Assembly: GCF_000830005.1 (NCBI RefSeq)
Contig: NZ_CP010407.1
Coordinates: forward strand, 2,895,001-2,959,000
DNA: 64,000 bases
Source of the DNA: Streptomyces vietnamensis
Lineage (GTDB): Bacteria > Actinomycetota > Actinomycetes > Streptomycetales > Streptomycetaceae
Direction of reading: 5' to 3'
Positions within the stretch are counted from its first letter, which is position 1. Each line of letters starts with the position of its first letter. Below, piece by piece: positions 1 through 64,000 of the stretch. The notes under the pieces are model-generated. The model ran no database searches and was not told where the DNA came from. It worked only from the letters and a program-made list of their open reading frames with translations. The position numbers and the translations under genes were made by a program.

Positions 1-210
1 CCAGCCGGCGTCGCTGCCGCCGGTGCGGCGGCGGAGGGTCACCCCGTCGGCGGCGAGGCGCAGGTCGGGGGTGTCGTGGTAGACGGCGTCGAGTTCCATG
101 ACGCCGTCGTCCACGACGGACGAGACTCCGGGGACCCGGGTGAGGTCCGGAAGCCCCGTGTCCCCGGTGGCTTCGTACTTCCGCTCGATCTCGCGCTTCG
201 TCTCCGCCAT
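1..210 (-). CDS. CYTH-domain protein, N-terminal part only (truncated by window edge)
   Basis: The reading frame starts at the ATG complementary to 208-210 and is still open at base 1, giving about 70 residues. Near the N-terminus it reads EIERKY, which fits the ExExK signature of the CYTH (CyaB/thiamine-triphosphatase) fold, a tunnel that binds triphosphate compounds with divalent metal. Later residues (ELDAVYHDTPDLRLA, then LRRR) also fit a first CYTH strand pair. Many Streptomyces CYTH proteins carry a C-terminal CHAD domain, but that part is outside the window, so the full architecture is unknown. It starts 18 bases after the rodA stop on the same strand and may be the last gene of the mre operon. 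Substrate not known. Confidence 0.75.
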   Translation of the reverse strand, partial: MAETKREIERKYEATGDTGLPDLTRVPGVSSVVDDGVMELDAVYHDTPDLRLAADGVTLRRRTGGSDAGW

Positions 211-228
211 GCCTCGAATCTAGACCCG

Positions 229-1428
229 TCAGGCCGTCATCGGGCGTTGTACGCGGATCGACTGGAGCAGTCCGATCGCCACCCATACGGCGAACATCGA
301 CGAGCCGCCGTACGAGACGAACGGCAGCGGCAGGCCGGCGACGGGCATGATGCCGAGGGTCATGCCGATGTTCTCGAAGGACTGGAAGGCGAACCAGGCG
401 ATGATTCCGGCCGCGACGATCGTGCCGTAGAGCTCGGTGGTCTCGCGAGCTATCCGGCAGGAGCGCCAGAGGATGACGCCGAGGAGGACGAGGATCAGGC
501 CGGCGCCGACGAAGCCGAGTTCCTCGCCGGCGACGGTGAAGACGAAGTCGGTCTGCTGTTCGGGGACGAACTGGCCGGTCGTCTGCGAGCCCTTGAAGAG
601 GCCGGCGCCGAGGAGGCCGCCGGAGCCGATGGCGATGCGGGCCTGGTTGGTGTTGTAGCCGACGCCGGCGGGGTCGAGGTCGGGGTTGGCGAAGGCGGCG
701 AAGCGGTTGATCTGGTACTCGTCGAGCATGCCGAGCGCGGTGACGAGGACCGCGCCGAGGACGCCGGCGCCGATGAGGCCGAGGACCCAGCGGTTGGAGG
801 CTCCGGAGGCGAGGAGCACGCCGAGCACGATGACGATCATGACCATGACCGAGCCGAGGTCGGGCATCAGCATGACGATGCCCATGGGGAGGGCGGCCAG
901 GGCGAGGGCCTTGGCGACGGTGCGGTGGTCGGGGTGGAGCTGGTCGCCGGCGTCGACCTTGGCGGCGAGGAGCATCGCCATGATCAGGATGATCGTGATC
1001 TTCACGAACTCGCTGGGCTGGAGGGAGAAGCCGCCGCCGACGACGATCCACGCGTGGGCGCCGTTGATGGTGGCGCCGAGCGGGGTGAGGACGGCGAGGA
1101 TCAGCACGATCGAGAGGCCGTAGAGGATCGGCACCGCGCCGCGCAGGGTGCGGTGGCCGAGCCAGATCGTGCCGATCATCAGGGCGAGGCCGATGCCGGT
1201 GTTGAGCACGTGCCGGAAGAGGAAGTAGTACGGGTCTCCCTGATTGAGCTCGGTGCGGCCGCGGGTGGCGGACCAGACGAGCAGGGAGCCGATGCCGGAG
1301 AGGGCGAGCGCCGAGAGCAGGATGGGCCAGTCGAGCCGGCGGAGCACCGAGTCGCGGGCGGCCAGCTTGGCGAGGGTGCCGCGCTCGGGTGCGTACCGGG
1401 AGACGGAGAAGCCGTGGGGTGCGGTCAT
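229..1428 (-). CDS. rodA: RodA/FtsW-family (SEDS) peptidoglycan glycosyltransferase
   Basis: SEDS polymerases use lipid II to make glycan strands in the membrane, working with a class B penicillin-binding protein. The 399-residue product begins MTAPHGFSVSRYAPERG and is a polytopic membrane protein with about ten hydrophobic segments, a normal length for the family. The C-terminal part has the conserved pattern PVAGLPLPFVSYGGSS typical of FtsW/RodA/SpoVE. The reading frame is open further upstream, but that extension lies inside mrdA and is Arg/Pro-rich shadow sequence. The ATG at 1428 is preceded by a GAGGGAGG ribosome binding site inside the mrdA end and lies 4 bases after the mrdA stop. The mrdA-rodA pairing supports a role in lateral or spore wall synthesis with the Mre proteins. 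Confidence 0.95.
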   Translation of the reverse strand: MTAPHGFSVSRYAPERGTLAKLAARDSVLRRLDWPILLSALALSGIGSLLVWSATRGRTELNQGDPYYFLFRHVLNTGIGLALMIGTIWLGHRTLRGAVPILYGLSIVLILAVLTPLGATINGAHAWIVVGGGFSLQPSEFVKITIILIMAMLLAAKVDAGDQLHPDHRTVAKALALAALPMGIVMLMPDLGSVMVMIVIVLGVLLASGASNRWVLGLIGAGVLGAVLVTALGMLDEYQINRFAAFANPDLDPAGVGYNTNQARIAIGSGGLLGAGLFKGSQTTGQFVPEQQTDFVFTVAGEELGFVGAGLILVLLGVILWRSCRIARETTELYGTIVAAGIIAWFAFQSFENIGMTLGIMPVAGLPLPFVSYGGSSMFAVWVAIGLLQSIRVQRPMTA

Positions 1429-1432
1429 CCGT

Positions 1433-3676
1433 TCAGAGCCTCCCTCGGTGGGTGGCGGGCGGGCCCGCGAGCTGGTTGTCGTCCGGCTTCTTGGTGGGGG
1501 TTGTCGGGTCCGGGGTCGGGGCGGCCGGCTGGGTGCCGTCCGCCTTCTCCGGGTCCACCTTCTGCGACTCGGGGTCGTACGGTGCGATCTTCGGCGCGTC
1601 GATGGAGCCGTCGGCCTCGATCTTCGGCAGGGCCTTCTGCGGCTGCGGCAGCAGGGCCCGCTTGAGGTCCTGGTTGCCGGCGTCGTCAAGTCCGTAGAGC
1701 GCGTCGTAGATGTTGCGTACGGCGGGGCCCGAGGCGCCGGAGCCGGTACCACCCTGGGAGATCGTCATGACGATCGCGTAGTCCTTGGTGTACGTGGCGA
1801 ACCAGGAGGTCGTCTGCTTGCCGTAGACCTCGGCGGTACCCGTCTTGGCGTGCATCGGGATCTTGTCCTGCGGCCAGCCGCCGAATCGCCAGGCGGCGGT
1901 ACCGCGGGTGGCGACTCCCGCGAGGGCTTCGTCTATCAAGTTGCGGGTGTCGGCGTCGAAGGGGAGCCTGCCGTGCGACTTGGGCGCGATCTCGTGCACC
2001 TTCTTGCCGTCGGGGCTGATGATCGCCTTGCCGACGGTGGGGTTCCACAGGGTGCCGCCGTTGGAGATGGCGGCGTAGATGGTGGCCATCTGGATGGGGG
2101 TGACGAGGGTGTCGCCCTGTCCGATGGAGTAGTTGACGGAGTCACCGGCGCGCATCAGGTTGCCCTCCAGGCAGTTCTCGTACGAGAGCTGCTGGACGTA
2201 GGTGCCGCCCTTCTTGCCGTACTTGCACCACCAGTCCTTGTTGTCCTCCCAGAACTTCTGCTTCCACTGGCGGTCGGGGACGCGGCCGGAGACCTCGTTG
2301 GGGAGGTCGATGCCGGTCTCGGCGCCGAGGCCGAACTGGTGGGCGGTCTTGTAGAACCAGTCGCCCGGGTTCTTCTTCGGCTTCATCCCGCCGTCCTTGA
2401 TCCACTGCTGGTGGGCGAGGGCGTAGAAGACGGTGTCGCAGGAGACTTCGAGGGCGCGGCCGAGGCTGATGGGGCCGTGGTTCTGCGATTCGAAGTTCTT
2501 GAAGACCTGGTTGCCGATGGAGTACGAGCTGGTGCACGGGTAGCGGCCGTCGAAGTCGTAGCCCGCGTTGACGGCGGCGGTGGTCGAGATGACCTTGAAG
2601 ATGGAGCCGGGGGCGGCCTGGCCCTGGATGGCCCGGTTGAGGAGCGGGAAGTTGGAGTCCTTGCCGGTGAGGGCGGTGTAGTCCTTGGCGGAGATGCCGC
2701 CGACCCAGGCGTTGGGGTCGTAGTCGGGCTGCGAGGCCATGGCGACGATGCGGCCGGTCTTGGCCTCCATGACGACGACGGCGCCGGAGTCGGCCTTGTA
2801 GTTCTCGTTGGTGTTCCTGTCGACGACCTTGCGGGCCTCGACCATCGCGTTGTGCAGTTCCCATTCGGCGACCGCCTGCACGCGGGCGTCGATGGAGGTG
2901 ACGACGTTGGCGCCGGGCACGGCGGGGTCGTTCTTGGCCTGGCCGATGACCCGGCCGAGGTTGTCGACCTCGTAGCGGGTGACGCCGGCCTTGCCGCGTA
3001 GTTGCTTGTCGTACGTGCGCTCCAGGCCGGAGCGGCCGACCTGGTCGGAGCGGAGGAACGGCGAGTCGGTGTCCTTGGCCTTCTCGATCTCGGCGTCGGT
3101 GACGGGCGAGAGGTAGCCGAGGACCTGGGAGGTGCGGGCCTTGCCGGGGGCCGGGTAGCGGCGTACGGCGGTGGGTTCGGCGGTGATGCCGGGGAAGTCC
3201 TCGGCGCGCTCGCGGATCTGGAGGGCCTGCTGGGTGGTGGCCTCGTCGGTGACGGGGATCGGCTGGTAGGGCGAACCGTTCCAGCAGGGCTTGGGCGTCT
3301 TGGAGTCGCAGAGCCGGATCTTGTTGACGACCTCGTCGGGCTTCATGTCGAGGACGTCGGCGAGCCGGGTCAGGACGGCCTTGCCGCGGTCCTTCATCTT
3401 CATCAGCTCGGTGCGGGACGCGGAGACCACGAGCCGGGTCTCGTTGTCGGCGAGCGGGACGCCGCGGGCGTCGAGCAGCGAGCCGCGGACGGCGGGCTGG
3501 ACGACCTGCTGGACGTGGTTGTTCTTCGCCTCGTCCGTGTACTCCTTGCCGTTCCGGATCTGGAGGTACCAGAGGCGGCCCCCCAGGGTGAGGAGCAGGG
3601 AGAAGACGAGGATCTGGATGACGACGAGCCGGATCTGGACCCGGGGGGTCCTCCCGGTCTCGGGAATGTTGGTCAT
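1433..3676 (-). CDS. mrdA: Class B penicillin-binding protein 2 (peptidoglycan D,D-transpeptidase)
   Basis: This 747-residue protein cross-links peptidoglycan outside the membrane. It has a short cytoplasmic N-terminus, one membrane anchor (about residues 17-38, rich in Leu/Val), a pedestal domain and a C-terminal transpeptidase domain. The active-site motifs are all present: SIFK with Ser near residue 358, SCD near 412 (PBP2-type, Asp in place of the usual Asn) and KTGTAE near 611. The last 50 or so residues are a Pro/Thr/Lys-rich tail (PAAPTPDPTTPTKKPDD), common in Streptomyces homologues and probably disordered. The start is chosen on the GAGGGGG ribosome binding site about 10 bases upstream. 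It lies 19 bases after mreD and is followed by rodA, its expected partner. Confidence 0.95.
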   Translation of the reverse strand: MTNIPETGRTPRVQIRLVVIQILVFSLLLTLGGRLWYLQIRNGKEYTDEAKNNHVQQVVQPAVRGSLLDARGVPLADNETRLVVSASRTELMKMKDRGKAVLTRLADVLDMKPDEVVNKIRLCDSKTPKPCWNGSPYQPIPVTDEATTQQALQIRERAEDFPGITAEPTAVRRYPAPGKARTSQVLGYLSPVTDAEIEKAKDTDSPFLRSDQVGRSGLERTYDKQLRGKAGVTRYEVDNLGRVIGQAKNDPAVPGANVVTSIDARVQAVAEWELHNAMVEARKVVDRNTNENYKADSGAVVVMEAKTGRIVAMASQPDYDPNAWVGGISAKDYTALTGKDSNFPLLNRAIQGQAAPGSIFKVISTTAAVNAGYDFDGRYPCTSSYSIGNQVFKNFESQNHGPISLGRALEVSCDTVFYALAHQQWIKDGGMKPKKNPGDWFYKTAHQFGLGAETGIDLPNEVSGRVPDRQWKQKFWEDNKDWWCKYGKKGGTYVQQLSYENCLEGNLMRAGDSVNYSIGQGDTLVTPIQMATIYAAISNGGTLWNPTVGKAIISPDGKKVHEIAPKSHGRLPFDADTRNLIDEALAGVATRGTAAWRFGGWPQDKIPMHAKTGTAEVYGKQTTSWFATYTKDYAIVMTISQGGTGSGASGPAVRNIYDALYGLDDAGNQDLKRALLPQPQKALPKIEADGSIDAPKIAPYDPESQKVDPEKADGTQPAAPTPDPTTPTKKPDDNQLAGPPATHRGRL

Positions 3677-3695
3677 GCTGCCGGTGCCCCCTCGA

Positions 3696-4364
3696 TCACA
3701 GTCGCTTGACTCCCTTGATGCGTCCGGCCCGTGTGGCGCGGCTCCGTGCGGCCTTCACGCGCAGGCCGCCGCGCTGGGTGCCGATCCTCAGGCCGGTGCC
3801 GGAGGAGAGCCAGCCGGAGGCGACGTCGGCGCCGTTGCCGCCGCCGGTGTCGGCGAGCGGGTCGTTCTCGGCGCGGCGGGCCAGGGCCATGATGAGCGGC
3901 ACGGTGAAGGGCGCGAGGAGCAGGTCGTACAGGCCCGCGGTGAACAGCAGGAAGCCGAGGCCGACATGGCGGGCGGCGGTGTCGCCGACGAGGGCGCCGA
4001 CGCCCGCGTAGAGGAGCGTGGAGCCGATGGCCGCGGCGACGACGACGGCCATGGGGCCGGTCGCGGAGGTCAGCCGGCCGTTGTCCGGCTTCGCGAGCCC
4101 GACGAGGTAGCCGATGACGCAGAGCACGAGGGCGTAGCGGCCCGCGGCGTGGTCGGCGGGCGGGGCGAGGTCGGAGAGGAGGCCGGCGGTGAAGCCGACG
4201 AGGGAGCCGCTGACGGGTCCGTACACGAGGGCGAGTCCGACGACGGTCAGGAGGACGAGGTCGGGGACGGCGCCGGGGAGTTGGAGGCGGGCGAGGACGG
4301 AGACCTGGACGACCAGGGCCACCACGATCAGGGTGGCGGAGAGGAGGATGCGGTTGAACTTCAC
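3696..4364 (-). CDS. mreD: Rod shape-determining membrane protein MreD
   Basis: MreD is a small integral membrane protein of the elongation or sporulation wall machinery that links MreB/MreC to the synthetic enzymes. The 222-residue product starts at a GTG whose bases overlap the TGA stop of mreC (GTGA overlap), giving translational coupling. It has five or six predicted membrane segments and a polar, Arg/Lys-rich C-terminal tail of about 60 residues (KAARSRATRAGRIKGVKRL), longer and more basic than in Bacillus or E. coli. The longer upstream reading frame is a shadow of mreC and is not used. Position between mreC and mrdA makes the assignment firm even though MreD sequences are poorly conserved. 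Confidence 0.93.
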   Translation of the reverse strand: MKFNRILLSATLIVVALVVQVSVLARLQLPGAVPDLVLLTVVGLALVYGPVSGSLVGFTAGLLSDLAPPADHAAGRYALVLCVIGYLVGLAKPDNGRLTSATGPMAVVVAAAIGSTLLYAGVGALVGDTAARHVGLGFLLFTAGLYDLLLAPFTVPLIMALARRAENDPLADTGGGNGADVASGWLSSGTGLRIGTQRGGLRVKAARSRATRAGRIKGVKRL

Positions 4365-5353
4365 GGCGTCACGCCCCCCTGGTCCTGCTGGTTCTGACCG
4401 TCGTTCTGATTCTGGCCCTGCTTCTGCGGGTCCGCCTGCTGTCCGTCCGGTGGCGGCGGTGTGACCGTGACGGTGACGGTCGGCGCGGGCTTGGGCTTCT
4501 GCGGCAGCACCATGTCGCGGGGGTCGGAGCGCGGGGCCTGGACGACGACGCCGACGATGTCGAGCTTGGTGAAGCCGACGTACGGGCGGACGTAGACGTT
4601 GCGGGTCAGACCGCCGCCCGAGGGGTCGACGCGGACGACCTCGCCGACGGGGACGCCGGGCACGAAGGGCTTGTCGGCGCGGGAGCCGAAGGTGACGAGC
4701 CGGTCGCCCGGCTTCACCTTGGCCTTGCCGTTGAGGAGCTGGACGAGCAGGGGGCTGTCGCCCTGGCCGGTGGCGAAGCCGAGTTCGTCGCTCTTCTCCA
4801 TGCGGGTGCCGACGGTGAAGTCGGGGTCGTTGGCGAGCAGGACCGTGGAGGTGGAGGGGCCGACGGTGGTGACGCGGCCGACAAGCCCGGAGCCGTTGAG
4901 CACGGTCATGTCCCGCTTGATGCCGTCGCGGGCGCCGACGTCGATGGTGACGGTCCAGGAGAAGCCCTGGGCCGCTCCTATGGCGATGACCTGGGCGCCC
5001 TTGATGCCGTACTGCCCGGCGCCGGCGGTCTTGAGCATGGTGTCGAGCTCGTGCAGCCGGTTGCGGTTGCGGTCGTCGCTGCCGAGCTTCGCCTTGAGCT
5101 CGGCGTTCTCCTTCTCCAGGGCGGCGATCCGGGTGTGCCGCTCGCCGGAGTCCCGTACCGCGCCTATGGCGTTGCCGACGGGATCGACGGCGGCCGCCAC
5201 ACCGTTCTCGACGGGCCCGAAGACCGCCGCTGCGGCCTGTCGGGCACCGTCGACGGGTGACTCCTGACCGCCGCGGATGTCCACCGTGATCAGTGCGAAC
5301 GCGATGGCGATCAGCAGCACCAGGAGCAGCCGGCTCTCTCGTGTGTCCCTCAC
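4361..5353 (-). CDS. mreC: Rod shape-determining protein MreC
   Basis: MreC is a bitopic membrane protein that forms a periplasmic-type scaffold between MreB, MreD and the penicillin-binding proteins. The 330-residue product begins VRDTRESRLLLVLL: a basic N-terminus followed by one membrane helix (about residues 8-25), then a coiled-coil segment (RIAALEKENAELKAKL, about 75-95) and the beta-rich MreC core containing DRLVTFGS and VPGVPVGEV. The C-terminal 50 residues are rich in Pro, Gln, Asn and Asp (QNQNDGQNQQDQGG) and look disordered. The GTG at 5353 is preferred because the sequence upstream is Pro/Arg-rich shadow and an AGGAAAGG motif lies about 14 bases before it. Its stop overlaps the mreD start. 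Confidence 0.93.
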   Translation of the reverse strand: MRDTRESRLLLVLLIAIAFALITVDIRGGQESPVDGARQAAAAVFGPVENGVAAAVDPVGNAIGAVRDSGERHTRIAALEKENAELKAKLGSDDRNRNRLHELDTMLKTAGAGQYGIKGAQVIAIGAAQGFSWTVTIDVGARDGIKRDMTVLNGSGLVGRVTTVGPSTSTVLLANDPDFTVGTRMEKSDELGFATGQGDSPLLVQLLNGKAKVKPGDRLVTFGSRADKPFVPGVPVGEVVRVDPSGGGLTRNVYVRPYVGFTKLDIVGVVVQAPRSDPRDMVLPQKPKPAPTVTVTVTPPPPDGQQADPQKQGQNQNDGQNQQDQGGVTP

Positions 5354-5415
5354 GTGCGGCGGCCGTGCCTTTCCTCGTGGTTCGGTTGTTCGGCTGTACG
5401 GGTGAAGCGGTGTCG

Positions 5416-6435
5416 CTAGCGGCGCGGCTGGGCGTCCAGGACCTGCTGGAGGGCTTCGAACTCCTCCACGCACTTGCCGGAGCCGAGCGCCACCGAGTCC
5501 AGCGGGTCCTCGGCGATGTGGATCGGCATGCCGGTCTCGCGCCGGAGGCGCTCGTCGAGGCCGCGGAGCAGGGCGCCGCCACCCGTGAGAACGATGCCGC
5601 GGTCCATGACGTCACCGGAGAGCTCCGGCGGGCACTTGTCGAGGGTGGTCTTCACGGCGTCGACGATCGCGTTGACCGGCTCCTCGATGGCCTTGCGGAC
5701 CTCGGCGGCGGAGATGACCACGGTCTTGGGGAGGCCGGAGACGAGGTCGCGGCCGCGGATCTCGGTGTGCTCGTCCTTGTCGAGGTCGTACGCGGAGCCG
5801 ATGGTGATCTTGATCTGCTCGGCGGTGCGCTCACCGAGGAGGAGCGAGTACTCCTTCTTGATGTGCTGGATGATCGCGTTGTCCAGCTCGTCGCCGGCGA
5901 CCCGGATGGACTGTGCCGTGACGATTCCGCCGAGGGAGATGACGGCGACCTCGGTGGTGCCGCCGCCGATGTCGACGACCATGTTGCCGGTGGCCTCGTG
6001 GACGGGGAGACCCGAGCCGATGGCCGCCGCCATGGGCTCCTCGATGATGTGCACCTGGCGGGCACCGGCCTGGGTCGACGCCTCGATCACGGCGCGGCGC
6101 TCCACTCCGGTGATGCCGGAGGGCACGCAGACGACGACGCGGGGGCGGGCCAGGTAGCGGCGCTTGTGGATCTTGAGGATGAAGTAGCGGAGCATCCGCT
6201 CGGTGATCTCGAAGTCGGCGATCACGCCGTCCTTGAGCGGGCGCACGGCGACGATGTTGCCGGGGGTCCGGCCGATCATCTTCTTCGCCTCGGCGCCGAC
6301 CGCGAGGATGCCCCCGGTGTTGGTGTTGATGGCGACGACTGACGGTTCGTTCAGAACGATGCCTCGACCCCTGACGTACACCAGCGTGTTGGCGGTCCCG
6401 AGGTCGACAGCCATGTCACGGCCGATGAACGACAT
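5416..6435 (-). CDS. mreB: Actin-like morphogenetic ATPase MreB
   Basis: MreB polymerises under the membrane and organises wall synthesis; in Streptomyces it is mainly needed for spore wall assembly (family knowledge). The 339-residue product carries actin-family nucleotide-binding motifs: phosphate-1 [10 protein letters not shown] near residues 8-17, [11 protein letters not shown] in the middle, and the adenosine motif [14 protein letters not shown] near the C-terminus. An upstream in-frame ATG at 6456 would add seven residues, but only the ATG at 6435 has a good ribosome binding site (AAGGGG, 6-bp spacing), so it is preferred. It is the first gene of the mre operon; the promoter should lie within 6436-6587. 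Confidence 0.97.
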
Positions 6436-6587
6436 AGAGTTCCCCTTGTTTCCCATGGCTGAGAGTGGTGCGGCGTGGAGTTTTCCATCGTAGTGCCGCC
6501 CACGCGGATGGCGCGCGGTGGTCCACCTCTGTACAGGTGACGGCAGGACGCGGCGATCCGTTCCCGCAATGTGCGTTCATATGCCTG

Positions 6588-6616
6588 GGGGCGACCGAAA
6601 TTCCTTCGGTCGCCCC
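6588..6616 (-). terminator. Intrinsic-type hairpin downstream of ndk
   Basis: A perfect 12-bp stem (GGGGCGACCGAA paired with TTCGGTCGCCCC) encloses the loop ATTCC. It lies 49 bases beyond the ndk stop and upstream of mreB, so it would end ndk transcription and insulate the mreB promoter. There is no U-tract, as is usual in Streptomyces. Confidence 0.8.
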
Positions 6617-6665
6617 ACAGGGTGGTTCGTTCGGCCGACTTCGGCCCACTCCGCCTGACTTCGCG

Positions 6666-7079
6666 TCAGACGAGACCCGGGAAGAAGATCTTCAGCTCGC
6701 GGGCCGCCGACTCCTCGGAGTCCGAGGCGTGGATGAGGTTCTCGCGGACGATCGTGCCGAAGTCGCCACGGATGGAGCCCGGCGCGGCGGCGATCGGGTC
6801 GGTCGGACCGGCCAGCGTGCGCAGGCCCTCGATGACCCGCTCGCCCTCGACGACGAGCGCGACGACCGGGCCGGACTGCATGAAGCCCATCAGCGGCTCG
6901 TAGAAGGGCTTGCCCTTGTGCTCGCCGTAGTGCTGCTCCAGCGTGTCCTGGTCGAGCTCGCGCAGCTCCAGGGCCGTGATGGTCCAGCCGGCCTTGCGCT
7001 CGATGCGGCCGATGATCTCGCCGATCAGACCACGGCGGACGGCGTCGGGCTTGAGCAGGACGAGCGATCGCTGGCTCAC
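6666..7079 (-). CDS. ndk: Nucleoside diphosphate kinase
   Basis: Ndk transfers the gamma-phosphate of ATP to nucleoside diphosphates through a phosphohistidine, balancing NTP and dNTP pools in the cytoplasm. The product has 137 residues, the standard length, and includes LLKPDAV near the N-terminus and the active-site histidine His117 in NLIHASDS (the usual NxxHgSDS motif, here with Ala for Gly). The start follows a good AAGGAGTTCCCCC ribosome binding site. It has its own downstream hairpin and lies 66 bases after the DUF4233 gene, so it may be part of a folC-DUF4233-ndk unit. Confidence 0.97.
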   Translation of the reverse strand: MSQRSLVLLKPDAVRRGLIGEIIGRIERKAGWTITALELRELDQDTLEQHYGEHKGKPFYEPLMGFMQSGPVVALVVEGERVIEGLRTLAGPTDPIAAAPGSIRGDFGTIVRENLIHASDSEESAARELKIFFPGLV

Positions 7080-7145
7080 GGGGGAACTCCTTCGGAAAAG
7101 CGGTGTGCGGGACCTCCGAGGCTACAGGGCCCGCACGCCCCTCGA

Positions 7146-7502
7146 TTACGCAGCGTCAGGCCCTGCCGAGGCCTGCGCGGCGGCCCAGCGGGCCTTGGTC
7201 TCGTCGATCCGCCGCCCGTAGTGCACCGAGGCCCACCACAGACCGGCGAAGACCGCTCCGAGGAAGAACATGGTGGGGACGAAGAAGCCGCTGAGGATCA
7301 GCCCCGCCTGCAGGGCCCAGCCGAGCTGCACCCCGCCGGGCCTGGTGAGCATCCCGCACAGCAGCACCGAGAGGACCATGGCCACGCCGCAGACCCACCA
7401 GACGGTGGAGGTCGCGAGGCCGTCGTCCTTCATGGCGACGAGCCCGGCGAAGCCGATCACGAAGAACTCGCCGATGAGCGTCGAGGAACAGAGCACACGC
7501 AT
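7146..7502 (-). CDS. DUF4233 small membrane protein
   Basis: The 118-residue product has four predicted membrane helices separated by short loops (IGEFFVIGFAGLVAM; VWWVCGVAMVLSVLLCG; LGWALQAGLILSG; FFLGAVFAGLWWASVHYG) and an Arg/Lys-rich cytoplasmic C-terminus ending in Ala-rich sequence. This matches the actinobacterial DUF4233 family as I know it, which is almost always next to folC. It begins 5 bases after the folC stop, so the two are probably cotranscribed and coupled. No catalytic motif is visible and the function is unknown; a link to folate metabolism or transport is only suggested by position. Confidence 0.85.
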   Translation of the reverse strand: MRVLCSSTLIGEFFVIGFAGLVAMKDDGLATSTVWWVCGVAMVLSVLLCGMLTRPGGVQLGWALQAGLILSGFFVPTMFFLGAVFAGLWWASVHYGRRIDETKARWAAAQASAGPDAA

Positions 7503-7507
7503 CGGGT

Positions 7508-9007
7508 TCAGCCCCTTCGCAGCAGCAGCCGGGCGTCGCCGACCGTGAAGATCGAACCGGTCACGAGGACACCCGCGCCGCCGTACTCGGCCTCTTCCTC
7601 CGCGAGGGTGATGGCGGCCTCGATGGCGTCCGGCAGCCGCGGCTCGACGACGACCCGGTCCTCGCCGAAGACCTCGACCGCGATCGCGGCGAGCGCGTCG
7701 ACGTCGGTGGCCCGCGGGTTGGAGTTCGCGGTGATCACGACCTCCGCGAAGATCGGCTCGAAGGCCTCGAGGAGCCCCTTGGCGTCCTTGTCGCCGCTCG
7801 TGGAGACCACGCCGATGAGCCGGGAGAAGCCGAAGGCCTCGCTGACGCCCTCCGCCGTCGCCCGCGCGCCGTGCGGGTTGTGCGCGGCGTCCAGGATGAC
7901 GGTGGGCGAGGAGCGGACGATCTCCAGGCGACCCGGCGAGGCCACCTGGGCGAAGGCCCGGCGGACGGTGTCGAGGTCCAGGGTCCTGGCGTGCTCGGCG
8001 CCGATCCCGAAGAAGGCCTCGACCGCCGCGAGCGCCACCGCCGCGTTGTGCGCCTGGTAGGCGCCGTGCAGCGGCAGGAAGATCTCGTCGTACTCGCCGC
8101 CGAGGCCGCGCAGGGTGAGGAGCTGGCCGCCGACCGCGATCTCGCGGGAGACGACGCCGAACTCCATGCCCTCGCGGGCCACGGTCGCATCCGCCTCGAC
8201 GGCCTTCTTCAGCAGGACCTGGGCGGCGTCGACCGGCTGCTGGGCCAGGATGACGGTCGCGCCCTGCTTGATGATCCCGGACTTCTCGGCCGCGATCTCG
8301 GCGGTCGTCGCGCCGAGCCGGTCGGTGTGGTCGAGGTCGATGGGGGTGACGACGGCGACGGAGGCGTCGATGACGTTCGTCGCGTCCCAGGTGCCGCCCA
8401 TGCCGACCTCGACGACGGCCGCGTCGACCGGGGCGTCCGCGAAGGCCGCGTACGCCATGCCGGTGAGGACCTCGAAGAAGGAGAGCCGGTACTCCTCGCG
8501 GGCGTCGACCAGCTCCACGTACGGCTTGACGTCCTGGTACGTCTCGATGAACCGCTCGGCGGAGATCGGGGCGCCGTCCAGGCTGATCCGCTCGGTGATG
8601 GTCTGCACGTGCGGCGAGGTGTAGCGCCCGGTGCGCAGCTCGAAGGCGCCGAGCAGGGCCTCGATCATGCGGGCCGTCGACGTCTTGCCGTTGGTGCCGG
8701 TGATGTGGATCGAGGGGTACGCGCGCTGCGGCTCGCCGAGGACGTCCATCAGGGCCGCGATCCGCTTGACGGAGGGCTCCAGCTTGGTCTCGCCCCAGCG
8801 GGTGGACAGCTCGGTCTCGACCTCGCGCAGGGCCTTGTCCAGCTCGGGGTCCTCGGGGCGGCTGGGCACGGGGTCGCCCTGCGGCGGCCCGGCCTGGGCA
8901 CGCAGGGTGCGGCTGCCGGCCTCGATCACCGCCAGATCGGGGTCGCGGTCTGTCTCGGCGTCGACGATGTCGTCGAACTGGTCACTCGGGTCGCTCGGCT
9001 CGCTCAC
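7508..9007 (-). CDS. folC: Folylpolyglutamate synthase / dihydrofolate synthase
   Basis: FolC adds glutamate to dihydropteroate and to reduced folates using ATP, belonging to the Mur ligase family. The 499-residue product contains the ATP-binding loop HITGTNGKTST with Lys near residue 108, the Mur-ligase motifs VVEVGMGGTWDATN and DLDHTDRLG, and ILDAAHNPHGA in the C-terminal domain. The first 45 or so residues (acidic, Asp/Glu/Pro-rich) lie ahead of the core and are typical of Streptomyces versions. The start codon is GTG; the ribosome binding site is weak, so a start further in is possible. It is followed directly by the DUF4233 gene. Confidence 0.95.
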   Translation of the reverse strand: MSEPSDPSDQFDDIVDAETDRDPDLAVIEAGSRTLRAQAGPPQGDPVPSRPEDPELDKALREVETELSTRWGETKLEPSVKRIAALMDVLGEPQRAYPSIHITGTNGKTSTARMIEALLGAFELRTGRYTSPHVQTITERISLDGAPISAERFIETYQDVKPYVELVDAREEYRLSFFEVLTGMAYAAFADAPVDAAVVEVGMGGTWDATNVIDASVAVVTPIDLDHTDRLGATTAEIAAEKSGIIKQGATVILAQQPVDAAQVLLKKAVEADATVAREGMEFGVVSREIAVGGQLLTLRGLGGEYDEIFLPLHGAYQAHNAAVALAAVEAFFGIGAEHARTLDLDTVRRAFAQVASPGRLEIVRSSPTVILDAAHNPHGARATAEGVSEAFGFSRLIGVVSTSGDKDAKGLLEAFEPIFAEVVITANSNPRATDVDALAAIAVEVFGEDRVVVEPRLPDAIEAAITLAEEEAEYGGAGVLVTGSIFTVGDARLLLRRG

Positions 9008-9060
9008 GAGCCCAGTCTACGGAGGGGGCGCGGCCGGGATTGTCCCGGGAAGGCGGAAAC

Positions 9061-9165
9061 GGTCCGCCGGGTCAGCGGCCCGGGCCCGTCGGAACGGTCG
9101 GCCGGGTCAGCGGCCCAGGCCGGTCGGAACGGTCGGCCGGGTCAGCGGCCCAGGCCGGTCGGGAG
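9061..9165. repeat. Three tandem 35-bp repeats at the 3' end of the sensor kinase gene
   Basis: Units occupy 9061-9095, 9096-9130 and 9131-9165. The second and third are identical except at the last few bases, and the first differs at three or four positions. The third unit encodes the C-terminal residues and stop codon (TGLGR-stop) of the kinase gene, so the other two units are extra downstream copies of its 3' end that also carry an in-frame-like TGA. This looks like a local slippage duplication. Confidence 0.9.
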
Positions 9166-10293
9166 GAGGGCCGTCACCCGGTAGGCGCCGTCCTCCCGGC
9201 GGGCCTTCAGCGTGCCGCCCATGCTGGTGACCCGCTCCTCCATGGAGAACAGGCCGGTGCCGGTCGAGACGGGCGCCGGGGTCGGCGGGGCCTTCGGCAG
9301 CGGGTTGCGGACCTCGATCCGCAGGTCGGGTCCCTCGACGGTGATCGCGACGGTCACCGGGAGGCCGGGCGCGTGCTTGGCGGCGTTCGTCAGGCACTCC
9401 CGTACGACGCGGTGGACGGCGGCCTGCCGGAGCGGGGACAGCTCCTTGGCCTCCTCGGCGACCGTCAGTTCGACGGGGCTGCCCATCCGTTCGCTCTCCT
9501 CCGCGAGCTCGGCGAGCCCTCCGAGGCCGGGCGTGGCGGCGTCCCGGTCGGCGCGGCGCACGATCGTCTCGTTGAGCATGAGGTGGGCGCGCCGGGCGGT
9601 GTCCGCGAGCTCCTCGAAGTCCTTCTGGTGGGCCTCTCCCCTGGCCCGTACGGAGAGGACCTCGGCCCGCACCGCGAGGACGGTGAGCTCGCGGCCGACC
9701 AGGTCGTGGACGTCCCGGCCGACGGAGATCCGCTCCTCCTGGACGGCCTGCCGGGCGGCGGCCTCGCGGCGCTGGACCTCCAGGGCGCGGACGAGGTCCT
9801 GCCGGTACGCGGCGATGCCGACGCCCGCCGCGAGGACGCCGATCGGGACGACCAGGCTGAGGAAGTCGCTGACGGTCTCGCCGTGCTCGGCGGGCCAGCC
9901 GGGCGTGAGGAAGTAGGCGTACGCCACGGCGACGTACAGCAGGGTCGCGGCGATCGCGGCGCGGCGGCCCCGGAACCGGCCGATCGAGTAGAGCGCGAAC
10001 TGGATCATGGTCAGCTCGTGCAGCCAGCCCATCAGGCCGAGCGCCACCACGTACGGCAGCCACGGCAGCCGGCGGCGCAGCACGAGCGTGGCCGCGCCGG
10101 CCGCCAGGACCAGGGTCGCGGTGACCCCGGTGAGGGAGTTGTCGGCGCGGGCGAGCCCCGGCACGTCCAGGACCATCAGACCGAAGGCGCTGAGCGCGGC
10201 GACGACGTCGAGGGCGCGGGGCGAGACGGCCCACCGGTCCACGCAACGGCGGAGCGCGGGGACGGTGGGGAGGCGGAGCATGCCCTCCATCAT
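9142..10293 (-). CDS. Orphan sensor histidine kinase, NarL/DesK (HisKA_3) type
   Basis: The 383-residue product has an N-terminal membrane domain of about five or six helices (residues 25-165), a linker coiled coil with QRREAAARQAVQEERI, a HisKA_3-type phosphoacceptor site and a C-terminal GHKL ATPase domain with VRECLTNAAKHA (N box) and TGTGLFSMEERVTSMGG (G boxes). The H-box reads GRDVHDLVGREL, close to the usual ELHDxxxxxL but with Asp-Val before the histidine. No response regulator gene is adjacent, so its partner must be elsewhere. The signal is unknown. It reads away from valS and ends in a short tandem repeat. The start could be the first or second Met. Confidence 0.85.
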   Translation of the reverse strand: MMEGMLRLPTVPALRRCVDRWAVSPRALDVVAALSAFGLMVLDVPGLARADNSLTGVTATLVLAAGAATLVLRRRLPWLPYVVALGLMGWLHELTMIQFALYSIGRFRGRRAAIAATLLYVAVAYAYFLTPGWPAEHGETVSDFLSLVVPIGVLAAGVGIAAYRQDLVRALEVQRREAAARQAVQEERISVGRDVHDLVGRELTVLAVRAEVLSVRARGEAHQKDFEELADTARRAHLMLNETIVRRADRDAATPGLGGLAELAEESERMGSPVELTVAEEAKELSPLRQAAVHRVVRECLTNAAKHAPGLPVTVAITVEGPDLRIEVRNPLPKAPPTPAPVSTGTGLFSMEERVTSMGGTLKARREDGAYRVTALLPTGLGR

Positions 10294-10366
10294 CCAGGGT
10301 CTTTCGTCCCGACCCCCTGGACTTCGGTCACAAGTCGCGTGATGTCACCCACAAACGGACAAAACC

Positions 10367-10407
10367 GAAGGGGCCCGGAACCGTGCGTGACGGTTCCGGG
10401 CCCCTTC
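10367..10407 (-). terminator. Strong hairpin terminator of valS
   Basis: A perfect 18-bp inverted repeat (arms 10367-10384 and 10390-10407) encloses a 5-base loop. On the minus strand it is followed by GGTTTTG, a short T-run. It lies 10 bases after the valS stop and about 70 bases before the kinase gene start, so it separates the two transcripts. Confidence 0.9.
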
Positions 10408-10417
10408 GTCGTACGGG

Positions 10418-13039
10418 CTACGCCTGCGGCAGGTTCGCCAGCTGGTTCTGGATGCGGGCGATGTCCTCGTCCGCCTTGGCGAGCCGGCCCTTGATCTTGT
10501 CGACCACGTTGTCCGGGGCCTTGGCGAGGAAGGCCTCGTTTCCGAGCTTGCCCTCGGCCTGCGCCTTCTCCTTCTCGGCGGCGGCCAGGTCCTTGGCGAG
10601 GCGCTTGCGCTCGGCGGCCACGTCGATCGTGCCCGAGAGGTCGAGCGCGACCTCGGCGCCGGCGACCGGCAGGGTGGCGGTGGCGGCGAAGCCCTCGCCC
10701 TCCGGCTGGAGGCGCAGGATCTGACGGATGGCGGCCTCGTGCGCGACGAGCGGGGTGCCGGTCAGCGTGAGGCGGGCGGGCACCTTCTGGGCGTCCTGGA
10801 GGCCCTGCTCCTTGCGGAAGCGGCGGACCTCGGTGACGACCCGCTGGACGAGCTCGATCTCGCGCTCGGCGGCCTCGTCGCGGAAGCCGCTGTCCTTCGG
10901 CCAGTCGGCGATGACGAGGGACTCGCCGCCGGTCAGCGTCGTCCACAGGGTGTCCGTGACGAACGGGACGATCGGGTGCAGGAGTCGCAGCATGACGTCC
11001 AGGACCTCGCCGAGGACCCGGCCGGAGACCTTGGCGCCCTCGCCGCCCGCGAAGAACGTGGTCTTCGACAGCTCGACGTACCAGGCGAAGACCTCGTCCC
11101 ACGCGAAGTGGTAGAGCGACTCGCTCAGCTTGGCGAACTGGAAGTCCTCGTAGTACGCGTCGACCTGAGCGACCGTCTCGTTCAGCCGGGACAGGATCCA
11201 GCGGTCGGTCGCCGACATCGCGGAGGCGTCCGGCAGCGGACCCTCGATGTTCGCGCCGTTCATCATCGCGAAACGGGTCGCGTTCCAGATCTTGTTGGCG
11301 AAGTTGCGGGACGCCTGGACCCAGTCCTCGCCGATCGGCACGTCGGCGCCCGGGGTGGCGCCCTTGGCCAGGGTGAAGCGGACGGCGTCGGAGCCGTACG
11401 CGTCCATCCAGTCCAGCGGGTCGACCGCGTTCGGGTTGGACTTCGACATCTTCTTGCCGAACTCGTCGCGGACGAGACCGGTCAGCGCGATCGTCGTGAA
11501 CGGGACCTCGCCGTCCATCGCGTACAGGCCGAACATCATCATCCGGGCGACCCAGAAGAAGATGATGTCGTGGCCGGTGAGCAGGACGTCGGTCGAGTAG
11601 AACTTCTCCAGGTCCGGGGTCTTCTCCGGCCAGCCGAGCGTCGAGAACGGCCACAGGCCGGACGAGAACCAGGTGTCCAGGACGTCGGGGTCCTGGGTCC
11701 AGCCCTCGCCCGCCGGCGGCTCCTCGTCGGGTCCGACGCAGACGACCTGGCCCTCGGGGCCGTACCAGATCGGGATGCGGTGGCCCCACCACAGCTGGCG
11801 CGAGATGCACCAGTCGTGCATGTTGTCGACCCAGTCGAAGTAGCGCCTCGACATGTCCTCGGGGTGGATCTTCACCCGGCCGTCGCGGACGGCGTCGCCG
11901 GCCTCCTTGGCCAGCGGACCGACCTTGACCCACCACTGCATCGACAGGCGCGGCTCGACCGTCGTCTTGCAGCGCGAGCAGTGGCCCACCGCGTGCATGT
12001 ACGGGCGCTTCTCGGCGACGATCCGGCCCTGCTCCCTGAGCGCGCCGACGATCGCCGAGCGGGCCTCGAAGCGGTCCAGGCCGAGGAAGGGGCCGTGGAC
12101 GGTGATGACGCCGTGCTCGTCCATCACGGTGAGGGACGGCAGGTCGTGGCGGCGGCCGATCTCGAAGTCGTTCGGGTCGTGCGCCGGGGTCACCTTGACG
12201 GCGCCGGTGCCGAACTCCGGGTCGACGTGCGTGTCGGCGACGACCGGGATCGTACGATCGGTCAGCGGCAGCTTGATCCGCTTGCCGACCAGGTGCTTGT
12301 AGCGCTCGTCGTCGGGGTGGACGGCGACGGCGGTGTCACCGAGCATCGTCTCCGCGCGGGTCGTCGCGACGACGAGGCTGTCCTCGCCCTCGCCGTACCG
12401 GATGGAGACGAGCTCGCCGGCGTCGTCCTGGTACTCGACCTCGATGTCGGAGAGCGCGGTGAGGCAGCGCGGGCACCAGTTGATGATGCGCTCGGCGCGG
12501 TAGATCAGCTCGTCGTCGTAGAGCTTCTTGAAGATGGTCTGGACGGCACGGGACAGGCCCTCGTCCATGGTGAAGCGCTCACGGCTCCAGTCGACGCCGT
12601 CGCCGAGCCGGCGCATCTGGCCGAGGATCCGGCCGCCGTACTCCTCCTTCCACTGCCAGACGCGCTCGACGAACTCCTCGCGGCCCAGGTCGTGGCGGGA
12701 CTTGCCCTCCTCGGCGAGCTGCTGCTCGACCTTGTTCTGGGTGGCGATGCCGGCGTGGTCCATGCCGGGCAGCCACAGGGCCTCGAAGCCCTGCATGCGC
12801 TTGCGGCGGACCAGGGCGTCCATCAGCGTGTGCTGGAAGGCGTGGCCGAGGTGGAGGGAGCCGGTGACGTTCGGCGGCGGGATGACGATGGTGTACGGCG
12901 GCTTCTCGGACTTCGCGTCCGCCTCGAAGTACCCGCGCTCTACCCAGCGCTCGTACAGCGGCCCCTCTACCTCGGCCGGCGCGTAGGTGGTCGGCAATTC
13001 GGTGGTGGCTGCTGTCTGCTGCTGAGTGTTCTCGGTCAC
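10418..13039 (-). CDS. valS: Valyl-tRNA synthetase
   Basis: ValS charges tRNA-Val with valine and edits mischarged threonine. The 873-residue product has the class I motifs: [14 protein letters not shown] (HIGH-type, about residues 52-66) and KKMSKSNPN (KMSKS near 530-534). An editing domain lies between them, followed by an anticodon-binding domain and a C-terminal coiled-coil arm ([25 protein letters not shown]). The start is GTG at 13039. No T-box-like leader is visible in the short upstream region. It is followed by a strong hairpin. Confidence 0.98.
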
Positions 13040-13177
13040 GGGGGCAGTTTAGGGGTGTCCCGGCACTGTCCTGAAACGCTTTGGTTCGGTAACGGTGTGG
13101 CCCCCGCCGCGCGTCCGGGACGGCGGTTCCGCCAGGATGTCCGGCAGACATAAACATCCTGTGAGGGGAACCTGTCG

Positions 13178-14149
13178 ATGAGCTACAACCAGCCGGGCCC
13201 GTACGGCGGCCAGCAGCCCGGTCCTTACGGCCAGCCGGGCCCGTACGGCCAGCCGCCGCAGCAGCCGGGCCCGTACGGCCAGCCGCAGGCTCCGCAGCCG
13301 GGTTACGGATACCCCCAGCAGGCCCCGCAGGGCGTCCCGCCGCAGCAGGCCCCGTACGGCTACCCGCAGCAGCAGCCGGGATACCCCCAGCAGCCCGGCC
13401 CCTACGGCCAGCAGCCCCAGTACGGCGCCCCGCAGGGCCCCGGCGGCTACGTGCCGCATCCACCGGCCCCGAAGAAGTCCAAGGCCGGCCTCGTCATCGG
13501 CGGCATCGCGGTGGTGGCGGCGCTGGGCGTGGCCGCGTACTTCGTGCTCGGTGGCGGCGGGAACGGTGCCGTCGCCGACGACACCAAGGGGTACAAGATC
13601 GCCCCTGCGGCCGCCATCGGCGAGTTCAAGAAGGAGGGCGCCGACAGGGCCGGCGCCATGTCCGCCGAGCAGAAGGCCAACGCCGTCGCCATGGGGATCC
13701 AGAACCCCCAGATGATCGCGGCCTCCTACAAGTCCGGCACCGATGCCCTCAAGGCCAAGTCCATGAGCCTGAACGGGATGTGGGGAGAGATCGCCGACCC
13801 CGAGAAGGCCCTCGACGCCGCCTTCGCGAACTACGAGAAGAACCAGGCCGCCACGTCGAAGGACGTCAAGATGACGCCCATCGGCAGCCCCGAGTCCAAG
13901 ACGCCCGCCGGCTTCGAGGGCGCGCTGATGAAGTGCCAGAACATCCAGTTCGAGAGCACCGGCGCGCAGACGACCCCCGGCCCGAAGTCCGCCCAGATTC
14001 CCACCTGCATCTGGGCCGACTACAGCACGCTGGGCGTCGTCAACGCCGTCGACCCGGCGGCGATGATGACCGGCGGGACCGGTTTCACCCTGGACCAGGT
14101 CGCCGAGCTGGCGGCCCAGCACTACAAGGCCTCCCGCAGCAAGGCGTAA
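13178..14149 (+). CDS. Membrane-anchored protein with Pro/Gly/Tyr/Gln-rich N-terminal repeats
   Basis: The 323-residue product has three parts. Residues 1-95 are low-complexity repeats built on PGPYGQ and GYPQQ, probably cytoplasmic and disordered. One membrane helix follows a KKSK basic cluster (about 103-122: GLVIGGIAVVAALGVAAYFVL). An extracellular domain of about 195 residues follows, with two cysteines (KCQN, TCIW) that may form a disulphide. This layout is common among Streptomyces hypothetical proteins; function unknown. The ATG follows a GAGGGGAA ribosome binding site. It diverges from valS and converges on clpX, separated by a hairpin. Confidence 0.85.
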   Translation: MSYNQPGPYGGQQPGPYGQPGPYGQPPQQPGPYGQPQAPQPGYGYPQQAPQGVPPQQAPYGYPQQQPGYPQQPGPYGQQPQYGAPQGPGGYVPHPPAPKKSKAGLVIGGIAVVAALGVAAYFVLGGGGNGAVADDTKGYKIAPAAAIGEFKKEGADRAGAMSAEQKANAVAMGIQNPQMIAASYKSGTDALKAKSMSLNGMWGEIADPEKALDAAFANYEKNQAATSKDVKMTPIGSPESKTPAGFEGALMKCQNIQFESTGAQTTPGPKSAQIPTCIWADYSTLGVVNAVDPAAMMTGGTGFTLDQVAELAAQHYKASRSKA

Positions 14150-14162
14150 CCCCGCGTACGCA

Positions 14163-14199
14163 GAAGGGGCGCCCCGCCGGTTCGGCGGGGCGCCCCTTC
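14163..14199. terminator. Bidirectional hairpin between the repeat-rich membrane protein gene and clpX
   Basis: A perfect 17-bp stem (14163-14179 with 14183-14199) has a 3-base GTT loop. It sits between convergent genes, 13 bases after one stop and 14 after the other, and can serve both strands. Confidence 0.9.
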
Positions 14200-14213
14200 C
14201 ATGTCCATACGGC

Positions 14214-15497
<1,284 letters not shown>

Positions 15498-15592
15498 GAG
15501 GTGCTTCCCCTTCGCCTGGGAGCGCTTGGTTCAGCGACTCCTGGTGCCTCATATTCGACGGTACCTTGCCGGGCCCCCCGTTCGGGCCCCCC

Positions 15593-15630
15593 TTGGCGTG
15601 GTTGACATGGTCGCAATTCGGCCACGCCAA
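15593..15630. other. Inverted repeat between clpP2 and clpX
   Basis: TTGGCGTGG (15593-15601) pairs with CCACGCCAA (15622-15630) across a 20-base loop that contains TTGACA on the plus strand. It follows the clpP2 stop by 23 bases. It could be a weak terminator or attenuator for clpP1-clpP2, or an operator in front of clpX. The sequence does not decide between these. Confidence 0.5.
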
Positions 15631-15653
15631 CCACGGCGAGGGAAGGTCGGGCG

Positions 15654-16328
15654 TCAGCGCTCGGCGGAGGCCGTGCTCTTGCGGGTCGAGACGATCTGGT
15701 CGATCAGGCCGTACGCCAGGGCGTCCTCGGCCGTCAGGATCTTGTCGCGCTCGATGTCGTCGCGGATCTTCTCGATCGGGGTCGAGGAGTGCTTGGCCAG
15801 CATCTCCTCCAGCTGGCTGCGCATGCGCAGGATCTCGTTGGCCGCGATCTCCAGGTCGGAGAGCTGCTCACGGCCGGTGCCGCCGGACGGCTGGTGGATC
15901 AGCACGCGGGCGTTCGGCAGGGCCATCCGCTTGCCGGGGGTGCCGGCGGCGAGCAGCACGGCCGCGGCGGAGGCCGCCTGGCCCATGCAGACCGTCTGGA
16001 TGTCCGGCTTCACGAACTGCATCGTGTCGTAGATCGCCGTGAGGGCGGTGAAGGAGCCGCCCGGGCTGTTGATGTAGATCGAGATGTCGCGGTCCGGGTC
16101 CATCGACTCCAGGCACAGGAGCTGCGCCATGACGTCGTTGGCGGAGGCGTCGTCGATCTGCACGCCGAGGAAGATCACGCGCTCCTCGAACAGCTTCGCG
16201 TACGGGTCGTACTCGCGGACGCCCTGCGAGGTGCGCTCGACGAAGCGCGGCACGACGTAGCGGTTGTCCATCGGCGCGCCGGTGTAGAGGCCGCTCGGGG
16301 AGAGGTTGTTCTGCATCTGGGTGTTCAC
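15654..16328 (-). CDS. clpP2: ATP-dependent Clp protease proteolytic subunit 2
   Basis: ClpP forms the barrel protease that degrades proteins delivered by ClpX or ClpC. The 224-residue product has the catalytic triad Ser120 (GQAASAA), His145 (IHQPSGG) and Asp195 (ERDK). The start shown is GTG at 16328; an ATG twelve bases downstream (MQNNLSPSG) is an alternative, and the mature N-terminus is in any case made by processing. It lies 53 bases after clpP1 and is probably cotranscribed with it. Streptomyces ClpP1 and ClpP2 are expected to assemble into one mixed complex. Confidence 0.97.
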
Positions 16329-16381
16329 CGTCCTGGTGGCGTTCAGAGGGGGCTGGGGGCTCTTCGGCGGGCTGCCGGCGC

Positions 16382-16999
16382 TCAGGCGCCCGTGCCGCCG
16401 CCGCCCGGAACACCCGCGGCGTGCGTGATGATGTCGTCGATGAGGCCGTACTCCTTGGCCTCCTCCGCGGTGAACCAGCGGTCGCGGTCGCCGTCGCGGA
16501 TGATCGCCTCGACGGTCTGGCCGGAGTGGTGCGCGGTGATCTCGGCCATGCGCTTCTTGGTGCGCAGGAGGTACTCGGCCTGGATCTTGATGTCGGAGGC
16601 GGTGCCGCCGATGCCGGCGGAGCCCTGGTGCATCAGGATGTCGGTGTTCGGCAGCGCGAAGCGCTTGCCGGGGGTGCCGCCGGTGAGCAGGAACTGGCCC
16701 ATCGAGGCCGCCATGCCCATACCGATGGTGACGACGTCGTTCGGGATGTACTGCATGGTGTCGTAGACGGCCATGCCGGCCGTCACGGAGCCACCGGGGC
16801 TGTTGATGTACAGGAAGATGTCCTTGTCCGGCTCGGCGGCCAGGAGGAGCATCTGCGCGGTGATCTTGTTGGCGATGTCGTCGTCGACCTGCTGGCCGAG
16901 GAAGATGATCCGCTCGCCGAGCAGCCGGTTGTAGACATGGTCGCCGAGGCCGCCACCGATGGACGGCTCACCCGCGGCGTAAGGCTTCAGATTCGTCAC
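16382..16999 (-). CDS. clpP1: ATP-dependent Clp protease proteolytic subunit 1
   Basis: The 205-residue product has Ser99 (GMAASMG), His124 (MHQGSAG) and Asp173 (DRDRW) as catalytic triad. The residue after HQ is Gly, where ClpP proteins nearly always have Pro. The GTG start at 16999 is preceded by AGGTGG with a short 5-base spacing; an in-frame ATG at 17074 would add 25 Arg-rich residues and cannot be excluded, since the frame is open back to 17176. A ClgR-type operator lies about 120 bases upstream. It heads the clpP1-clpP2 operon next to tig, the conserved Streptomyces order. ClpP1 is linked to development and secondary metabolism in Streptomyces. Confidence 0.95.
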
Positions 17000-17120
17000 G
17001 TATCCACCTGCTCGTCTCCGACGGCCCCAAGCCGTCTCAGCGTCTTGTTCTGAGGGCAGTGCCCTCGTATTCATGGACCCTAACGCGCAGGTCGGACAAC
17101 GCCATCCCGGTTCCCGAACT

Positions 17121-17134
17121 GTTCGCTGGGAGCG
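17121..17134 (-). promoter_or_regulatory. ClgR-type operator upstream of clpP1
   Basis: The sequence GTTCGC-TGGGA-GCG matches exactly the GTTCGC-N5-GCG box reported for the Streptomyces activator ClgR, which controls clpP1 and lon. It is 122 bases upstream of the chosen clpP1 start and 47 bases upstream of the alternative ATG. The clgR gene is not in the window. Confidence 0.75.
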
Positions 17135-17171
17135 CAAGGTAGTTGGGGGCGCATAAGCGGGTCCGGTTACG

Positions 17172-17213
17172 TCCACGGGCCCGTACGCACAGCAGTGCGT
17201 ACGGGCCCGTGGA
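17172..17213 (-). terminator. Strong hairpin terminator of tig
   Basis: A perfect 19-bp stem (17172-17190 with 17195-17213) encloses a 4-base AGCA loop. It lies 26 bases past the tig stop and upstream of the clpP1 operator, separating tig from the clp operon. Confidence 0.92.
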
Positions 17214-17239
17214 GCAGGGTCCGCCGGGGGCGGGGGCCC

Positions 17240-18628
17240 TTACTTGTCCTCGGAGACCTCGGCCTCGCCGGTGACGGCCTCGACGGCCTCGGCGGCGGCC
17301 TCGACGACCTCGTCCTCGTCGTCGGAGAGGTCGACGACCTCGCCGTTGGTGTCCTTGACCGTGGCGGCCTCGACGACGACCGCGAGGGCCTTGCCGCGGG
17401 CGACCTCGCCGACGAGCATCGGGACCTGGCCCTGCTGGGCCACGGCCTGGGCGAACTGGTCGGGGCTCATGCCGGAGGAGGCGGCACGGCGGAACAGGTG
17501 CTCGGTGAGCTCCTCGCGGGAGACGTCGAGCTTCTCCTTGTTGACGAGCTCATCGAGGATGAACTGCGTCTTGATGCCCTTCTCGGCCTGCTCCTTGGTC
17601 TCGGCCAGGAACTCCTCCTCGGTCTTGCCCTGGATCTCCAGGTACTTCGCGAGGTCGAGGCCCATCTGGCCGAGCTGGTGGTGCTCCAGGTTGTGCTTGC
17701 GGGTGTTGATCTCGTCCTCGAGAAGCTTCTCGGGCATCGGGACCTCGACCAGCTTGAGGAGCTCGTCGAGGACGCGCTCCTGGGCCTGGGTGGCCTGGTC
17801 GAACTGCTTCATGTTCTCGAGGCGCTTGCGGCTGTCGGCCTTGAGCTCGTCGAGGGTGTCGAACTCCGACGCCATCTGCGCGAACTCGTCGTCGAGCTCG
17901 GGGAGCTCACGGGCGGCGACGGCGGTGACCTTGACGGTGACCTCCGCGTCCTTGCCCTCGGCGGAGCCGCCCTTCAGCTGCGAGGTGAAGGTGGCCTCGC
18001 CGCCGGCCTCCAGGCCCTTGACGGCCTCGTCGATGCCGTCGAGGAGCTCGCCGGAGCCGATGGTGTACGAGACGTCGCTGGCGACACCGTCGGGCAGGAC
18101 CTCGCCGTCGACCTTGGCCTCGAGGTCGATGGTGACGACGTCGCCCTCGGCGGCGGCGCGCTCGACGGTCTTCGTCGAGGCGAAGCGCTCGCGGAGCTGC
18201 TCCACGGACTTCTCGACGTCCTCGTCGGTGACCTCGACCGCGTCGACGGTGACCTCGATGCCGGAGTAGTCCGGGATCTCGATCGTCGGGCGGACGTCGA
18301 CCTCGGCGGTGAAGGCCAGCAGCTCGCCGTCCTTCAGCTCGGTGATGTCGACCTCGGGCTGGCCGAGCGGGTTGACCTCGGCCTCGTTGACGGCCTCGGT
18401 GTAGAACTTCGGGAGCGCGTCGTTGACGGCCTCCTCCAGCACGGCGCCGCGACCGAACCGCTGGTCGATCACGCGAGCCGGGATCTTGCCCTTACGGAAG
18501 CCCTTGACCGTGACCTGCTGGTTGATCTTCTTGTACGCCGCGTCGAGGCTGTCCTTGAGCTCCTCGAAGGGCACCTCGACAGTGAGCCGAACCCGGGTCG
18601 GGTTCAGGGTCTCCACGGCGCTCTTCAC
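17240..18628 (-). CDS. tig: Trigger factor, ribosome-associated peptidyl-prolyl isomerase
   Basis: Trigger factor binds at the ribosome exit tunnel and helps new chains fold. The 462-residue product starts [24 protein letters not shown], contains the ribosome-binding signature GFRKGKIP near residues 43-50, a central FKBP-like domain (about 150-240) and a C-terminal chaperone domain. The C-terminus is a very acidic Glu/Asp/Val/Ala tail. The GTG at 18628 has a clear AAGGAG ribosome binding site 8 bases upstream; the longer open frame is not used. The clp genes lie directly downstream, a conserved quality-control neighbourhood. Confidence 0.96.
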
Positions 18629-18802
18629 GGTTCGGTCTCCTTGTGGCTGATTCCTGGAATCCACCGGGGCCGCGTGTGGCGGTTCCGGCAGGTCGGCCCG
18701 GTCAGAAAGACACACGGGCACGCAGCTTGCATAGTAACCGCAAGCGGGATGACGCCCACAACGTGATCAAGGGTGCGCGAGGTCGGCGCGTGATCGTCAT
18801 GG

Positions 18803-18876
18803 TCGGGGTGGCGGGATTTGAACCCACGGCCTTCCGCTCCCAAAGCGGACGCGCTACCAAGCTGCGCCACACCCCG
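18803..18876 (-). tRNA. tRNA-Pro, anticodon TGG
   Basis: On the minus strand the sequence begins CGGGGTG and closes with the complementary CACCCCG plus discriminator A, giving a 7-bp acceptor stem. The anticodon stem-loop is TCCGC-TTTGGGA-GCGGA with anticodon TGG, and the T-arm has GTTCAAATC. Total length is 74 nt without encoded CCA. Confidence 0.97.
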
Positions 18877-19009
18877 TCGGTGCGACACGTAGGGTACATG
18901 GACGGGGACTGTGCGGCGCCCCCTGATTTCCGGGGTGTGCGCGAAAGGCCGCCGACCGGCTACCATGCTCCTCGTGCCGCGGTCCTCGTGACCTGCGGCG
19001 CGACGCTGT

Positions 19010-19080
19010 GCGGGTGTAGCTCAATGGTAGAGCACTAGTCTTCCAAACTAGCTACGCGGGTTCGATTCCCGTCACCCGCT
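19010..19080 (+). tRNA. tRNA-Gly, anticodon TCC
   Basis: The 71-nt gene has the acceptor stem GCGGGTG/CACCCGC, a D-arm with AGCTCAATGGTAGAGC, the anticodon stem-loop CTAGT-CTTCCAA-ACTAG (anticodon TCC) and a T-arm with GGTTCGATTCC. CCA is not encoded. It diverges from tRNA-Pro, with 133 bases between them for promoters. Confidence 0.97.
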
Positions 19081-19085
19081 CTGAA

Positions 19086-19120
19086 CGAAGAAAACCCCAG
19101 GTGACCTGGGGTTTTCTTCG
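19086..19120 (+). terminator. Rho-independent terminator of tRNA-Gly
   Basis: A 16-bp perfect stem (19086-19101 with 19105-19120) with loop TGA has an A-rich upstream side and a T-rich downstream side (GGGGTTTTCTTCG). It follows the tRNA by 5 bases. It is the most classical intrinsic terminator in the window. Confidence 0.93.
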
Positions 19121-19179
19121 TTTCGGGCCGCCGCCGACGCCAGCGGGACGCCGCCGCCCGCAGCCGGCCCGCCGGTCGC

Positions 19180-19374
19180 TCAGAACTTTATGGCGGCGAT
19201 CGTCTGCGTTATCGAGTCCAGGAAGCGCTGGATGTCGTCCGCCATGCCGGTGGAGGCGAGGAAGAAGCCGAAGAGGACCGCGACCACGGCCGGGCCGCCC
19301 TTGAGGTTCCCCCCGCGGATCAGCACCACCAGGATGATTGCCAACAGCAACACCACAGACAGTGAAATGGCCAC
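19180..19374 (-). CDS. Small two-helix membrane protein of unknown function
   Basis: The 64-residue product starts MAISLSVVLLLAIILVVLIRGG and has two hydrophobic segments (about 3-18 and 28-44) joined by a short RGGNLKGG loop. A polar, amphipathic C-terminus follows (DDIQRFLDSITQTIAAIKF). The codon pattern is normal for the region, supporting a real gene. The ribosome binding site is weak (AAGGGTG, long spacing). I recall similar tiny proteins in many Streptomyces chromosomes and in integrative elements, but cannot confirm it here. It stands alone between the tRNA pair and the phosphatase gene. Function unknown. Confidence 0.75.
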   Translation of the reverse strand: MAISLSVVLLLAIILVVLIRGGNLKGGPAVVAVLFGFFLASTGMADDIQRFLDSITQTIAAIKF

Positions 19375-19511
19375 AACTGATCACACCCTTGGTCGGTCCC
19401 ACCTTGCCCACCAGGGAGCCCCTGTCTCGGAACACCCCCCGCTGTCTCCATCGTGCCACCAACCCCCCTGCCCTGACTGCCGGGTGACGAATCGTCGTGC
19501 AGAAGATCACG

Positions 19512-20657
19512 TCAGGCGGGGCGGGAGAGGAGCAGCAGCGCCCGGTCGTCGTTGACGTCCTTGGCGACGGCCTCGATCAGGTGCCAGGCGACGCCCTCGA
19601 AGCCCTCGGCGACGCAGCGGTCGGCCTCGCCGGTGAGGCGGTCGATGCCCTCGGCGATGTCCCGGTCGGCGGCCTCGACCAGGCCGTCGGTGAAGAGCAT
19701 GAGGACGTCGCCGGGGCGCAGGGAGCCCTTGACCGGGTGGAACTCGGCCCCGTCGTAGACGCCGAGGAGGGGGCCTTCGGCGTCCTTCTCCTCCCAGCGC
19801 CCGCTGCCCGCGTGGAGCTGGAGGGCGGGCAGGTGGCCGGCCGAGAACAGCTCGTAGTCGCCGGACTCCAGGTCGAGGACGAGGTGGATCGAGGTGGCGA
19901 AGCCCTCGTCCCAGTTCTGGCGGAGGAGGTAGCCGTTGGCCGCCGGGAGGAAGCCGTGCGGCGGGAGCGAGCCGAGGAGTCCGCCGAAGGCGCCGGAGAG
20001 CAGCAGGGAGCGGGAGGCCGCGTCCATGCCCTTGCCGGAGACGTCGGTGAGGACGACCTCCAGGGTGCGTCCGCCGTGGGTGCGGGCGGCGACGACGAAG
20101 TCGCCCGAGAAGGACTGGCCGCCGGCCGGGCGCAGCGCCATCTCGCGGTGCCAGCCCTTGGGGAGCCGGGGCAGGGCGCTCTGGACGCGGATGCGTTCGC
20201 GCAGGTCGAAGAGCATGGTGCCGCCGCGCCGCCAGGGCACGCCGACCCGGGCCCGGAACTGGGCGATGAGCAGCCCGAAGAGTCCGCAGGCGGCGACGAC
20301 CAGGACGGTGCCGGGGGTGACCCTGGCGGGGCCCTGGGTGTACGGGCCGAGGACGACGGACTCGACGATGAGGGCGCCCGCGGCCGCCGCGTACAGGGCG
20401 AGCAGGCTGGCGGGGCGCAGCAGCAGGCCGCCGGCCACGATGGGCAGGACGAGCGCGGCGGGCGCGCACCAGACGGGGTCGAAGAGGGTCCCGCACGCGA
20501 TGGCGGGGATCATCAGGAGGAGTCCCGCGAAGGCGAGCCAGTCCGCGCCGTCGCCGCGGAAGTAGTCGACGGCGGATCTGCGCAGCGCGACGCGGGCCCG
20601 GCGCACGCGCCTGCGTGTCCGGGCCGCGTACGTGTTCACTCCGGCGCGCTGTCCCAT
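19512..20657 (-). CDS. Membrane-bound PP2C/SpoIIE-type serine/threonine phosphatase
   Basis: The 381-residue product has a basic N-terminus, four predicted membrane helices (about residues 40-135), and a C-terminal SpoIIE/PP2C domain. Metal-binding signatures are present: GDFVVA near the domain start, LTDVSGKGMDAA in the middle, SAGHLPALQ, LFTDGLVEA and NDDRALLLL near the end. These phosphatases usually act on anti-anti-sigma factors in partner-switching pathways. There is no GAF or PAS sensor domain, so sensing may be through the membrane part. No sigma or anti-sigma gene is adjacent. Confidence 0.9.
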   Translation of the reverse strand: MGQRAGVNTYAARTRRRVRRARVALRRSAVDYFRGDGADWLAFAGLLLMIPAIACGTLFDPVWCAPAALVLPIVAGGLLLRPASLLALYAAAAGALIVESVVLGPYTQGPARVTPGTVLVVAACGLFGLLIAQFRARVGVPWRRGGTMLFDLRERIRVQSALPRLPKGWHREMALRPAGGQSFSGDFVVAARTHGGRTLEVVLTDVSGKGMDAASRSLLLSGAFGGLLGSLPPHGFLPAANGYLLRQNWDEGFATSIHLVLDLESGDYELFSAGHLPALQLHAGSGRWEEKDAEGPLLGVYDGAEFHPVKGSLRPGDVLMLFTDGLVEAADRDIAEGIDRLTGEADRCVAEGFEGVAWHLIEAVAKDVNDDRALLLLSRPA

Positions 20658-20764
20658 TGGCCTGGACCCTATCCATCCCGTCGGACATCGTGCAGGGGTA
20701 CCCCAGGTGACAATGTGCGTGAAATCGGGTCGCCCCGGGCGCGCGCCGCTGATATCGATGGCAT

Positions 20765-21994
20765 ATGACGACTGAACTGCGGGTTCTCGACCCGTTGGAG
20801 TGGGACCGCTGGTACGGGGTGCTCGAGCTCGCGTTCGGCGGTGTGCCGGAGTCTCCGGAGGAGCGGCGGCTCTGGCAGGACCTGACCGAGCACGACCGCT
20901 TCCTGGGCGCCTGGGACGGCGATCTGTGCGTGGGGACGGCGGGGGCGTTCTCGTTCCGGCTGACGGTGCCGGGCGGGGCGTCGGTCCCGGCGGGCGGGGT
21001 CACGATGGTCAGCGTGGCCGGAACTCATCGGCGGCGCGGGATCCTGACCTCGATGATGCGGCGGCAGCTGGACGACCTGCGGGCGGCGGGCGAGTGCCTG
21101 GCCGTGCTGACGGCGTCGGAGCCGGAGATCTACGGGCGGTTCGGTTACGGCATCGGGGCGTACTCGGTGCACGCGAGGATCGACACGAACCGGGTGCGGC
21201 TGACGGTGCCGGAGGGCACGGACGGGGTCTCCCTGCGCCTGGCCGACCCGACGGAGTCCTCGGCGGTGTGCGAGGCGGTGTACGCGAAGCTCGTCCCGGC
21301 GCGGCCCGGGATGCTCGCGAGGCGGCCGGGGTGGGAGCGGCTGCCGCTGCTCGACCCGGCGGGCGAGCGGGAGGGCGCCTCGCCGCGGCAGTGCGTGCTC
21401 GCGGAGCGGGACGGGGGGGTCGTGGGATTCGCGCACTACGCGATCAAGCCGGAGTGGTCGCACGCGGGCTCCGGCGGGACCGTGCACGTGCACGAGCTGA
21501 TGGGCCTCGACCCGCTGGCCGAGGCGGCGCTGTGGCGGTTCCTCTGCTCGGTGGACCTGACCTCGTCGGTACGGTTCCGCAGCCGGCCCGTGGACGACGG
21601 CTGGCAGCACCTGGTGAGCGACGTGCGGCGGTGCGAGCCGACGATCCGGGACGGGCTGCACGTGCGGCTCGTGGAGGTGGGCGCGGCGCTGGAGGCGCGG
21701 ACGTACCAGGCGCCGGTGGACGTGGTGTTCGAGGTCTCGGACGCGTTCTGCCCTTGGAACGAGGGGCGGTGGCGGTTGACCGGGGACCAGAAGGGCGCGG
21801 TGTGCGTCCGGACGTCCGATCCCGCGGATCTCGCGCTGTCCGTGCGGGAGTTGGGGGCGGCGTACCTGGGCGGGGTCTCGTTGGTGTCGCTCGCCGGCGC
21901 GGGCCGTGTGCGGGAGCTTCGGGAGGGGGCGCTCGTGGAGGCGTCCGTGGCGTTCGGGTCCCCGGTGGCCCCCTGGTTGCCGCACGGGTTCTAG
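20765..21994 (+). CDS. Eis-like GNAT N-acetyltransferase
   Basis: The 409-residue length, the three-part layout (GNAT, second GNAT-like, SCP-like C-terminal domain) and the motifs identify the Eis family, which transfers acetyl from acetyl-CoA to amines such as aminoglycosides or arylalkylamines. VSVAGTHRRRGILTSMMR near residues 80-97 is the acetyl-CoA pyrophosphate loop. Tyr123 in IYGRFGYG fits the general-acid Tyr, and the chain ends in Phe (LPHGF); in mycobacterial Eis the terminal carboxylate is the general base. The natural substrate is unknown. No good ribosome binding site precedes the ATG. It converges on the nei gene. Confidence 0.9.
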   Translation: MTTELRVLDPLEWDRWYGVLELAFGGVPESPEERRLWQDLTEHDRFLGAWDGDLCVGTAGAFSFRLTVPGGASVPAGGVTMVSVAGTHRRRGILTSMMRRQLDDLRAAGECLAVLTASEPEIYGRFGYGIGAYSVHARIDTNRVRLTVPEGTDGVSLRLADPTESSAVCEAVYAKLVPARPGMLARRPGWERLPLLDPAGEREGASPRQCVLAERDGGVVGFAHYAIKPEWSHAGSGGTVHVHELMGLDPLAEAALWRFLCSVDLTSSVRFRSRPVDDGWQHLVSDVRRCEPTIRDGLHVRLVEVGAALEARTYQAPVDVVFEVSDAFCPWNEGRWRLTGDQKGAVCVRTSDPADLALSVRELGAAYLGGVSLVSLAGAGRVRELREGALVEASVAFGSPVAPWLPHGF

Positions 21995-22032
21995 GGGCGG
22001 GGCGGCAACGGGTCGGGCAGCGCCCTGGGGGC

Positions 22033-22077
22033 GGTGTGCCCACCCGTTCCGCCCCGGGCGGAACGCATGCCCACACC
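22033..22077 (-). repeat. Two-stem intergenic element, copy 1 (behind nei)
   Basis: Read on the minus strand, outer arms GGTGTG/CACACC and inner arms CGTTCC/GGAACG flank a conserved asymmetric internal loop (GGCATG opposite GGTGGG) and a GC-rich hairpin loop. Each side contains a direct copy of GTGGGCA. It overlaps the nei stop codon and lies 38 bases beyond the stop of the convergent Eis-like gene. Two more copies occur at 36611 and 37650. The outer arm differs from theirs by a compensated pair (T-A replaced by G-C). It may end both convergent transcripts. Confidence 0.85.
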
Positions 22078-22883
22078 TAGGCCTGGCAGGTCGGGCACCA
22101 GAAGAGGTTGCGGGCTGCCAGGTCCGCCGTGCGGATGTCGGTTCCGCAGATGTGGCACGGCATGTTCGCGCGGCGGTAGACGTAGACCTCGCCGCCGTGG
22201 TCGTCCACGCGGGGCGGGCGGCCCATGGCCTCGGGGGTGTGTTCGGGGCGGACCGTGTCGATGCGGTTCAGGCGGACGCCCTCGCGCATCAGCTCCGCCA
22301 GGTCCTCCCAGATCGCGGTCCACTCCCCCGCCGTCAGGTCCCTGCCCGCGCGGTACGGGTCGATGCCGTGCCGGAAGAGGACCTCGGCGCGGTAGACGTT
22401 GCCGACGCCCGCGACGACCTTCTGGTCCATGAGGAGGGCGGCGATCGTCGTGCGGGACTTCGAGATCCGGCGCCAGGCCCTGTCGGGGTCGTCGGCGGCG
22501 CGGAGCGGGTCGGGGCCCAGGCGGTCGTGTATCGCCCGCTTCTCGGCGTCCGTGATCAGGGCGCAGGTGGTGGGGCCGCGCAGGTCCACGTACGACTCGG
22601 GGTTCGCGAGGCGCAGGCGGACCGTGTCCGTGGGCGGCGGGGCCGGGGCGTCGCCGAAGTTCACCTTGCCGAAGAGGCCCAGGTGGATGTGGATCCATTC
22701 CTCGCCGGGGAAGCCCAGGAAGAGGTGCTTCCCGTGGGCTTCCGTCGTCTCCAGGGTCGCGCCGTCGAGCAGGGCCGCCGAGTCGGCGAACTTGCCCTGG
22801 GGGCTGGAGACGCGCACGGGCCGGCCGCCGAACCGCTCGCGGTGGTCGGCGGCCAGCCGGTGGATGGTGTGCCCCTCGGGCAT
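22077..22883 (-). CDS. Fpg/Nei-family DNA glycosylase (endonuclease VIII-like)
   Basis: These bifunctional enzymes remove oxidised bases and cut at the resulting abasic site, with the N-terminal proline as nucleophile. The 268-residue product begins MPEGHTIHRLA, with Pro after Met and Glu next to it; the HTIHR continuation resembles actinobacterial Nei rather than MutM. The helix-two-turn-helix VAGVGNVYRAE and a C-terminal zinc finger (CHIC...CPTC) are present. It overlaps rpiB by one base (TGATG), so the two are translated in a coupled way. The stop lies inside a repeated intergenic element. Confidence 0.94.
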   Translation of the reverse strand: MPEGHTIHRLAADHRERFGGRPVRVSSPQGKFADSAALLDGATLETTEAHGKHLFLGFPGEEWIHIHLGLFGKVNFGDAPAPPPTDTVRLRLANPESYVDLRGPTTCALITDAEKRAIHDRLGPDPLRAADDPDRAWRRISKSRTTIAALLMDQKVVAGVGNVYRAEVLFRHGIDPYRAGRDLTAGEWTAIWEDLAELMREGVRLNRIDTVRPEHTPEAMGRPPRVDDHGGEVYVYRRANMPCHICGTDIRTADLAARNLFWCPTCQA

Positions 22884-23377
22884 CAGGCGGTCGGCTCCTG
22901 CGGGTGGTGCGCGGGGATCGGGGGGAGCTCGCCGGTGGTCTCGTACTTCGACAGCATGTCGATGCGGCGGGTGTGACGCTCGTCACCCGAGTACGGGGTG
23001 TTCAGGAAGATCTCGACGAACTTGGTCGCCTCTTCCTGGGTGTGCATCCGGCCACCGACGGAGATCACGTTGGCGTTGTTGTGCTCGCGGCCGAGGGCGG
23101 CGGTCTGCTCGCTCCAGGCGAGGGCGGCGCGGACCCCCTTCACCTTGTTCGCGGCGATCTGCTCGCCGTTGCCGGAGCCGCCGATGACGATGCCCAGGCT
23201 GTCCGGGTCCGCGGCCGTCTTCTCGGCGGCGCGCAGGCAGAACGGCGGGTAGTCGTCGAGGGCGTCGTAGATGTGGGGGCCGCAGTCGACGGGCTCGTGG
23301 CCGTGGGCCTTGAGCCACTCGACGAGGTGGTTCTTTAGTTCAAAGCCGGCGTGGTCGGAACCGATATAGACGCGCAT
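22883..23377 (-). CDS. rpiB: Ribose-5-phosphate isomerase B
   Basis: RpiB interconverts ribose 5-phosphate and ribulose 5-phosphate in the pentose phosphate pathway. The 164-residue product starts MRVYIGSDHAGFELK and contains GIVIGGSGNGEQIAANKVKGVRAAL, the active-site and phosphate-binding region of the RpiB/LacAB family. In RpiB the usual active-site Cys (GTGIG region in E. coli) is replaced by GSGNGE, as in actinobacterial enzymes. The C-terminus is about 15 residues longer than E. coli RpiB. It is the first gene of a two-gene unit with nei. Confidence 0.95.
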   Translation of the reverse strand: MRVYIGSDHAGFELKNHLVEWLKAHGHEPVDCGPHIYDALDDYPPFCLRAAEKTAADPDSLGIVIGGSGNGEQIAANKVKGVRAALAWSEQTAALGREHNNANVISVGGRMHTQEEATKFVEIFLNTPYSGDERHTRRIDMLSKYETTGELPPIPAHHPQEPTA

Positions 23378-23573
23378 GATGCCGAGTGTGGCATGTCAGG
23401 GCCCGGGTAGCAGGCAGCGGGGTCGAGAGCTTCACCCGACCTGGTACGGACCTTCGACTCTCGCGAGGTCGCCCGTACGACGATCTGGAATGAGGTCTTC
23501 CGATCATCCCTGTTCACGGGGTTCAATGCTTGGGCTCGCGACCCGAGCACCCCCCACACACGAGGAAGCGTCG

Positions 23574-25028
23574 ATGAACACGCAACCGACCCTGACGAAG
23601 GACGGCCAGGAGACCGGCACCACCGGTGGCTCGCAGTCCTCCGACGGCCTCAAGGCCGGGCTCAAGAACCGCCACCTGTCGATGATCGCGATCGGCGGCG
23701 TCATCGGCGCCGGCCTCTTCGTCGGCTCCGGCTCCGGCATCGCCGCGGCCGGCCCCGCGATCCTCCTCTCGTACGCACTCGTCGGCGCCATGGTCGTCTT
23801 CGTGATGCGGATGCTGGGCGAGATGGCCGCCGCCCGGCCGTCCTCCGGCTCCTTCTCCGCCTACGCGGACCGGGCCCTGGGCCGCTGGGCCGGTTTCACC
23901 ATCGGCTGGCTGTACTGGTTCTTCTGGGTCGTCGTCCTCGCCGTCGAGGCGACCGCGGGCGCCAAGATCCTGGAGAGCTGGGTCCCGGCCGTGCCGCAGT
24001 GGGGCTGGGCGCTCATCGTGATGGTGGTGCTGACCGCGACCAACCTGGGCTCCGTCGCCTCGTACGGCGAGTTCGAGTTCTGGTTCGCCGGCATCAAGGT
24101 CGTCGCCATCGGCGCCTTCGTCGTCATCGGTCTGCTCGCCGTCTTCGGCGTGCTGCCGGGCTCGGACAACCCGGGCGCCGGATTCGCGCACCTCACCGAC
24201 AGCGGGGGCTTCTTCCCGATGGGGGCGGGCGCGGTCCTCACCGGTGTGCTGATGGTCGTCTTCTCGTTCATGGGCAGCGAGATCGTCACGCTCGCGGCCG
24301 GTGAGTCCGAGGACCCGCAGAAGGCGGTCACCAAGGCCACCAACAGCGTGATCTGGCGGATCGGCGTCTTCTACCTGGGCTCGATCCTCGTCGTCCTGAC
24401 GCTGCTGCCGTGGAACGACAAGTCGATCGTCGAGAAGGGCTCGTACGTCGCCGCCCTCGACTCCATCGGCATCCCGCACGCCGGCCAGATCATGAACGTG
24501 ATCGTCCTGACGGCCGTCCTGTCCTGCCTGAACTCGGGCCTCTACACGGCCTCCCGCATGGCCTTCTCGCTCGGGCAGCGCGGTGACGCGCCGAAGGCCT
24601 TCGCGAAGACCAACAAGCGGGGCGTGCCGACGGCCGCGATCCTCGGCTCGGTCGTCTTCGGCTTCGTCGCGGTCTTCTTCAACTACAAGTGGCCCGACAC
24701 CGTCTTCGCCTTCCTGCTGAACTCCTCCGGCGCCGTCGCGCTCTTCGTCTGGCTGGTCATCTGCGTGACCCAGCTGCGGATGCGCGGGATCATCCTGCGT
24801 GAGTCGCCGGAGAAGCTGATCGTGCGGATGTGGCTCTTCCCGTACCTGACGTGGGCGACCATCGCCATGATCATCGGCGTCCTCGGCTACATGGTGATCG
24901 ACGGCGGCAGCAACCGTGAGCAGGTCGTGCTGTCCCTGCTCGTGGCCGCGCTCGTCATGGCGATCGCGCTGGTCCGCCAGCGGCTCGGCAAGAACGTCGC
25001 CCCCGCCGAGGAGCTGGAGCGCGTGTAG
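23574..25028 (+). CDS. Amino-acid permease, APC superfamily (AAT/GABA-permease type), copy 1
   Basis: The 484-residue product has a 30-residue polar N-terminus and 12 predicted membrane helices. The first-helix signature IAIGGVIGAGLFVGSGSGIAAAGP and the GEMAAARPSSGSFSAYADRALG segment match H+-coupled amino-acid permeases such as those for GABA, asparagine or aromatic amino acids. The substrate cannot be read from sequence. The start is set by AGGAAG six bases before the ATG; a longer upstream frame is intergenic. A second, clearly paralogous permease lies 2.5 kb downstream at 27492. A hairpin follows. Confidence 0.93.
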   Translation: MNTQPTLTKDGQETGTTGGSQSSDGLKAGLKNRHLSMIAIGGVIGAGLFVGSGSGIAAAGPAILLSYALVGAMVVFVMRMLGEMAAARPSSGSFSAYADRALGRWAGFTIGWLYWFFWVVVLAVEATAGAKILESWVPAVPQWGWALIVMVVLTATNLGSVASYGEFEFWFAGIKVVAIGAFVVIGLLAVFGVLPGSDNPGAGFAHLTDSGGFFPMGAGAVLTGVLMVVFSFMGSEIVTLAAGESEDPQKAVTKATNSVIWRIGVFYLGSILVVLTLLPWNDKSIVEKGSYVAALDSIGIPHAGQIMNVIVLTAVLSCLNSGLYTASRMAFSLGQRGDAPKAFAKTNKRGVPTAAILGSVVFGFVAVFFNYKWPDTVFAFLLNSSGAVALFVWLVICVTQLRMRGIILRESPEKLIVRMWLFPYLTWATIAMIIGVLGYMVIDGGSNREQVVLSLLVAALVMAIALVRQRLGKNVAPAEELERV

Positions 25029-25052
25029 TCCGCTCGCCCCTCGGGCGTACGA

Positions 25053-25088
25053 AAGGGCCCTGCCGCTCCTCCGAGCGGCAGGGCCCTT
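25053..25088. terminator. Bidirectional hairpin between permease 1 and bioY
   Basis: A perfect 16-bp stem (25053-25068 with 25073-25088) encloses a 4-base CTCC loop between convergent genes. Confidence 0.9.
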
Positions 25089-25106
25089 CGTGTGTCCGTG
25101 GCGGTC

Positions 25107-25700
25107 TCAGCCCTTGCGGCCGACCAGCTTCCAGGCGGCCGGCAGGGCGCCCATGGCGAGCGCGGCCTTGAGGGCGTCGCCGATGAGGAACGGGGTGAGG
25201 CCGGCCGCGACGGCCTGGCCGAGGGTCATGCCGGTGGCGAGGGCCAGGTAGGGCACGCCGACCGCGTAGATGAGCGCGGAGCCGAGCACCATCGCGCCGG
25301 CGGTGCGGAGCACGGAGCGGTCGGCGCCGCGGCGGGCGAGGGCGCCGACGACGGTCGAGGCGAGGAGCATGCCGAGGATGTAGCCGAAGGACGGCATGCC
25401 GTAGCCGGAGGAGGCCTGCGCGAACCACGGGACGCCCGCCATGCCCGCGACCGCGTACAGGGCGAGGGCGAGGAAGCCGCGGCGGGCGCCGAGCGCGGTG
25501 CCGACGAGCAGGGCGGCGAAGGTCTGACCGGAGACCGGGACCGGGGAGCCGGGGACCGGGACTGAGAGCTGCGCGGCGAGGCCGGTGAGGGCGGCGCCGC
25601 CGACGACCAGGGCGATGTCGCGGGCGCGGCTCGCCGGGATCAGGTCGGCGAGGACGGTGCCCGCCCGGAGGGAACGGGCGGGGGCGGCGGCGGTGCTCAT
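25107..25700 (-). CDS. bioY: BioY, biotin ECF transporter substrate-binding subunit
   Basis: BioY binds biotin in the membrane and works alone or with the EcfA-EcfT energising module. The 197-residue product has six predicted helices and the family pattern VPVPGSPVPVSGQTFAALLVGTALG followed by GVPWF and GYILGML. The ATG at 25700 has a GGAG ribosome binding site and is preferred over the longer frame, which contains non-conserved sequence. No ecfA/ecfT genes are adjacent, so it is either solitary or uses a shared module. A structured inverted repeat lies 55 bases upstream. Confidence 0.93.
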   Translation of the reverse strand: MSTAAAPARSLRAGTVLADLIPASRARDIALVVGGAALTGLAAQLSVPVPGSPVPVSGQTFAALLVGTALGARRGFLALALYAVAGMAGVPWFAQASSGYGMPSFGYILGMLLASTVVGALARRGADRSVLRTAGAMVLGSALIYAVGVPYLALATGMTLGQAVAAGLTPFLIGDALKAALAMGALPAAWKLVGRKG

Positions 25701-25754
25701 CGGTACTCCGCGGGGGTGAGGGTGGGAGGGACAGGTTGACGGTATGCCAGGAGT

Positions 25755-25801
25755 GAGCGCTCGATCACCGTCAGCCGCCGACAAAGCGGCGGTCGAGCGC
25801 T
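25755..25801. other. Nested inverted repeat upstream of bioY
   Basis: Outer arms AGCGCTCGA (25756-25764) and TCGAGCGCT (25793-25801) pair perfectly over 9 bp, and an inner hairpin CCGCCG-acaaag-CGGCGG sits at 25775-25792. The element could be an operator or a folded leader RNA for bioY. The rest of 25802-25950 holds no gene that I can support. Confidence 0.55.
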
Positions 25802-25956
25802 TCGTGGAGATCGAACAAAGCCCGCCGATCACACCTCCCGCCACGTGACGCTTGTCACTGGGAACTCGTGCATGGAGGTCCCTTTTGCGCCAGGGGGTGT
25901 CCACTGGAGAGACTGTGGGGTCCCCATAAACCGTCCGTGAATCCGTACTGCTCAAT

Positions 25957-26110
25957 GTCAACTCCTTGGCCGTAGACGACGCAGCCTTTCGACTTGATCG
26001 TCCCCACCAATTCGCGCTCCCGACTGCCCCCTACGGCAGGGCGGTCACGGGTCGCATCCCCCGGATCCGGCTATGCCGGATCCGGGGCGGGACTGTTGAC
26101 GAAGCCCCAC
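25957..26110 (-). ncRNA. Candidate omega (guide) RNA at the 3' end of tnpB
   Basis: TnpB nucleases use an RNA transcribed from the 3' end of their own gene and the element right end, with the guide taken from flanking DNA (established for IS200/IS605). Here a perfect 12-bp hairpin (26059-26070 with 26076-26087) overlaps the tnpB stop, and a small CTGCC/GGCAG hairpin follows at 26024-26039. A GTTGAC possible right end lies at 25957-25962. The guide would then read from 25956 downwards. The limits are inferred, not observed. Confidence 0.35.
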
Positions 26111-27231
26111 GCCAGGGCACCGCGCTTGGCGATGTTGACCCCGGCGACGTGGTCGGCCGGACCAGCGAGCCCGCACCGACGACAGTGGAAGTGATCCCGA
26201 ATGGGCCGGTTGGCGCGCTCGGTGTGACCGCAGCGCGGACAGCGCTGCGAGGTGTGGGCCGGGTCCACCTCGACGAAAGGCACGCCTGCGCGACGCGCCT
26301 TGTACTCCAGGAAGGAGCCGAGCTGACGGAATGGCCAGGACGACAGTGTGGCCCGCTGGTCGCGTCGAACCGTGACCCGTTCGCGGATGCCCGCCAGTTC
26401 TTCGACGGAGATGCCGCGCCCGGTGCGTTGGGCGACGGCCACGATGTCCTTGGAAATGCGGTGGTTGATGTGGGTGGCGTGCCGGGCCTCCCGGCGCGCC
26501 CGCTTCTTGAGTCGCCGCACCGATGACCGGGTGCGCTTGGCCTGCAGTTCGGCCTTCTTGCGGGCCTGCCAGCGCCGGTACCGGTTCAAGCGGCGGCCGC
26601 TGTAGTTGGCGCCGTCGGAGGTGGTGGCGAGGTTGCTGATGCCCCGGTCCACCCCGATGAAGCCCTTCGGGTCGAACACCTCTGGTTCAGGTAGGTCGAT
26701 GGTGGCGACCAGGAACCACTTGCCATCGCGGTGCACCAGATCGGACTCGCCCCTGCGGAAATCGGCCAGTTGCTTGAGCGCGCCCTGCGAGCACACGAAC
26801 CGCAGGCTCTTGACCCGGCCGTCCATCGTCCAGATGGACACGGTCCTCTGAGCGTAGTTCCACGACAAGCACCGGTCGTCGAACGTGTGCGCCGCGTCGG
26901 CTCGGAACACGATCGGCTTGGACTCGGCCTTGCGGCGCCGCTCCGAGCCGTCCTTGCCGAGATTCCCGACCCGTACGTTTGCCCGCAGTGCGGCGTAGGT
27001 GTCCACCACGCGCTTGATCACATGCTGCGCCGCCTGCGCCCCCAACCCGCGCGCCTTGAGCTCCCTGTACCAGACCGACCGCAGGTCCCGCACCGAGCCC
27101 CTGAGCCCGTAGCACTCGAACGACCGCTCCGAGATCCGGTTCGCGCACTGGTTGACCGTGCGCAGGGTGCGCTCAAGAGCCGGTGCCTGCACGGCATCGG
27201 GCATCAGGCGGACCTGCACAACGAGCTTCAT
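26071..27231 (-). CDS. tnpB: TnpB-family RNA-guided nuclease (IS200/IS605 accessory protein)
   Basis: TnpB, the ancestor of Cas12, cuts DNA with an RNA guide and so helps the transposon persist. The 386-residue product begins MKLVVQVRLMPD and has an N-terminal helix-turn-helix/OrfB region, a central beta domain, and a complete RuvC site: Asp195 in IGVDRGIS, Glu277 in ISVEELAG, and Asp360 in PADHVAGVNIA. A zinc ribbon CPRC...CRRC lies at about 331-353. The third RuvC motif reads DHVAGVN rather than the common DxNAAxN. The ATG at 27231 is preferred over an upstream GTG (27240). No tnpA is present. The gene looks intact, so the nuclease may be active. Confidence 0.92.
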   Translation of the reverse strand: MKLVVQVRLMPDAVQAPALERTLRTVNQCANRISERSFECYGLRGSVRDLRSVWYRELKARGLGAQAAQHVIKRVVDTYAALRANVRVGNLGKDGSERRRKAESKPIVFRADAAHTFDDRCLSWNYAQRTVSIWTMDGRVKSLRFVCSQGALKQLADFRRGESDLVHRDGKWFLVATIDLPEPEVFDPKGFIGVDRGISNLATTSDGANYSGRRLNRYRRWQARKKAELQAKRTRSSVRRLKKRARREARHATHINHRISKDIVAVAQRTGRGISVEELAGIRERVTVRRDQRATLSSWPFRQLGSFLEYKARRAGVPFVEVDPAHTSQRCPRCGHTERANRPIRDHFHCRRCGLAGPADHVAGVNIAKRGALAWGFVNSPAPDPA

Positions 27232-27321
27232 GACGACCACCGTAGGACGCCCGGTCCGGCCTGGACTCCGATCCGCCAGAACCGGAAGATACTATGCCCC
27301 TCTTCACACCTGCGTCGTTTC

Positions 27322-27340
27322 CATGCCGAAGTGCGGCATG
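27322..27340. repeat. Hairpin upstream of tnpB (possible left-end recognition structure)
   Basis: CATGCCG and CGGCATG pair over 7 bp with an AAGTG loop. IS200/IS605 left ends carry such subterminal hairpins for TnpA. A separate inverted repeat TTCAC-cttgt-GTGAA at 27379-27393 lies nearer the next permease and could be an operator for it. Confidence 0.45.
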
Positions 27341-27491
27341 ACCTGCTATGCACCCCCTCCACAAATCGAAGCCGAACGTTCACCTTGTGTGAAGATGGTG
27401 ACCGTATAGCGGACTCCGGTTCCCTCTGAGCGGTGCCCCCGCCCAGACTGTGGGCTCCCTCCCCGTCTCAGCTAGTGAACAGGGTTCGCCC

Positions 27492-28904
27492 ATGTCTCGG
27501 ACCACCGCGCCCGCGCCGGCCGACCGCAAGGACGGCGCGACCGCACCTGCCGAGGGCCTCTCGCACGGCCTCAAGCAGCGCCATCTCTCGATGATCGCCC
27601 TCGGCGGCGTCATCGGCGCCGGGCTCTTCGTGGGCTCCGGCGCCGGCATCGCCGCCGCCGGGCCGTCGATCGTCATCGCCTACGCGATCTCCGGCGTCCT
27701 CGTGATGCTCGTGATGCGGATGCTCGGCGAGATGTCGGCCGCGAACCCGGCCTCCGGCTCCTTCTCCGTCCACGCCGAGCGCGCCTTCGGCTCCTGGGCG
27801 GGCTTCACCTCGGGCTGGGCCTTCTGGTTCCTGCTCTGCGTCGCCGTCGGCCTGGAGGGCATCGGTGCCGCGAAGATCATGACCGGCTGGTTCCCCGGCA
27901 GCCCCGAGTGGGCCTGGGTCGCGCTCTTCATGCTGGTCTTCTGCGTCACCAACCTGGCGGCGGTGAAGAACTTCGGCGAGTTCGAGTTCTGGTTCGCGGC
28001 GCTCAAGGTCGGCGCGATCGTCCTCTTCCTCGGCATCGGCGTCCTCGCGATCCTCGGCGTCCTGCCCGGCACGGACGCCCCCGGCACCGCGAACCTCACC
28101 GGCGAGGGCGGCTTCTTCCCGCACGGCACCGAGGGCCTCATCGTGGGCCTGCTGGCCTCCGTCTTCGCGTACGGCGGCCTGGAGACGGTCACCATCGCGG
28201 CGGCCGAGTCGGAGCACCCGGTGCAGGGCGTCGCCAAGGCCGTCCGTACGGCGATGTGGCGGATCGCGCTCTTCTACATCGGCTCCATGGCGGTCATCGT
28301 CACCCTCGTCCCGTGGGGCGACAAGGCGGTCGTCGAGAAGGGCCCGTACGTCGCCGCCCTGGACCACCTGGGCATCCCGGCGGCCGGCCAGATCATGAAC
28401 GTGGTCGTGCTCGTCGCCCTGCTCTCGGCGATGAACGCCAACATCTACGGCGCCTCCCGGATGGCCGGCTCGCTGGTCGCCCGCGGCCAGGGCCCGAAGG
28501 CACTGGGCAAGCTGTACGGCGGGGTTCCCCGTCCGGCCGTGCTCGTCTCCTGCGTCGTCGGCTTCGGCTGCGTCCTGCTGAGCTACTGGTCGCCGGACAA
28601 GGCCTTCATCTGGCTGCTCAACACCATCGGCGCGATCATCCTGGTCGTCTGGTTCTTCATCGCCGCCTCCCAGCTGGTGCTGCGCCGCCGCACCGAGCGC
28701 GAGGCGCCCGAGAAGCTGGTCGTGCGGATGTGGCTCTTCCCGGTGCTGACCTGGGTGGCGCTGGCCGGCATGGCCGCGATCTTCGTCCTGATGGCCCGCG
28801 AGGAGGGCACCCGTGTGCAGCTGTACTACACGGGCGCGCTGACGCTGGTGCTCGCGGTCGTCGGCTTCGTACGCCAGAAGACGGCGGCGGGCCGCGCTTC
28901 CTGA
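27492..28904 (+). CDS. Amino-acid permease, APC superfamily, copy 2
   Basis: The 470-residue product is a close paralogue of the permease at 23574, sharing LSMIALGGVIGAGLFVGSG, RMLGEMSAANPASGSFS, the FGEFEFWFA helix, NxxxYGASRM and EKLVVRMWLFP. It has 12 predicted helices. The ATG at 27492 follows AGGG; an upstream GTG at 27450 would add 14 residues without family support. A TTCAC/GTGAA inverted repeat at 27379-27393 may regulate it. Substrate unknown; paralogy suggests a related but different amino acid. Confidence 0.92.
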   Translation: MSRTTAPAPADRKDGATAPAEGLSHGLKQRHLSMIALGGVIGAGLFVGSGAGIAAAGPSIVIAYAISGVLVMLVMRMLGEMSAANPASGSFSVHAERAFGSWAGFTSGWAFWFLLCVAVGLEGIGAAKIMTGWFPGSPEWAWVALFMLVFCVTNLAAVKNFGEFEFWFAALKVGAIVLFLGIGVLAILGVLPGTDAPGTANLTGEGGFFPHGTEGLIVGLLASVFAYGGLETVTIAAAESEHPVQGVAKAVRTAMWRIALFYIGSMAVIVTLVPWGDKAVVEKGPYVAALDHLGIPAAGQIMNVVVLVALLSAMNANIYGASRMAGSLVARGQGPKALGKLYGGVPRPAVLVSCVVGFGCVLLSYWSPDKAFIWLLNTIGAIILVVWFFIAASQLVLRRRTEREAPEKLVVRMWLFPVLTWVALAGMAAIFVLMAREEGTRVQLYYTGALTLVLAVVGFVRQKTAAGRAS

Positions 28905-28922
28905 GCTCCCCGCCGCTTCCCC

Positions 28923-28958
28923 CGAAGCCCCCGGACCCCTCTCGGTCCGGGGGCTTCG
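28923..28958 (+). terminator. Hairpin terminator of permease 2
   Basis: A perfect 15-bp stem (28923-28937 with 28944-28958) encloses a 6-base loop, 18 bases after the stop codon. Confidence 0.9.
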
Positions 28959-29038
28959 TCATGCCCGGACCCGGGACCCGGGCGGGTCCTAGGACGAAGG
29001 GCTGATCAACTTGCCCAGCACCTACTGCTAGCCTGCAC

Positions 29039-29055
29039 TTGCATACAGCTTGCAA
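29039..29055 (+). promoter_or_regulatory. Nur-type operator in the sodF promoter
   Basis: TTGCAT-ACAGC-TTGCAA matches the Nur box (tTGCaa-N5-ttGCAA) described for Streptomyces, with one base off in the left half. Nur with nickel represses sodF, so the iron enzyme is made only when nickel is scarce. The site ends 24 bases before the sodF start. Confidence 0.8.
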
Positions 29056-29079
29056 TAAGCCGTCGAAGGGCTCGGGCAC

Positions 29080-29727
29080 ATGGCGATCTACACACTTCCG
29101 GAGCTGCCGTACGACTACGCGGCGCTGGAGCCGGTGATCAATCCGCAGATCATCGAGCTGCACCACGACAAGCACCACGCCGCGTACGTGAAGGGCGCGA
29201 ACGACACCCTGGAGCAGCTGGAGGAGGCGCGCGAGAAGGACCAGTGGGGGGCGATCAACGGCCTGGAGAAGAACCTGGCCTTCCACCTCTCCGGCCACAT
29301 CCTGCACTCCATCTACTGGAACAACATGGCCAGCCCGAAGGGCGGCGAGGGCGGCGGCGAGCCGCTGGCCGCCGACGGCGTCGGTGAGCTCGCGGACGCG
29401 ATCACCGAGTCCTTCGGCTCCTTCGCCAAGTTCAAGGCCCAGCTGACCAAGGCCTCCGCGACCACCCAGGGCTCCGGCTGGGGCGTCCTCGCGTACGAGC
29501 CGATCAGCGGCCGCCTCATCGTCGAGCAGGTCTACGACCACCAGGGCAACGTCGGCCAGGGCTCGGTCCCGATCCTGGTCTTCGACGCCTGGGAGCACGC
29601 CTTCTACCTCCAGTACAAGAACCAGAAGGTCGACTTCATCGAGGCCATGTGGCAGGTCGTCAACTGGCAGGACGTGTACAAGCGCTACCTGTCGGCGAAG
29701 GCCTCGGTGCCGCTGATCTCCTTCTGA
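29080..29727 (+). CDS. sodF: Iron superoxide dismutase
   Basis: SodF converts superoxide to hydrogen peroxide and oxygen in the cytoplasm. The 215-residue product belongs to the Fe/Mn fold: N-terminal [15 protein letters not shown], metal ligands in [12 protein letters not shown], the second His in [14 protein letters not shown], and the last two in [13 protein letters not shown]. The Streptomyces lineage, the Nur-type box and the gene context point to the iron form. The ATG follows GAAGGG with a rather long 9-base spacing. A 3' UTR of about 100 bases ends in a strong hairpin and probably yields a regulatory RNA. Confidence 0.96.
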
Positions 29728-29831
29728 TCTTCGTCTGAAAAAGGCTCCTGCTCGTGATCGTCTTCTCAACCTTCACCGGGCAGGCGGAAAAGAGGACGGC
29801 CCCCGCGATGACGTGAATCGCGGGGGCCGTC
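29728..29831 (+). ncRNA. Candidate s-SodF small RNA from the sodF 3' UTR
   Basis: In Streptomyces coelicolor the sodF 3' UTR is processed to an approximately 90-nt RNA, s-SodF, that blocks production of the nickel enzyme SodN. Here the 3' UTR between the sodF stop and the terminator is about 100 nt, and its sequence is less GC-rich than its surroundings (UGAAAAAGGCUCC and GGAAAAGAGGA segments). The size and place fit. Pairing with sodN cannot be tested because sodN is outside the window. Confidence 0.6.
29795..29831. terminator. Bidirectional hairpin between sodF and the DsbA-like gene
   Basis: A perfect 15-bp stem (29795-29809 with 29817-29831) encloses a 7-base loop between convergent genes. 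For sodF it would form the 3' end of the candidate small RNA. Confidence 0.9.
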
Positions 29832-29846
29832 TGCCGTGCGGGCCTA

Positions 29847-30482
29847 CTACTCGAAGCTGGGCGCCGCCGTCCGCGTGCGCTTGATCTCGTAGAAGCCCGG
29901 CGTCGAGGCCACGAGCAGCGTGCCGTCCCACAGCCGGGCCGCAGCCTCGCCGCGCGGGGTCGGAGTGACGACCGGACCGAAGAAGGCGACCTCGTCGCCC
30001 GTCGGGCCCGGCACCGCGATGACCGGGGTGCCGACGTCCTGGCCGACCTTCTCGATGCCCTCCGTGTGGGAGGCGCGCAGCTCGGTGTCGTACGTGTCCT
30101 TGTCGGCGAAGTCCGCCAGGTCCTCGGGCAGGCCGACGTCCTTCAGCGCGCCGGCGATCGCCTCGCGGGTCGGGCCCTCGCCGTTGTTGTGGAAGCGGGT
30201 GCCGAGCGCCGTGTAGAGCTTGCCGACGACCTCGTCGCCGTGCAGCTGCTGGGCGGCGATCACCACGCGGACCGGGCCCCAGGCCTGGGTCTCCAGCATC
30301 TCGCGGTACTCGGCGGGGACCTCGTCGAGCCGGTTCTCGTTGAGCACGGCCAGGCTCATGACCTTCCAGCGCACGTCGACCGGGCGCACCTGCTCCACCT
30401 CCAGCATCCAGCGGGAGGTCATCCAGGCCCACGGGCACAGCGGGTCGAAGTAGAAGTCGGCGGTGGTCCTGCTTTCGGACAT
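29847..30482 (-). CDS. DsbA-like (Rv2466c-type) thioredoxin-fold protein
   Basis: The 211-residue product begins MSESRTTADFYFDPLCPWAWMTSRWMLEVE, the start of a DsbA/2-hydroxychromene-isomerase fold. The active-site motif is CPWA, so only the first cysteine of a CxxC pair is present, which suggests a monothiol mechanism or a mycothiol-linked reductase. VGTPVIAVPG contains the conserved cis-proline. The family includes mycobacterial Rv2466c, a mycothiol-dependent reductase; assignment to that branch is by overall resemblance. The ATG at 30482 has a GAGGAG ribosome binding site. It diverges from pepN, 160 bases away. Confidence 0.87.
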   Translation of the reverse strand: MSESRTTADFYFDPLCPWAWMTSRWMLEVEQVRPVDVRWKVMSLAVLNENRLDEVPAEYREMLETQAWGPVRVVIAAQQLHGDEVVGKLYTALGTRFHNNGEGPTREAIAGALKDVGLPEDLADFADKDTYDTELRASHTEGIEKVGQDVGTPVIAVPGPTGDEVAFFGPVVTPTPRGEAAARLWDGTLLVASTPGFYEIKRTRTAAPSFE

Positions 30483-30641
30483 GTCACTCCTCGGTAAGGC
30501 CGCGATGAAGGGGTTGCGCCGAAAAGAGGGAACATCCCGGGGGACCGGCCGCATTCCCGCGCGTCGGCATCGCCATGTGCCGCGTGACAGCAGCGCATGG
30601 GAGGATCGGTGCTGTTTCGAACGCGCCACGAAGGAGTGACC

Positions 30642-33188
30642 GTGCCCGGTGAGAATCTGTCCCGCGACGAGGCCCACGAGCGGGCCGCGCTGCTGTCCGT
30701 CGACGGGTACGAGGTCGTCCTCGACCTCAGGTCGGCGGTCGGCGACTCCGACGAGGCGGTGCGCACCTTCCGCTCACAGACGACGATCCGCTTCCGCCGT
30801 ACGGGGGCGGGCGACGCCACCTTCGTGGACCTGATCGCCCCGTCCGTGAACGCGGTCACGCTCAACGGCCGCTCCCTCGACCCGGCGGTCGTCTTCGACG
30901 GCGCGCGGATCGCGCTCGCCGACCTGGCCGACGAGAACGTGCTCGTGGTGGACGCGCAGTGCGCCTACAGCCGCACCGGCGAGGGCATGCACCGCTTCGT
31001 CGACCCGGAGGACGGCGAGGTCTACCTCTACACGCAGTACGAGCCGGCCGACGCCCGCCGGGTGTACGCCAACTTCGAGCAGCCCGACCTCAAGGCCCCG
31101 TACCGCTTCTCGGTGACCGCGCCCGAGGGCTGGACGGTGTGGAGCAACGGCGCCGGGGAGCAGGACGCCGAGGGCGTGTGGCGGTTCGCGGAGACCGCGC
31201 CGATCTCCACGTACATCACGTGCGTCGTGGCCGGCCCGTACCACTACGTCACCGACAGCTACACGCGCGGCGACCTGGAGATCCCGCTCGGCGCGATGTG
31301 CCGGAAGTCGCTCGCGAAGCACTTCGACGCCGACGACGTCTTCCTGATCACCAAGCAGGGCTTCGACTTCTTCCACGACAACTTCGACTACCCGTACCCC
31401 TTCGGGAAGTACGACCAGGCCTTCGTCCCCGAGTACAACCTCGGCGCGATGGAGAACCCGGGCATGGTGACCTTCCGCGAGGAGTACATCTACCGGGGCA
31501 AGGTCACCCAGGCCGCGTACGAGAGCCGGGCCAACGTCATCCTGCACGAGATGGCGCACATGTGGTTCGGCGACCTGGTCACCATGGTGTGGTGGGACGA
31601 CCTGTGGCTGAAGGAGTCCTTCGCGGACTTCATGGGCTCCTTCGCGAACGCCGAGGCCACCCGCTTCACCAACAGCTGGGTGACCTTCGCCAACAACCGC
31701 AAGGCCTGGGCGTACCGTGCCGACCAGCTGCCGTCCACGCACCCGGTCACGGCCGACATCCGTGACCTGGAGGACGCCAAGCTCAACTTCGACGGCATCA
31801 CGTACGCCAAGGGCGCCTCGGTGCTCAAGCAGCTCGTCGCGTACGCCGGGCGGGACGCGTTCCTGGAGGGCGCGCGCCGCTACTTCAAGCGCCACGCCTA
31901 CGGGAACACACGCCTGGCCGACCTCCTCGCGATCCTGGAGGAGACCTCCGGGCGCGACATGAAGGCCTGGGCGAAGTCCTGGCTCCAGACCTCCGGCGTC
32001 AACAGCCTGACCCCGGCCGTCACCTACGACGCGGAGGGCCGGATCACCGAGCTCGCCGTCCTCCAGGAGGGCGACGAGCTGCGTCCCCACCGAGCCGCCG
32101 TCGGCCTCTACCGGCTCTCGGGCGGGGAGCTCGTGCGGTACGCGCGGGCCGAGGCGGACATCACCGGCGTCCGGACCGTCGTCACCGAGCTCGCGGGCGA
32201 GGCCAAGCCCGACCTGGTGCTCGTCAACGACGACGACCTCACCTACTGCAAGATCCGCTTCGACGAGGGCTCGCTCGCGACGCTGCGGGCACACCTCGGC
32301 GACATCACCGACCCGCTGGCCCGCGCCCTGTGCTGGTCGGCGCTGTGGAACCTGACCCGCGACGGGCTCATGCCGGCCCGGGACTTCGTCGCCGTCGCGC
32401 TCGCCTTCGCGGGCCGCGAGACCGACATCGGCGTCCTGCAGATGGTGCACGGCTGGACGAAGTCGGCCGTCACGCTGTACGCGGCTCCCGCGTGGCGCGA
32501 GGAGGGCGGGCGGCTGCTCGCCGAGGGCGGGCTGCGCGAGCTGCGGGTCGCCGAGCCGGGCAGCGAGCACCAGCTGACCTGGGCGCGGTTCTTCGCGGCG
32601 ACCGCGACCACCGACGCCGACTTCCAGCTCCTGGAGGGGCTGCTCGACGGCACGGCGAAGATCGACGGCCTCGACGTCGACCAGGAGCTGCGCTGGGCGC
32701 TGCTCTCCCCGCTGGCCGTGCACGGCCGTGCGGACGAGACCCGGATCGGCGAGGAGCTCGCCCTGGACGACACGGCGTCGGGCAAGCGCCACCAGACCCG
32801 TCTGCTCGCCTCGCGGCCCTCGGCGGCGGTCAAGGCGCAGGCCTGGGCGCAGGTCGTCGAGTCGGACACCCTGTCGAACGCGCTGGTCGAGGCGACCATC
32901 GCGGGCTTCGTCCAGCCCTCGCAGCGCGAGCTGATCGCGCCGTACGCGGAGAAGTACTTCGCGGCGATCGAGCGGCTGTGGGGCGAGCGGTCGATCCAGA
33001 TCGGCATCGACGTGGTCCGGGGCCTGTTCCCGGGGCTCCAGGACCGCCCGGAGACGCTGGCCGCGACGGACGCGTGGCTGTCGGAGCACGAGTCGGCCGC
33101 GCCGGCGCTGCGTCGTCTCGTGCTGGAGGCGCGGGACGACCTGGCGCGGGCGCTGCGGGCGCAGGAGTGCGACGGCCTGGCCTCGTGA
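30642..33188 (+). CDS. pepN: Aminopeptidase N, M1 zinc metallopeptidase (copy 1)
   Basis: M1 aminopeptidases remove N-terminal residues from peptides in the cytoplasm. The 848-residue product has the substrate-binding motif GAMEN (268-272), the zinc site HEMAH (302-306) with the third ligand Glu325 in WLKESFA, and a helical C-terminal ERAP1-like domain. The GTG at 30642 is set by AAGGAG six bases upstream; the longer frame starting at 30597 would add 15 residues. It is paralogous over its whole length to the gene at 44877. The stop is followed by a 137-base gap containing no gene I can support. Confidence 0.95.
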   Translation: MPGENLSRDEAHERAALLSVDGYEVVLDLRSAVGDSDEAVRTFRSQTTIRFRRTGAGDATFVDLIAPSVNAVTLNGRSLDPAVVFDGARIALADLADENVLVVDAQCAYSRTGEGMHRFVDPEDGEVYLYTQYEPADARRVYANFEQPDLKAPYRFSVTAPEGWTVWSNGAGEQDAEGVWRFAETAPISTYITCVVAGPYHYVTDSYTRGDLEIPLGAMCRKSLAKHFDADDVFLITKQGFDFFHDNFDYPYPFGKYDQAFVPEYNLGAMENPGMVTFREEYIYRGKVTQAAYESRANVILHEMAHMWFGDLVTMVWWDDLWLKESFADFMGSFANAEATRFTNSWVTFANNRKAWAYRADQLPSTHPVTADIRDLEDAKLNFDGITYAKGASVLKQLVAYAGRDAFLEGARRYFKRHAYGNTRLADLLAILEETSGRDMKAWAKSWLQTSGVNSLTPAVTYDAEGRITELAVLQEGDELRPHRAAVGLYRLSGGELVRYARAEADITGVRTVVTELAGEAKPDLVLVNDDDLTYCKIRFDEGSLATLRAHLGDITDPLARALCWSALWNLTRDGLMPARDFVAVALAFAGRETDIGVLQMVHGWTKSAVTLYAAPAWREEGGRLLAEGGLRELRVAEPGSEHQLTWARFFAATATTDADFQLLEGLLDGTAKIDGLDVDQELRWALLSPLAVHGRADETRIGEELALDDTASGKRHQTRLLASRPSAAVKAQAWAQVVESDTLSNALVEATIAGFVQPSQRELIAPYAEKYFAAIERLWGERSIQIGIDVVRGLFPGLQDRPETLAATDAWLSEHESAAPALRRLVLEARDDLARALRAQECDGLAS

Positions 33189-33325
33189 GTTCCGGCCGAT
33201 GGGGGCCGCGGACCGTGGCCCCCATCGGCAGTCGAACGTGCGTACTTTAGGGCGAGGTTGTCCCTAAATGTCGACGAGCGTGTAACAGGGGTTAGGGGAG
33301 CCTTCGGGCGCGGAAGACCCCCGGC

Positions 33326-34330
33326 ATGAACCACAACACCCCCATCACCCCCCGCCCCCTCCCCCTCTCCTCCCACACCGGTCGGGAGCAACGGCTCGCG
33401 TCCGCCGACCAGTTGAGGGAGCAGGGCATCCCCGCCGCCGAGGTCGCCGCGCGCTGCCGGCCCGGCGGCTGGCAGCAGCTGCTGCCCGGCGTCTTCCTGC
33501 TCAAGGCCGGGACCCCCACCAGCGAGGACCGGTTGAACGCGGCACTGCTCTACGCCCGCAGGACCGGGGCCGTGCCCTCGCAGGGCCCCGAGCCGATGAT
33601 CACCGGCCTCGCCGCCCTGACCCTGCACCGCTTCTCCTCCGCTCCCCCGCTCACCGCCCTGGAGCGCATCGACGTGCTCGTGCCGCGCACTCGGCGGCTG
33701 CGCTCGACCGGCTGGGTGCGGGTCGTGCGCGCCCCCGAGTCGCCGGAGCCGGTGGAGCTCACCGGCGTCCCCGTCGCCCCGGTCGCCCGCGCCGTCGCCG
33801 ACGCGGTGTCGGGCCTCTCGGACGCGGAGACGGTGCGCCGGCTGCTCACCGAGGCCGTACGCGGCGGGCACTGCGAACCGGGCGTGGTCGTACGGGAGTT
33901 GAGCCGGGCCCGGCTGCTCTCCCGGCCGCACGTGGTGGACGCGGTGGACGCCCTGCTCGCCGAGGGCCGCTCGCTCTCCGAGCAGCGGCTCTACGAGATG
34001 GTGCGGGAGTTCGCGCTGCCGGACCCGCTGTGGAACGTGGACCTGCGACTGCCGGGCGGCCCGCACCTGGGCGGGGTGGACGCCTACTGGCCGGACCAGG
34101 CGGTCGCCGTGGAGCTGGACACCCGGGCGCCCCGGCAGGACGACGACGAGCTGTGGAGCGAGTACACCCGCAAGCGGGAGCACCTGGAGCGGCTCGGCAT
34201 CACGGTCGTCCACCTCACCCCGCGCAAGCTGCGCGAGGCGATGGACCAGCAGGCCACCGTGGTCCGTACGGCCCTGATGGCCGCGCCGGACCGGCAGCCC
34301 GCCGCGTACGTCGTCGTCCTGCCCAGGTGA
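33326..34330 (+). CDS. AbiEi-antitoxin-like / DUF559 nuclease-like protein
   Basis: The 334-residue product has an N-terminal winged-helix-like segment (LASADQLREQGIPAAEVAARCRPGGWQQLLPGVFLL, about 24-60) like the AbiEi antitoxin family, a middle region with ITGLAALTLHRF and VRVVRAP, and a C-terminal segment (about 225-310) resembling DUF559/Vsr-type PD-(D/E)XK folds: GGVDAYWPDQAVAVELD, then REHLERLGITVVHLTPRKL. The usual ExK triad is replaced by ELD, so nuclease activity is doubtful. No toxin gene is next to it. The ribosome binding site is weak. Such solitary proteins are common in actinobacteria; function unknown. Confidence 0.8.
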   Translation: MNHNTPITPRPLPLSSHTGREQRLASADQLREQGIPAAEVAARCRPGGWQQLLPGVFLLKAGTPTSEDRLNAALLYARRTGAVPSQGPEPMITGLAALTLHRFSSAPPLTALERIDVLVPRTRRLRSTGWVRVVRAPESPEPVELTGVPVAPVARAVADAVSGLSDAETVRRLLTEAVRGGHCEPGVVVRELSRARLLSRPHVVDAVDALLAEGRSLSEQRLYEMVREFALPDPLWNVDLRLPGGPHLGGVDAYWPDQAVAVELDTRAPRQDDDELWSEYTRKREHLERLGITVVHLTPRKLREAMDQQATVVRTALMAAPDRQPAAYVVVLPR

Positions 34331-34334
34331 CGGC

Positions 34335-35477
34335 CTACTTCTTCGGGGCGGTCCCGCAGAACTCGGCCTCGATGACCTTCTCGGTGTCGCCCGCCCAGTC
34401 GGCGTTGAAGTTCCCGGCGAGGGAGTGCTCGCCGTCGCGGGTCACGTGGGCCAGCGAGGTGGAGCCGTGGATGCCGCCGCCGTGGCCCCAGACCTCCACT
34501 CCGCAGCTGAGCTTCTGCTTCATGAGCCCGAGACCGTAGCCCACGTTCGGGTACTCGGGGGAGATCTGCACCGTGGTCGTCATCTCCTTCAGACCGCCCT
34601 TCGTGAGGAGCCGGCCCTTGAGCAGGGCCGAGTAGAAGGTCTGCAGGTCGCGGGAGTCGGAGATGATCTCGCCCGCCGCGCCCGCGATGCTCGGGTTGAG
34701 GTCGGAGACCTCGTGGACGGGGGCGTTCACGTCCCGGGAGAGCTTGGAGTACGCCGGGCTGCTGGGCTCCGGCATGGCCGAGCGGGTCCCGGGGACGGTG
34801 GTGGCGCGGAGCTTGAGCGGCTTGATGATCCGGTTCTCGACGGCCTTGCCGTACGGGCGGCCCGTGACCTTCTCGATGACCATGCCGGCGAGGACGAAGT
34901 TGGTGTTGGAGTAGTTCCAGGAGGCGCCGGGCTCGAAGTCGGGCTTGTGGGCCATGGCGACGTCGACCAGCTGCTGCGGGGTCCAGGTGTCGTAGCGGTG
35001 CTCCAGGAAGCCGGGACCGAAGACCCTCTCCTGGAAGGCGGGGTCCTCGGTGTAGCTGTAGATGCCGCTGGTGTGGTTGAGGAGCTGGCGGACGGTGATC
35101 TTCGTACCGTCGTGGCCGTTGCCCCGGACGACTCCGGGGAGCCACTTCTCGACCGGGTCGTCGAGGTCGATGCGGCCCTCCGCCTGGAGCTGGAGGAGGA
35201 CGGTGGCGGTGAAGGTCTTGGTGATGGAGCCGACGCGGTAGCGGTCGTCGCCGTTGCGCTCGCCGGCGGTGCCGGTCCAGCGGTCGCGCCCGTCGCGGGC
35301 CTGGGCGACGGCACCGGGCACGCCGTCGGCGACGGCCGCGTCCAGGGCCTGCTGGGTGGCGGCGTGGTCCTGGTGGCGCACCGGTGCCGCGAGGGCCGGT
35401 GCGGCGAGGGCGGTGGCGGCGACACCCGCCACGAGGGTGGCGGCGACGACGGTACGTGCGGTGCGTGCGGCTGACAT
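34335..35477 (-). CDS. Secreted serine hydrolase, beta-lactamase / D-Ala-D-Ala carboxypeptidase type
   Basis: The 380-residue product has a signal peptide (basic start, AATLVAGVAATALAAPALAAP, cleavage near residue 30) and the class C beta-lactamase/DD-peptidase motifs: SITK with Ser84 and Lys87, YSN with Tyr189, and HGGG in VWGHGGGIHG. This is the Streptomyces R61 DD-carboxypeptidase arrangement. It probably trims peptidoglycan stem peptides or acts as an esterase outside the cell. The ATG at 35477 follows GGGAG. It ends 4 bases from the stop of the convergent AbiEi-like gene. Confidence 0.92.
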   Translation of the reverse strand: MSAARTARTVVAATLVAGVAATALAAPALAAPVRHQDHAATQQALDAAVADGVPGAVAQARDGRDRWTGTAGERNGDDRYRVGSITKTFTATVLLQLQAEGRIDLDDPVEKWLPGVVRGNGHDGTKITVRQLLNHTSGIYSYTEDPAFQERVFGPGFLEHRYDTWTPQQLVDVAMAHKPDFEPGASWNYSNTNFVLAGMVIEKVTGRPYGKAVENRIIKPLKLRATTVPGTRSAMPEPSSPAYSKLSRDVNAPVHEVSDLNPSIAGAAGEIISDSRDLQTFYSALLKGRLLTKGGLKEMTTTVQISPEYPNVGYGLGLMKQKLSCGVEVWGHGGGIHGSTSLAHVTRDGEHSLAGNFNADWAGDTEKVIEAEFCGTAPKK

Positions 35478-35568
35478 GCGGGCTCCCCTGATCGTTGTGG
35501 TGCGGTCGGGGGAAGGGACCCGGGGAGGCGAGCGGGGGTTGATCATGCCTTCGGCGGTTGAGCGTCTT

Positions 35569-36036
35569 TCAGCCGTTCGCCGGATCGGTGAGGCGGGAGC
35601 GGCCGACCGGAGGGCGTTCGCGCCACAGGTCGAGGCCGATGTCGACGAGTTCGACGCGGACGAGGGAGGACACGGAGTCGAGCGGGTGCCAGGCGGCGAG
35701 GTCGGTGGAGCCGTCGGTCTCGTTGCGCAGGGCACCCCCGGTGACCTGGGCCTCGTAGATGATCCGCAGGCCCTGCCAGTCGCCCGGCCCGCCGAGCCGG
35801 CGGAGCCAGGAGCGCCGGATGGAGTCGATGCCGAGGAGGGCGGTGGGCTCGGTCACGTACCCGGTCTCCTCCTCCACCTCGCGGACGACGGTACGGACGG
35901 GCTCCTCGCCGTGGTCCATGCCGCCGCCCGGCAGGGTCCACCGCTTGGTCCCGTCCTTCGCGACCCAGCGGGCGAGGAGTATCTCGTCGCCCCGGACACA
36001 CACGGCGTAGGCCGCCACCCTCAACTCCTGCTGCAT
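35569..36036 (-). CDS. Nudix hydrolase
   Basis: The 155-residue product has a full Nudix box (GGGMDHGEEPVRTVVREVEEETGYV, near residues 38-62; given here only as the motif G-x5-E-x7-REVxEExGY), which binds metal and hydrolyses a nucleoside diphosphate linked to another group. No substrate-specific signature is evident. It starts 9 bases after the HPP gene on the same strand, so the two are probably cotranscribed. Confidence 0.93.
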   Translation of the reverse strand: MQQELRVAAYAVCVRGDEILLARWVAKDGTKRWTLPGGGMDHGEEPVRTVVREVEEETGYVTEPTALLGIDSIRRSWLRRLGGPGDWQGLRIIYEAQVTGGALRNETDGSTDLAAWHPLDSVSSLVRVELVDIGLDLWRERPPVGRSRLTDPANG

Positions 36037-36045
36037 GCCCCGAGG

Positions 36046-36543
36046 TTAGAGCCAGTACGCGGGATACGTCCGCCCCGTGGCACGGGCGGCCGCCGGGCCG
36101 ACGGCGACCAGGAGGAGGGAGGCGAGGGCGAGAAGGCCGAGAAACGACCAGAACGGCGGGGCCTGGAGGGCGACGATGACGGCCGTGGCCGCGGCGGGCG
36201 AGTGCGGGGTACGGGCGAGCATCATCACGCCGAGCGCGAGGCCGCCCGCCACCGCGGCGCCCCACGGGCCCGGCCCGGCCAGGGCGAGCACCGCGAAGCC
36301 GGTGAGGGCGGAGAGCAGTTGGCCGCCGATGACCGAGCGCGGTTGGGAGAGGGGGAGGTCGGGGGCGCCGGCCACCAGGGCCATGCTGGCGGCGAGGGGT
36401 GGGATGAGCAGCGGCTGGTGGAGGACGGTGCCGATGGCTACCAGGAGGAGGAGGGCGGTGACGCTGGCGCCGGCCGAGGTCAGCGCGAGGCCTGGACGAG
36501 GGCGCGGGGGTGCGGCGCGGCGGGGTGGGGCGGTGGTCGTCAA
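36046..36543 (-). CDS. HPP-family integral membrane protein
   Basis: The 165-residue product has four predicted membrane helices and the family-type patterns HQPLLIPPLAASMALV and ARTPHSPAAATAVIVAL. HPP proteins are linked to nitrite or ion transport in plants and cyanobacteria; the bacterial role is unclear. A TTG at 36543 is chosen as start because GGAGG lies five bases before it. The frame is open to a GTG at 36621, but that would begin inside a repeated palindromic element. The leader and ribosome binding site are shared, base for base in part, with the neighbouring PNPOx gene. Confidence 0.75.
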   Translation of the reverse strand: MTTTAPPRRAAPPRPRPGLALTSAGASVTALLLLVAIGTVLHQPLLIPPLAASMALVAGAPDLPLSQPRSVIGGQLLSALTGFAVLALAGPGPWGAAVAGGLALGVMMLARTPHSPAAATAVIVALQAPPFWSFLGLLALASLLLVAVGPAAARATGRTYPAYWL

Positions 36544-36704
36544 CTGGGCCTCCAGGGTGCGGGGTCGGTGGGTGCGGGTCGGGGGCCCTGGGCGCGGGGG
36601 CGCGGTCGTGGTTGTGCCCACCCGTTCCGCCCAGGGGGTCCCCCCGGACGGAGTCCGGGGGAGGAACGATTGCCCACAACCGGGGCGGCGGACGAGCCCA
36701 CAAC
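36544..36704 (-). repeat. Two-stem intergenic element, copy 2, with leader cassette (upstream of HPP gene)
   Basis: The core (36611-36680) has outer arms GTTGTG/CACAAC, inner arms CGTTCC/GGAACG and an extra GC-rich hairpin in the loop, making it 25 bases longer than copies 1 and 3. An additional half element (GTTGTGGGC on the minus strand, 36696-36704) lies just behind the PNPOx stop at 36709. Towards the HPP gene a 23-base block (36557-36579) is identical to one at 37587-37609, followed by GGAGGCCC. Confidence 0.88.
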
Positions 36705-36708
36705 GGGG

Positions 36709-37572
36709 TCAGGGTGTTGGCGGGTTCGCCGGGGAGTATTCCGGGGGTGACCAGCGCAGGGGGCTGCCCGCCGGGGTCTCGATCGTGTGGTCGACGTGGA
36801 AGCGGGTCACTCGGCCCTCGGGGCCGTACTCCGTGTGTGCGCGGCCGCTGAGCTGGAGGGTCAGACCCGTCTCCCAGTCGAGGAAGAGCAGTCCCGCGCG
36901 GCCGTCCTCCTCCAGGTTGCCCAGGGTCAGGAACATCGAGTTGCCCGGGTAGTCGCGCCAGCTGAGCTCCCGGGGCGTGTCGACCCGGACGAAGCCGGGG
37001 TTGCCGCCGCGGTGGCTCGTGTCGACGCCGTCGGGGGCGGCGGTGGCGATGAAGAAGGTGTCCGCCGCCTTTATCCGGCGCGCCTGGTCGGGGGTGAGTT
37101 CCTCGCCGTGGCGTGCGGTGACGGACTCCGGGCCTGCGGGCTCGGAGCCGTACCACTCCCTCTTCTGGAGGTACTTCGGGCAGTTCGAGAAGACCTGCTC
37201 GGCCTCGATCGTGAAGCCGCGGCCGCTGGTCCTCGCCGTGCCGTTGAGGCGCATGCGGCGGCGGGTGCGGGGGTCGAGGGCGATCGTGCCGACGGGGGTG
37301 CCGTCGGGCGTGCCCTCGGGGAGGGCGGCGGCGACCGAGACCGTGTGCGGGCCGGTGGCCCGGACGAAGCCGGGCGCACCGGTCAGCAGGGTGGACCAGA
37401 CGCGGCCCTCGGCGTCCGCCGCGCCGAGCATCAGCATGGGCTGGGCCTCCAGGAAGGCGGCGGCGATGGGGCGGATGCCGTTGGTGATGGAGCGGCCTAC
37501 GTGGGCGGCGAGGTCTTGGACGCCGAGCCGTTCCTGTACGGCAAGGGAGCCGGGGTGGTACGCGGTGTTCAC
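36709..37572 (-). CDS. Pyridoxamine 5'-phosphate oxidase-like flavin-binding protein
   Basis: The 287-residue product fits the larger, two-part PNPOx-like split-barrel family: an N-terminal half with MLMLGAADAEGRVWSTLLTG and a C-terminal half with FFIATAAPDGVDTSHRGGNPGFV and NSMFLTLGNLEEDGRAGLLFLDWE. FNCPKYL-type sequence (VFSNCPKYLQKREW) is typical of this group. It probably binds FMN or F420 and reduces an unknown small molecule. The GTG at 37572 has GGAGG seven bases upstream. Copies of the same intergenic element lie on both sides. Confidence 0.88.
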   Translation of the reverse strand: MNTAYHPGSLAVQERLGVQDLAAHVGRSITNGIRPIAAAFLEAQPMLMLGAADAEGRVWSTLLTGAPGFVRATGPHTVSVAAALPEGTPDGTPVGTIALDPRTRRRMRLNGTARTSGRGFTIEAEQVFSNCPKYLQKREWYGSEPAGPESVTARHGEELTPDQARRIKAADTFFIATAAPDGVDTSHRGGNPGFVRVDTPRELSWRDYPGNSMFLTLGNLEEDGRAGLLFLDWETGLTLQLSGRAHTEYGPEGRVTRFHVDHTIETPAGSPLRWSPPEYSPANPPTP

Positions 37573-37716
37573 GGGGGCCTCCGGGAGTGCGGGGTCGGTG
37601 GGTGCGGGTTCAGGCGCGGAAGCCTCTGGCGCCGGCAAGGGCGCCGTCCGTTGTGCCCACCCGTTCCGCCCCTTGCGGAACGCCTGCCCACAACGGGCGG
37701 GGCACCGGCCCACAAC
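37573..37716 (-). repeat. Two-stem intergenic element, copy 3, with leader cassette (upstream of PNPOx gene)
   Basis: The core (37650-37694, 45 bases) has the same outer arms GTTGTG/CACAAC and inner arms CGTTCCGC/GCGGAACG as the other copies. A further GTTGTGGGC half element lies at 37708-37716, nine bases behind the VOC gene stop. The 23-base identical block at 37587-37609 and GGAGGCCC lead into the PNPOx start. Its layout is the same as copy 2. Confidence 0.88.
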
Positions 37717-37725
37717 CAAGCGCGG

Positions 37726-38181
37726 TTAGAAGAAGCCGCAGGTCGGGGCCGTTTCCGACGGGGCTTCGGCGGCCTCCGCGCCCTTCGGGACCGAGATTTC
37801 CAGGCGGGTGCCGTCGGGGTCGTGGAAGAAGATGCCGCCCGAGGCCGCGCCCTCGCGGTGGGCGACGACGCCCTCGTACGCGAAGGAGGCGCCGCGGGCG
37901 GTCAGCGCGGCCTCGGCGGCGCGGACGTGCTCGATGGACTCGGCCTCGAAGGCGAGGTGGTGGAGGCCGGGCCGGCCGGAGTCGTAGGTGCCCTCGGACT
38001 GCTGCCAGAGGGTGAGGACCAGGCGGCCGTCCTGGCCGAGGAAGGCGTAGCGGCTGTCCTTCTCCGCTCCCTCGCCGAGGACCTCGAAGCCGAGGACGTC
38101 GCCGTAGAAGGCGAGCGAGCGGGTCAGGTCGGTGACGTTGAGGCCGACGTGGTGGGTGGCGAGCGTGCCGATCGCGGACAT
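37726..38181 (-). CDS. VOC-family (glyoxalase/dioxygenase fold) protein
   Basis: The 151-residue product has two beta-alpha-beta-beta-beta units: THHVGLNVTDLTRSLAFYGDVLGFEVL and PGLHHLAFEAESIEHVRAAEAAL, ending GIFFHDPDGTRLEISVP. Metal ligands are likely His11, the His of LHHLAF and Glu of LEIS, as in extradiol dioxygenases and glyoxalases. The substrate is unknown. It diverges from a CGNR-type regulator gene with repeated TAACC/GGTTA sites between them, so it is probably controlled by that regulator. Confidence 0.9.
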   Translation of the reverse strand: MSAIGTLATHHVGLNVTDLTRSLAFYGDVLGFEVLGEGAEKDSRYAFLGQDGRLVLTLWQQSEGTYDSGRPGLHHLAFEAESIEHVRAAEAALTARGASFAYEGVVAHREGAASGGIFFHDPDGTRLEISVPKGAEAAEAPSETAPTCGFF

Positions 38182-38214
38182 GACGGTTCCCCTCGGACAG
38201 GGCAGCCCCTCTCG

Positions 38215-38291
38215 GGCTAACCTTCTATCTCGACTTTAGGGGTTAGCCGGAGCGAGAGTCAACCTCTCACGTACTCTTGAGGGGTTAGTCC
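38215..38291. promoter_or_regulatory. Operator region between VOC and CGNR genes
   Basis: GGCTAACC (38215-38222) and GGTTAGCC (38241-38248) form an 8-bp inverted repeat. GGGGTTAG occurs again at 38281-38288, in the same orientation as the right half, each time preceded by TT(T/G)A. This symmetric-plus-direct arrangement in a divergent promoter region suggests binding sites for the CGNR regulator. Confidence 0.6.
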
Positions 38292-38310
38292 ATCGAGGAG
38301 GGTGTCCGCC

Positions 38311-38853
38311 ATGACCGCCATCGACCCCCGGCCGCTCACCGGCGAGCCCGTCTCCCTGGACCTGCTCAACACCCGCTGGAACCTGGAAGGCGTCCGCCAG
38401 GACCTGCTGACGGACGTCGACGGGCTCGCGGTCTGGCTCGCCGCCAACGGCCTGGAGGAGCGGTTCGCCGCCGACGCGACCACCCTGCGGCACACCCTCG
38501 CCGCCCGGGACGCGCTCGCCGCGCTCGTCGACCGCCCCGGCGACCCCGCCGCCACCGCGCGCGTGGACGCCGTCCTCGACCGCGGCCGCATCCGGGCCAC
38601 GCTCACCGCCGAGGGCCCCGGCGAGGAGCCCGAGTTCGCGGATCCCGCCTGGGGCCCCGGCTGGACCGCCGCCCGCGACTACCTCGACCTGCTGCGCACC
38701 GCGCCCGACCGGATCCGGGCCTGTGCCCACGAGGCCTGCATCCTGCACTTCTTCGACACCTCGCGGAACGGCACCCGTCGCTGGTGCTCGATGGCGGCCT
38801 GCGGCAACCGCGCCAAGGCCTCCCGCCACTACGCCCGCACGAAGGAGAGTTGA
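38311..38853 (+). CDS. CGNR zinc-finger (ABATE-domain) putative transcriptional regulator
   Basis: The 180-residue product has an N-terminal ABATE stress-response-type domain (LDLLNTRWNLEGVRQDLLTDVDGLAVWLAA) and a C-terminal CGNR zinc finger: CAHEACILHFFDTSRNGTRRWCSM then AACGNRAKASRHYARTK. Four cysteines (Cx4C...Cx4C) bind zinc, and the basic end should contact DNA. An in-frame GTG at 38302 exists, but GAGGAGG ends right before it, so the ATG at 38311 is the likely start. It probably regulates itself and the divergent VOC gene. Confidence 0.9.
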   Translation: MTAIDPRPLTGEPVSLDLLNTRWNLEGVRQDLLTDVDGLAVWLAANGLEERFAADATTLRHTLAARDALAALVDRPGDPAATARVDAVLDRGRIRATLTAEGPGEEPEFADPAWGPGWTAARDYLDLLRTAPDRIRACAHEACILHFFDTSRNGTRRWCSMAACGNRAKASRHYARTKES

Positions 38854-39047
38854 GCCGCACGGCACGGCAACTCGCCCCCGTTCGAGGGAGTTCGTCCCGC
38901 GTGACGCTTCCACCGCGCTGGCGGGTTTACGCCGCGGCGGCAATCCGGCCCCGGGCAACTCTCCACAAACCCCTGTCACTTGCGAAAGGCTGAGCGGTCA
39001 TCCGGTATCGGAATCCGGACGTCCTCCTTTCACAAGCAGGGATGTAG

Positions 39048-43563
<4,516 letters not shown>

Positions 43564-43574
43564 CCGATATTCGA

Positions 43575-43609
43575 GAGGGGCGGCTTCCCGTTGCGGGGAG
43601 CCGCCCCTC
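43575..43609 (+). terminator. Hairpin terminator of asd
   Basis: A 15-bp stem with one G-T pair (43575-43589 with 43595-43609) encloses a GTTGC loop, 11 bases after the stop codon. Confidence 0.87.
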
Positions 43610-43639
43610 CGGCGTGCCCGGCCGTGCCAGAGTTCCCCC

Positions 43640-44824
43640 ATGACCCAGATACCCAAGGGGGCCGATGTCGCGGTGCCCCCGCAGGACCTTCATGTCGCGG
43701 TCAGCTGGCGCACCGGGCACGGGGTGCCCGACGTGGACGTCTCCGCGCTGCTCCTCGGGCCCGGGGAGCGGGTGCGGGGCGATGCCGATCTGGTCTTCTA
43801 CAACCACGCCGAGCATCCCTCGGGGGCCGTCCGGCACCTGGGGAAGTCGGCCCCGGGCGCGCCCGGCAGCCCGGCCGCGGACTGGCTGTGGCTGGACCTC
43901 GCGCGCGTGGAGCCCGATGTGGGGCGTCTGGTGATCGCCGCCTCCGCCGACGGGGGCGCCTTCGGGCAGGTGCCGGGGCTCGACGTGCGGGTCGCGGACG
44001 GGTCCGGGAACCCGGTGGCGTACTGCGCGATCGGGGACGCGACGACGGAGACGGCCTTCGTCCTCGGGGAGTTCCACCGGCGGGACGGCGGCTGGCGGTT
44101 CCGGGCGGTGGGTCAGGGGTACGCCTCGGGGCTCGCCGGGCTCGCGACGGACTTCGGCATCGTGGTGGAGTCCCCGCCGCCGCCGATCCCGGGCCCCGGT
44201 TACGTGCCCCCGCCGCCGCCCCCGGCGCCCGCCGCGCCGCCCGTGCCGGTGGCCGATCCGTACGGCGGGGAGTTCCGGCCCTCCGTGTACCAGGGGCGCG
44301 GCAAGGAGACCGTGCACTGCGACCCGGGGCTTCCGGCGGGGCACTGGGTGCTCCTGGAGATCGAGTCGTACCACTCGATGTCCACCACGATCGAGTCCTG
44401 CGACGCGTACGGGCGGGCCGAGGACTTCCTGCTCACGGCGTACGAGGACGACGTACGCGCGCGTACCGTCGCCCTCGTCCCGCGCGCCCGCCCGCTGACC
44501 CTGCGGGTGGAGGCCGACACCCCCTGGACGCTGCGGGTGCTGCCGCTGTCCCACGCGCGCCGTTTCGACAGCCACGTCGAGGGCCTCGCGCACGATCTGG
44601 TGGTCTACGAGGGGCCGGCCGGGGTGCTGGACTTCGCGCACCACGGGGAGTCCCACTTCACCGTCCACCAGCACACCCCTCCCCTCGATCCGCTCTACGA
44701 CGACGAGGAGCAGGACCTGCTGGTCAACGAGATCGGCGAGGTCCGGGTGAGCGCCCCGGTGGCGGGCTCCGGGCTGCTGCGGATCAGCGGTGACGGGCCG
44801 TGGAAATGTTCCGTGCGCCGCTGA
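43640..44824 (+). CDS. Degenerate TerD-family protein with C-terminal extension
   Basis: The 394-residue product has an N-terminal TerD-like domain (about 1-175: KGADVAVPPQDLHVAVSW, DVDVSALLLG, DADLVFYN, GRLVIAASADG), a hinge of many prolines (about 178-208) and an unrecognised C-terminal domain of about 180 residues that is rich in Val, Leu and aromatic residues. The GDNLTGxGDGDDE calcium-binding loop of true TerD is replaced by HLGKSAPGAPGSPAADW, so calcium binding is unlikely. TerD proteins are tied to tellurite and stress response and are numerous in Streptomyces. It begins 31 bases after the asd terminator. Confidence 0.82.
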   Translation: MTQIPKGADVAVPPQDLHVAVSWRTGHGVPDVDVSALLLGPGERVRGDADLVFYNHAEHPSGAVRHLGKSAPGAPGSPAADWLWLDLARVEPDVGRLVIAASADGGAFGQVPGLDVRVADGSGNPVAYCAIGDATTETAFVLGEFHRRDGGWRFRAVGQGYASGLAGLATDFGIVVESPPPPIPGPGYVPPPPPPAPAAPPVPVADPYGGEFRPSVYQGRGKETVHCDPGLPAGHWVLLEIESYHSMSTTIESCDAYGRAEDFLLTAYEDDVRARTVALVPRARPLTLRVEADTPWTLRVLPLSHARRFDSHVEGLAHDLVVYEGPAGVLDFAHHGESHFTVHQHTPPLDPLYDDEEQDLLVNEIGEVRVSAPVAGSGLLRISGDGPWKCSVRR

Positions 44825-44876
44825 GGCGGCCCGTGGAAGGATGGCCCAAACGTCACGAAACCGAGGAGTTGACCGG

Positions 44877-47456
44877 GTGCCTGGGACAAACCTGACCCGT
44901 GAAGAGGCTCAGCAGCGGGCGGCGCTGCTGACCGTGGACGCGTACGAGGTCGAACTCGACCTCACCGGTGCGCAGGAGGGCGGGACCTACCGGTCCGTCA
45001 CCACCGTCCGCTTCGATTCCGCCGAGGCCGGTGCCGAGACCTTCATCGACCTCGTCGCCCCCGCCGTCCACGAGGCCGTGCTCAACGGGCACGCCCTGGA
45101 CGTCGCCGCCGTCTTCCGGGACTCCCGGATCGCGCTGCCCGGCCTGCTCGCGGGCCGCAACGAGCTGAAGGTCGTCGCCGACTGCGCGTACACCAACACC
45201 GGTGAGGGCCTGCACCGCTTCGTCGACCCGGTCGACGACCAGGCCTATCTGTACACCCAGTTCGAGGTGCCGGACGCGCGGCGGGTCTTCGCCTCGTTCG
45301 AGCAGCCCGACCTGAAGGCGACCTTCCAGTTCACCGTGAAGGCGCCGAGCGGCTGGTCGGTGATCTCGAACTCTCCGACGCCGAAGCCCGAGAACGACGT
45401 GTGGGTCTTCGAGCCGACCCCGCGCATCTCCACGTACATCACGGCCCTCATCGTCGGCCCGTACCACTCGGTGCACTCGACGTACGAGGGCAAGGACGGC
45501 CAGGTCGTCCCGCTCGGCATCTACTGCCGTCCCTCGCTGGCCGAGTTCCTCGACGCGGACCACATCTTCGACGTGACCCGCCAGGGCTTCGACTGGTTCC
45601 AGGAGAAGTTCGCGTACGACTACCCCTTCGCCAAGTACGACCAGCTGTTCGTGCCGGAGTTCAACGCGGGCGCGATGGAGAACGCGGGCGCGGTCACCAT
45701 CCGCGACCAGTACGTCTTCCGCTCGAAGGTGACGGACGCGGCGTACGAGCGGCGCGCCGAGACCATCCTCCACGAGCTCGCCCACATGTGGTTCGGCGAC
45801 CTCGTCACCATGGAGTGGTGGAACGACCTGTGGCTGAACGAGTCGTTCGCCACCTACACCTCGGTCGCCTGCCAGGCCTCGGTGCCGGGCACCCGCTGGC
45901 CGAACGCCTGGACCACCTTCGCCAACGCGGAGAAGACCTGGGCCTACCGCCAGGACCAGCTGCCGTCGACGCACCCGATCATGGCCGAGATCAACGACCT
46001 GGAGGACGTGCTCGTCAACTTCGACGGCATCACGTACGCCAAGGGCGCCTCGGTCCTGAAGCAGCTCGTGGCGTACGTCGGCCAGGACGAGTTCTTCAAG
46101 GGCGTCCAGGCGTACTTCCAGGCGCACGCCTTCGGCAACACCCGCCTGTCCGACCTCCTCGGCGCGCTGGAGGAGACCTCGGGCCGTGACCTGAAGACCT
46201 GGTCGAAGGCGTGGCTGGAGACGGCCGGCATCAACATCCTCCGCCCGGAGATCGAGACCGACGAGAACGGCGTCATCACCGCCTTCGCCGTCCGCCAGGA
46301 GGCCCCGGCGCTGCCCGCCGGCGCCAAGGGCGAGGCCGTGCTGCGCCCGCACCGCATCGCGATCGGCTTCTACGACCTGGACGAGGCCGGCAAGCTGGTC
46401 CGCACCGACCGCCTGGAGCTGGACATCGCGGCGGCCGAGCTGACCCCGGTCGCGGAGCTGGCCGGCAAGGCCCGCCCGGCGGTCGTCCTCCTCAACGACG
46501 ACGACCTGTCGTACGCCAAGGTCCGCCTCGACGAGGTGTCCCTGAAGAACGTCACCGCGCACCTCGGCGACTTCGCCGAGTCCCTGCCGCGCGCCCTGTG
46601 CTGGGCCTCGGCCTGGGACATGACCCGCGACGGCGAGCTGGCCACCCGCGACTACCTGGACCTGGTGCTCTCGGGCATCGCCAAGGAGTCCGACATCGGT
46701 GTGGTGCAGTCGCTCCAGGGCCAGGTGAAGGCGGCCCTCGACCTGTACGCCGCGCCGGAGTGGCGCGCGACCGGTCTGGCGCGCTGGGGCGCCTTCGCCC
46801 AGGAGCAGCTGCGCGCGGCCGAGGGCGGCAGCGACCACCAGCTGGCGTGGGCGCGTGCCTTCGCGGCGACGGCCCGCGAGGACGCGGAGCTCGACGTGCT
46901 CGTCGCGCTGCTCGACGGCTCCGAGGTCATCGAGGGCCTGGCCGTCGACACCGAGCTGCGCTGGGCGTTCGTGGAGCGCCTCGCGGCCACCGGCCGCTTC
47001 GAGGAGGCGGAGATCGCCGCCGAGCTGGAGCGCGACCGTACGGCGGCGGGCGAGCGGCACGCGGCCACCGCGCGCGCGGCCCGTCCGACGGAGGCGGCGA
47101 AGGCGGAGGCCTGGGCCTCGGTCGTCGAGGACGACAAGCTGGCGAACGCCGTGCAGGAGGCCGTCATCAGCGGCTTCGTCCAGGCCGACCAGCGCGAGCT
47201 GCTCGCCCCGTACACGGCGAAGTACTTCGCGTCGATCAAGCACGTCTCGGAGACCCGCAGCCACGAGATGATCCAGCAGATCGTGGTCGGCCTCTACCCG
47301 ACGCTCCAGGTCTCGCAGGAGACCCTCGACGCGACGGACGCGTGGATCGCCGAGAACGACCCGGTCCCGGCGCTGCGGCGTCTGGTGACGGAGTGCCGTG
47401 CGGGCGTGGAGCGCGCCCTGAAGGCGCGGGCGGCGGACGCGGCTGCCGCCAAGTAG
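44877..47456 (+). CDS. pepN: Aminopeptidase N, M1 zinc metallopeptidase (copy 2)
   Basis: The 859-residue product has GAMEN (265-269), the zinc site HELAH (299-303) in HELAHMWFGD with Glu322 (WLNESFA) as third ligand, and the helical C-terminal domain. The GTG at 44877 follows GAGGAG; its first residues (VPGTNLTREEAQQRAALL) match the start of the other copy at 30642, which supports both start choices. The longer frame from 44790 is the end of the TerD-like gene in another frame. This copy resembles the main Streptomyces PepN. A strong hairpin follows. Confidence 0.96.
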   Translation: MPGTNLTREEAQQRAALLTVDAYEVELDLTGAQEGGTYRSVTTVRFDSAEAGAETFIDLVAPAVHEAVLNGHALDVAAVFRDSRIALPGLLAGRNELKVVADCAYTNTGEGLHRFVDPVDDQAYLYTQFEVPDARRVFASFEQPDLKATFQFTVKAPSGWSVISNSPTPKPENDVWVFEPTPRISTYITALIVGPYHSVHSTYEGKDGQVVPLGIYCRPSLAEFLDADHIFDVTRQGFDWFQEKFAYDYPFAKYDQLFVPEFNAGAMENAGAVTIRDQYVFRSKVTDAAYERRAETILHELAHMWFGDLVTMEWWNDLWLNESFATYTSVACQASVPGTRWPNAWTTFANAEKTWAYRQDQLPSTHPIMAEINDLEDVLVNFDGITYAKGASVLKQLVAYVGQDEFFKGVQAYFQAHAFGNTRLSDLLGALEETSGRDLKTWSKAWLETAGINILRPEIETDENGVITAFAVRQEAPALPAGAKGEAVLRPHRIAIGFYDLDEAGKLVRTDRLELDIAAAELTPVAELAGKARPAVVLLNDDDLSYAKVRLDEVSLKNVTAHLGDFAESLPRALCWASAWDMTRDGELATRDYLDLVLSGIAKESDIGVVQSLQGQVKAALDLYAAPEWRATGLARWGAFAQEQLRAAEGGSDHQLAWARAFAATAREDAELDVLVALLDGSEVIEGLAVDTELRWAFVERLAATGRFEEAEIAAELERDRTAAGERHAATARAARPTEAAKAEAWASVVEDDKLANAVQEAVISGFVQADQRELLAPYTAKYFASIKHVSETRSHEMIQQIVVGLYPTLQVSQETLDATDAWIAENDPVPALRRLVTECRAGVERALKARAADAAAAK

Positions 47457-47467
47457 CAGCCGGGAGT

Positions 47468-47511
47468 ACGGAGAAGGGGCGCCCTCCCCCGTGGGGGCGC
47501 CCCTTCTCCGT
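47468..47511. terminator. Hairpin terminator between pepN copy 2 and allantoicase gene
   Basis: A perfect 17-bp stem (47468-47484 with 47495-47511) encloses a C-rich 10-base loop between convergent genes. Just beyond, the 14-base sequence TTGGAGTCCGCCCG occurs twice (about 47514 and 47539). Confidence 0.9.
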
Positions 47512-47600
47512 GCTTGGAGTCCGCCCGGAGGCGGTGTTTGGAGTCCGCCCGGCGGGCGGGCGTCGGCGCGCGGCCGCGCCGCCGGGCGGAAGCTCTTGGG

Positions 47601-48725
47601 TCAGCCGCCGAGCGCCGCGTACCGGGCGCGCAGGTCGGCCGCGCCCTGCTCCGTCAGCGCCCCGTGCAGCCGCATGCGGGCGACGCCGCCGTCGGGGAAG
47701 GCGTCGAGCCGGACGTGGGTGACGACGGCCTGCGCGGGCAGCTTGAAGCGGTGCAGGGTGTCGGGCTGGAGGCGGGTGCGCGGGATGATCTCGAACCACT
47801 CGCCGCTGTCGCCGTTGCGGCCCTGGAGGGCGATCCAGCCGGCCGAGTTGCCCTTGAGGTAGGCGGTGTCGATCTCGACGGCGCGGACGGCGCCCTGGGC
47901 GACGAGCTTGAAGCGGACCCAGTCGTTGGTGTCGCGGACCCGGCGGCGGCGGTTCTCCCAGCCGTCGTCCATCTTGCGGGAGGTGCCGGGCAGGATGATC
48001 TGGGTCGGCGAGGAGTAGAACTTGTCCGAGGCGTCCTCGTACGAGCCGCCGTTGAGCACGGCGATCAGGTCGAGGGTGCCGAGGAGCTCCAGCCACTCGG
48101 GGTCGGGCACGACCTCGCCGTGGACACGGAACCGGGCGACGCCGCCGTCGGGGTGCTGGCAGAGCCGTACGTGGGTGAAGCGGCGCTCGGCGTTGATCTC
48201 GAAGCCGTTGGCGGCGTGGCCGCGGACGGGGGTCGGCGGGACGAGCTCCTCCCACTTCGCCTCGAGCAGCTCGGCGGGGCTGGGCGAGCCCTCGACGGCG
48301 GTGGCCTGGATGCTGACCTTCTGCGGGTAGTTGCCGCGGAAGTGGGCGGTGTCGACGACGATCCCGCGGATCACGCCGGGGGCGCCGAGGCGGACGATCG
48401 CCCAGTCGTGGTCCTCGGGGGCGGGGAAGACGTTCTCGGCGTCGGCGCCACGGCGGCGGCGGGTCTCCCAGCCGTCCATGATCTTGCCCTTGTGGCCGAA
48501 GTGCTCCGGGTCGAAGACGGCCCGCTCGCGGCTAATGAGGTTCTCCCGCTCGGCGAAGAACTCGTCGTTGGCGGCGACGACTCCGGCTCCGAGGCGGCGG
48601 TCGGCGAGGTCGACGAGCTCGGTGAAGGGGAAGTCACCGGTGCGGTAGTCGGCGTACGGGTCGCCGCCGGAGTAGGGGGCGGCGTCGTTGGCGTGCGGGT
48701 CCTGGTTCGCGTCGAGGCTGCTCAT
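47601..48725 (-). CDS. alc: Allantoicase
   Basis: Allantoicase splits allantoate into ureidoglycolate and urea in purine breakdown. The 374-residue product is built of two homologous beta-sandwich repeats: the first has GKIMDGWETRRRR and GIVVDTAHFRGNYP, the second has RKMDDGWENRRRR and AVEIDTAYLKGNSA; both end with HVRLxxxPDGGVARxRxHG. This internal repeat is characteristic of the enzyme. No other purine-catabolism gene is next to it. The upstream LysR gene on the same strand is 60 bases away but controls are unknown. Confidence 0.94.
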   Translation of the reverse strand: MSSLDANQDPHANDAAPYSGGDPYADYRTGDFPFTELVDLADRRLGAGVVAANDEFFAERENLISRERAVFDPEHFGHKGKIMDGWETRRRRGADAENVFPAPEDHDWAIVRLGAPGVIRGIVVDTAHFRGNYPQKVSIQATAVEGSPSPAELLEAKWEELVPPTPVRGHAANGFEINAERRFTHVRLCQHPDGGVARFRVHGEVVPDPEWLELLGTLDLIAVLNGGSYEDASDKFYSSPTQIILPGTSRKMDDGWENRRRRVRDTNDWVRFKLVAQGAVRAVEIDTAYLKGNSAGWIALQGRNGDSGEWFEIIPRTRLQPDTLHRFKLPAQAVVTHVRLDAFPDGGVARMRLHGALTEQGAADLRARYAALGG

Positions 48726-48785
48726 GGCTTCGACTCTCCCGTGCGGCCCGCCCTCCGGTCCATCGAATGTTTTCGATGGATATAT

Positions 48786-49712
48786 TCAGCCCTGCTGAAC
48801 GGTTTCGCGGGCCGCCGCAGCCTGCCGGAGGGCGGCGAGCACCCGGGCCACCGCCGGGCCCTCCTCCGCCCCGCTGCGCACCGCCGCGACGACGTGGCGG
48901 CGCGGCTGGTCGGCGGAGAGGACCCGCATGACGACCCCGGTGCCGCCCCGGCGGTCCGCGGAGGCCATCCGGGGCACGAGCGCGATCCCGAGACCCGCCT
49001 CGACCATGGCGAGGATCGCGGTCCAGCCGGAGGCGCTGTGGGCCTGCTCGGGCACGAAGCCGGCGGCCTCGCAGGCGGCGGTGGTGATCTCGGACCAGGG
49101 TCCCGAGCCGCCGAAGATCCAGGGCTCGGCGGCGAGGTCGGCGAGCCGCAGTCCCGGCGCGTCGGCGAGCGGATGGCCGGCGGGCAGGGCGACGTCGAGG
49201 GGGTCGGCGAGCAGCGGCATCCTGCTGTACTTGGGGTCGCGCGCGGAGGGCGCGTGGGCGGCGAGCGAGAGCGCGAGGTCGACCTCGCCGGCGGTGAGCA
49301 GCTCGTACGCCTCCGCCGCCTCGGCCTCCCGGATGCGGACGTCGAGCCCGGGGTGGGCGGTCCGCAGCTGCCGTACGGCGGGGACGAGGAGCGCGGGCAC
49401 GGAGGTCGAGAAGGCCGCGACCCTTACCTGTCCGGCCTCGCCCCGCAGGTAGCCGTCGAGTTCGGCGTCGGCGCGCTCCAGCTGGGCGAAGACCACCTCG
49501 GCGTGGCGCAGCACCAGATGGGCGGCGTCGGTGAGGCGGACCCGGCGGCCCTGGGCCTCCAGGAGCCGCACGCCGAGCTGTTTGGCGAGGTTGGTGAGCT
49601 GCTGCGAGACGGCCGAGGGGGTCATGAGCAGCGCCTCCGCGGTCGCGGTGACGGTGCCGCGGTCGCGGAGGGTGCGGAGGATCTGGAGCTTCTTGATGTC
49701 CCACTCGGTCAT
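48786..49712 (-). CDS. LysR-family transcriptional regulator
   Basis: The product of about 308 residues has an N-terminal winged helix-turn-helix (LQILRTLRDRGTVTATAEALLMTPSAVSQQLTNLAKQLGVRLLE) and a C-terminal periplasmic-binding-like effector domain. Two starts are possible; the ATG at 49712 gives the usual family N-terminus (MTEWDIKKLQ), and the one at 49724 adds four residues. Neither has a good ribosome binding site. It lies 24 bases after the EamA gene on the same strand and may regulate it. The effector is unknown. Confidence 0.92.
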   Translation of the reverse strand: MTEWDIKKLQILRTLRDRGTVTATAEALLMTPSAVSQQLTNLAKQLGVRLLEAQGRRVRLTDAAHLVLRHAEVVFAQLERADAELDGYLRGEAGQVRVAAFSTSVPALLVPAVRQLRTAHPGLDVRIREAEAAEAYELLTAGEVDLALSLAAHAPSARDPKYSRMPLLADPLDVALPAGHPLADAPGLRLADLAAEPWIFGGSGPWSEITTAACEAAGFVPEQAHSASGWTAILAMVEAGLGIALVPRMASADRRGGTGVVMRVLSADQPRRHVVAAVRSGAEEGPAVARVLAALRQAAAARETVQQG

Positions 49713-49736
49713 GGGGCGCAACATATCCGGACCCGC

Positions 49737-50708
49737 CTACCTGGAGGAGCTCAGCGCGACCCCGCCGAGGATGAGGACCATGCTCGCGCCGCCGAGGAGG
49801 CCGAGCTGTTCGCCGAGGAGGGCGTACGAGAGGAGGGCGACGCAGACGGGCTGGAGGTAGTAGACGATCCCTGCGCGGGCGGCGCCGATCAGGGTGACGG
49901 CCTTGTTCCAGGCGAAGAAGGCGACGGCGGAGGAGAGCACGCCGACGTAGACGAGGGGGCCGACGGTGCCGGTGGTGGGCTCGAAGCCGCCCTGGACGGC
50001 GAGGCTGATCCCGTACGCCGGGAGGAGCATGAGGGCGCCGAGGGCGAAGGTGGTGAAGAGGAAGGCGAGGCCGCCGAGTTCGGCGGGACGGCGCTTGAGC
50101 AGGGCGCTGTAGGAGGCGAAGCAGACGGCGGCGGCCATGACCCAGAGGTCGCCGGTGGCGAAGTCCGGGGCGAGCGAGCCCTTGCTGACGAGGAGCAGGA
50201 CTCCGGCGCAGGCGATGAGCATGCCGGTGGTGCGGCGCGGGCCGAGGCGGTTGCCGCCGAGCCGGGCGAAGACGGCCATGAGGACCGGGGAGGCGGCCAT
50301 GATCATGCCCATGTTTCCGGCGGAGGTGGCGGTCCCGGCCTGGTTGACGAGGGTGTTGTAGACGGTGATGCCGAGCAGCGAGGCGAGGGCGAGGAAGCGG
50401 AGGTGGCGGCGGATCAGGTGCCGCTGCCGCCAGGTCTCGCGGGCGGCGAGCGGGGCGACGGCGACGAGGGCGACGATCCAGCGCCAGAAGGCGGCCTGGA
50501 CCGGGGGGACGGTGTCGTGGAGGGCGCGGGCGACGACGAAGCTGCCGGACCAGACGACGGTGGCGAGGAGGGCGAGGAGCACGCCGAGGCCGGCGCCCTT
50601 GGCGGGTGCCGGCCTCTCGGTGGCTGCGGTGGTGCTGTCGGTGGCAGTGGCGGTGGTGGTGACGCTGCCGGTGGTGCCGGTCGGGTTGCGGGCGGTGTCG
50701 AGGCTCAT
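49737..50708 (-). CDS. EamA-family (DMT superfamily) transporter, copy 1
   Basis: The 323-residue product has a 35-residue Thr/Ser-rich N-terminus and ten predicted membrane helices arranged as two EamA repeats; WSGSFVVARALHDTVPPVQAAFWRW is the usual first-repeat pattern. These exporters move metabolites or drugs; substrate unknown. It lies 5 bases after the second EamA gene and before the LysR gene, so eamA-eamA-lysR may form one transcript. Confidence 0.92.
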   Translation of the reverse strand: MSLDTARNPTGTTGSVTTTATATDSTTAATERPAPAKGAGLGVLLALLATVVWSGSFVVARALHDTVPPVQAAFWRWIVALVAVAPLAARETWRQRHLIRRHLRFLALASLLGITVYNTLVNQAGTATSAGNMGMIMAASPVLMAVFARLGGNRLGPRRTTGMLIACAGVLLLVSKGSLAPDFATGDLWVMAAAVCFASYSALLKRRPAELGGLAFLFTTFALGALMLLPAYGISLAVQGGFEPTTGTVGPLVYVGVLSSAVAFFAWNKAVTLIGAARAGIVYYLQPVCVALLSYALLGEQLGLLGGASMVLILGGVALSSSR

Positions 50709-50713
50709 GCCCC

Positions 50714-51667
50714 TTACCGTCGCACCCCCGAAACCTCCAGGTCCATCGAAACTTCCTGACCGTTCTTTTCAGCTGCGCCGAACGATTCGACCTCGGGGGC
50801 GGCCTTCTCGGGAGTACGGGGGCTCAGCTGGCCCGCCAGGGTGGCGCCGAAGGCGATCAGCATGCCGAGCACCTGCACCGGGCCGAGGGCCTGACCGAGC
50901 GCCGCCCAGCCGATGACGGCCGCGGTGATCGGCGAGAGCGGGCCGAGGAGGGTGGCCGAGGAGGCGCTCAGCCGCTCGATGCCGCGGAACCAGAGGAAGT
51001 ACGAGATCGCGGTGTTGCCGAAGGCGAGGTAGGCGTAGCCGGCCAGGTTGGTGCCGGTCAGGGCCGGCGGGGCGCCCTCGATCAGGAAGGCGAGGGGGGC
51101 GATGACCAGGCCGCCCGCGGTGAGCTGCCAGCCGGTGAGCGCGAGGGCGCCGACGCCCTCGGGGCGGCCCCAGCGCTTGGTGAAGACGATGCCGGCGGAC
51201 ATCGAGAGGGAGGAGAGCAGTCCGGCACCGACGCCGATCAGGTCGAACGCGGCTCCGGCCTTGAGGACGACGAGGCTGACGCCGAAGGCGGCGGCGACGG
51301 CGGTGATCAGGGCCTTCGCCGTGGGCTTCTCGCCGAGGAAGAGGGCCGCGAGGCCGACGACGAAGAGCGGGCCGACGGAGCCGACGACCGCGGCGACTCC
51401 GCCGGGGAGCCGGTAGGCGGCGAGGAAGAGCAGCGGGAAGAAGGCGCCGATGTTGAGCGCTCCGAGGACCGCGGACTTCCACCACCAGGCGCCCTGCGGG
51501 AGCTTGCGGGTGATCGCGAGGAGCAGGAGGCCGGCGGGCAGGGCCCGCAGGAGGCCGGTGAGGAGCGGGCGGTCGGGCGGCAGGAACTCGGTGGTCACGA
51601 AGTAGGTGGAGCCCCAGGAGATCGGGGCGAGGGCGGTGAGCGCGGTGACTGCTGCCTTGCGGGACAT
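50714..51667 (-). CDS. EamA-family (DMT superfamily) transporter, copy 2
   Basis: The 317-residue product has ten predicted helices, starting AVTALTALAPISWGSTYFVTTEFLP and including GGVAAVVGSVGPLFVVGLAALFLGEKPT, which fits the first EamA repeat. The C-terminal tail is polar. It diverges from a MarR-type regulator with five 15-bp repeats in between, so it is very likely repressed by that protein and induced by a small ligand, perhaps a toxic compound that it exports. Confidence 0.92.
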   Translation of the reverse strand: MSRKAAVTALTALAPISWGSTYFVTTEFLPPDRPLLTGLLRALPAGLLLLAITRKLPQGAWWWKSAVLGALNIGAFFPLLFLAAYRLPGGVAAVVGSVGPLFVVGLAALFLGEKPTAKALITAVAAAFGVSLVVLKAGAAFDLIGVGAGLLSSLSMSAGIVFTKRWGRPEGVGALALTGWQLTAGGLVIAPLAFLIEGAPPALTGTNLAGYAYLAFGNTAISYFLWFRGIERLSASSATLLGPLSPITAAVIGWAALGQALGPVQVLGMLIAFGATLAGQLSPRTPEKAAPEVESFGAAEKNGQEVSMDLEVSGVRR

Positions 51668-51723
51668 GACGGTTCCCCCTGCGGTGGAGTGCCGGAGCGG
51701 CGGCGCCGGACTGGCTTCGTGAT

Positions 51724-51798
51724 GAGTAACTTACCATTAAGCTACTTTCTGGCAAGAGGCTTTCCCGTAAGAGACTTTCTCGTAAGTGACTTGCTTGC
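51724..51798. repeat. Five in-phase 15-bp repeats between eamA and marR genes
   Basis: Units at 51724, 51739, 51754, 51769 and 51784 have the pattern AAG-nn-(A/G)CTT-(T/A/G)C-nnnn, beginning GAGTAACTT, AAGCTACTT, AAGAGGCTT, AAGAGACTT and AAGTGACTT. Each holds the small palindrome AAG-N3-CTT (the first begins GAG), and the period is exactly 15 bp. They fill 75 bp of the 163-bp divergent intergenic region and are a strong candidate for repeated regulator binding. Confidence 0.88.
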
Positions 51799-51830
51799 GA
51801 GGGAGGAGTGGAGAAGGGAACACTGAGGAC

Positions 51831-52337
51831 ATGAAGACGCACAGCCCCGACCACGACGCCGTCGACGACATCACCGACCAGTGGGCGGCCGTCCGCCCCG
51901 ACCTGGACACGGTGCCGATGGCCGTCTTCGGCCGCATCTACCGGCTGGCCAACGCCATGCGCGGCAAGGTGGACAAGGCGTACGCGCCCTACGGCATGGC
52001 GCTCGGGGAGTTCGACGTCCTGGCGACGCTGCGCAGGTCGGGAGCGCCGTACACGCTCTCGCCGCGCGAGCTGACCGCCACGCTGATGATCACCACCGGC
52101 GGCATGACCGGCCGGCTCGACAAGCTGGAGAAGGCCGGGCTGCTCACCCGCAGCCCCGACCCGAACGACCGGCGCGGGCTGCGGGTCACCCTCACCGAGC
52201 GCGGCAAGGAACTGGTGGACCAGGCCGTCGGGGCCGGTCTCGGGGAGCAGCGGGCCGCCCTGGAGGCCGCGCTCACCGCGGAGGAGGCGGACCAGCTGGC
52301 CGGGCTGCTGAGGAAGCTGCTCGCGACCACGGTGTGA
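51831..52337 (+). CDS. MarR-family transcriptional regulator
   Basis: The 168-residue product has the MarR winged helix-turn-helix: LGEFDVLATLRRSG, LSPRELTATLMITTGGMTGRLDKLEKAGLLTRSPDPNDRRGLRVTLTERGKELVD. The DxRxxxxxLT wing motif is intact. The ATG at 51831 is preceded by GAGG at short distance and GAAGGG further up; a GTG-type upstream start in the repeat region is unlikely. It is divergent from an EamA exporter, the classic setting for a MarR repressor of a drug-type exporter. Confidence 0.93.
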   Translation: MKTHSPDHDAVDDITDQWAAVRPDLDTVPMAVFGRIYRLANAMRGKVDKAYAPYGMALGEFDVLATLRRSGAPYTLSPRELTATLMITTGGMTGRLDKLEKAGLLTRSPDPNDRRGLRVTLTERGKELVDQAVGAGLGEQRAALEAALTAEEADQLAGLLRKLLATTV

Positions 52338-52354
52338 GGGGCCTCGACGCACGC

Positions 52355-52393
52355 GAGGGCGCCGCACGGTACCTCGTACCGTGCGGCGCCCTC
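52355..52393. terminator. Bidirectional hairpin after the marR gene
   Basis: A perfect 18-bp stem (52355-52372 with 52376-52393) with a 3-base CTC loop lies between convergent genes. Confidence 0.92.
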
Positions 52394-52413
52394 GGCGGAG
52401 ACCTGAGAGGCGG

Positions 52414-52644
52414 TTACGCCTTCTTCTTGGACTTGTCGAGCACCATCACCAGACCGGCGATCACCAGGAACAGCACCAGCGGCGCCGCCACGTACAGGCC
52501 GAGGGTCTCGGCGACACTCAGCTTGGGGGCCGGGTCGTCACCGTCGTCGCGGGTGAGCGCGAGCGCGGGGGACGACATGAGCAGCATCATCAGCGTCGTA
52601 CCGGCCGCGAGCGAGCCGGCGCGCAGAGCGTTCTTCTTGTCCAC
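52414..52644 (-). CDS. Small membrane protein with signal-like N-terminus
   Basis: The 76-residue product starts VDKKNALRAGSLAAGTTLMMLLMSSPALALTRDDGDD: a basic start, a hydrophobic segment and a cleavage-like ALA-L site near 31. A second hydrophobic helix (about 45-70, LGLYVAAPLVLFLVIAGLVMVL) is followed by a KSKKKA cytoplasmic end, giving a type I topology with a 15-residue acidic outer part. The GTG start at 52644 follows GGGGCT closely. I recall similar proteins in many Streptomyces near malQ, but this is memory. Function unknown. Confidence 0.8.
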   Translation of the reverse strand: MDKKNALRAGSLAAGTTLMMLLMSSPALALTRDDGDDPAPKLSVAETLGLYVAAPLVLFLVIAGLVMVLDKSKKKA

Positions 52645-52664
52645 AGCCCCAAAGTAGCGAACAC

Positions 52665-54785
52665 CTAAACGGGCCGCGCGCCCGGGGGTGCCGTACGGGC
52701 GCTCTCCGCTCCTGTACGGGCGTTCTCCTCCGCCGTACGGGCCCGCAGCTCGCTCAGCAGGGCGTGCGCCCGGGGCGAGGCGGCGAGCTGCTCCAGGGTG
52801 AGCGGCCGGCCGTCCGGATCCGCGAGGGGCAGTCGCCAGTTGGGGTACTCGTCCCAGGTGCCCGGCAGGTTCTGCGGTCTGCGGTCCCCCACCGTGTCCG
52901 GCAGCCACACGCCCACCATCCGGGCCGGGGTGGCGAGCAGGAACCGGTGGACGGCCCTGATCTCGGCCTCCTCGCCGCCGGGGCCCTCCGGGAGCAGCCC
53001 CGTCCGCTCGAACACGTCCAGCCACTCGGCGGTCTCCGCCGCGTCCGCCGCCCGCTCGCGCTCCAGGTCGCCGGGGAGCAGCCCGAGCCGGTGCCGCAGG
53101 CCGATGTGCTCGCCGGAGAGCCGGGCGGCGGTGGAGGGCAGGTCGTGGGTGGTGGCGGTGGCGACGCACTCCGTACGCCACTCCCCCGCCGGCAGCGGGC
53201 GGCCGGTGCCCGCCCAGTCCCGCTCGAACCAGAGCACGGAGGTGCCGAACACCCCGCGCCGGGCCAGCTCCTCCCGTACGCCCGGCTCGACCGTGCCGAG
53301 GTCCTCGCCGATGACGAGGGCGCCGGCGCGGTGCGCCTCCAGGACGAGGACCGCGAGCATCGCCTCGGCGTCGTACCGGACGTACGTGCCCTCGGTGGGC
53401 TCGCGGCCCTCCGGCACCCACCACAGCCGGAACAGGCCCATCACGTGGTCGATGCGCAGCGCGCCCGCGTGGCGGAGGAGTTCGCGGAGGAGTCCCCGGT
53501 ACGGGGCGTAGCCGGCGGCGGCGAGGGCGTCGGGCCGCCAGGGCGGCAGGCCCCAGTCCTGGCCCCGGGAGTTGAAGGCGTCGGGCGGCGCGCCGACCGA
53601 CATGCCGGCCGCGAAGGCCTCCTGCTGGGCCCAGGCGTCCGAGCCCTCGGGGTGGACGCCGACCGCCAGGTCGTGGACGATCCCGACCTCCATGCCGGCC
53701 TCGCGGGCGGCCGCGGCGGCGTCGGCGAGCTGCCGGTCCGTCAGCCAGGCGAGCCGGCAGTGGAAGTCGACCCGGGCGGCCAGGGCGGGGTCGGCGCGCA
53801 CGGCGGTCTCCGCCGCGCGCGGGGTGCGCAGCTCCTCGGGCCAGGTCCGCCAGTGGTGGCCGTGCCGCTCGGCGAGGGCCTGGTAGGTGGCGTGGTCCTC
53901 CAGGGCGCGGCCGCGCTCGGCGAGGAAGTCGTGGAACTCGGCGCGGCGGCCGGGACCGAGCTCCACGCTTCCGAGGACGAGCTCCAGGGCCCGGCGCTTG
54001 ACGTCCCAGACGGCGTCCCGGTCGATCAGGGCGCCCTTGCCGAGGACCTGTTCGCGCAGTTCGGCGGCCTCGGCGAGGATCCGGTCGAGCTCCTCGCGGC
54101 GCTCGGGGTCCACCAGGGCGTACTCGGGGACCTCCTCGATCCGCAGGTGGACGGGGTCCGGGAAGCGGCGCGAGGACGGGCGGTACGGGGAGGGGTCGCT
54201 GGGCGCCCCGGGCACGCCCGCGTGGAGCGGGTTGACCTGGACGAACCCGGCGCCGTGCGTGCGGCCCGCCCAGCCGGCGAGCTCCCGCAGGTCGCCGAGG
54301 TCGCCCATGCCCCAGGAACGGGTGGAGAGCAGCGAGTACAGCTGGACGAGCAGCCCGTACGCGCGCCGCCCGGGCCCCGGTACGCGCGCGGGGCTCACGA
54401 TCAGGGTGGCGGTGGCCGCGCGCCCGTCGGGGGCCTGCGCCTCGACGGTGTGGACGCCGAGCGGAAGCCCCGACCAGTCCCGGCCGGTGACGACTTCGCC
54501 GTCCTCGGTGGTGACCCGGAGGCGGGTGCCGGGCGGCAGGCCCTCCGGCGGGCGGACCGGTCCTTCGCCGTGGTGGTGGACCAGGGTCGGGGGCAGCAGG
54601 CGCTCCCGGTCGGCCCGTTCGACCGCGTCGAGGGCGGCGGCGACCGCCTCCGGGGTGGCCGCGTCGACGCCCAGGGCGCCGAGGACGGCCACCACGGTGG
54701 CGTCCGGCACGGGCACGGTGACGCCTTCTGACGGGCTGTGGACGGTGGCGACGCCGTGACGGGCGGCGAGACGGGCCAGGGTCAC
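52665..54785 (-). CDS. malQ: 4-alpha-glucanotransferase (amylomaltase)
   Basis: MalQ moves alpha-1,4-glucan segments between maltodextrins, or to glucose, in glycogen and maltose metabolism. The 706-residue product is a GH77 enzyme with an N-terminal domain of about 130 residues typical of actinobacteria. The catalytic regions are seen as LRIDHVMGLFRLWWVPEG (Asp nucleophile), VIGEDLGTVEPGVREEL (Glu acid/base) and TTHDLPSTAARLSGEH (third Asp). The GTG start at 54785 has GGAG eight bases upstream, and the stop of a small Pro-rich gene lies one base before it, suggesting translational coupling. Confidence 0.95.
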   Translation of the reverse strand: MTLARLAARHGVATVHSPSEGVTVPVPDATVVAVLGALGVDAATPEAVAAALDAVERADRERLLPPTLVHHHGEGPVRPPEGLPPGTRLRVTTEDGEVVTGRDWSGLPLGVHTVEAQAPDGRAATATLIVSPARVPGPGRRAYGLLVQLYSLLSTRSWGMGDLGDLRELAGWAGRTHGAGFVQVNPLHAGVPGAPSDPSPYRPSSRRFPDPVHLRIEEVPEYALVDPERREELDRILAEAAELREQVLGKGALIDRDAVWDVKRRALELVLGSVELGPGRRAEFHDFLAERGRALEDHATYQALAERHGHHWRTWPEELRTPRAAETAVRADPALAARVDFHCRLAWLTDRQLADAAAAAREAGMEVGIVHDLAVGVHPEGSDAWAQQEAFAAGMSVGAPPDAFNSRGQDWGLPPWRPDALAAAGYAPYRGLLRELLRHAGALRIDHVMGLFRLWWVPEGREPTEGTYVRYDAEAMLAVLVLEAHRAGALVIGEDLGTVEPGVREELARRGVFGTSVLWFERDWAGTGRPLPAGEWRTECVATATTHDLPSTAARLSGEHIGLRHRLGLLPGDLERERAADAAETAEWLDVFERTGLLPEGPGGEEAEIRAVHRFLLATPARMVGVWLPDTVGDRRPQNLPGTWDEYPNWRLPLADPDGRPLTLEQLAASPRAHALLSELRARTAEENARTGAESARTAPPGARPV

Positions 54786-54786
54786 T

Positions 54787-54987
54787 TCACACTCCGGGGG
54801 ACTCCGGGCCGCCCGCGCTGCCGGGGGCGGTGGGTTCGCTGGTCAGGGGGGCCGCCACGGCGAGGGGCGGCTCACTGGTGAGGGGTGACGCGTCGGGCAG
54901 CGGCGGCTCGCTGGTCAGCGGTGCACCGGCCGGCGCCGACTGCTGGGGGATGCGTATCCGTCCGAGGTGGCGGGCGGTCGTGGTCAC
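54787..54987 (-). CDS. Small Pro/Thr/Ser repeat protein directly upstream of malQ
   Basis: The 66-residue product reads VTTTARHLGRIRIPQQS and then three copies of the unit PLTSEPP(L) spaced by 13 residues, ending in Gly/Pro. No signal peptide or membrane segment is seen. The GTG start has GGGAG six bases upstream, and the stop lies one base before malQ, which suggests real translation and coupling. The repetitive, proline-rich character makes a structured enzyme unlikely. Unknown function; it may be a leader peptide that controls malQ translation. Confidence 0.6.
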   Translation of the reverse strand: MTTTARHLGRIRIPQQSAPAGAPLTSEPPLPDASPLTSEPPLAVAAPLTSEPTAPGSAGGPESPGV

Positions 54988-55072
54988 GGGGGTCTCCCGA
55001 TTCGTCTCGACAGGTTCGACCTGGGCAACGACAGAGCCCTACCCAGCGCACCTCGTTTTACCGGCGGAACGT

Positions 55073-55094
55073 GGCGAAGTGACGTCACCTCGCC
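55073..55094. promoter_or_regulatory. 22-bp near-palindrome between malQ unit and GH84 gene
   Basis: GGCGA-A-GTGACGTCAC-C-TCGCC is symmetric except for one mismatched pair and has a perfect 10-bp centre GTGACGTCAC. It lies 86 bases upstream of the small Pro-rich gene and 130 bases upstream of the GH84 gene. A TTGACA hexamer lies at 55135-55140. It is likely an operator for a dimeric regulator. The remaining part of 54988-55223 shows no gene. Confidence 0.6.
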
Positions 55095-55223
55095 GACGGC
55101 TCGCCGGGCAAAGCCGACACATCGGCCACGCGCATTGACACCCCAGTGCGACGGGTGGTGGGCTCGTGATTCATTCGTGACCAACCGGCAGAGCCGCCGG
55201 ATCCCGCCGAAGGGAGACCGCTC

Positions 55224-58200
55224 GTGCACCTCGGGCGCAGGAAGCGCACCGCGACGGCCGTCGCCGCCGCCGTCATCGGCGGCCTCCTCGGCGGCGCGGT
55301 GCCGGGCTCGGCACAGGCGACGCCGACGGCTCCCGCGACCCCGACGGCACCGGCGGCTCCCGTGACCCCGACCGCGCCGACGGCACCTCAGGCTCCTGCG
55401 GCGCCTTCGACTCCCGCGCCGCCCTCGGGGAACGCCTCCACCGCGCGCGTGCCCGCCGTCTGGCCGCGCCCGCAGTCGCTGGCCGCCGCCGGGTCCTCCG
55501 TACGCCTCGGGGACGAGGTGACGCTGCTCGCGGACGCCGACGCCGATCCGTACGCCCTCGCCGCCCTGCGCGAACTCCTCCGGGCCGCCGGGGTACGGAC
55601 CGTCCACACCGGCCTGCCGGGCCGGGGCCCGGTCCTGCGGGTCGCCGGGCCCTCCGGCGACGGCGACGGCTCCGGCGCGGAGGCGGCGCTGGCCGCGCTG
55701 CGCGTGCCCGAGCGCCTCGACCTGCCGCGCGGCGGCTACCGGCTCGCGACGGGCCGCTTCCAGGGGCGGGACACCGTCGTCCTGGACGGGGTCGGCGAGG
55801 ACGGCCTGTTCCACGCCGTCCAGACGCTGCGTCAGCTCCTCGGCCCCGGCGGGGAGATCCCCGGGGTCGTCGTCCGCGACTGGCCCGGCACGGCCGAGCG
55901 CGGCGTCACCGAGGGCTTCTACGGCCGCCCCTGGACCCTGGACCAGCGGCTCGCCCAGCTGGACTTCCTGGGCCGGACCAAGCAGAACCGCTATCTGTAC
56001 GCGCCCGGGGACGACCCGTACCGCCAGGCGCAGTGGCGCGAGCCCTACCCGGCCGCGCAGCAGGACGAGTTCCGGGCGCTCGCCGAGCGGGCCCGCAGGA
56101 ACCACGTGACGCTCGGCTGGGCCGTGGCGCCCGCCCAGTCCATGTGCCTGGCCTCGGCCGGCGACGTGACGGCGTTGACGCGGAAGCTGGATGCGATGTG
56201 GGAGCTCGGGGTGCGCTCCTTCCAGCTGCAGTTCCAGGACTCGTCCTACGACGAGTGGCACTGCGACAAGGACGCCGACGCCTTCGGGCGCGGACCGGAG
56301 GCCGCGGCCACCGCCCACGCGCGCGTGGCGAACGCCGTCGCCGCGCACCTCGCCGAGCGGCACCCGGACGCCGAGCCGCTGACGGTGATGCCGACGGAGT
56401 ACTACCAGGACGGCACGACCGCGTACCGCACGAAGCTCGCCCAGGAGCTCGACGCGGAGGTGCGGGTGGCGTGGACGGGCGTCGGCGTCGTGCCGCGCAC
56501 GATCACCGGCGGCGAACTGGCGGGTGCCCGCAAGGCCCTCGGCGACCACCCGCTGGTCACCATGGACAACTACCCGGTCAACGACTACGCGCAGGACCGG
56601 CTGTTCCTCGGCCCCGCCACCGGCCGGGAGCCGGGCGTGGCCGCCGGTTCCGCCGCCTTCCTCGCGCACGCCATGGAGCAGCCCGCGGCCTCCCGCGTCC
56701 CGCTCTTCACCACCGCCGACTACGCCTGGAACCCGCGGGGCTACCGGCCCCGCGAGTCCTGGCAGGCGGCGGTGGACGACCTCGCGGGCCCGGACCCTGC
56801 CGCCCGCGAGGCGCTGCGCGCGCTCGCCGGGAACGGCTCCTCGTCGATCCTGGACCCGGCGGGCGAATCGGCCTATCTGAAGCCGCTCCTGGCGGCGTTC
56901 TGGGCGTCCCGCACGAGCACCGGCGCGGCCGGCACGGCCGCGCGGGAGAAGGTGGCGCGCGAGCTGCGGGACGCGTTCACGGTGATGCGCCGGGCCCCCG
57001 AGCGGCTCACGGCCACCGCCGACGGGACCCTCGACGACGAGACGGGCCCCTGGCTCGAACAGCTCTCCCGGTACGGCCGGGCGGGCGAGACGGCGGTCGA
57101 CATGCTCCTCGCCCAGGCGCGCGGCGACGGCGCGGCGGCCTGGCGGGCGCAACTGGACCTGGAAGGGCAGCGGAAGGAACTGAAGGCGAGCCGGGTGACG
57201 GTCGGCTCGGGGGTCCTCGATCCGTTCCTCACGCGCGCGGTGGCGGAGTCGGCGGCCTGGACCGGCGCCGACCGGACCCCGGCGGCGCGGGCCGACCGCG
57301 CCCCCGGCTCGTACACCGTGCGGCTCGACCGGGCGCGGCCCGTGGAGGCCCTGACGGTCCTGACCGAGCCGGACAGGGCCGGCGACGCGCGCGTGGAGGC
57401 GTACGTCCCCGGCGAGGGCTGGCGGCCGCTCGGCCCGCTGTCGGCGTCCGGCTGGACGCAGACCGAGCTGAAGGGGCTGAGGGCGGACGCGCTGCGGGTC
57501 GTGTGGAGCGGCGAAGGGCCGGCGCCCGAGGTCCGCTCGCTCGTGCCGTGGTTCGCGGACGGGCCGCGCGCCGGTCTCGAACTCGCCAGGACCGAGACGG
57601 ACGCGGAGATCGGCGGCCCGGCGCAGCGGGTGGACGTGGAGCTGACGGGCCGGCGCGCGGGCGAGGTCCGCGGGGAGCTGACGGCGAAGGCCCCGAAGGG
57701 GATCGTGGTGCGGCTGCCGCGGCAGGCCGTGGTGGAGCGCGGCGCGCGGACGAGCGTCCCGTTGGAGGTGTCGGTGGCGGCGGGCGTGCCGGCCGGCTCG
57801 TACCGGGTGCCGGTGTCCTTCGCGGGCGAGGAGCGGGTCCTGACGGTGCGGGCCTTCCCGCGGACGGCGGGCCCGGACCTGGCGCGGGCGGCGACGGCCT
57901 CCTCCTCCGGCGACGAGACGCCGGACTTCCCGGCCGCCTCGGCGGTGGACGGCGACCCGGCGACCCGCTGGTCCTCCCCGGCGGAGGACGGCGCCTGGTG
58001 GCAGCTGGAGCTGCCCGAGCCGGCCCGGATAGGGCAGGTGGTGCTGCACTGGCAGGACGCGTACGCCTCCCGCTACCGGGTCCAGGTCTCCGCCGACGGG
58101 CGGATCTGGCGGACGGCGGCGACCGTCGCGGACGGCAGGGGCGGCCGGGAGTCGGTCCGGATGGACGCGGCGGACACCCGCTTCCTGCGGGTGCAGGGGG

Positions 58201-58310
58201 AGACGCGGGCGACCCGCTTCGGGTACTCGCTGTGGTCCGTGGAGACGTATGCCGTGGCCCCTCCCGAGAAGGAGCAGGAGGACACGCCGGAGGAGCGACC
58301 CGCCCCCTGA
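55224..58310 (+). CDS. Secreted GH84-like beta-N-acetylglucosaminidase with C-terminal discoidin domain
   Basis: The 1028-residue product has a signal peptide (HLGRRKRTATAVAAAVIGGLLGGAVPGSAQA), a Pro/Thr/Ala-rich linker, a GH20b-like N-terminal domain, a GH84 catalytic barrel beginning RGVTEGFYGRPW, a helical region, and a C-terminal F5/8 type C (CBM32-like) domain (PDFPAASAVDGDPATRWSS). In GH84 enzymes two adjacent Asp residues act together. Here the site reads QFQDSSYDEWH, with Gln338-Asp339 in place of Asp-Asp. It may act on another N-acetylhexosamine substrate or use an altered mechanism. It is a secreted enzyme, probably for chitin or glycan breakdown. Confidence 0.88.
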   Translation: MHLGRRKRTATAVAAAVIGGLLGGAVPGSAQATPTAPATPTAPAAPVTPTAPTAPQAPAAPSTPAPPSGNASTARVPAVWPRPQSLAAAGSSVRLGDEVTLLADADADPYALAALRELLRAAGVRTVHTGLPGRGPVLRVAGPSGDGDGSGAEAALAALRVPERLDLPRGGYRLATGRFQGRDTVVLDGVGEDGLFHAVQTLRQLLGPGGEIPGVVVRDWPGTAERGVTEGFYGRPWTLDQRLAQLDFLGRTKQNRYLYAPGDDPYRQAQWREPYPAAQQDEFRALAERARRNHVTLGWAVAPAQSMCLASAGDVTALTRKLDAMWELGVRSFQLQFQDSSYDEWHCDKDADAFGRGPEAAATAHARVANAVAAHLAERHPDAEPLTVMPTEYYQDGTTAYRTKLAQELDAEVRVAWTGVGVVPRTITGGELAGARKALGDHPLVTMDNYPVNDYAQDRLFLGPATGREPGVAAGSAAFLAHAMEQPAASRVPLFTTADYAWNPRGYRPRESWQAAVDDLAGPDPAAREALRALAGNGSSSILDPAGESAYLKPLLAAFWASRTSTGAAGTAAREKVARELRDAFTVMRRAPERLTATADGTLDDETGPWLEQLSRYGRAGETAVDMLLAQARGDGAAAWRAQLDLEGQRKELKASRVTVGSGVLDPFLTRAVAESAAWTGADRTPAARADRAPGSYTVRLDRARPVEALTVLTEPDRAGDARVEAYVPGEGWRPLGPLSASGWTQTELKGLRADALRVVWSGEGPAPEVRSLVPWFADGPRAGLELARTETDAEIGGPAQRVDVELTGRRAGEVRGELTAKAPKGIVVRLPRQAVVERGARTSVPLEVSVAAGVPAGSYRVPVSFAGEERVLTVRAFPRTAGPDLARAATASSSGDETPDFPAASAVDGDPATRWSSPAEDGAWWQLELPEPARIGQVVLHWQDAYASRYRVQVSADGRIWRTAATVADGRGGRESVRMDAADTRFLRVQGETRATRFGYSLWSVETYAVAPPEKEQEDTPEERPAP

Positions 58311-58373
58311 GGGGCGCGCCGCTCCGCACCGAAGGCCCCCGCTTACACGGACCGCGTACGCGAAAGGCCCGGC

Positions 58374-58937
58374 TCAACCCGTCGTCAGCGCCCTCACGGG
58401 GGTGTCTGCGACGGAGTCGATCCGGGCCATCACGTCCTCGGCGCCGTACGGTTCCAGGTACGGCAGCCAGCGGGGGTCCCGGTGTCCGGTCCCGATGATC
58501 CGCCAGGCCAGGCCGGTCGGCGGGGCGGGTTGGTGCCGCAGCCGCCAGCCCAGCTCGCGCAGGTGCCGGTCGGCCTTGACGTGGTTGCAGCGGCGGCAGG
58601 CCGCCACCACGTTCTCCCAGGCGTGCGTGCCCCCGCGGCTGCGCGGGATGACGTGGTCGACGCTGGTCGCGACGGCCCCGCAGTACGCGCAGCGCCCGCC
58701 GTCGCGCGCGAAGAGCGCTCGGCGGGTCAAGGGAACGGGCCCCCGGTAGGGGACCCGCACGAAGCGCTTCAGTCGCACCACGCTGGGAGCGGGGAGGACT
58801 TGGGTCTCGCTGTGCAGGAAGGCGCCGGACTCCTCGAGGCAGAGAGCCTTGTTCTCCAGTACGAGGACGAGTGCGCGGCGGAGCGGTACGACGCCGAGCG
58901 GCTCGTACGACGCGTTGAGGACCAGGACATGCGGCAC
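58374..58937 (-). CDS. HNH endonuclease family protein
   Basis: The 187-residue product begins MPHVLVLNASYEPLGVVPLRRALVLVLENKAL and contains the HNH core: CAYCG...DHVIPRSRGGTHAWENVVAACRRCNHVKADR, with two CxxC zinc pairs, the catalytic-type His in DHV, and Asn in WENV. This is a widespread actinobacterial chromosomal protein, not obviously part of a restriction system or phage. The N-terminal half is conserved in the family. Role unknown. It diverges from an mscS gene. Confidence 0.9.
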   Translation of the reverse strand: MPHVLVLNASYEPLGVVPLRRALVLVLENKALCLEESGAFLHSETQVLPAPSVVRLKRFVRVPYRGPVPLTRRALFARDGGRCAYCGAVATSVDHVIPRSRGGTHAWENVVAACRRCNHVKADRHLRELGWRLRHQPAPPTGLAWRIIGTGHRDPRWLPYLEPYGAEDVMARIDSVADTPVRALTTG

Positions 58938-59193
58938 GGATGCCTCCTATGACGCCGGCGGCGCGTGGCTCGCGCCGGGACGAACTGCTCTCAGTCTCTC
59001 CTCATGCCTGGTCGCGGCGCCACCACGTACCGGGATCGGGGTGGCGGCCCCGGGGTGTTCTCGACCACATCGGCATCTCTCCCCGGTATGTGCCCAGGTG
59101 AGGTCCGTCTCTCCCTCGAACAGGGCTACGGGACCACGTCCGGCGCCCCGTTACTGTGGATGGCCTGCGTACGCGATGCCTGGAGGTTGTCCC

Positions 59194-60255
59194 GTGTCCT
59201 GGTCCGCCCTGGCGGCTGCCACCGAACCCGAACCGATGCCGGTGACCCTGGACGAAGCCGCGGAGAGGGCCACGAACGCGGCGAGCTGGGTGGAGGAGAA
59301 CTGGTCCACCTGGCTGAACACCGGGTTGCGCATCCTGCTGATCCTGGTCGTCGCGCTGCTGCTCCGGATGGCCGTCCGGCGGGCCCTGACGAAGCTGATC
59401 GAGCGGATGAACCGCTCGGCGCAGGCGGTGGAGGGGACGACGCTCGGCGGTCTCCTGGTCAACACCGAGCGGCGGCGGCAGCGCTCGGAGGCGATCGGGT
59501 CGGTGCTCCGCTCGGTGGCGTCCTTCCTGATCCTGGGCACGGCCGCGCTGATGATCCTCGGCGCCTTCAAGATCGACCTGGCGCCGCTGCTCGCCTCGGC
59601 CGGTGTGGCCGGTGTGGCGATCGGTTTCGGCGCGCGGAACCTGGTGACGGACTTCCTGTCCGGTGTCTTCATGATCCTGGAGGACCAGTACGGCGTCGGC
59701 GACTCGGTCGACGCGGGCGTGGCCTCCGGCGAGGTCGTCGAGGTGGGCCTGCGGGTGACCAAGCTGCGCGGGGTGGACGGCGAGATCTGGTACGTGCGCA
59801 ACGGCGAGATCAAGCGGATAGGGAACCTCAGCCAGGGCTGGGCGACGGCCGGCGTGGACGTGACCGTCCGGCCGACGGAGGACCTGGACGCGGTGAAGGC
59901 CGTGATCATCGAGGCGGCGGACTCCATGGCGAAGGAGGAGCCCTGGGACGAGCGTCTGTGGGGTCCGGTGGAGGTGCTGGGTCTGAGCGAGGTGCTGCTC
60001 GACTCGATGACGATCCGGGTCTCGGCGAAGACGATGCCGGGCAAGAAGCTGGGCGTGGAGCGCGAGCTGCGCTGGCGCATCAAGCGGGGCCTGGACGAGG
60101 CCGGCATCCGGATCGTGGGCGGCGTCCCGCCCCAGGCCGAGGAGTCGAAGGCCGACCCGACGGCCGGCATGGCGGCCCCGTCGGCCTTCGCCTCGACGAC
60201 CTCCCCCCAGTCGGCGGCGGCGACCCCGCTGCCGAGGCCGGACCTCTCGAAGTAG
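59194..60255 (+). CDS. MscS-family mechanosensitive ion channel
   Basis: MscS channels open under membrane tension to release solutes on osmotic downshock. The 353-residue product has three to four predicted helices, a pore-lining helix pattern (APLLASAGVAGVAIGFGARNLVTDFLSG, about 130-158) and the beta domain beginning MILEDQYGVGDSVD. The GTG at 59194 has GGAGG seven bases upstream; the longer frame is intergenic. The C-terminal 50 residues are Ala/Ser/Pro-rich. The upstream gap (58938-59193) shows no gene and should hold promoters for this and the HNH gene. Confidence 0.92.
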   Translation: MSWSALAAATEPEPMPVTLDEAAERATNAASWVEENWSTWLNTGLRILLILVVALLLRMAVRRALTKLIERMNRSAQAVEGTTLGGLLVNTERRRQRSEAIGSVLRSVASFLILGTAALMILGAFKIDLAPLLASAGVAGVAIGFGARNLVTDFLSGVFMILEDQYGVGDSVDAGVASGEVVEVGLRVTKLRGVDGEIWYVRNGEIKRIGNLSQGWATAGVDVTVRPTEDLDAVKAVIIEAADSMAKEEPWDERLWGPVEVLGLSEVLLDSMTIRVSAKTMPGKKLGVERELRWRIKRGLDEAGIRIVGGVPPQAEESKADPTAGMAAPSAFASTTSPQSAAATPLPRPDLSK

Positions 60256-60328
60256 GTCCCTCCGTTCTCTTCGCGCCCCCGCGGGTAACTCTTTGGTTGC
60301 CTTCGGGGGCGCGTCGCGTTCCCGGGTA

Positions 60329-60357
60329 TTGACGCCCTGGTGACGGCCGCCTTACCT
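60329..60357 (+). promoter_or_regulatory. Likely promoter of the ROK regulator gene
   Basis: TTGACG (60329-60334) and TTACCT (60352-60357) are separated by exactly 17 bases, which fits a vegetative sigma-HrdB-type promoter. Transcription would start near 60364, a few bases before the operator. Confidence 0.65.
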
Positions 60358-60371
60358 TCCTCCCAACCGAA

Positions 60372-60386
60372 TAGGAAACTTTCCTA
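60372..60386 (+). promoter_or_regulatory. Perfect palindromic operator in front of the ROK regulator gene
   Basis: TAGGAAA-C-TTTCCTA is a perfect 7-bp inverted repeat around a central C. It lies about 8 bases after the likely transcription start and 39 bases before the chosen ROK start codon, fitting autoregulation by road-block. Confidence 0.8.
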
Positions 60387-60424
60387 ACAGTGTGCGTCAC
60401 CGTACGAGGGCAGGTGCGACCGTC

Positions 60425-61639
60425 ATGGCCGGTACGACTCCGGGAACCCCCGGCACCCCGCGCGTCCTGCGGGCCATGAACGACCGGGCCGCCCTGGACC
60501 TGCTCCTGGAGCACGGCCCCCTCTCGCGGACCCGGATCGGGAAGCTCACCGGGCTTTCCAAGCCGACCGCCTCCCAGCTGCTCGCCCGCCTCGAAGCGGC
60601 CGGGCTCGTCGTCGCGACCGGCACCACCGAGGGCCGGCCCGGTCCGAACGCGCAGCTGTACGCGGTCGACGCGCGGGCCGCGTACGCCGCCGGGCTCGAC
60701 GTCGACCAGCACCGCATCCACGCCGCCGTCGCCGACGTCACGGGCCGGATCGTCGGCGAGTACGAGCTCCGCACCCCCGGCCGCTCCGCCTCCGGCGTCG
60801 TCCGCCAGGTCACCGACGCCCTCGACGGGGCGGTCAAGGCGGCCGGGGTCACCCACGCGGACGTGCGACGCCTCGTCATCGGCACCCCCGGCGCCTTCGA
60901 CCCGGCCACCGGGCGCCTGCGGTACGCCTCCCACCTGCCCGGCTGGCACTCCCCCACCCTCCTGGAGGAGCTGGCCGCCGTCCTGCCCATGCCGTTCGAG
61001 TACGAGAACGACGTCAACCTCGTCGCCCTCGCCGAGCAGCGCCTGGGCGCCGCCCGCGGCCACTCCGACTTCGCCCTGCTGTGGAACGAGGGCGGTCTCG
61101 GCGCCGCCCTCGTCCTCGGCGGGCGGCTGCACCGCGGCTTCACCGGCGGCGCCGGCGAGCTCGGCTTCCTGCCCGTGCCCGGCACCCCGCTCGTACGGCA
61201 GGTCACCAAGGCCAACTCCGGCGGCTTCCAGGAGCTCGCGGGCATCCAGGCGGTGCCCAGGATCGCCCGCGAGGCCGGGATCGAGACCCCCGACCACCCG
61301 TTCGTACCGGTGGTGAGCGGACTCCTTTCCCGGGCCGCCGAGACCCATGGGGACGACCCGCGGTACGCGGAGCTGCTCGACCGGTACGCCGAGCGCCTCG
61401 CCGTCGGACTCGCCTCCCTCGTGACCGTCCTCGACCCCGAACTGATCGTGCTCGCCGGGGACGCCCTCGTCACCGGCGGCGAACCCCTCCGCGCGCGCGT
61501 GCAGTCCGAACTCGCCGACCTCGCCCCGTCCCGGCCGCGGCTCGTCCTCTCCGCCGTACGCCGGAGCCCCGTGCTGCGCGGGGCCCTCGAAAGCGCCCTC
61601 GCCACCACGCGCGACGAGGTCTTCGACACCTCGCGCTGA
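60425..61639 (+). CDS. ROK-family transcriptional regulator
   Basis: The 404-residue product has an N-terminal winged helix-turn-helix (MNDRAALDLLLEHGPLSRTRIGKLTGLSKPTASQLLARLEAAGLVV) and a C-terminal ROK sugar-kinase-like domain with AGLDVDQHRIHAAVADVTG and FTGGAGELGFLPV. The ROK zinc motif CxCGxxGC is absent, as in several Streptomyces regulators. The ATG at 60425 is chosen because the upstream GTG (60392) has no ribosome binding site and lies next to the operator. It is followed by sugar ABC transporter genes, which it likely controls with a sugar ligand. Confidence 0.93.
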   Translation: MAGTTPGTPGTPRVLRAMNDRAALDLLLEHGPLSRTRIGKLTGLSKPTASQLLARLEAAGLVVATGTTEGRPGPNAQLYAVDARAAYAAGLDVDQHRIHAAVADVTGRIVGEYELRTPGRSASGVVRQVTDALDGAVKAAGVTHADVRRLVIGTPGAFDPATGRLRYASHLPGWHSPTLLEELAAVLPMPFEYENDVNLVALAEQRLGAARGHSDFALLWNEGGLGAALVLGGRLHRGFTGGAGELGFLPVPGTPLVRQVTKANSGGFQELAGIQAVPRIAREAGIETPDHPFVPVVSGLLSRAAETHGDDPRYAELLDRYAERLAVGLASLVTVLDPELIVLAGDALVTGGEPLRARVQSELADLAPSRPRLVLSAVRRSPVLRGALESALATTRDEVFDTSR

Positions 61640-61687
61640 CCCCGTCCCCACAAAGCCCGCAACCCGCCCCCGCAGGGAGACCCCGTC

Positions 61688-63031
61688 ATGCCCGTACGTC
61701 CGCGCAGAGCCGCCGCCGCGCTCGCCGCCACCGCCTCGATCGCCCTCTTCGCCTCCGCCTGTACCGGCTCCGCGAACAACGCGGCCGCCGACGACCCGAA
61801 CGCGCAGACGACGATCACCTTCTGGCACGGCTGGAACGCGCCCGCCGAGGTCAAGGCGATCGAGGACAACGTCGCCCGCTTCGAGAAGGCCCACCCGAAC
61901 ATCAAGGTGAAGGTCGTCGGCGACATCAACGACGAGAAGCTCGGCCAGGCGCTGCGCGCGGGCGGCTCGAACGGGCCGGACGTCGTCTCCTCGTTCACCA
62001 CCTCCAACGTCGGCAAGTTCTGCTCCTCGGGCGCGCTCGCCGACCTCAAGCCCTTCATAGAGAAGTCGAAGCTCGACCTGGACAAGACCTTCCCGAAGGT
62101 CCTCCAGGAGTACACCCAGTTCGAGGGCAGGCGCTGCTCCCTGCCGCTGCTCTCCGACGCGTACGGGCTCTACTACAACAAGGACGCCTTCCGGAAGGCC
62201 GGGCTCGACCCCGAGGCCCCGCCGAAGACCTGGTCCCAGTTCACCCAGGTCGCCAAGAAGCTGACGAAGGCGAAGGGCGACTCGTACGAGCAGCTCGGCT
62301 TCATGCCGAACTACCTCGGCTACGAGACGGTCGTCGAGCACTACATGTCGCAGTGGGACCACACGTACTTCACCGAGGACGGCAAGTCGAACGTCGCCAA
62401 GGACCCGGCCTTCGCCGAGATGATGACGTACCAGAAGTCCCTGGTGGACTCGCTCGGCGGGTTCGAGAAGCTCGACAAGTACCGCACCGCCTTCGGTGAC
62501 GAGTGGGGCGCCAAGCACCCCTTCCAGACCGGCCAGGTCGCCATGCAGCTGGACGGCGAGTGGCGGCTGAACTTCATCAAGAACGCCGGCGTGAAGTTCG
62601 ACGTCGGCGTGGCGCCGCTGCCGGTCGCGGACGACGAGATCGCCGAGTACGGCAAGGGCTACCTCTCCGGCACGATCATGGGCATCGCGCCGCAGAGCAA
62701 GAAGCAGAACGCGGCCTGGGAGCTGGTCAAGTACATGACCACGGACACCGATGCCGTGGTGAGCTTCGCGAACGCCATCGGGAACGTGCCCTCCACCTTC
62801 GAGGCACTCAAGTCCCCGAACCTGAAGTTCGACGACCGTTTCAAGGTCTTCCTGGACATCGCCAAGCACCCGGAGTCCACCACCATGGACAACGCGGTCA
62901 ACGGCCCCGCCTACCAGGAGACCCTCTCCAGCCTCGCCCACAAGTACGAGAGCGGCCAGGTCACGGACCTCAAGAAGGGCCTCGCGGACGCCGCGGCCCA
63001 GATCGACCGCGACATCGCCGCGGCGAAGTGA
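61688..63031 (+). CDS. Sugar ABC transporter substrate-binding lipoprotein
   Basis: The 447-residue product has a lipoprotein signal with lipobox FASAC (Cys25), followed by ITFWHGWNAPAEVKAI, the start of a cluster B type solute-binding fold (MalE/UgpB group), and ending in an Asp/Lys-rich helix. It catches a sugar outside the membrane and passes it to the permeases. The ATG follows GGGAGA. It lies 48 bases after the ROK gene and 16 bases before the first permease, so they form one operon. The sugar is unknown. Confidence 0.94.
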   Translation: MPVRPRRAAAALAATASIALFASACTGSANNAAADDPNAQTTITFWHGWNAPAEVKAIEDNVARFEKAHPNIKVKVVGDINDEKLGQALRAGGSNGPDVVSSFTTSNVGKFCSSGALADLKPFIEKSKLDLDKTFPKVLQEYTQFEGRRCSLPLLSDAYGLYYNKDAFRKAGLDPEAPPKTWSQFTQVAKKLTKAKGDSYEQLGFMPNYLGYETVVEHYMSQWDHTYFTEDGKSNVAKDPAFAEMMTYQKSLVDSLGGFEKLDKYRTAFGDEWGAKHPFQTGQVAMQLDGEWRLNFIKNAGVKFDVGVAPLPVADDEIAEYGKGYLSGTIMGIAPQSKKQNAAWELVKYMTTDTDAVVSFANAIGNVPSTFEALKSPNLKFDDRFKVFLDIAKHPESTTMDNAVNGPAYQETLSSLAHKYESGQVTDLKKGLADAAAQIDRDIAAAK

Positions 63032-63047
63032 CGGCCGGTACCCCCTC

Positions 63048-64000
63048 ATGAGCACGGACACCCTGCCCGCGAAGGCGGCGGCCGCCCCGGCCGCCGCCTC
63101 CCCGGAGGCGCGCAACACCCTGCGGTCGAAGCGCCGGCGCAACGCGCTGCGCACCGCGCTGTTCATGTCGCCCTGGCTGATCGGATTCGGCTTCTTCTTC
63201 GCCTATCCGCTGGTCTCCACCCTGTACTTCTCGTTCATGCGGTACGACGGCCTCAACCCGCCGACCTGGCGGGGCCTGGAGAACTGGACGTACGTCTTCT
63301 CCGACCTGCCGAAGTTCTGGCCGGCGATGCAGAACACCCTGTGGCTGGCGGTCGTCATGGTGACCTGCCGGGTCGTCTTCGGCCTCGGCGTCGGCATGCT
63401 GATCACCAAGATCAAGACGGGTGCCGGGATCTTCCGCACCCTCTTCTACCTGCCCTACCTGGCCCCGCCGGTGGCCGCCACGCTCGCCTTCGTCTTCCTG
63501 CTCAACCCCGGCACCGGGCCGGTCAACTCGTTCCTCGAGGCGGTCGGCATCCCCGCCCCCTCCTGGTTCAACGACGCGGACTGGGCCAAGCCGGCCCTCA
63601 CCGTCCTCGCCGTGTGGGGCATCGGCGACCTCATGGTCATCTTCATGGCCGCCCTGCTCGACGTGCCGAAGGAGCAGTACGAGGCCGCCGAACTCGACGG
63701 CGCGTCCCCGTGGCAGCGGTTCCGCTACGTCACGCTGCCGAACATCTCGCCGATCGTGCTCTTCGCGGTCGTGACCGGGATCATCGGCGCGATGCAGTAC
63801 TACACGCAGCCGATCGTGGCCTCCAAGGTCGCCTCGGGCGTGATGGGCGGCTCCGGCGCCCCCTTCCAGCCCGGCTATCCGGACGACTCCACGCTGACCC
63901 TGCCGCAGCTCATCTACAGCCTCGGCTTCAGCCAGTTCAACTACGGCGCGGCCTGCGTGGTGGCGCTGGTGCTCTTCGCACTCTCCATGGCCTTCACCGC
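63048..64000 (+). CDS. Sugar ABC transporter permease (truncated at window end)
   Basis: The reading frame starts at an ATG and is open to the last base, giving 317 residues. It has a 30-residue Ala/Pro/Arg-rich cytoplasmic N-terminus, five or six membrane helices in this part and the EAA loop KEQYEAAELDGASPWQRFRYVTLPNI that contacts the ATPase. This is a MalF-type permease. The second permease (MalG-type) is expected directly downstream, outside the window. Confidence 0.95.
   Translation, partial: MSTDTLPAKAAAAPAAASPEARNTLRSKRRRNALRTALFMSPWLIGFGFFFAYPLVSTLYFSFMRYDGLNPPTWRGLENWTYVFSDLPKFWPAMQNTLWLAVVMVTCRVVFGLGVGMLITKIKTGAGIFRTLFYLPYLAPPVAATLAFVFLLNPGTGPVNSFLEAVGIPAPSWFNDADWAKPALTVLAVWGIGDLMVIFMAALLDVPKEQYEAAELDGASPWQRFRYVTLPNISPIVLFAVVTGIIGAMQYYTQPIVASKVASGVMGGSGAPFQPGYPDDSTLTLPQLIYSLGFSQFNYGAACVVALVLFALSMAFT

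Follow-up and report, generated by a model that had tools for sequence, protein, structure and literature searches.

In Proteobacteria, much has been published on REP-type repeats and the RAYT enzymes. The bacterial interspersed mosaic elements (BIMEs) are bound by gyrase, IHF or Pol I. REPINs, or REP doublets, are, in the accessible part of their description, inverted irregular palindromes that together with a spacer form one long hairpin and are numerous and extragenic (Bertels and Rainey, 2011; PMC3116915). The REPs of the GTAG and CGTC superfamilies, in the accessible sections of the respective paper, are mostly found behind genes, in gaps separating convergent or tandem ORFs, form dimers of opposite units and include some copies in UvrD/RecBCD-type genes, and a known transposase is lacking for the CGTC REPs (Di Nocera et al., 2013; PMC3733652); the words Streptomyces and actinobacteria are absent from this text, the same sections of which cover the Rickettsial palindromic elements, small palindromes within genes. 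As to transcript ends, 353 of the 1,427 mapped in S. clavuligerus are structured yet U-poor, according to the accessible part of that study (PMC8269248).

Here we analyze a repeat family that is dispersed in many Streptomyces, mostly behind genes, with scores of copies in some species; no published description of it was found in the literature searches made. The family shares with REPs in general a short palindrome, high copy number, extragenic position and a bias to convergent or tandem gaps and gene 3′ ends. It resembles REPINs, as far as their description is accessible, in its many extragenic inverted irregular palindromes that fold with a spacer into one long hairpin, but no Y1/RAYT was found in the genome, solo hairpins are the form seen in several other genomes, the spacer is palindromic and the composite is ~205 bp long. 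With the GTAG/CGTC REPs, as portrayed in the sections cited, it has in common the location, the dimers of opposite units, the occasional copies in UvrD/RecBCD-type genes and, for the CGTC group, the lack of a known transposase and possibly a GACG motif, here beside R-type hairpins; the differences are a 44-nt hairpin of two helices around a 6×6 loop, the occurrence in Streptomycetaceae, and most left and solo hairpins being untagged.

Copies in the Window and Their Surroundings

The window, 64,000 nucleotides of the Streptomyces vietnamensis genome, contains three copies at the positions and with the arms given in an earlier sequence-only reading:

20765..21994, plus strand: GNAT/SCP2-domain gene, convergent on copy 1 (own gene caller and Pfam)
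22033..22077, minus strand: copy 1, solo hairpin between convergent genes; outer arms GGTGTG/CACACC, internal loop GGCATG/GGTGGG
22077..22883, minus strand: DNA glycosylase gene of the Fpg/Nei type, with its end at copy 1 (own gene caller and Pfam)
36570..36610, minus strand: partial match to the composite tail, adjoining copy 2 (79.7% over 36570-36638, arm included)
36611..36680, minus strand: copy 2, hairpin; arms GTTGTG/CACAAC, 34-nt apical loop
36629..36662, minus strand: loop of copy 2, holding a nested inverted repeat
36696..36704, minus strand: half element GTTGTGGGC, 4 bases behind the stop of the PNPOx-domain gene
36709..37572, minus strand: PNPOx-domain gene, flanked by copies 3 and 2 (own gene caller and Pfam)
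37601..37694, minus strand: copy 3 and tail, corresponding to the composite's left 93 bp (95.7% identity with a full copy in L062)
37650..37694, minus strand: copy 3, hairpin; arms GTTGTG/CACAAC, loop GGCAGG/GGTGGG
37708..37716, minus strand: half element GTTGTGGGC, 9 bases behind the stop of the VOC gene
37726..38181, minus strand: VOC/glyoxalase gene, upstream of copy 3 (own gene caller and Pfam)

Genes were called with our own codon-usage caller, and the names proposed from sequence alone (nei, PNPOx and VOC) agree with the Pfam domains Fpg/Nei, PNPOx and glyoxalase/VOC. The reported distances of 28 and 31 bases from the stop codons hold for copies 2 and 3, and copy 1, reported at 0 bases, overlaps the end of its minus-strand gene (22077) by one base. 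Both half elements are also present where they had been placed; units resembling GTTGTGGGC are arrayed in rows beside many other family copies, so those in the window look like pieces of such arrays. Copy 3 runs on into a larger element. The loop of copy 2 measures 34 nt against the usual 7-9 nt in the family, and inserts resembling its nested repeat occur in the loops of other copies, in both orientations.

As RNA on the gene strand, copies 1 and 3 fold at -30.9 kcal/mol (z -4.2 vs shuffles) and -22.2 kcal/mol (z -4.9), respectively; copy 2, at -38.8 kcal/mol (z -1.7), has no clear excess, with 14 of 200 shuffles folding as well. A covariance model trained on 35 rows, the three window copies among them, recovers these copies at E values of 2e-13 to 1.5e-10. 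The 18-base arm has nine matches in the window at ≤3 mismatches (1.64 expected from shuffles), six of which fall on the arms of these hairpins and a seventh on a half element. The window has no Rfam match at gathering scores, the region 36500-37800 giving only one at E 4.7.

Structure and Covariation of the Hairpin

The unit is a ~44-nt hairpin of two helices around the internal loop GGCANN/GGTGGG, which is asymmetric in sequence, as the sequence-only reading had it, but not in length (6×6). Across four Streptomycetaceae genera, two-sided changes were seen in 5 of the 14 pairs, compared to a shuffle mean of 2.9 (19 of 500 as high), and the cells with two-sided changes numbered 32 vs 5.2 in shuffles (none of 500 as high), in line with the compensatory changes proposed from the window, although the first alignment showed no excess of two-sided pairs (3 vs 2.7 in shuffles) and the rows of alignments A1 and A3 come from searches favoring the structure. 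Alignment A3 (44 rows, 41 distinct) is A2 (46 rows) after removal of L279 and L281, which have the opposite orientation, and trimming of L142 by one base. A compensated T-A to C-G difference was found at one site shared between genomes.

The internal loop is nearly fixed while the stems vary in the same four genera, an invariance that is only partly unconditioned because most of the pool was fetched by patterns that include loop letters; exceptions include near-perfect palindromes at L040 and L091 and an altered loop in L299. Judging from sequence, this near-invariance suggests that the loop might be bound by a protein. Outer-stem pairing was required of the rows used for the loop comparison, the solo-copy analysis and the tag and U-tract counts. 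The flanks of solo copies lengthen the stem by a mean of 2.02 bp, a value reached by 0 of 5000 within-genome shuffles (1.17 bp), in a set from which R-type arms and one chance match were dropped, with the mean raised by a single solo with 15 extra pairs; without it, the value is ~1.8, vs a top shuffle of 1.74 in which that solo is included.

Consistent with the T-run found missing in the window, TTTT does not occur at any of the 440 ends obtained by reading 220 hairpins on both strands, and at least three T are present within the next 8 nt at only five, which sets these hairpins apart from intrinsic terminators. The U-poor structured ends and I-shaped terminators (PMC8269248, accessible part) are similar in being GC-rich hairpins close behind stops that lack a U-tract, but the present family has a conserved dispersed sequence, a near-fixed internal loop and some copies inside ORFs. 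All 114 frames of the 19 solo copies of S. vietnamensis are free of stops, a likeness to the Rickettsial palindromic elements as described in the accessible sections of PMC3733652, from which the present family differs in being mostly intergenic.

Composite Elements and Their Mosaic Evolution

The unit size was underestimated in the sequence-only reading: 66 of the 85 left-type hairpins in 61 fetched stretches of the S. vietnamensis genome begin a composite that is closed by another hairpin of this family in inverted orientation, and 60 of these composites measure 202-208 bp. The composite spacer is itself palindromic, and one composite folds as a single long hairpin (RNA -164 kcal/mol, z -10.9; DNA z -9.4). 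The 65 R-type hairpins tally with the 66 composites; full copies are gene-free, and no autonomous copy was seen in these stretches. Inverted-pair composites are present in S. vietnamensis, G406 and G431 and were not seen in the copies examined from G280, G367, G284 and G173; in the other genera sampled, the form observed is the solo hairpin.

Composites are mosaics of one another. Among the 61 of 66 full copies shorter than 215 bp, linkage decays from r2 0.39 at <5 nt to 0.03 at 20-60 nt, where 96% of the column pairs show all four gametes; recurrent mutation or misalignment could account for part of this mosaicism. Long-range linkage, sought as a proof of pairing, was not found within composites (best r2 0.21). 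In such mosaicism of palindromic units in alternating orientation the composites are BIME-like, but their sequences and units differ from those of BIMEs.

Copy Number, Distribution and Location

The S. vietnamensis genome contains at least 150 matches to the 44-nt hairpin model, in agreement with the proposed dispersed structured family, and 218 arm matches at ≤2 mismatches vs 10 for the reversed control, where one hairpin can count twice, via both arms. In 295 Streptomyces genomes, the number of arm matches per genome lies between 0 and 118; 150 genomes have none at one mismatch and 11, tallied by eye, have at least 20. Of the relatives, G200 shows 22 model matches and G210 nine, and the PNPOx locus has an arm match in only 4 of 52 Streptomyces loci. 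One of the searches was run with stricter filters and may have missed weak matches. Plasmids and phages gave no match to one full element at blastn sensitivity. Sixty of the S. vietnamensis stretches were picked for carrying copies, so that copy density there is not the genome average.

In the fetched stretches, 82 of 85 copies are intergenic and three are inside ORFs. Among the 81 of 82 intergenic copies that could be placed, 33 are in convergent gaps (14.3 expected from intergenic length, p 1e-6) and four in divergent gaps (26 expected, p 3e-9). Of the genome-wide properties on which a structured 3′ element had been staked, the bias to 3′ ends and the compensatory changes were found; the fixed orientation was not, given that solos in tandem gaps are oriented 10:2 in S. 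vietnamensis and 12:11 in other genomes, and full composites 11:22. No strand bias between chromosome halves is evident, assuming a central origin. Occasional copies are located within UvrD/RecBCD-type genes.

Hairpin arms are present in S. vietnamensis also at 16 of the 19 mappable G200/G210 sites (L291 judged on one flank only), and many copies thus appear to be old and to have been inherited vertically. Homologous sites were found both with and without the element; no clean insertion with target duplication was seen, the element-free sites being eroded and judged by eye. Two candidate empty sites were rejected. At L036, an additional gene-like stretch of ~800 bp is present in G200 and G210, which means that there was no simple insertion; an arm was found in 1 of the 17 relative loci scanned, several of which stop short of crossing the spacer. 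At L308, the 66-bp spacer of S. vietnamensis retains a GTTGCGGGC-like unit, making loss as likely as insertion.

Candidate Enzymes and Tags

Y1_Tnp (PF01797), the usual REP transposase family, was not found in the S. vietnamensis genome in a search that was positive in 5 of 14 control genomes; a RAYT as the mobilizer is not supported for S. vietnamensis. Among the 11 genomes with at least 20 arm matches, two have a Y1_Tnp; it was not found in 8 of the 10 copy-rich genomes other than S. vietnamensis. A recurrent neighbor gene was rejected as a partner: the 13 listed clusters with at least three members (469 neighbor proteins) are, by eye, common Streptomyces families, with no transposase recognized among them. 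The GTAG tag is found in 3 of 264 strand matches per end or, counted by hairpin, as two CTAC and one GTAG in 69 solos and none in 151 others. By comparison, GACG (CGTC on the other strand) follows 74 of 75 R-type hairpins on one side at a distance of ≤8 nt, but accompanies only 7 of 76 composite left hairpins and 11 of 69 solos, and so seems to belong to the R end of the composite, not to the hairpin.

Origin and Possible Roles

The best explanation, to which we assign a probability of about 0.6, is a REP/REPIN/BIME-like dispersed family of Streptomycetaceae that is spread by some agent and tolerated or used as 3′-end hairpins. To the observed copy number, structure, covariation, mosaicism, patchy distribution and 3′-end location, this explanation adds a mechanism. 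The ~44-nt unit stands alone or, in S. vietnamensis and two or more further genomes, forms the inverted ends of the ~205-bp composite. The composite would be non-autonomous and rely for its copying on an enzyme acting in trans, which might recognize the folded hairpin through its internal loop and would not be Y1/RAYT-like. Gene conversion would shuffle the copies, which would last where they are least harmful, behind genes; in transcripts, they would probably act there as strand-symmetric 3′-end hairpins, i.e., a terminator that dispenses with a U-tract or an exonuclease block. More tentatively, we consider it possible that the family represents a RAYT/IS200-independent actinobacterial mobile system, in which solos and composites would be copied by an enzyme or host factor that recognizes the fixed GGCANN/GGTGGG loop of a folded strand, the intragenomic population then being homogenized by conversion.

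That the hairpin is primarily useful to the host, as a bidirectional 3′-end RNA element that ends or protects transcripts, is selected site by site and has its loop bound by a host protein, with dispersal being secondary, seems to us rather unlikely, despite the covariation and the stem extension into local flanks, the near-invariant loop amid changing stems, the 3′-end bias, the occupancy of most mappable G200/G210 sites in S. vietnamensis, the compensated difference at a shared site and the U-poor structured ends of S. clavuligerus (353/1,427 in the accessible part of PMC8269248). Such a role fits poorly with the 150 of 295 genomes that lack an arm match while few have scores, the common ~205-bp sequence of the composites, the near-empty PNPOx locus (4/52) and the three copies within ORFs. 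The long inverted repeats, near-fixed length and gene-free full copies also recall a MITE of a DDE transposon whose inverted hairpin ends would be terminal inverted repeats moved by a transposase in trans; we consider this improbable given the solo hairpins of the other sampled genera, the lack of a recognized target duplication, and the match of 65 R-type hairpins to 66 composites, with no autonomous copy in the fetched stretches.

Movement of a GTAG- or CGTC-tagged REP family by a RAYT is highly improbable and, for S. vietnamensis, largely refuted. The inverted doublets, irregular hairpins, 3′/convergent location and UvrD-type genes do match the REPs in the accessible part of PMC3733652, and GACG accompanies nearly all R-type hairpins (74/75); yet GTAG-type tags are rare, GACG is scarce at left hairpins (7/76) and solos (11/69), and Y1_Tnp was not found in this genome and is present in only 2 of 11 copy-rich ones. 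Chance in a GC-rich genome, or a G-quadruplex motif instead of a hairpin, to which several conserved G runs and the unremarkable fold of copy 2 could point, has a negligible probability in view of the reversed-pattern controls, the fold z-scores of copies 1 and 3 and the composite, and the covariation; the G-quadruplex is rejected because the stems covary, and the apical-loop G run is shortened in G562 copies.

A REP-like architecture, location and mosaic evolution in Streptomycetaceae genomes in which the usual enzyme was not found raises the question of what else spreads such repeats. With one loop, covarying stems and genomes that have from none to over 100 copies, the family is a defined test set, and it bears on transcript ending in GC-rich Streptomyces, in which a U-tract is missing from many of the mapped ends. 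The exact arm pattern also occurs in eight stretches of viral contigs.

Three hairpins and the repeat unit to which they belong

The sequence-only reading had placed three hairpins behind minus-strand genes; their positions, arms and loops were confirmed on the sequence and by a covariance model, and the distances to the stop codons are correct to within one base.

Window 22033–22077, minus-strand gene: copy 1, overlapping the Fpg/Nei stop by one base and flanked by two convergent genes
Window 36611–36680, minus-strand gene: copy 2, 28 bases behind the PNPOx stop, with a loop of 34 nt that contains its own inverted repeat
Window 37650–37694, minus-strand gene: copy 3, 31 bases behind the VOC stop, matching the left 93 bp of a composite unit (95.7% identity)

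Folded alone and compared with shuffles, copies 1 and 3 reach z −4.2 and −4.9, respectively; copy 2 (z −1.7) folds little better in isolation than shuffled sequence. The window also holds a match to the sodF sRNA (RF02790, 86 bits, 29742–29832) and two tRNA matches on opposite strands (18803–18876 and 19010–19080).

The Streptomyces vietnamensis genome (two contigs, 9.15 Mb) contains 218 matches to the 18-base arm when up to 2 mismatches are allowed, vs 10 for the reversed control, and 118 vs 0 at 1 mismatch, counts that exceed those of hairpins because both arms of a single hairpin can match; a covariance model built from 35 hairpins gives at least 150 matches. The two stems make up only part of the repeat unit. 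Within a sample of 1.264 Mb, comprising the window and 60 stretches of 20 kb picked for carrying copies, an inverted second, R-type hairpin (CGTGTG/CACACG) follows 66 of 85 left-type hairpins (GTTGTG and variants), and the total length is 202–208 bp in 60 of the 66. The one full element that was folded closes into one hairpin, at −164 kcal/mol and z −10.9 for RNA and z −9.4 for DNA. Many copies stand next to arrays of GTTGTGGGC-like or CCCACACGG-like units, which probably account for the half elements noticed earlier between the stop codons and copies 2 and 3.

Nested hairpin inserts occur in the repeat loop in either orientation (window 36629–36662; stretches L034, L042, L178, L180 and L213). 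The 15-mer GAGCGAAGCCGAGAG from one type of insert is itself dispersed, with up to 32 copies in 29 of 61 Streptomyces genomes (control 0).

The full copies are mosaic. Among 61 of them (median identity 0.893), linkage falls from a mean r2 of 0.39 at less than 5 nt to 0.034 at 20–60 nt, where all four combinations are present in 96% of column pairs; there is recombination between copies, or recurrence of variants, at a scale of about 20 nt.

Conservation of the stems and the internal loop

The hairpin structure is conserved. In the 35-row alignment, 25 cells carry two-sided changes vs 6.0 in shuffles, with the pairs involved (3) no more numerous than in shuffles (2.7). The compensatory arm changes proposed earlier are borne out in a set from four genera (44 rows, 41 distinct), drawn, like the other rows, from searches biased towards structure: 32 two-sided cells vs 5.2 shuffled (0/500), 5 of 14 pairs with two-sided changes vs 2.9 (19/500 shuffles as high) and 14 further pair types vs 10.6 (3/500), with at most 6 two-sided cells when partners are slid. 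Outer stems, each with its complement, include GTTGTG, GCTGTG, GCTGCG, GGTGTG, CGTGTG, GTTGGG and GCCGTG, and in solo hairpins the stem extends into the flanks by 2.02 bp vs 1.17 bp in within-genome shuffles (0/5000). Furthermore, a T-A to C-G difference is compensated at a site inside a helicase-nuclease ORF that this genome and its relative G200 have in common.

The loop GGCANN/GGTGGG is retained in 256 of 264 strand matches selected by inner stem, strict outer stem and 6x6 spacing, most loci having been fetched with patterns containing part of the loop. An asymmetric loop would tend to be lost wherever imperfect palindromes undergo template-directed correction; from its persistence we infer that the loop is under selection. 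At L040 and L091, the loop has turned complementary, giving near-perfect palindromes.

Location and orientation

The bias to gene 3′ ends suggested by the three copies holds. The 81 intergenic copies placed in the S. vietnamensis stretches occupy convergent gaps in 33 cases, tandem gaps in 44 and divergent gaps in 4, against 14.3 convergent (p 1e-6) and 26 divergent (p 3e-9) expected from intergenic length; measured against gap numbers, the convergent excess has p 8e-6 and the divergent deficit 3e-4. In other genomes, 43 placed solos divide into 17 convergent, 23 tandem and 3 divergent, with 3 more within ORFs. The nearest gene 3′ end is at most 60 nt away for 14 of 16 solos here and 23 of 40 elsewhere. 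TTTT follows within 8 nt at 0 of 440 hairpin ends. The orientation shared by the three copies is not a rule: in tandem gaps solos split 10:2 in this genome and 12:11 in others, and full elements split 11:22.

Three copies from this genome lie within ORFs, one in a CobB/CobQ-type gene (L041 9310–10692; the same site in the relative G210 has a decayed outer arm) and one in each of two neighbouring UvrD-helicase/PDDEXK ORFs (L084 5994–9332 and 10350–13793), the first of these sites being common to G200. We take the latter ORF pair to be AdnAB-like. Other REPs have also been described within UvrD/RecBCD-type genes (PMC3733652).

Distribution and turnover

At least one arm match at 1 mismatch is found in 145 of 295 Streptomyces genomes, in some only at the control level, with a maximum of 118 and at least 20 in 11 genomes. 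In a class-wide sample of 197 genomes, the members from outside the genus yield at most 2 arm matches each, the same as the control; with the more sensitive covariance model, 25 of 121 genomes of the family, from 4 of 17 genera, are positive for the hairpin. What follows the hairpin varies between lineages: the S. vietnamensis composite is common to G406 and G431, and others occur in G280, G367 and G173, which suggests that the hairpin expanded separately in these lineages. In G280 (5.7 Mb; L177–L189), several copies have an additional palindrome, GGGGCGAAGCCCC, behind the hairpin.

Of 52 Streptomyces loci compared at PNPOx, 4 carry an arm match, and the ten flanks listed include intact, decayed and empty ones. 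The relatives G200 and G210 (88 and 87% identity at one locus) have 22 and 9 model matches, and S. vietnamensis many more copies. Their 19 mappable sites, a count that leaves out 3 unmappable sites and one match without a locus and is tilted to common sites because most S. vietnamensis stretches were chosen for containing copies, correspond in S. vietnamensis to hairpin arms in 16 cases, a degenerate copy in 1 and no hairpin in 2; many copies thus look old. At L036 9716–9920, S. vietnamensis has a composite where both relatives have about 800 bp of additional gene-like sequence.

Relation to known repeats and possible role

The family, for which structure, location, copy-number differences and mosaicism are shown, works like REP, REPIN and BIME repeats. 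When tested as a RAYT-linked GTAG family, it does not qualify. In 74 of 75 cases, R-type hairpins have GACG (CGTC on the other strand) behind them, no more than 8 nt away (e.g., in composites like L039 2985–3190); this recalls the tag of CGTC REPs, although few left or solo hairpins have it. Among the papers listed by literature searches on sequence words, or on repeat terms with Streptomyces, none was seen to describe the repeat, most subscription papers and all preprints being outside their scope; the one Streptomyces paper among those listed for sequence words has the 10-mer only, within reporter primers.

Dispersal would depend on an enzyme that reads the folded hairpin, for which the near-fixed internal loop would be the natural recognition feature. 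The usual REP transposase, RAYT/Y1, the single transposase family searched, was found neither in S. vietnamensis nor in 8 of 10 other copy-rich genomes. By folding, an RNA hairpin can form from either strand, which suits convergent gaps. Of 1,427 transcript ends mapped in Streptomyces clavuligerus, 353 are reported as structured and U-poor (PMC8269248) and, by analogy, it is plausible that the hairpin ends or protects transcripts.
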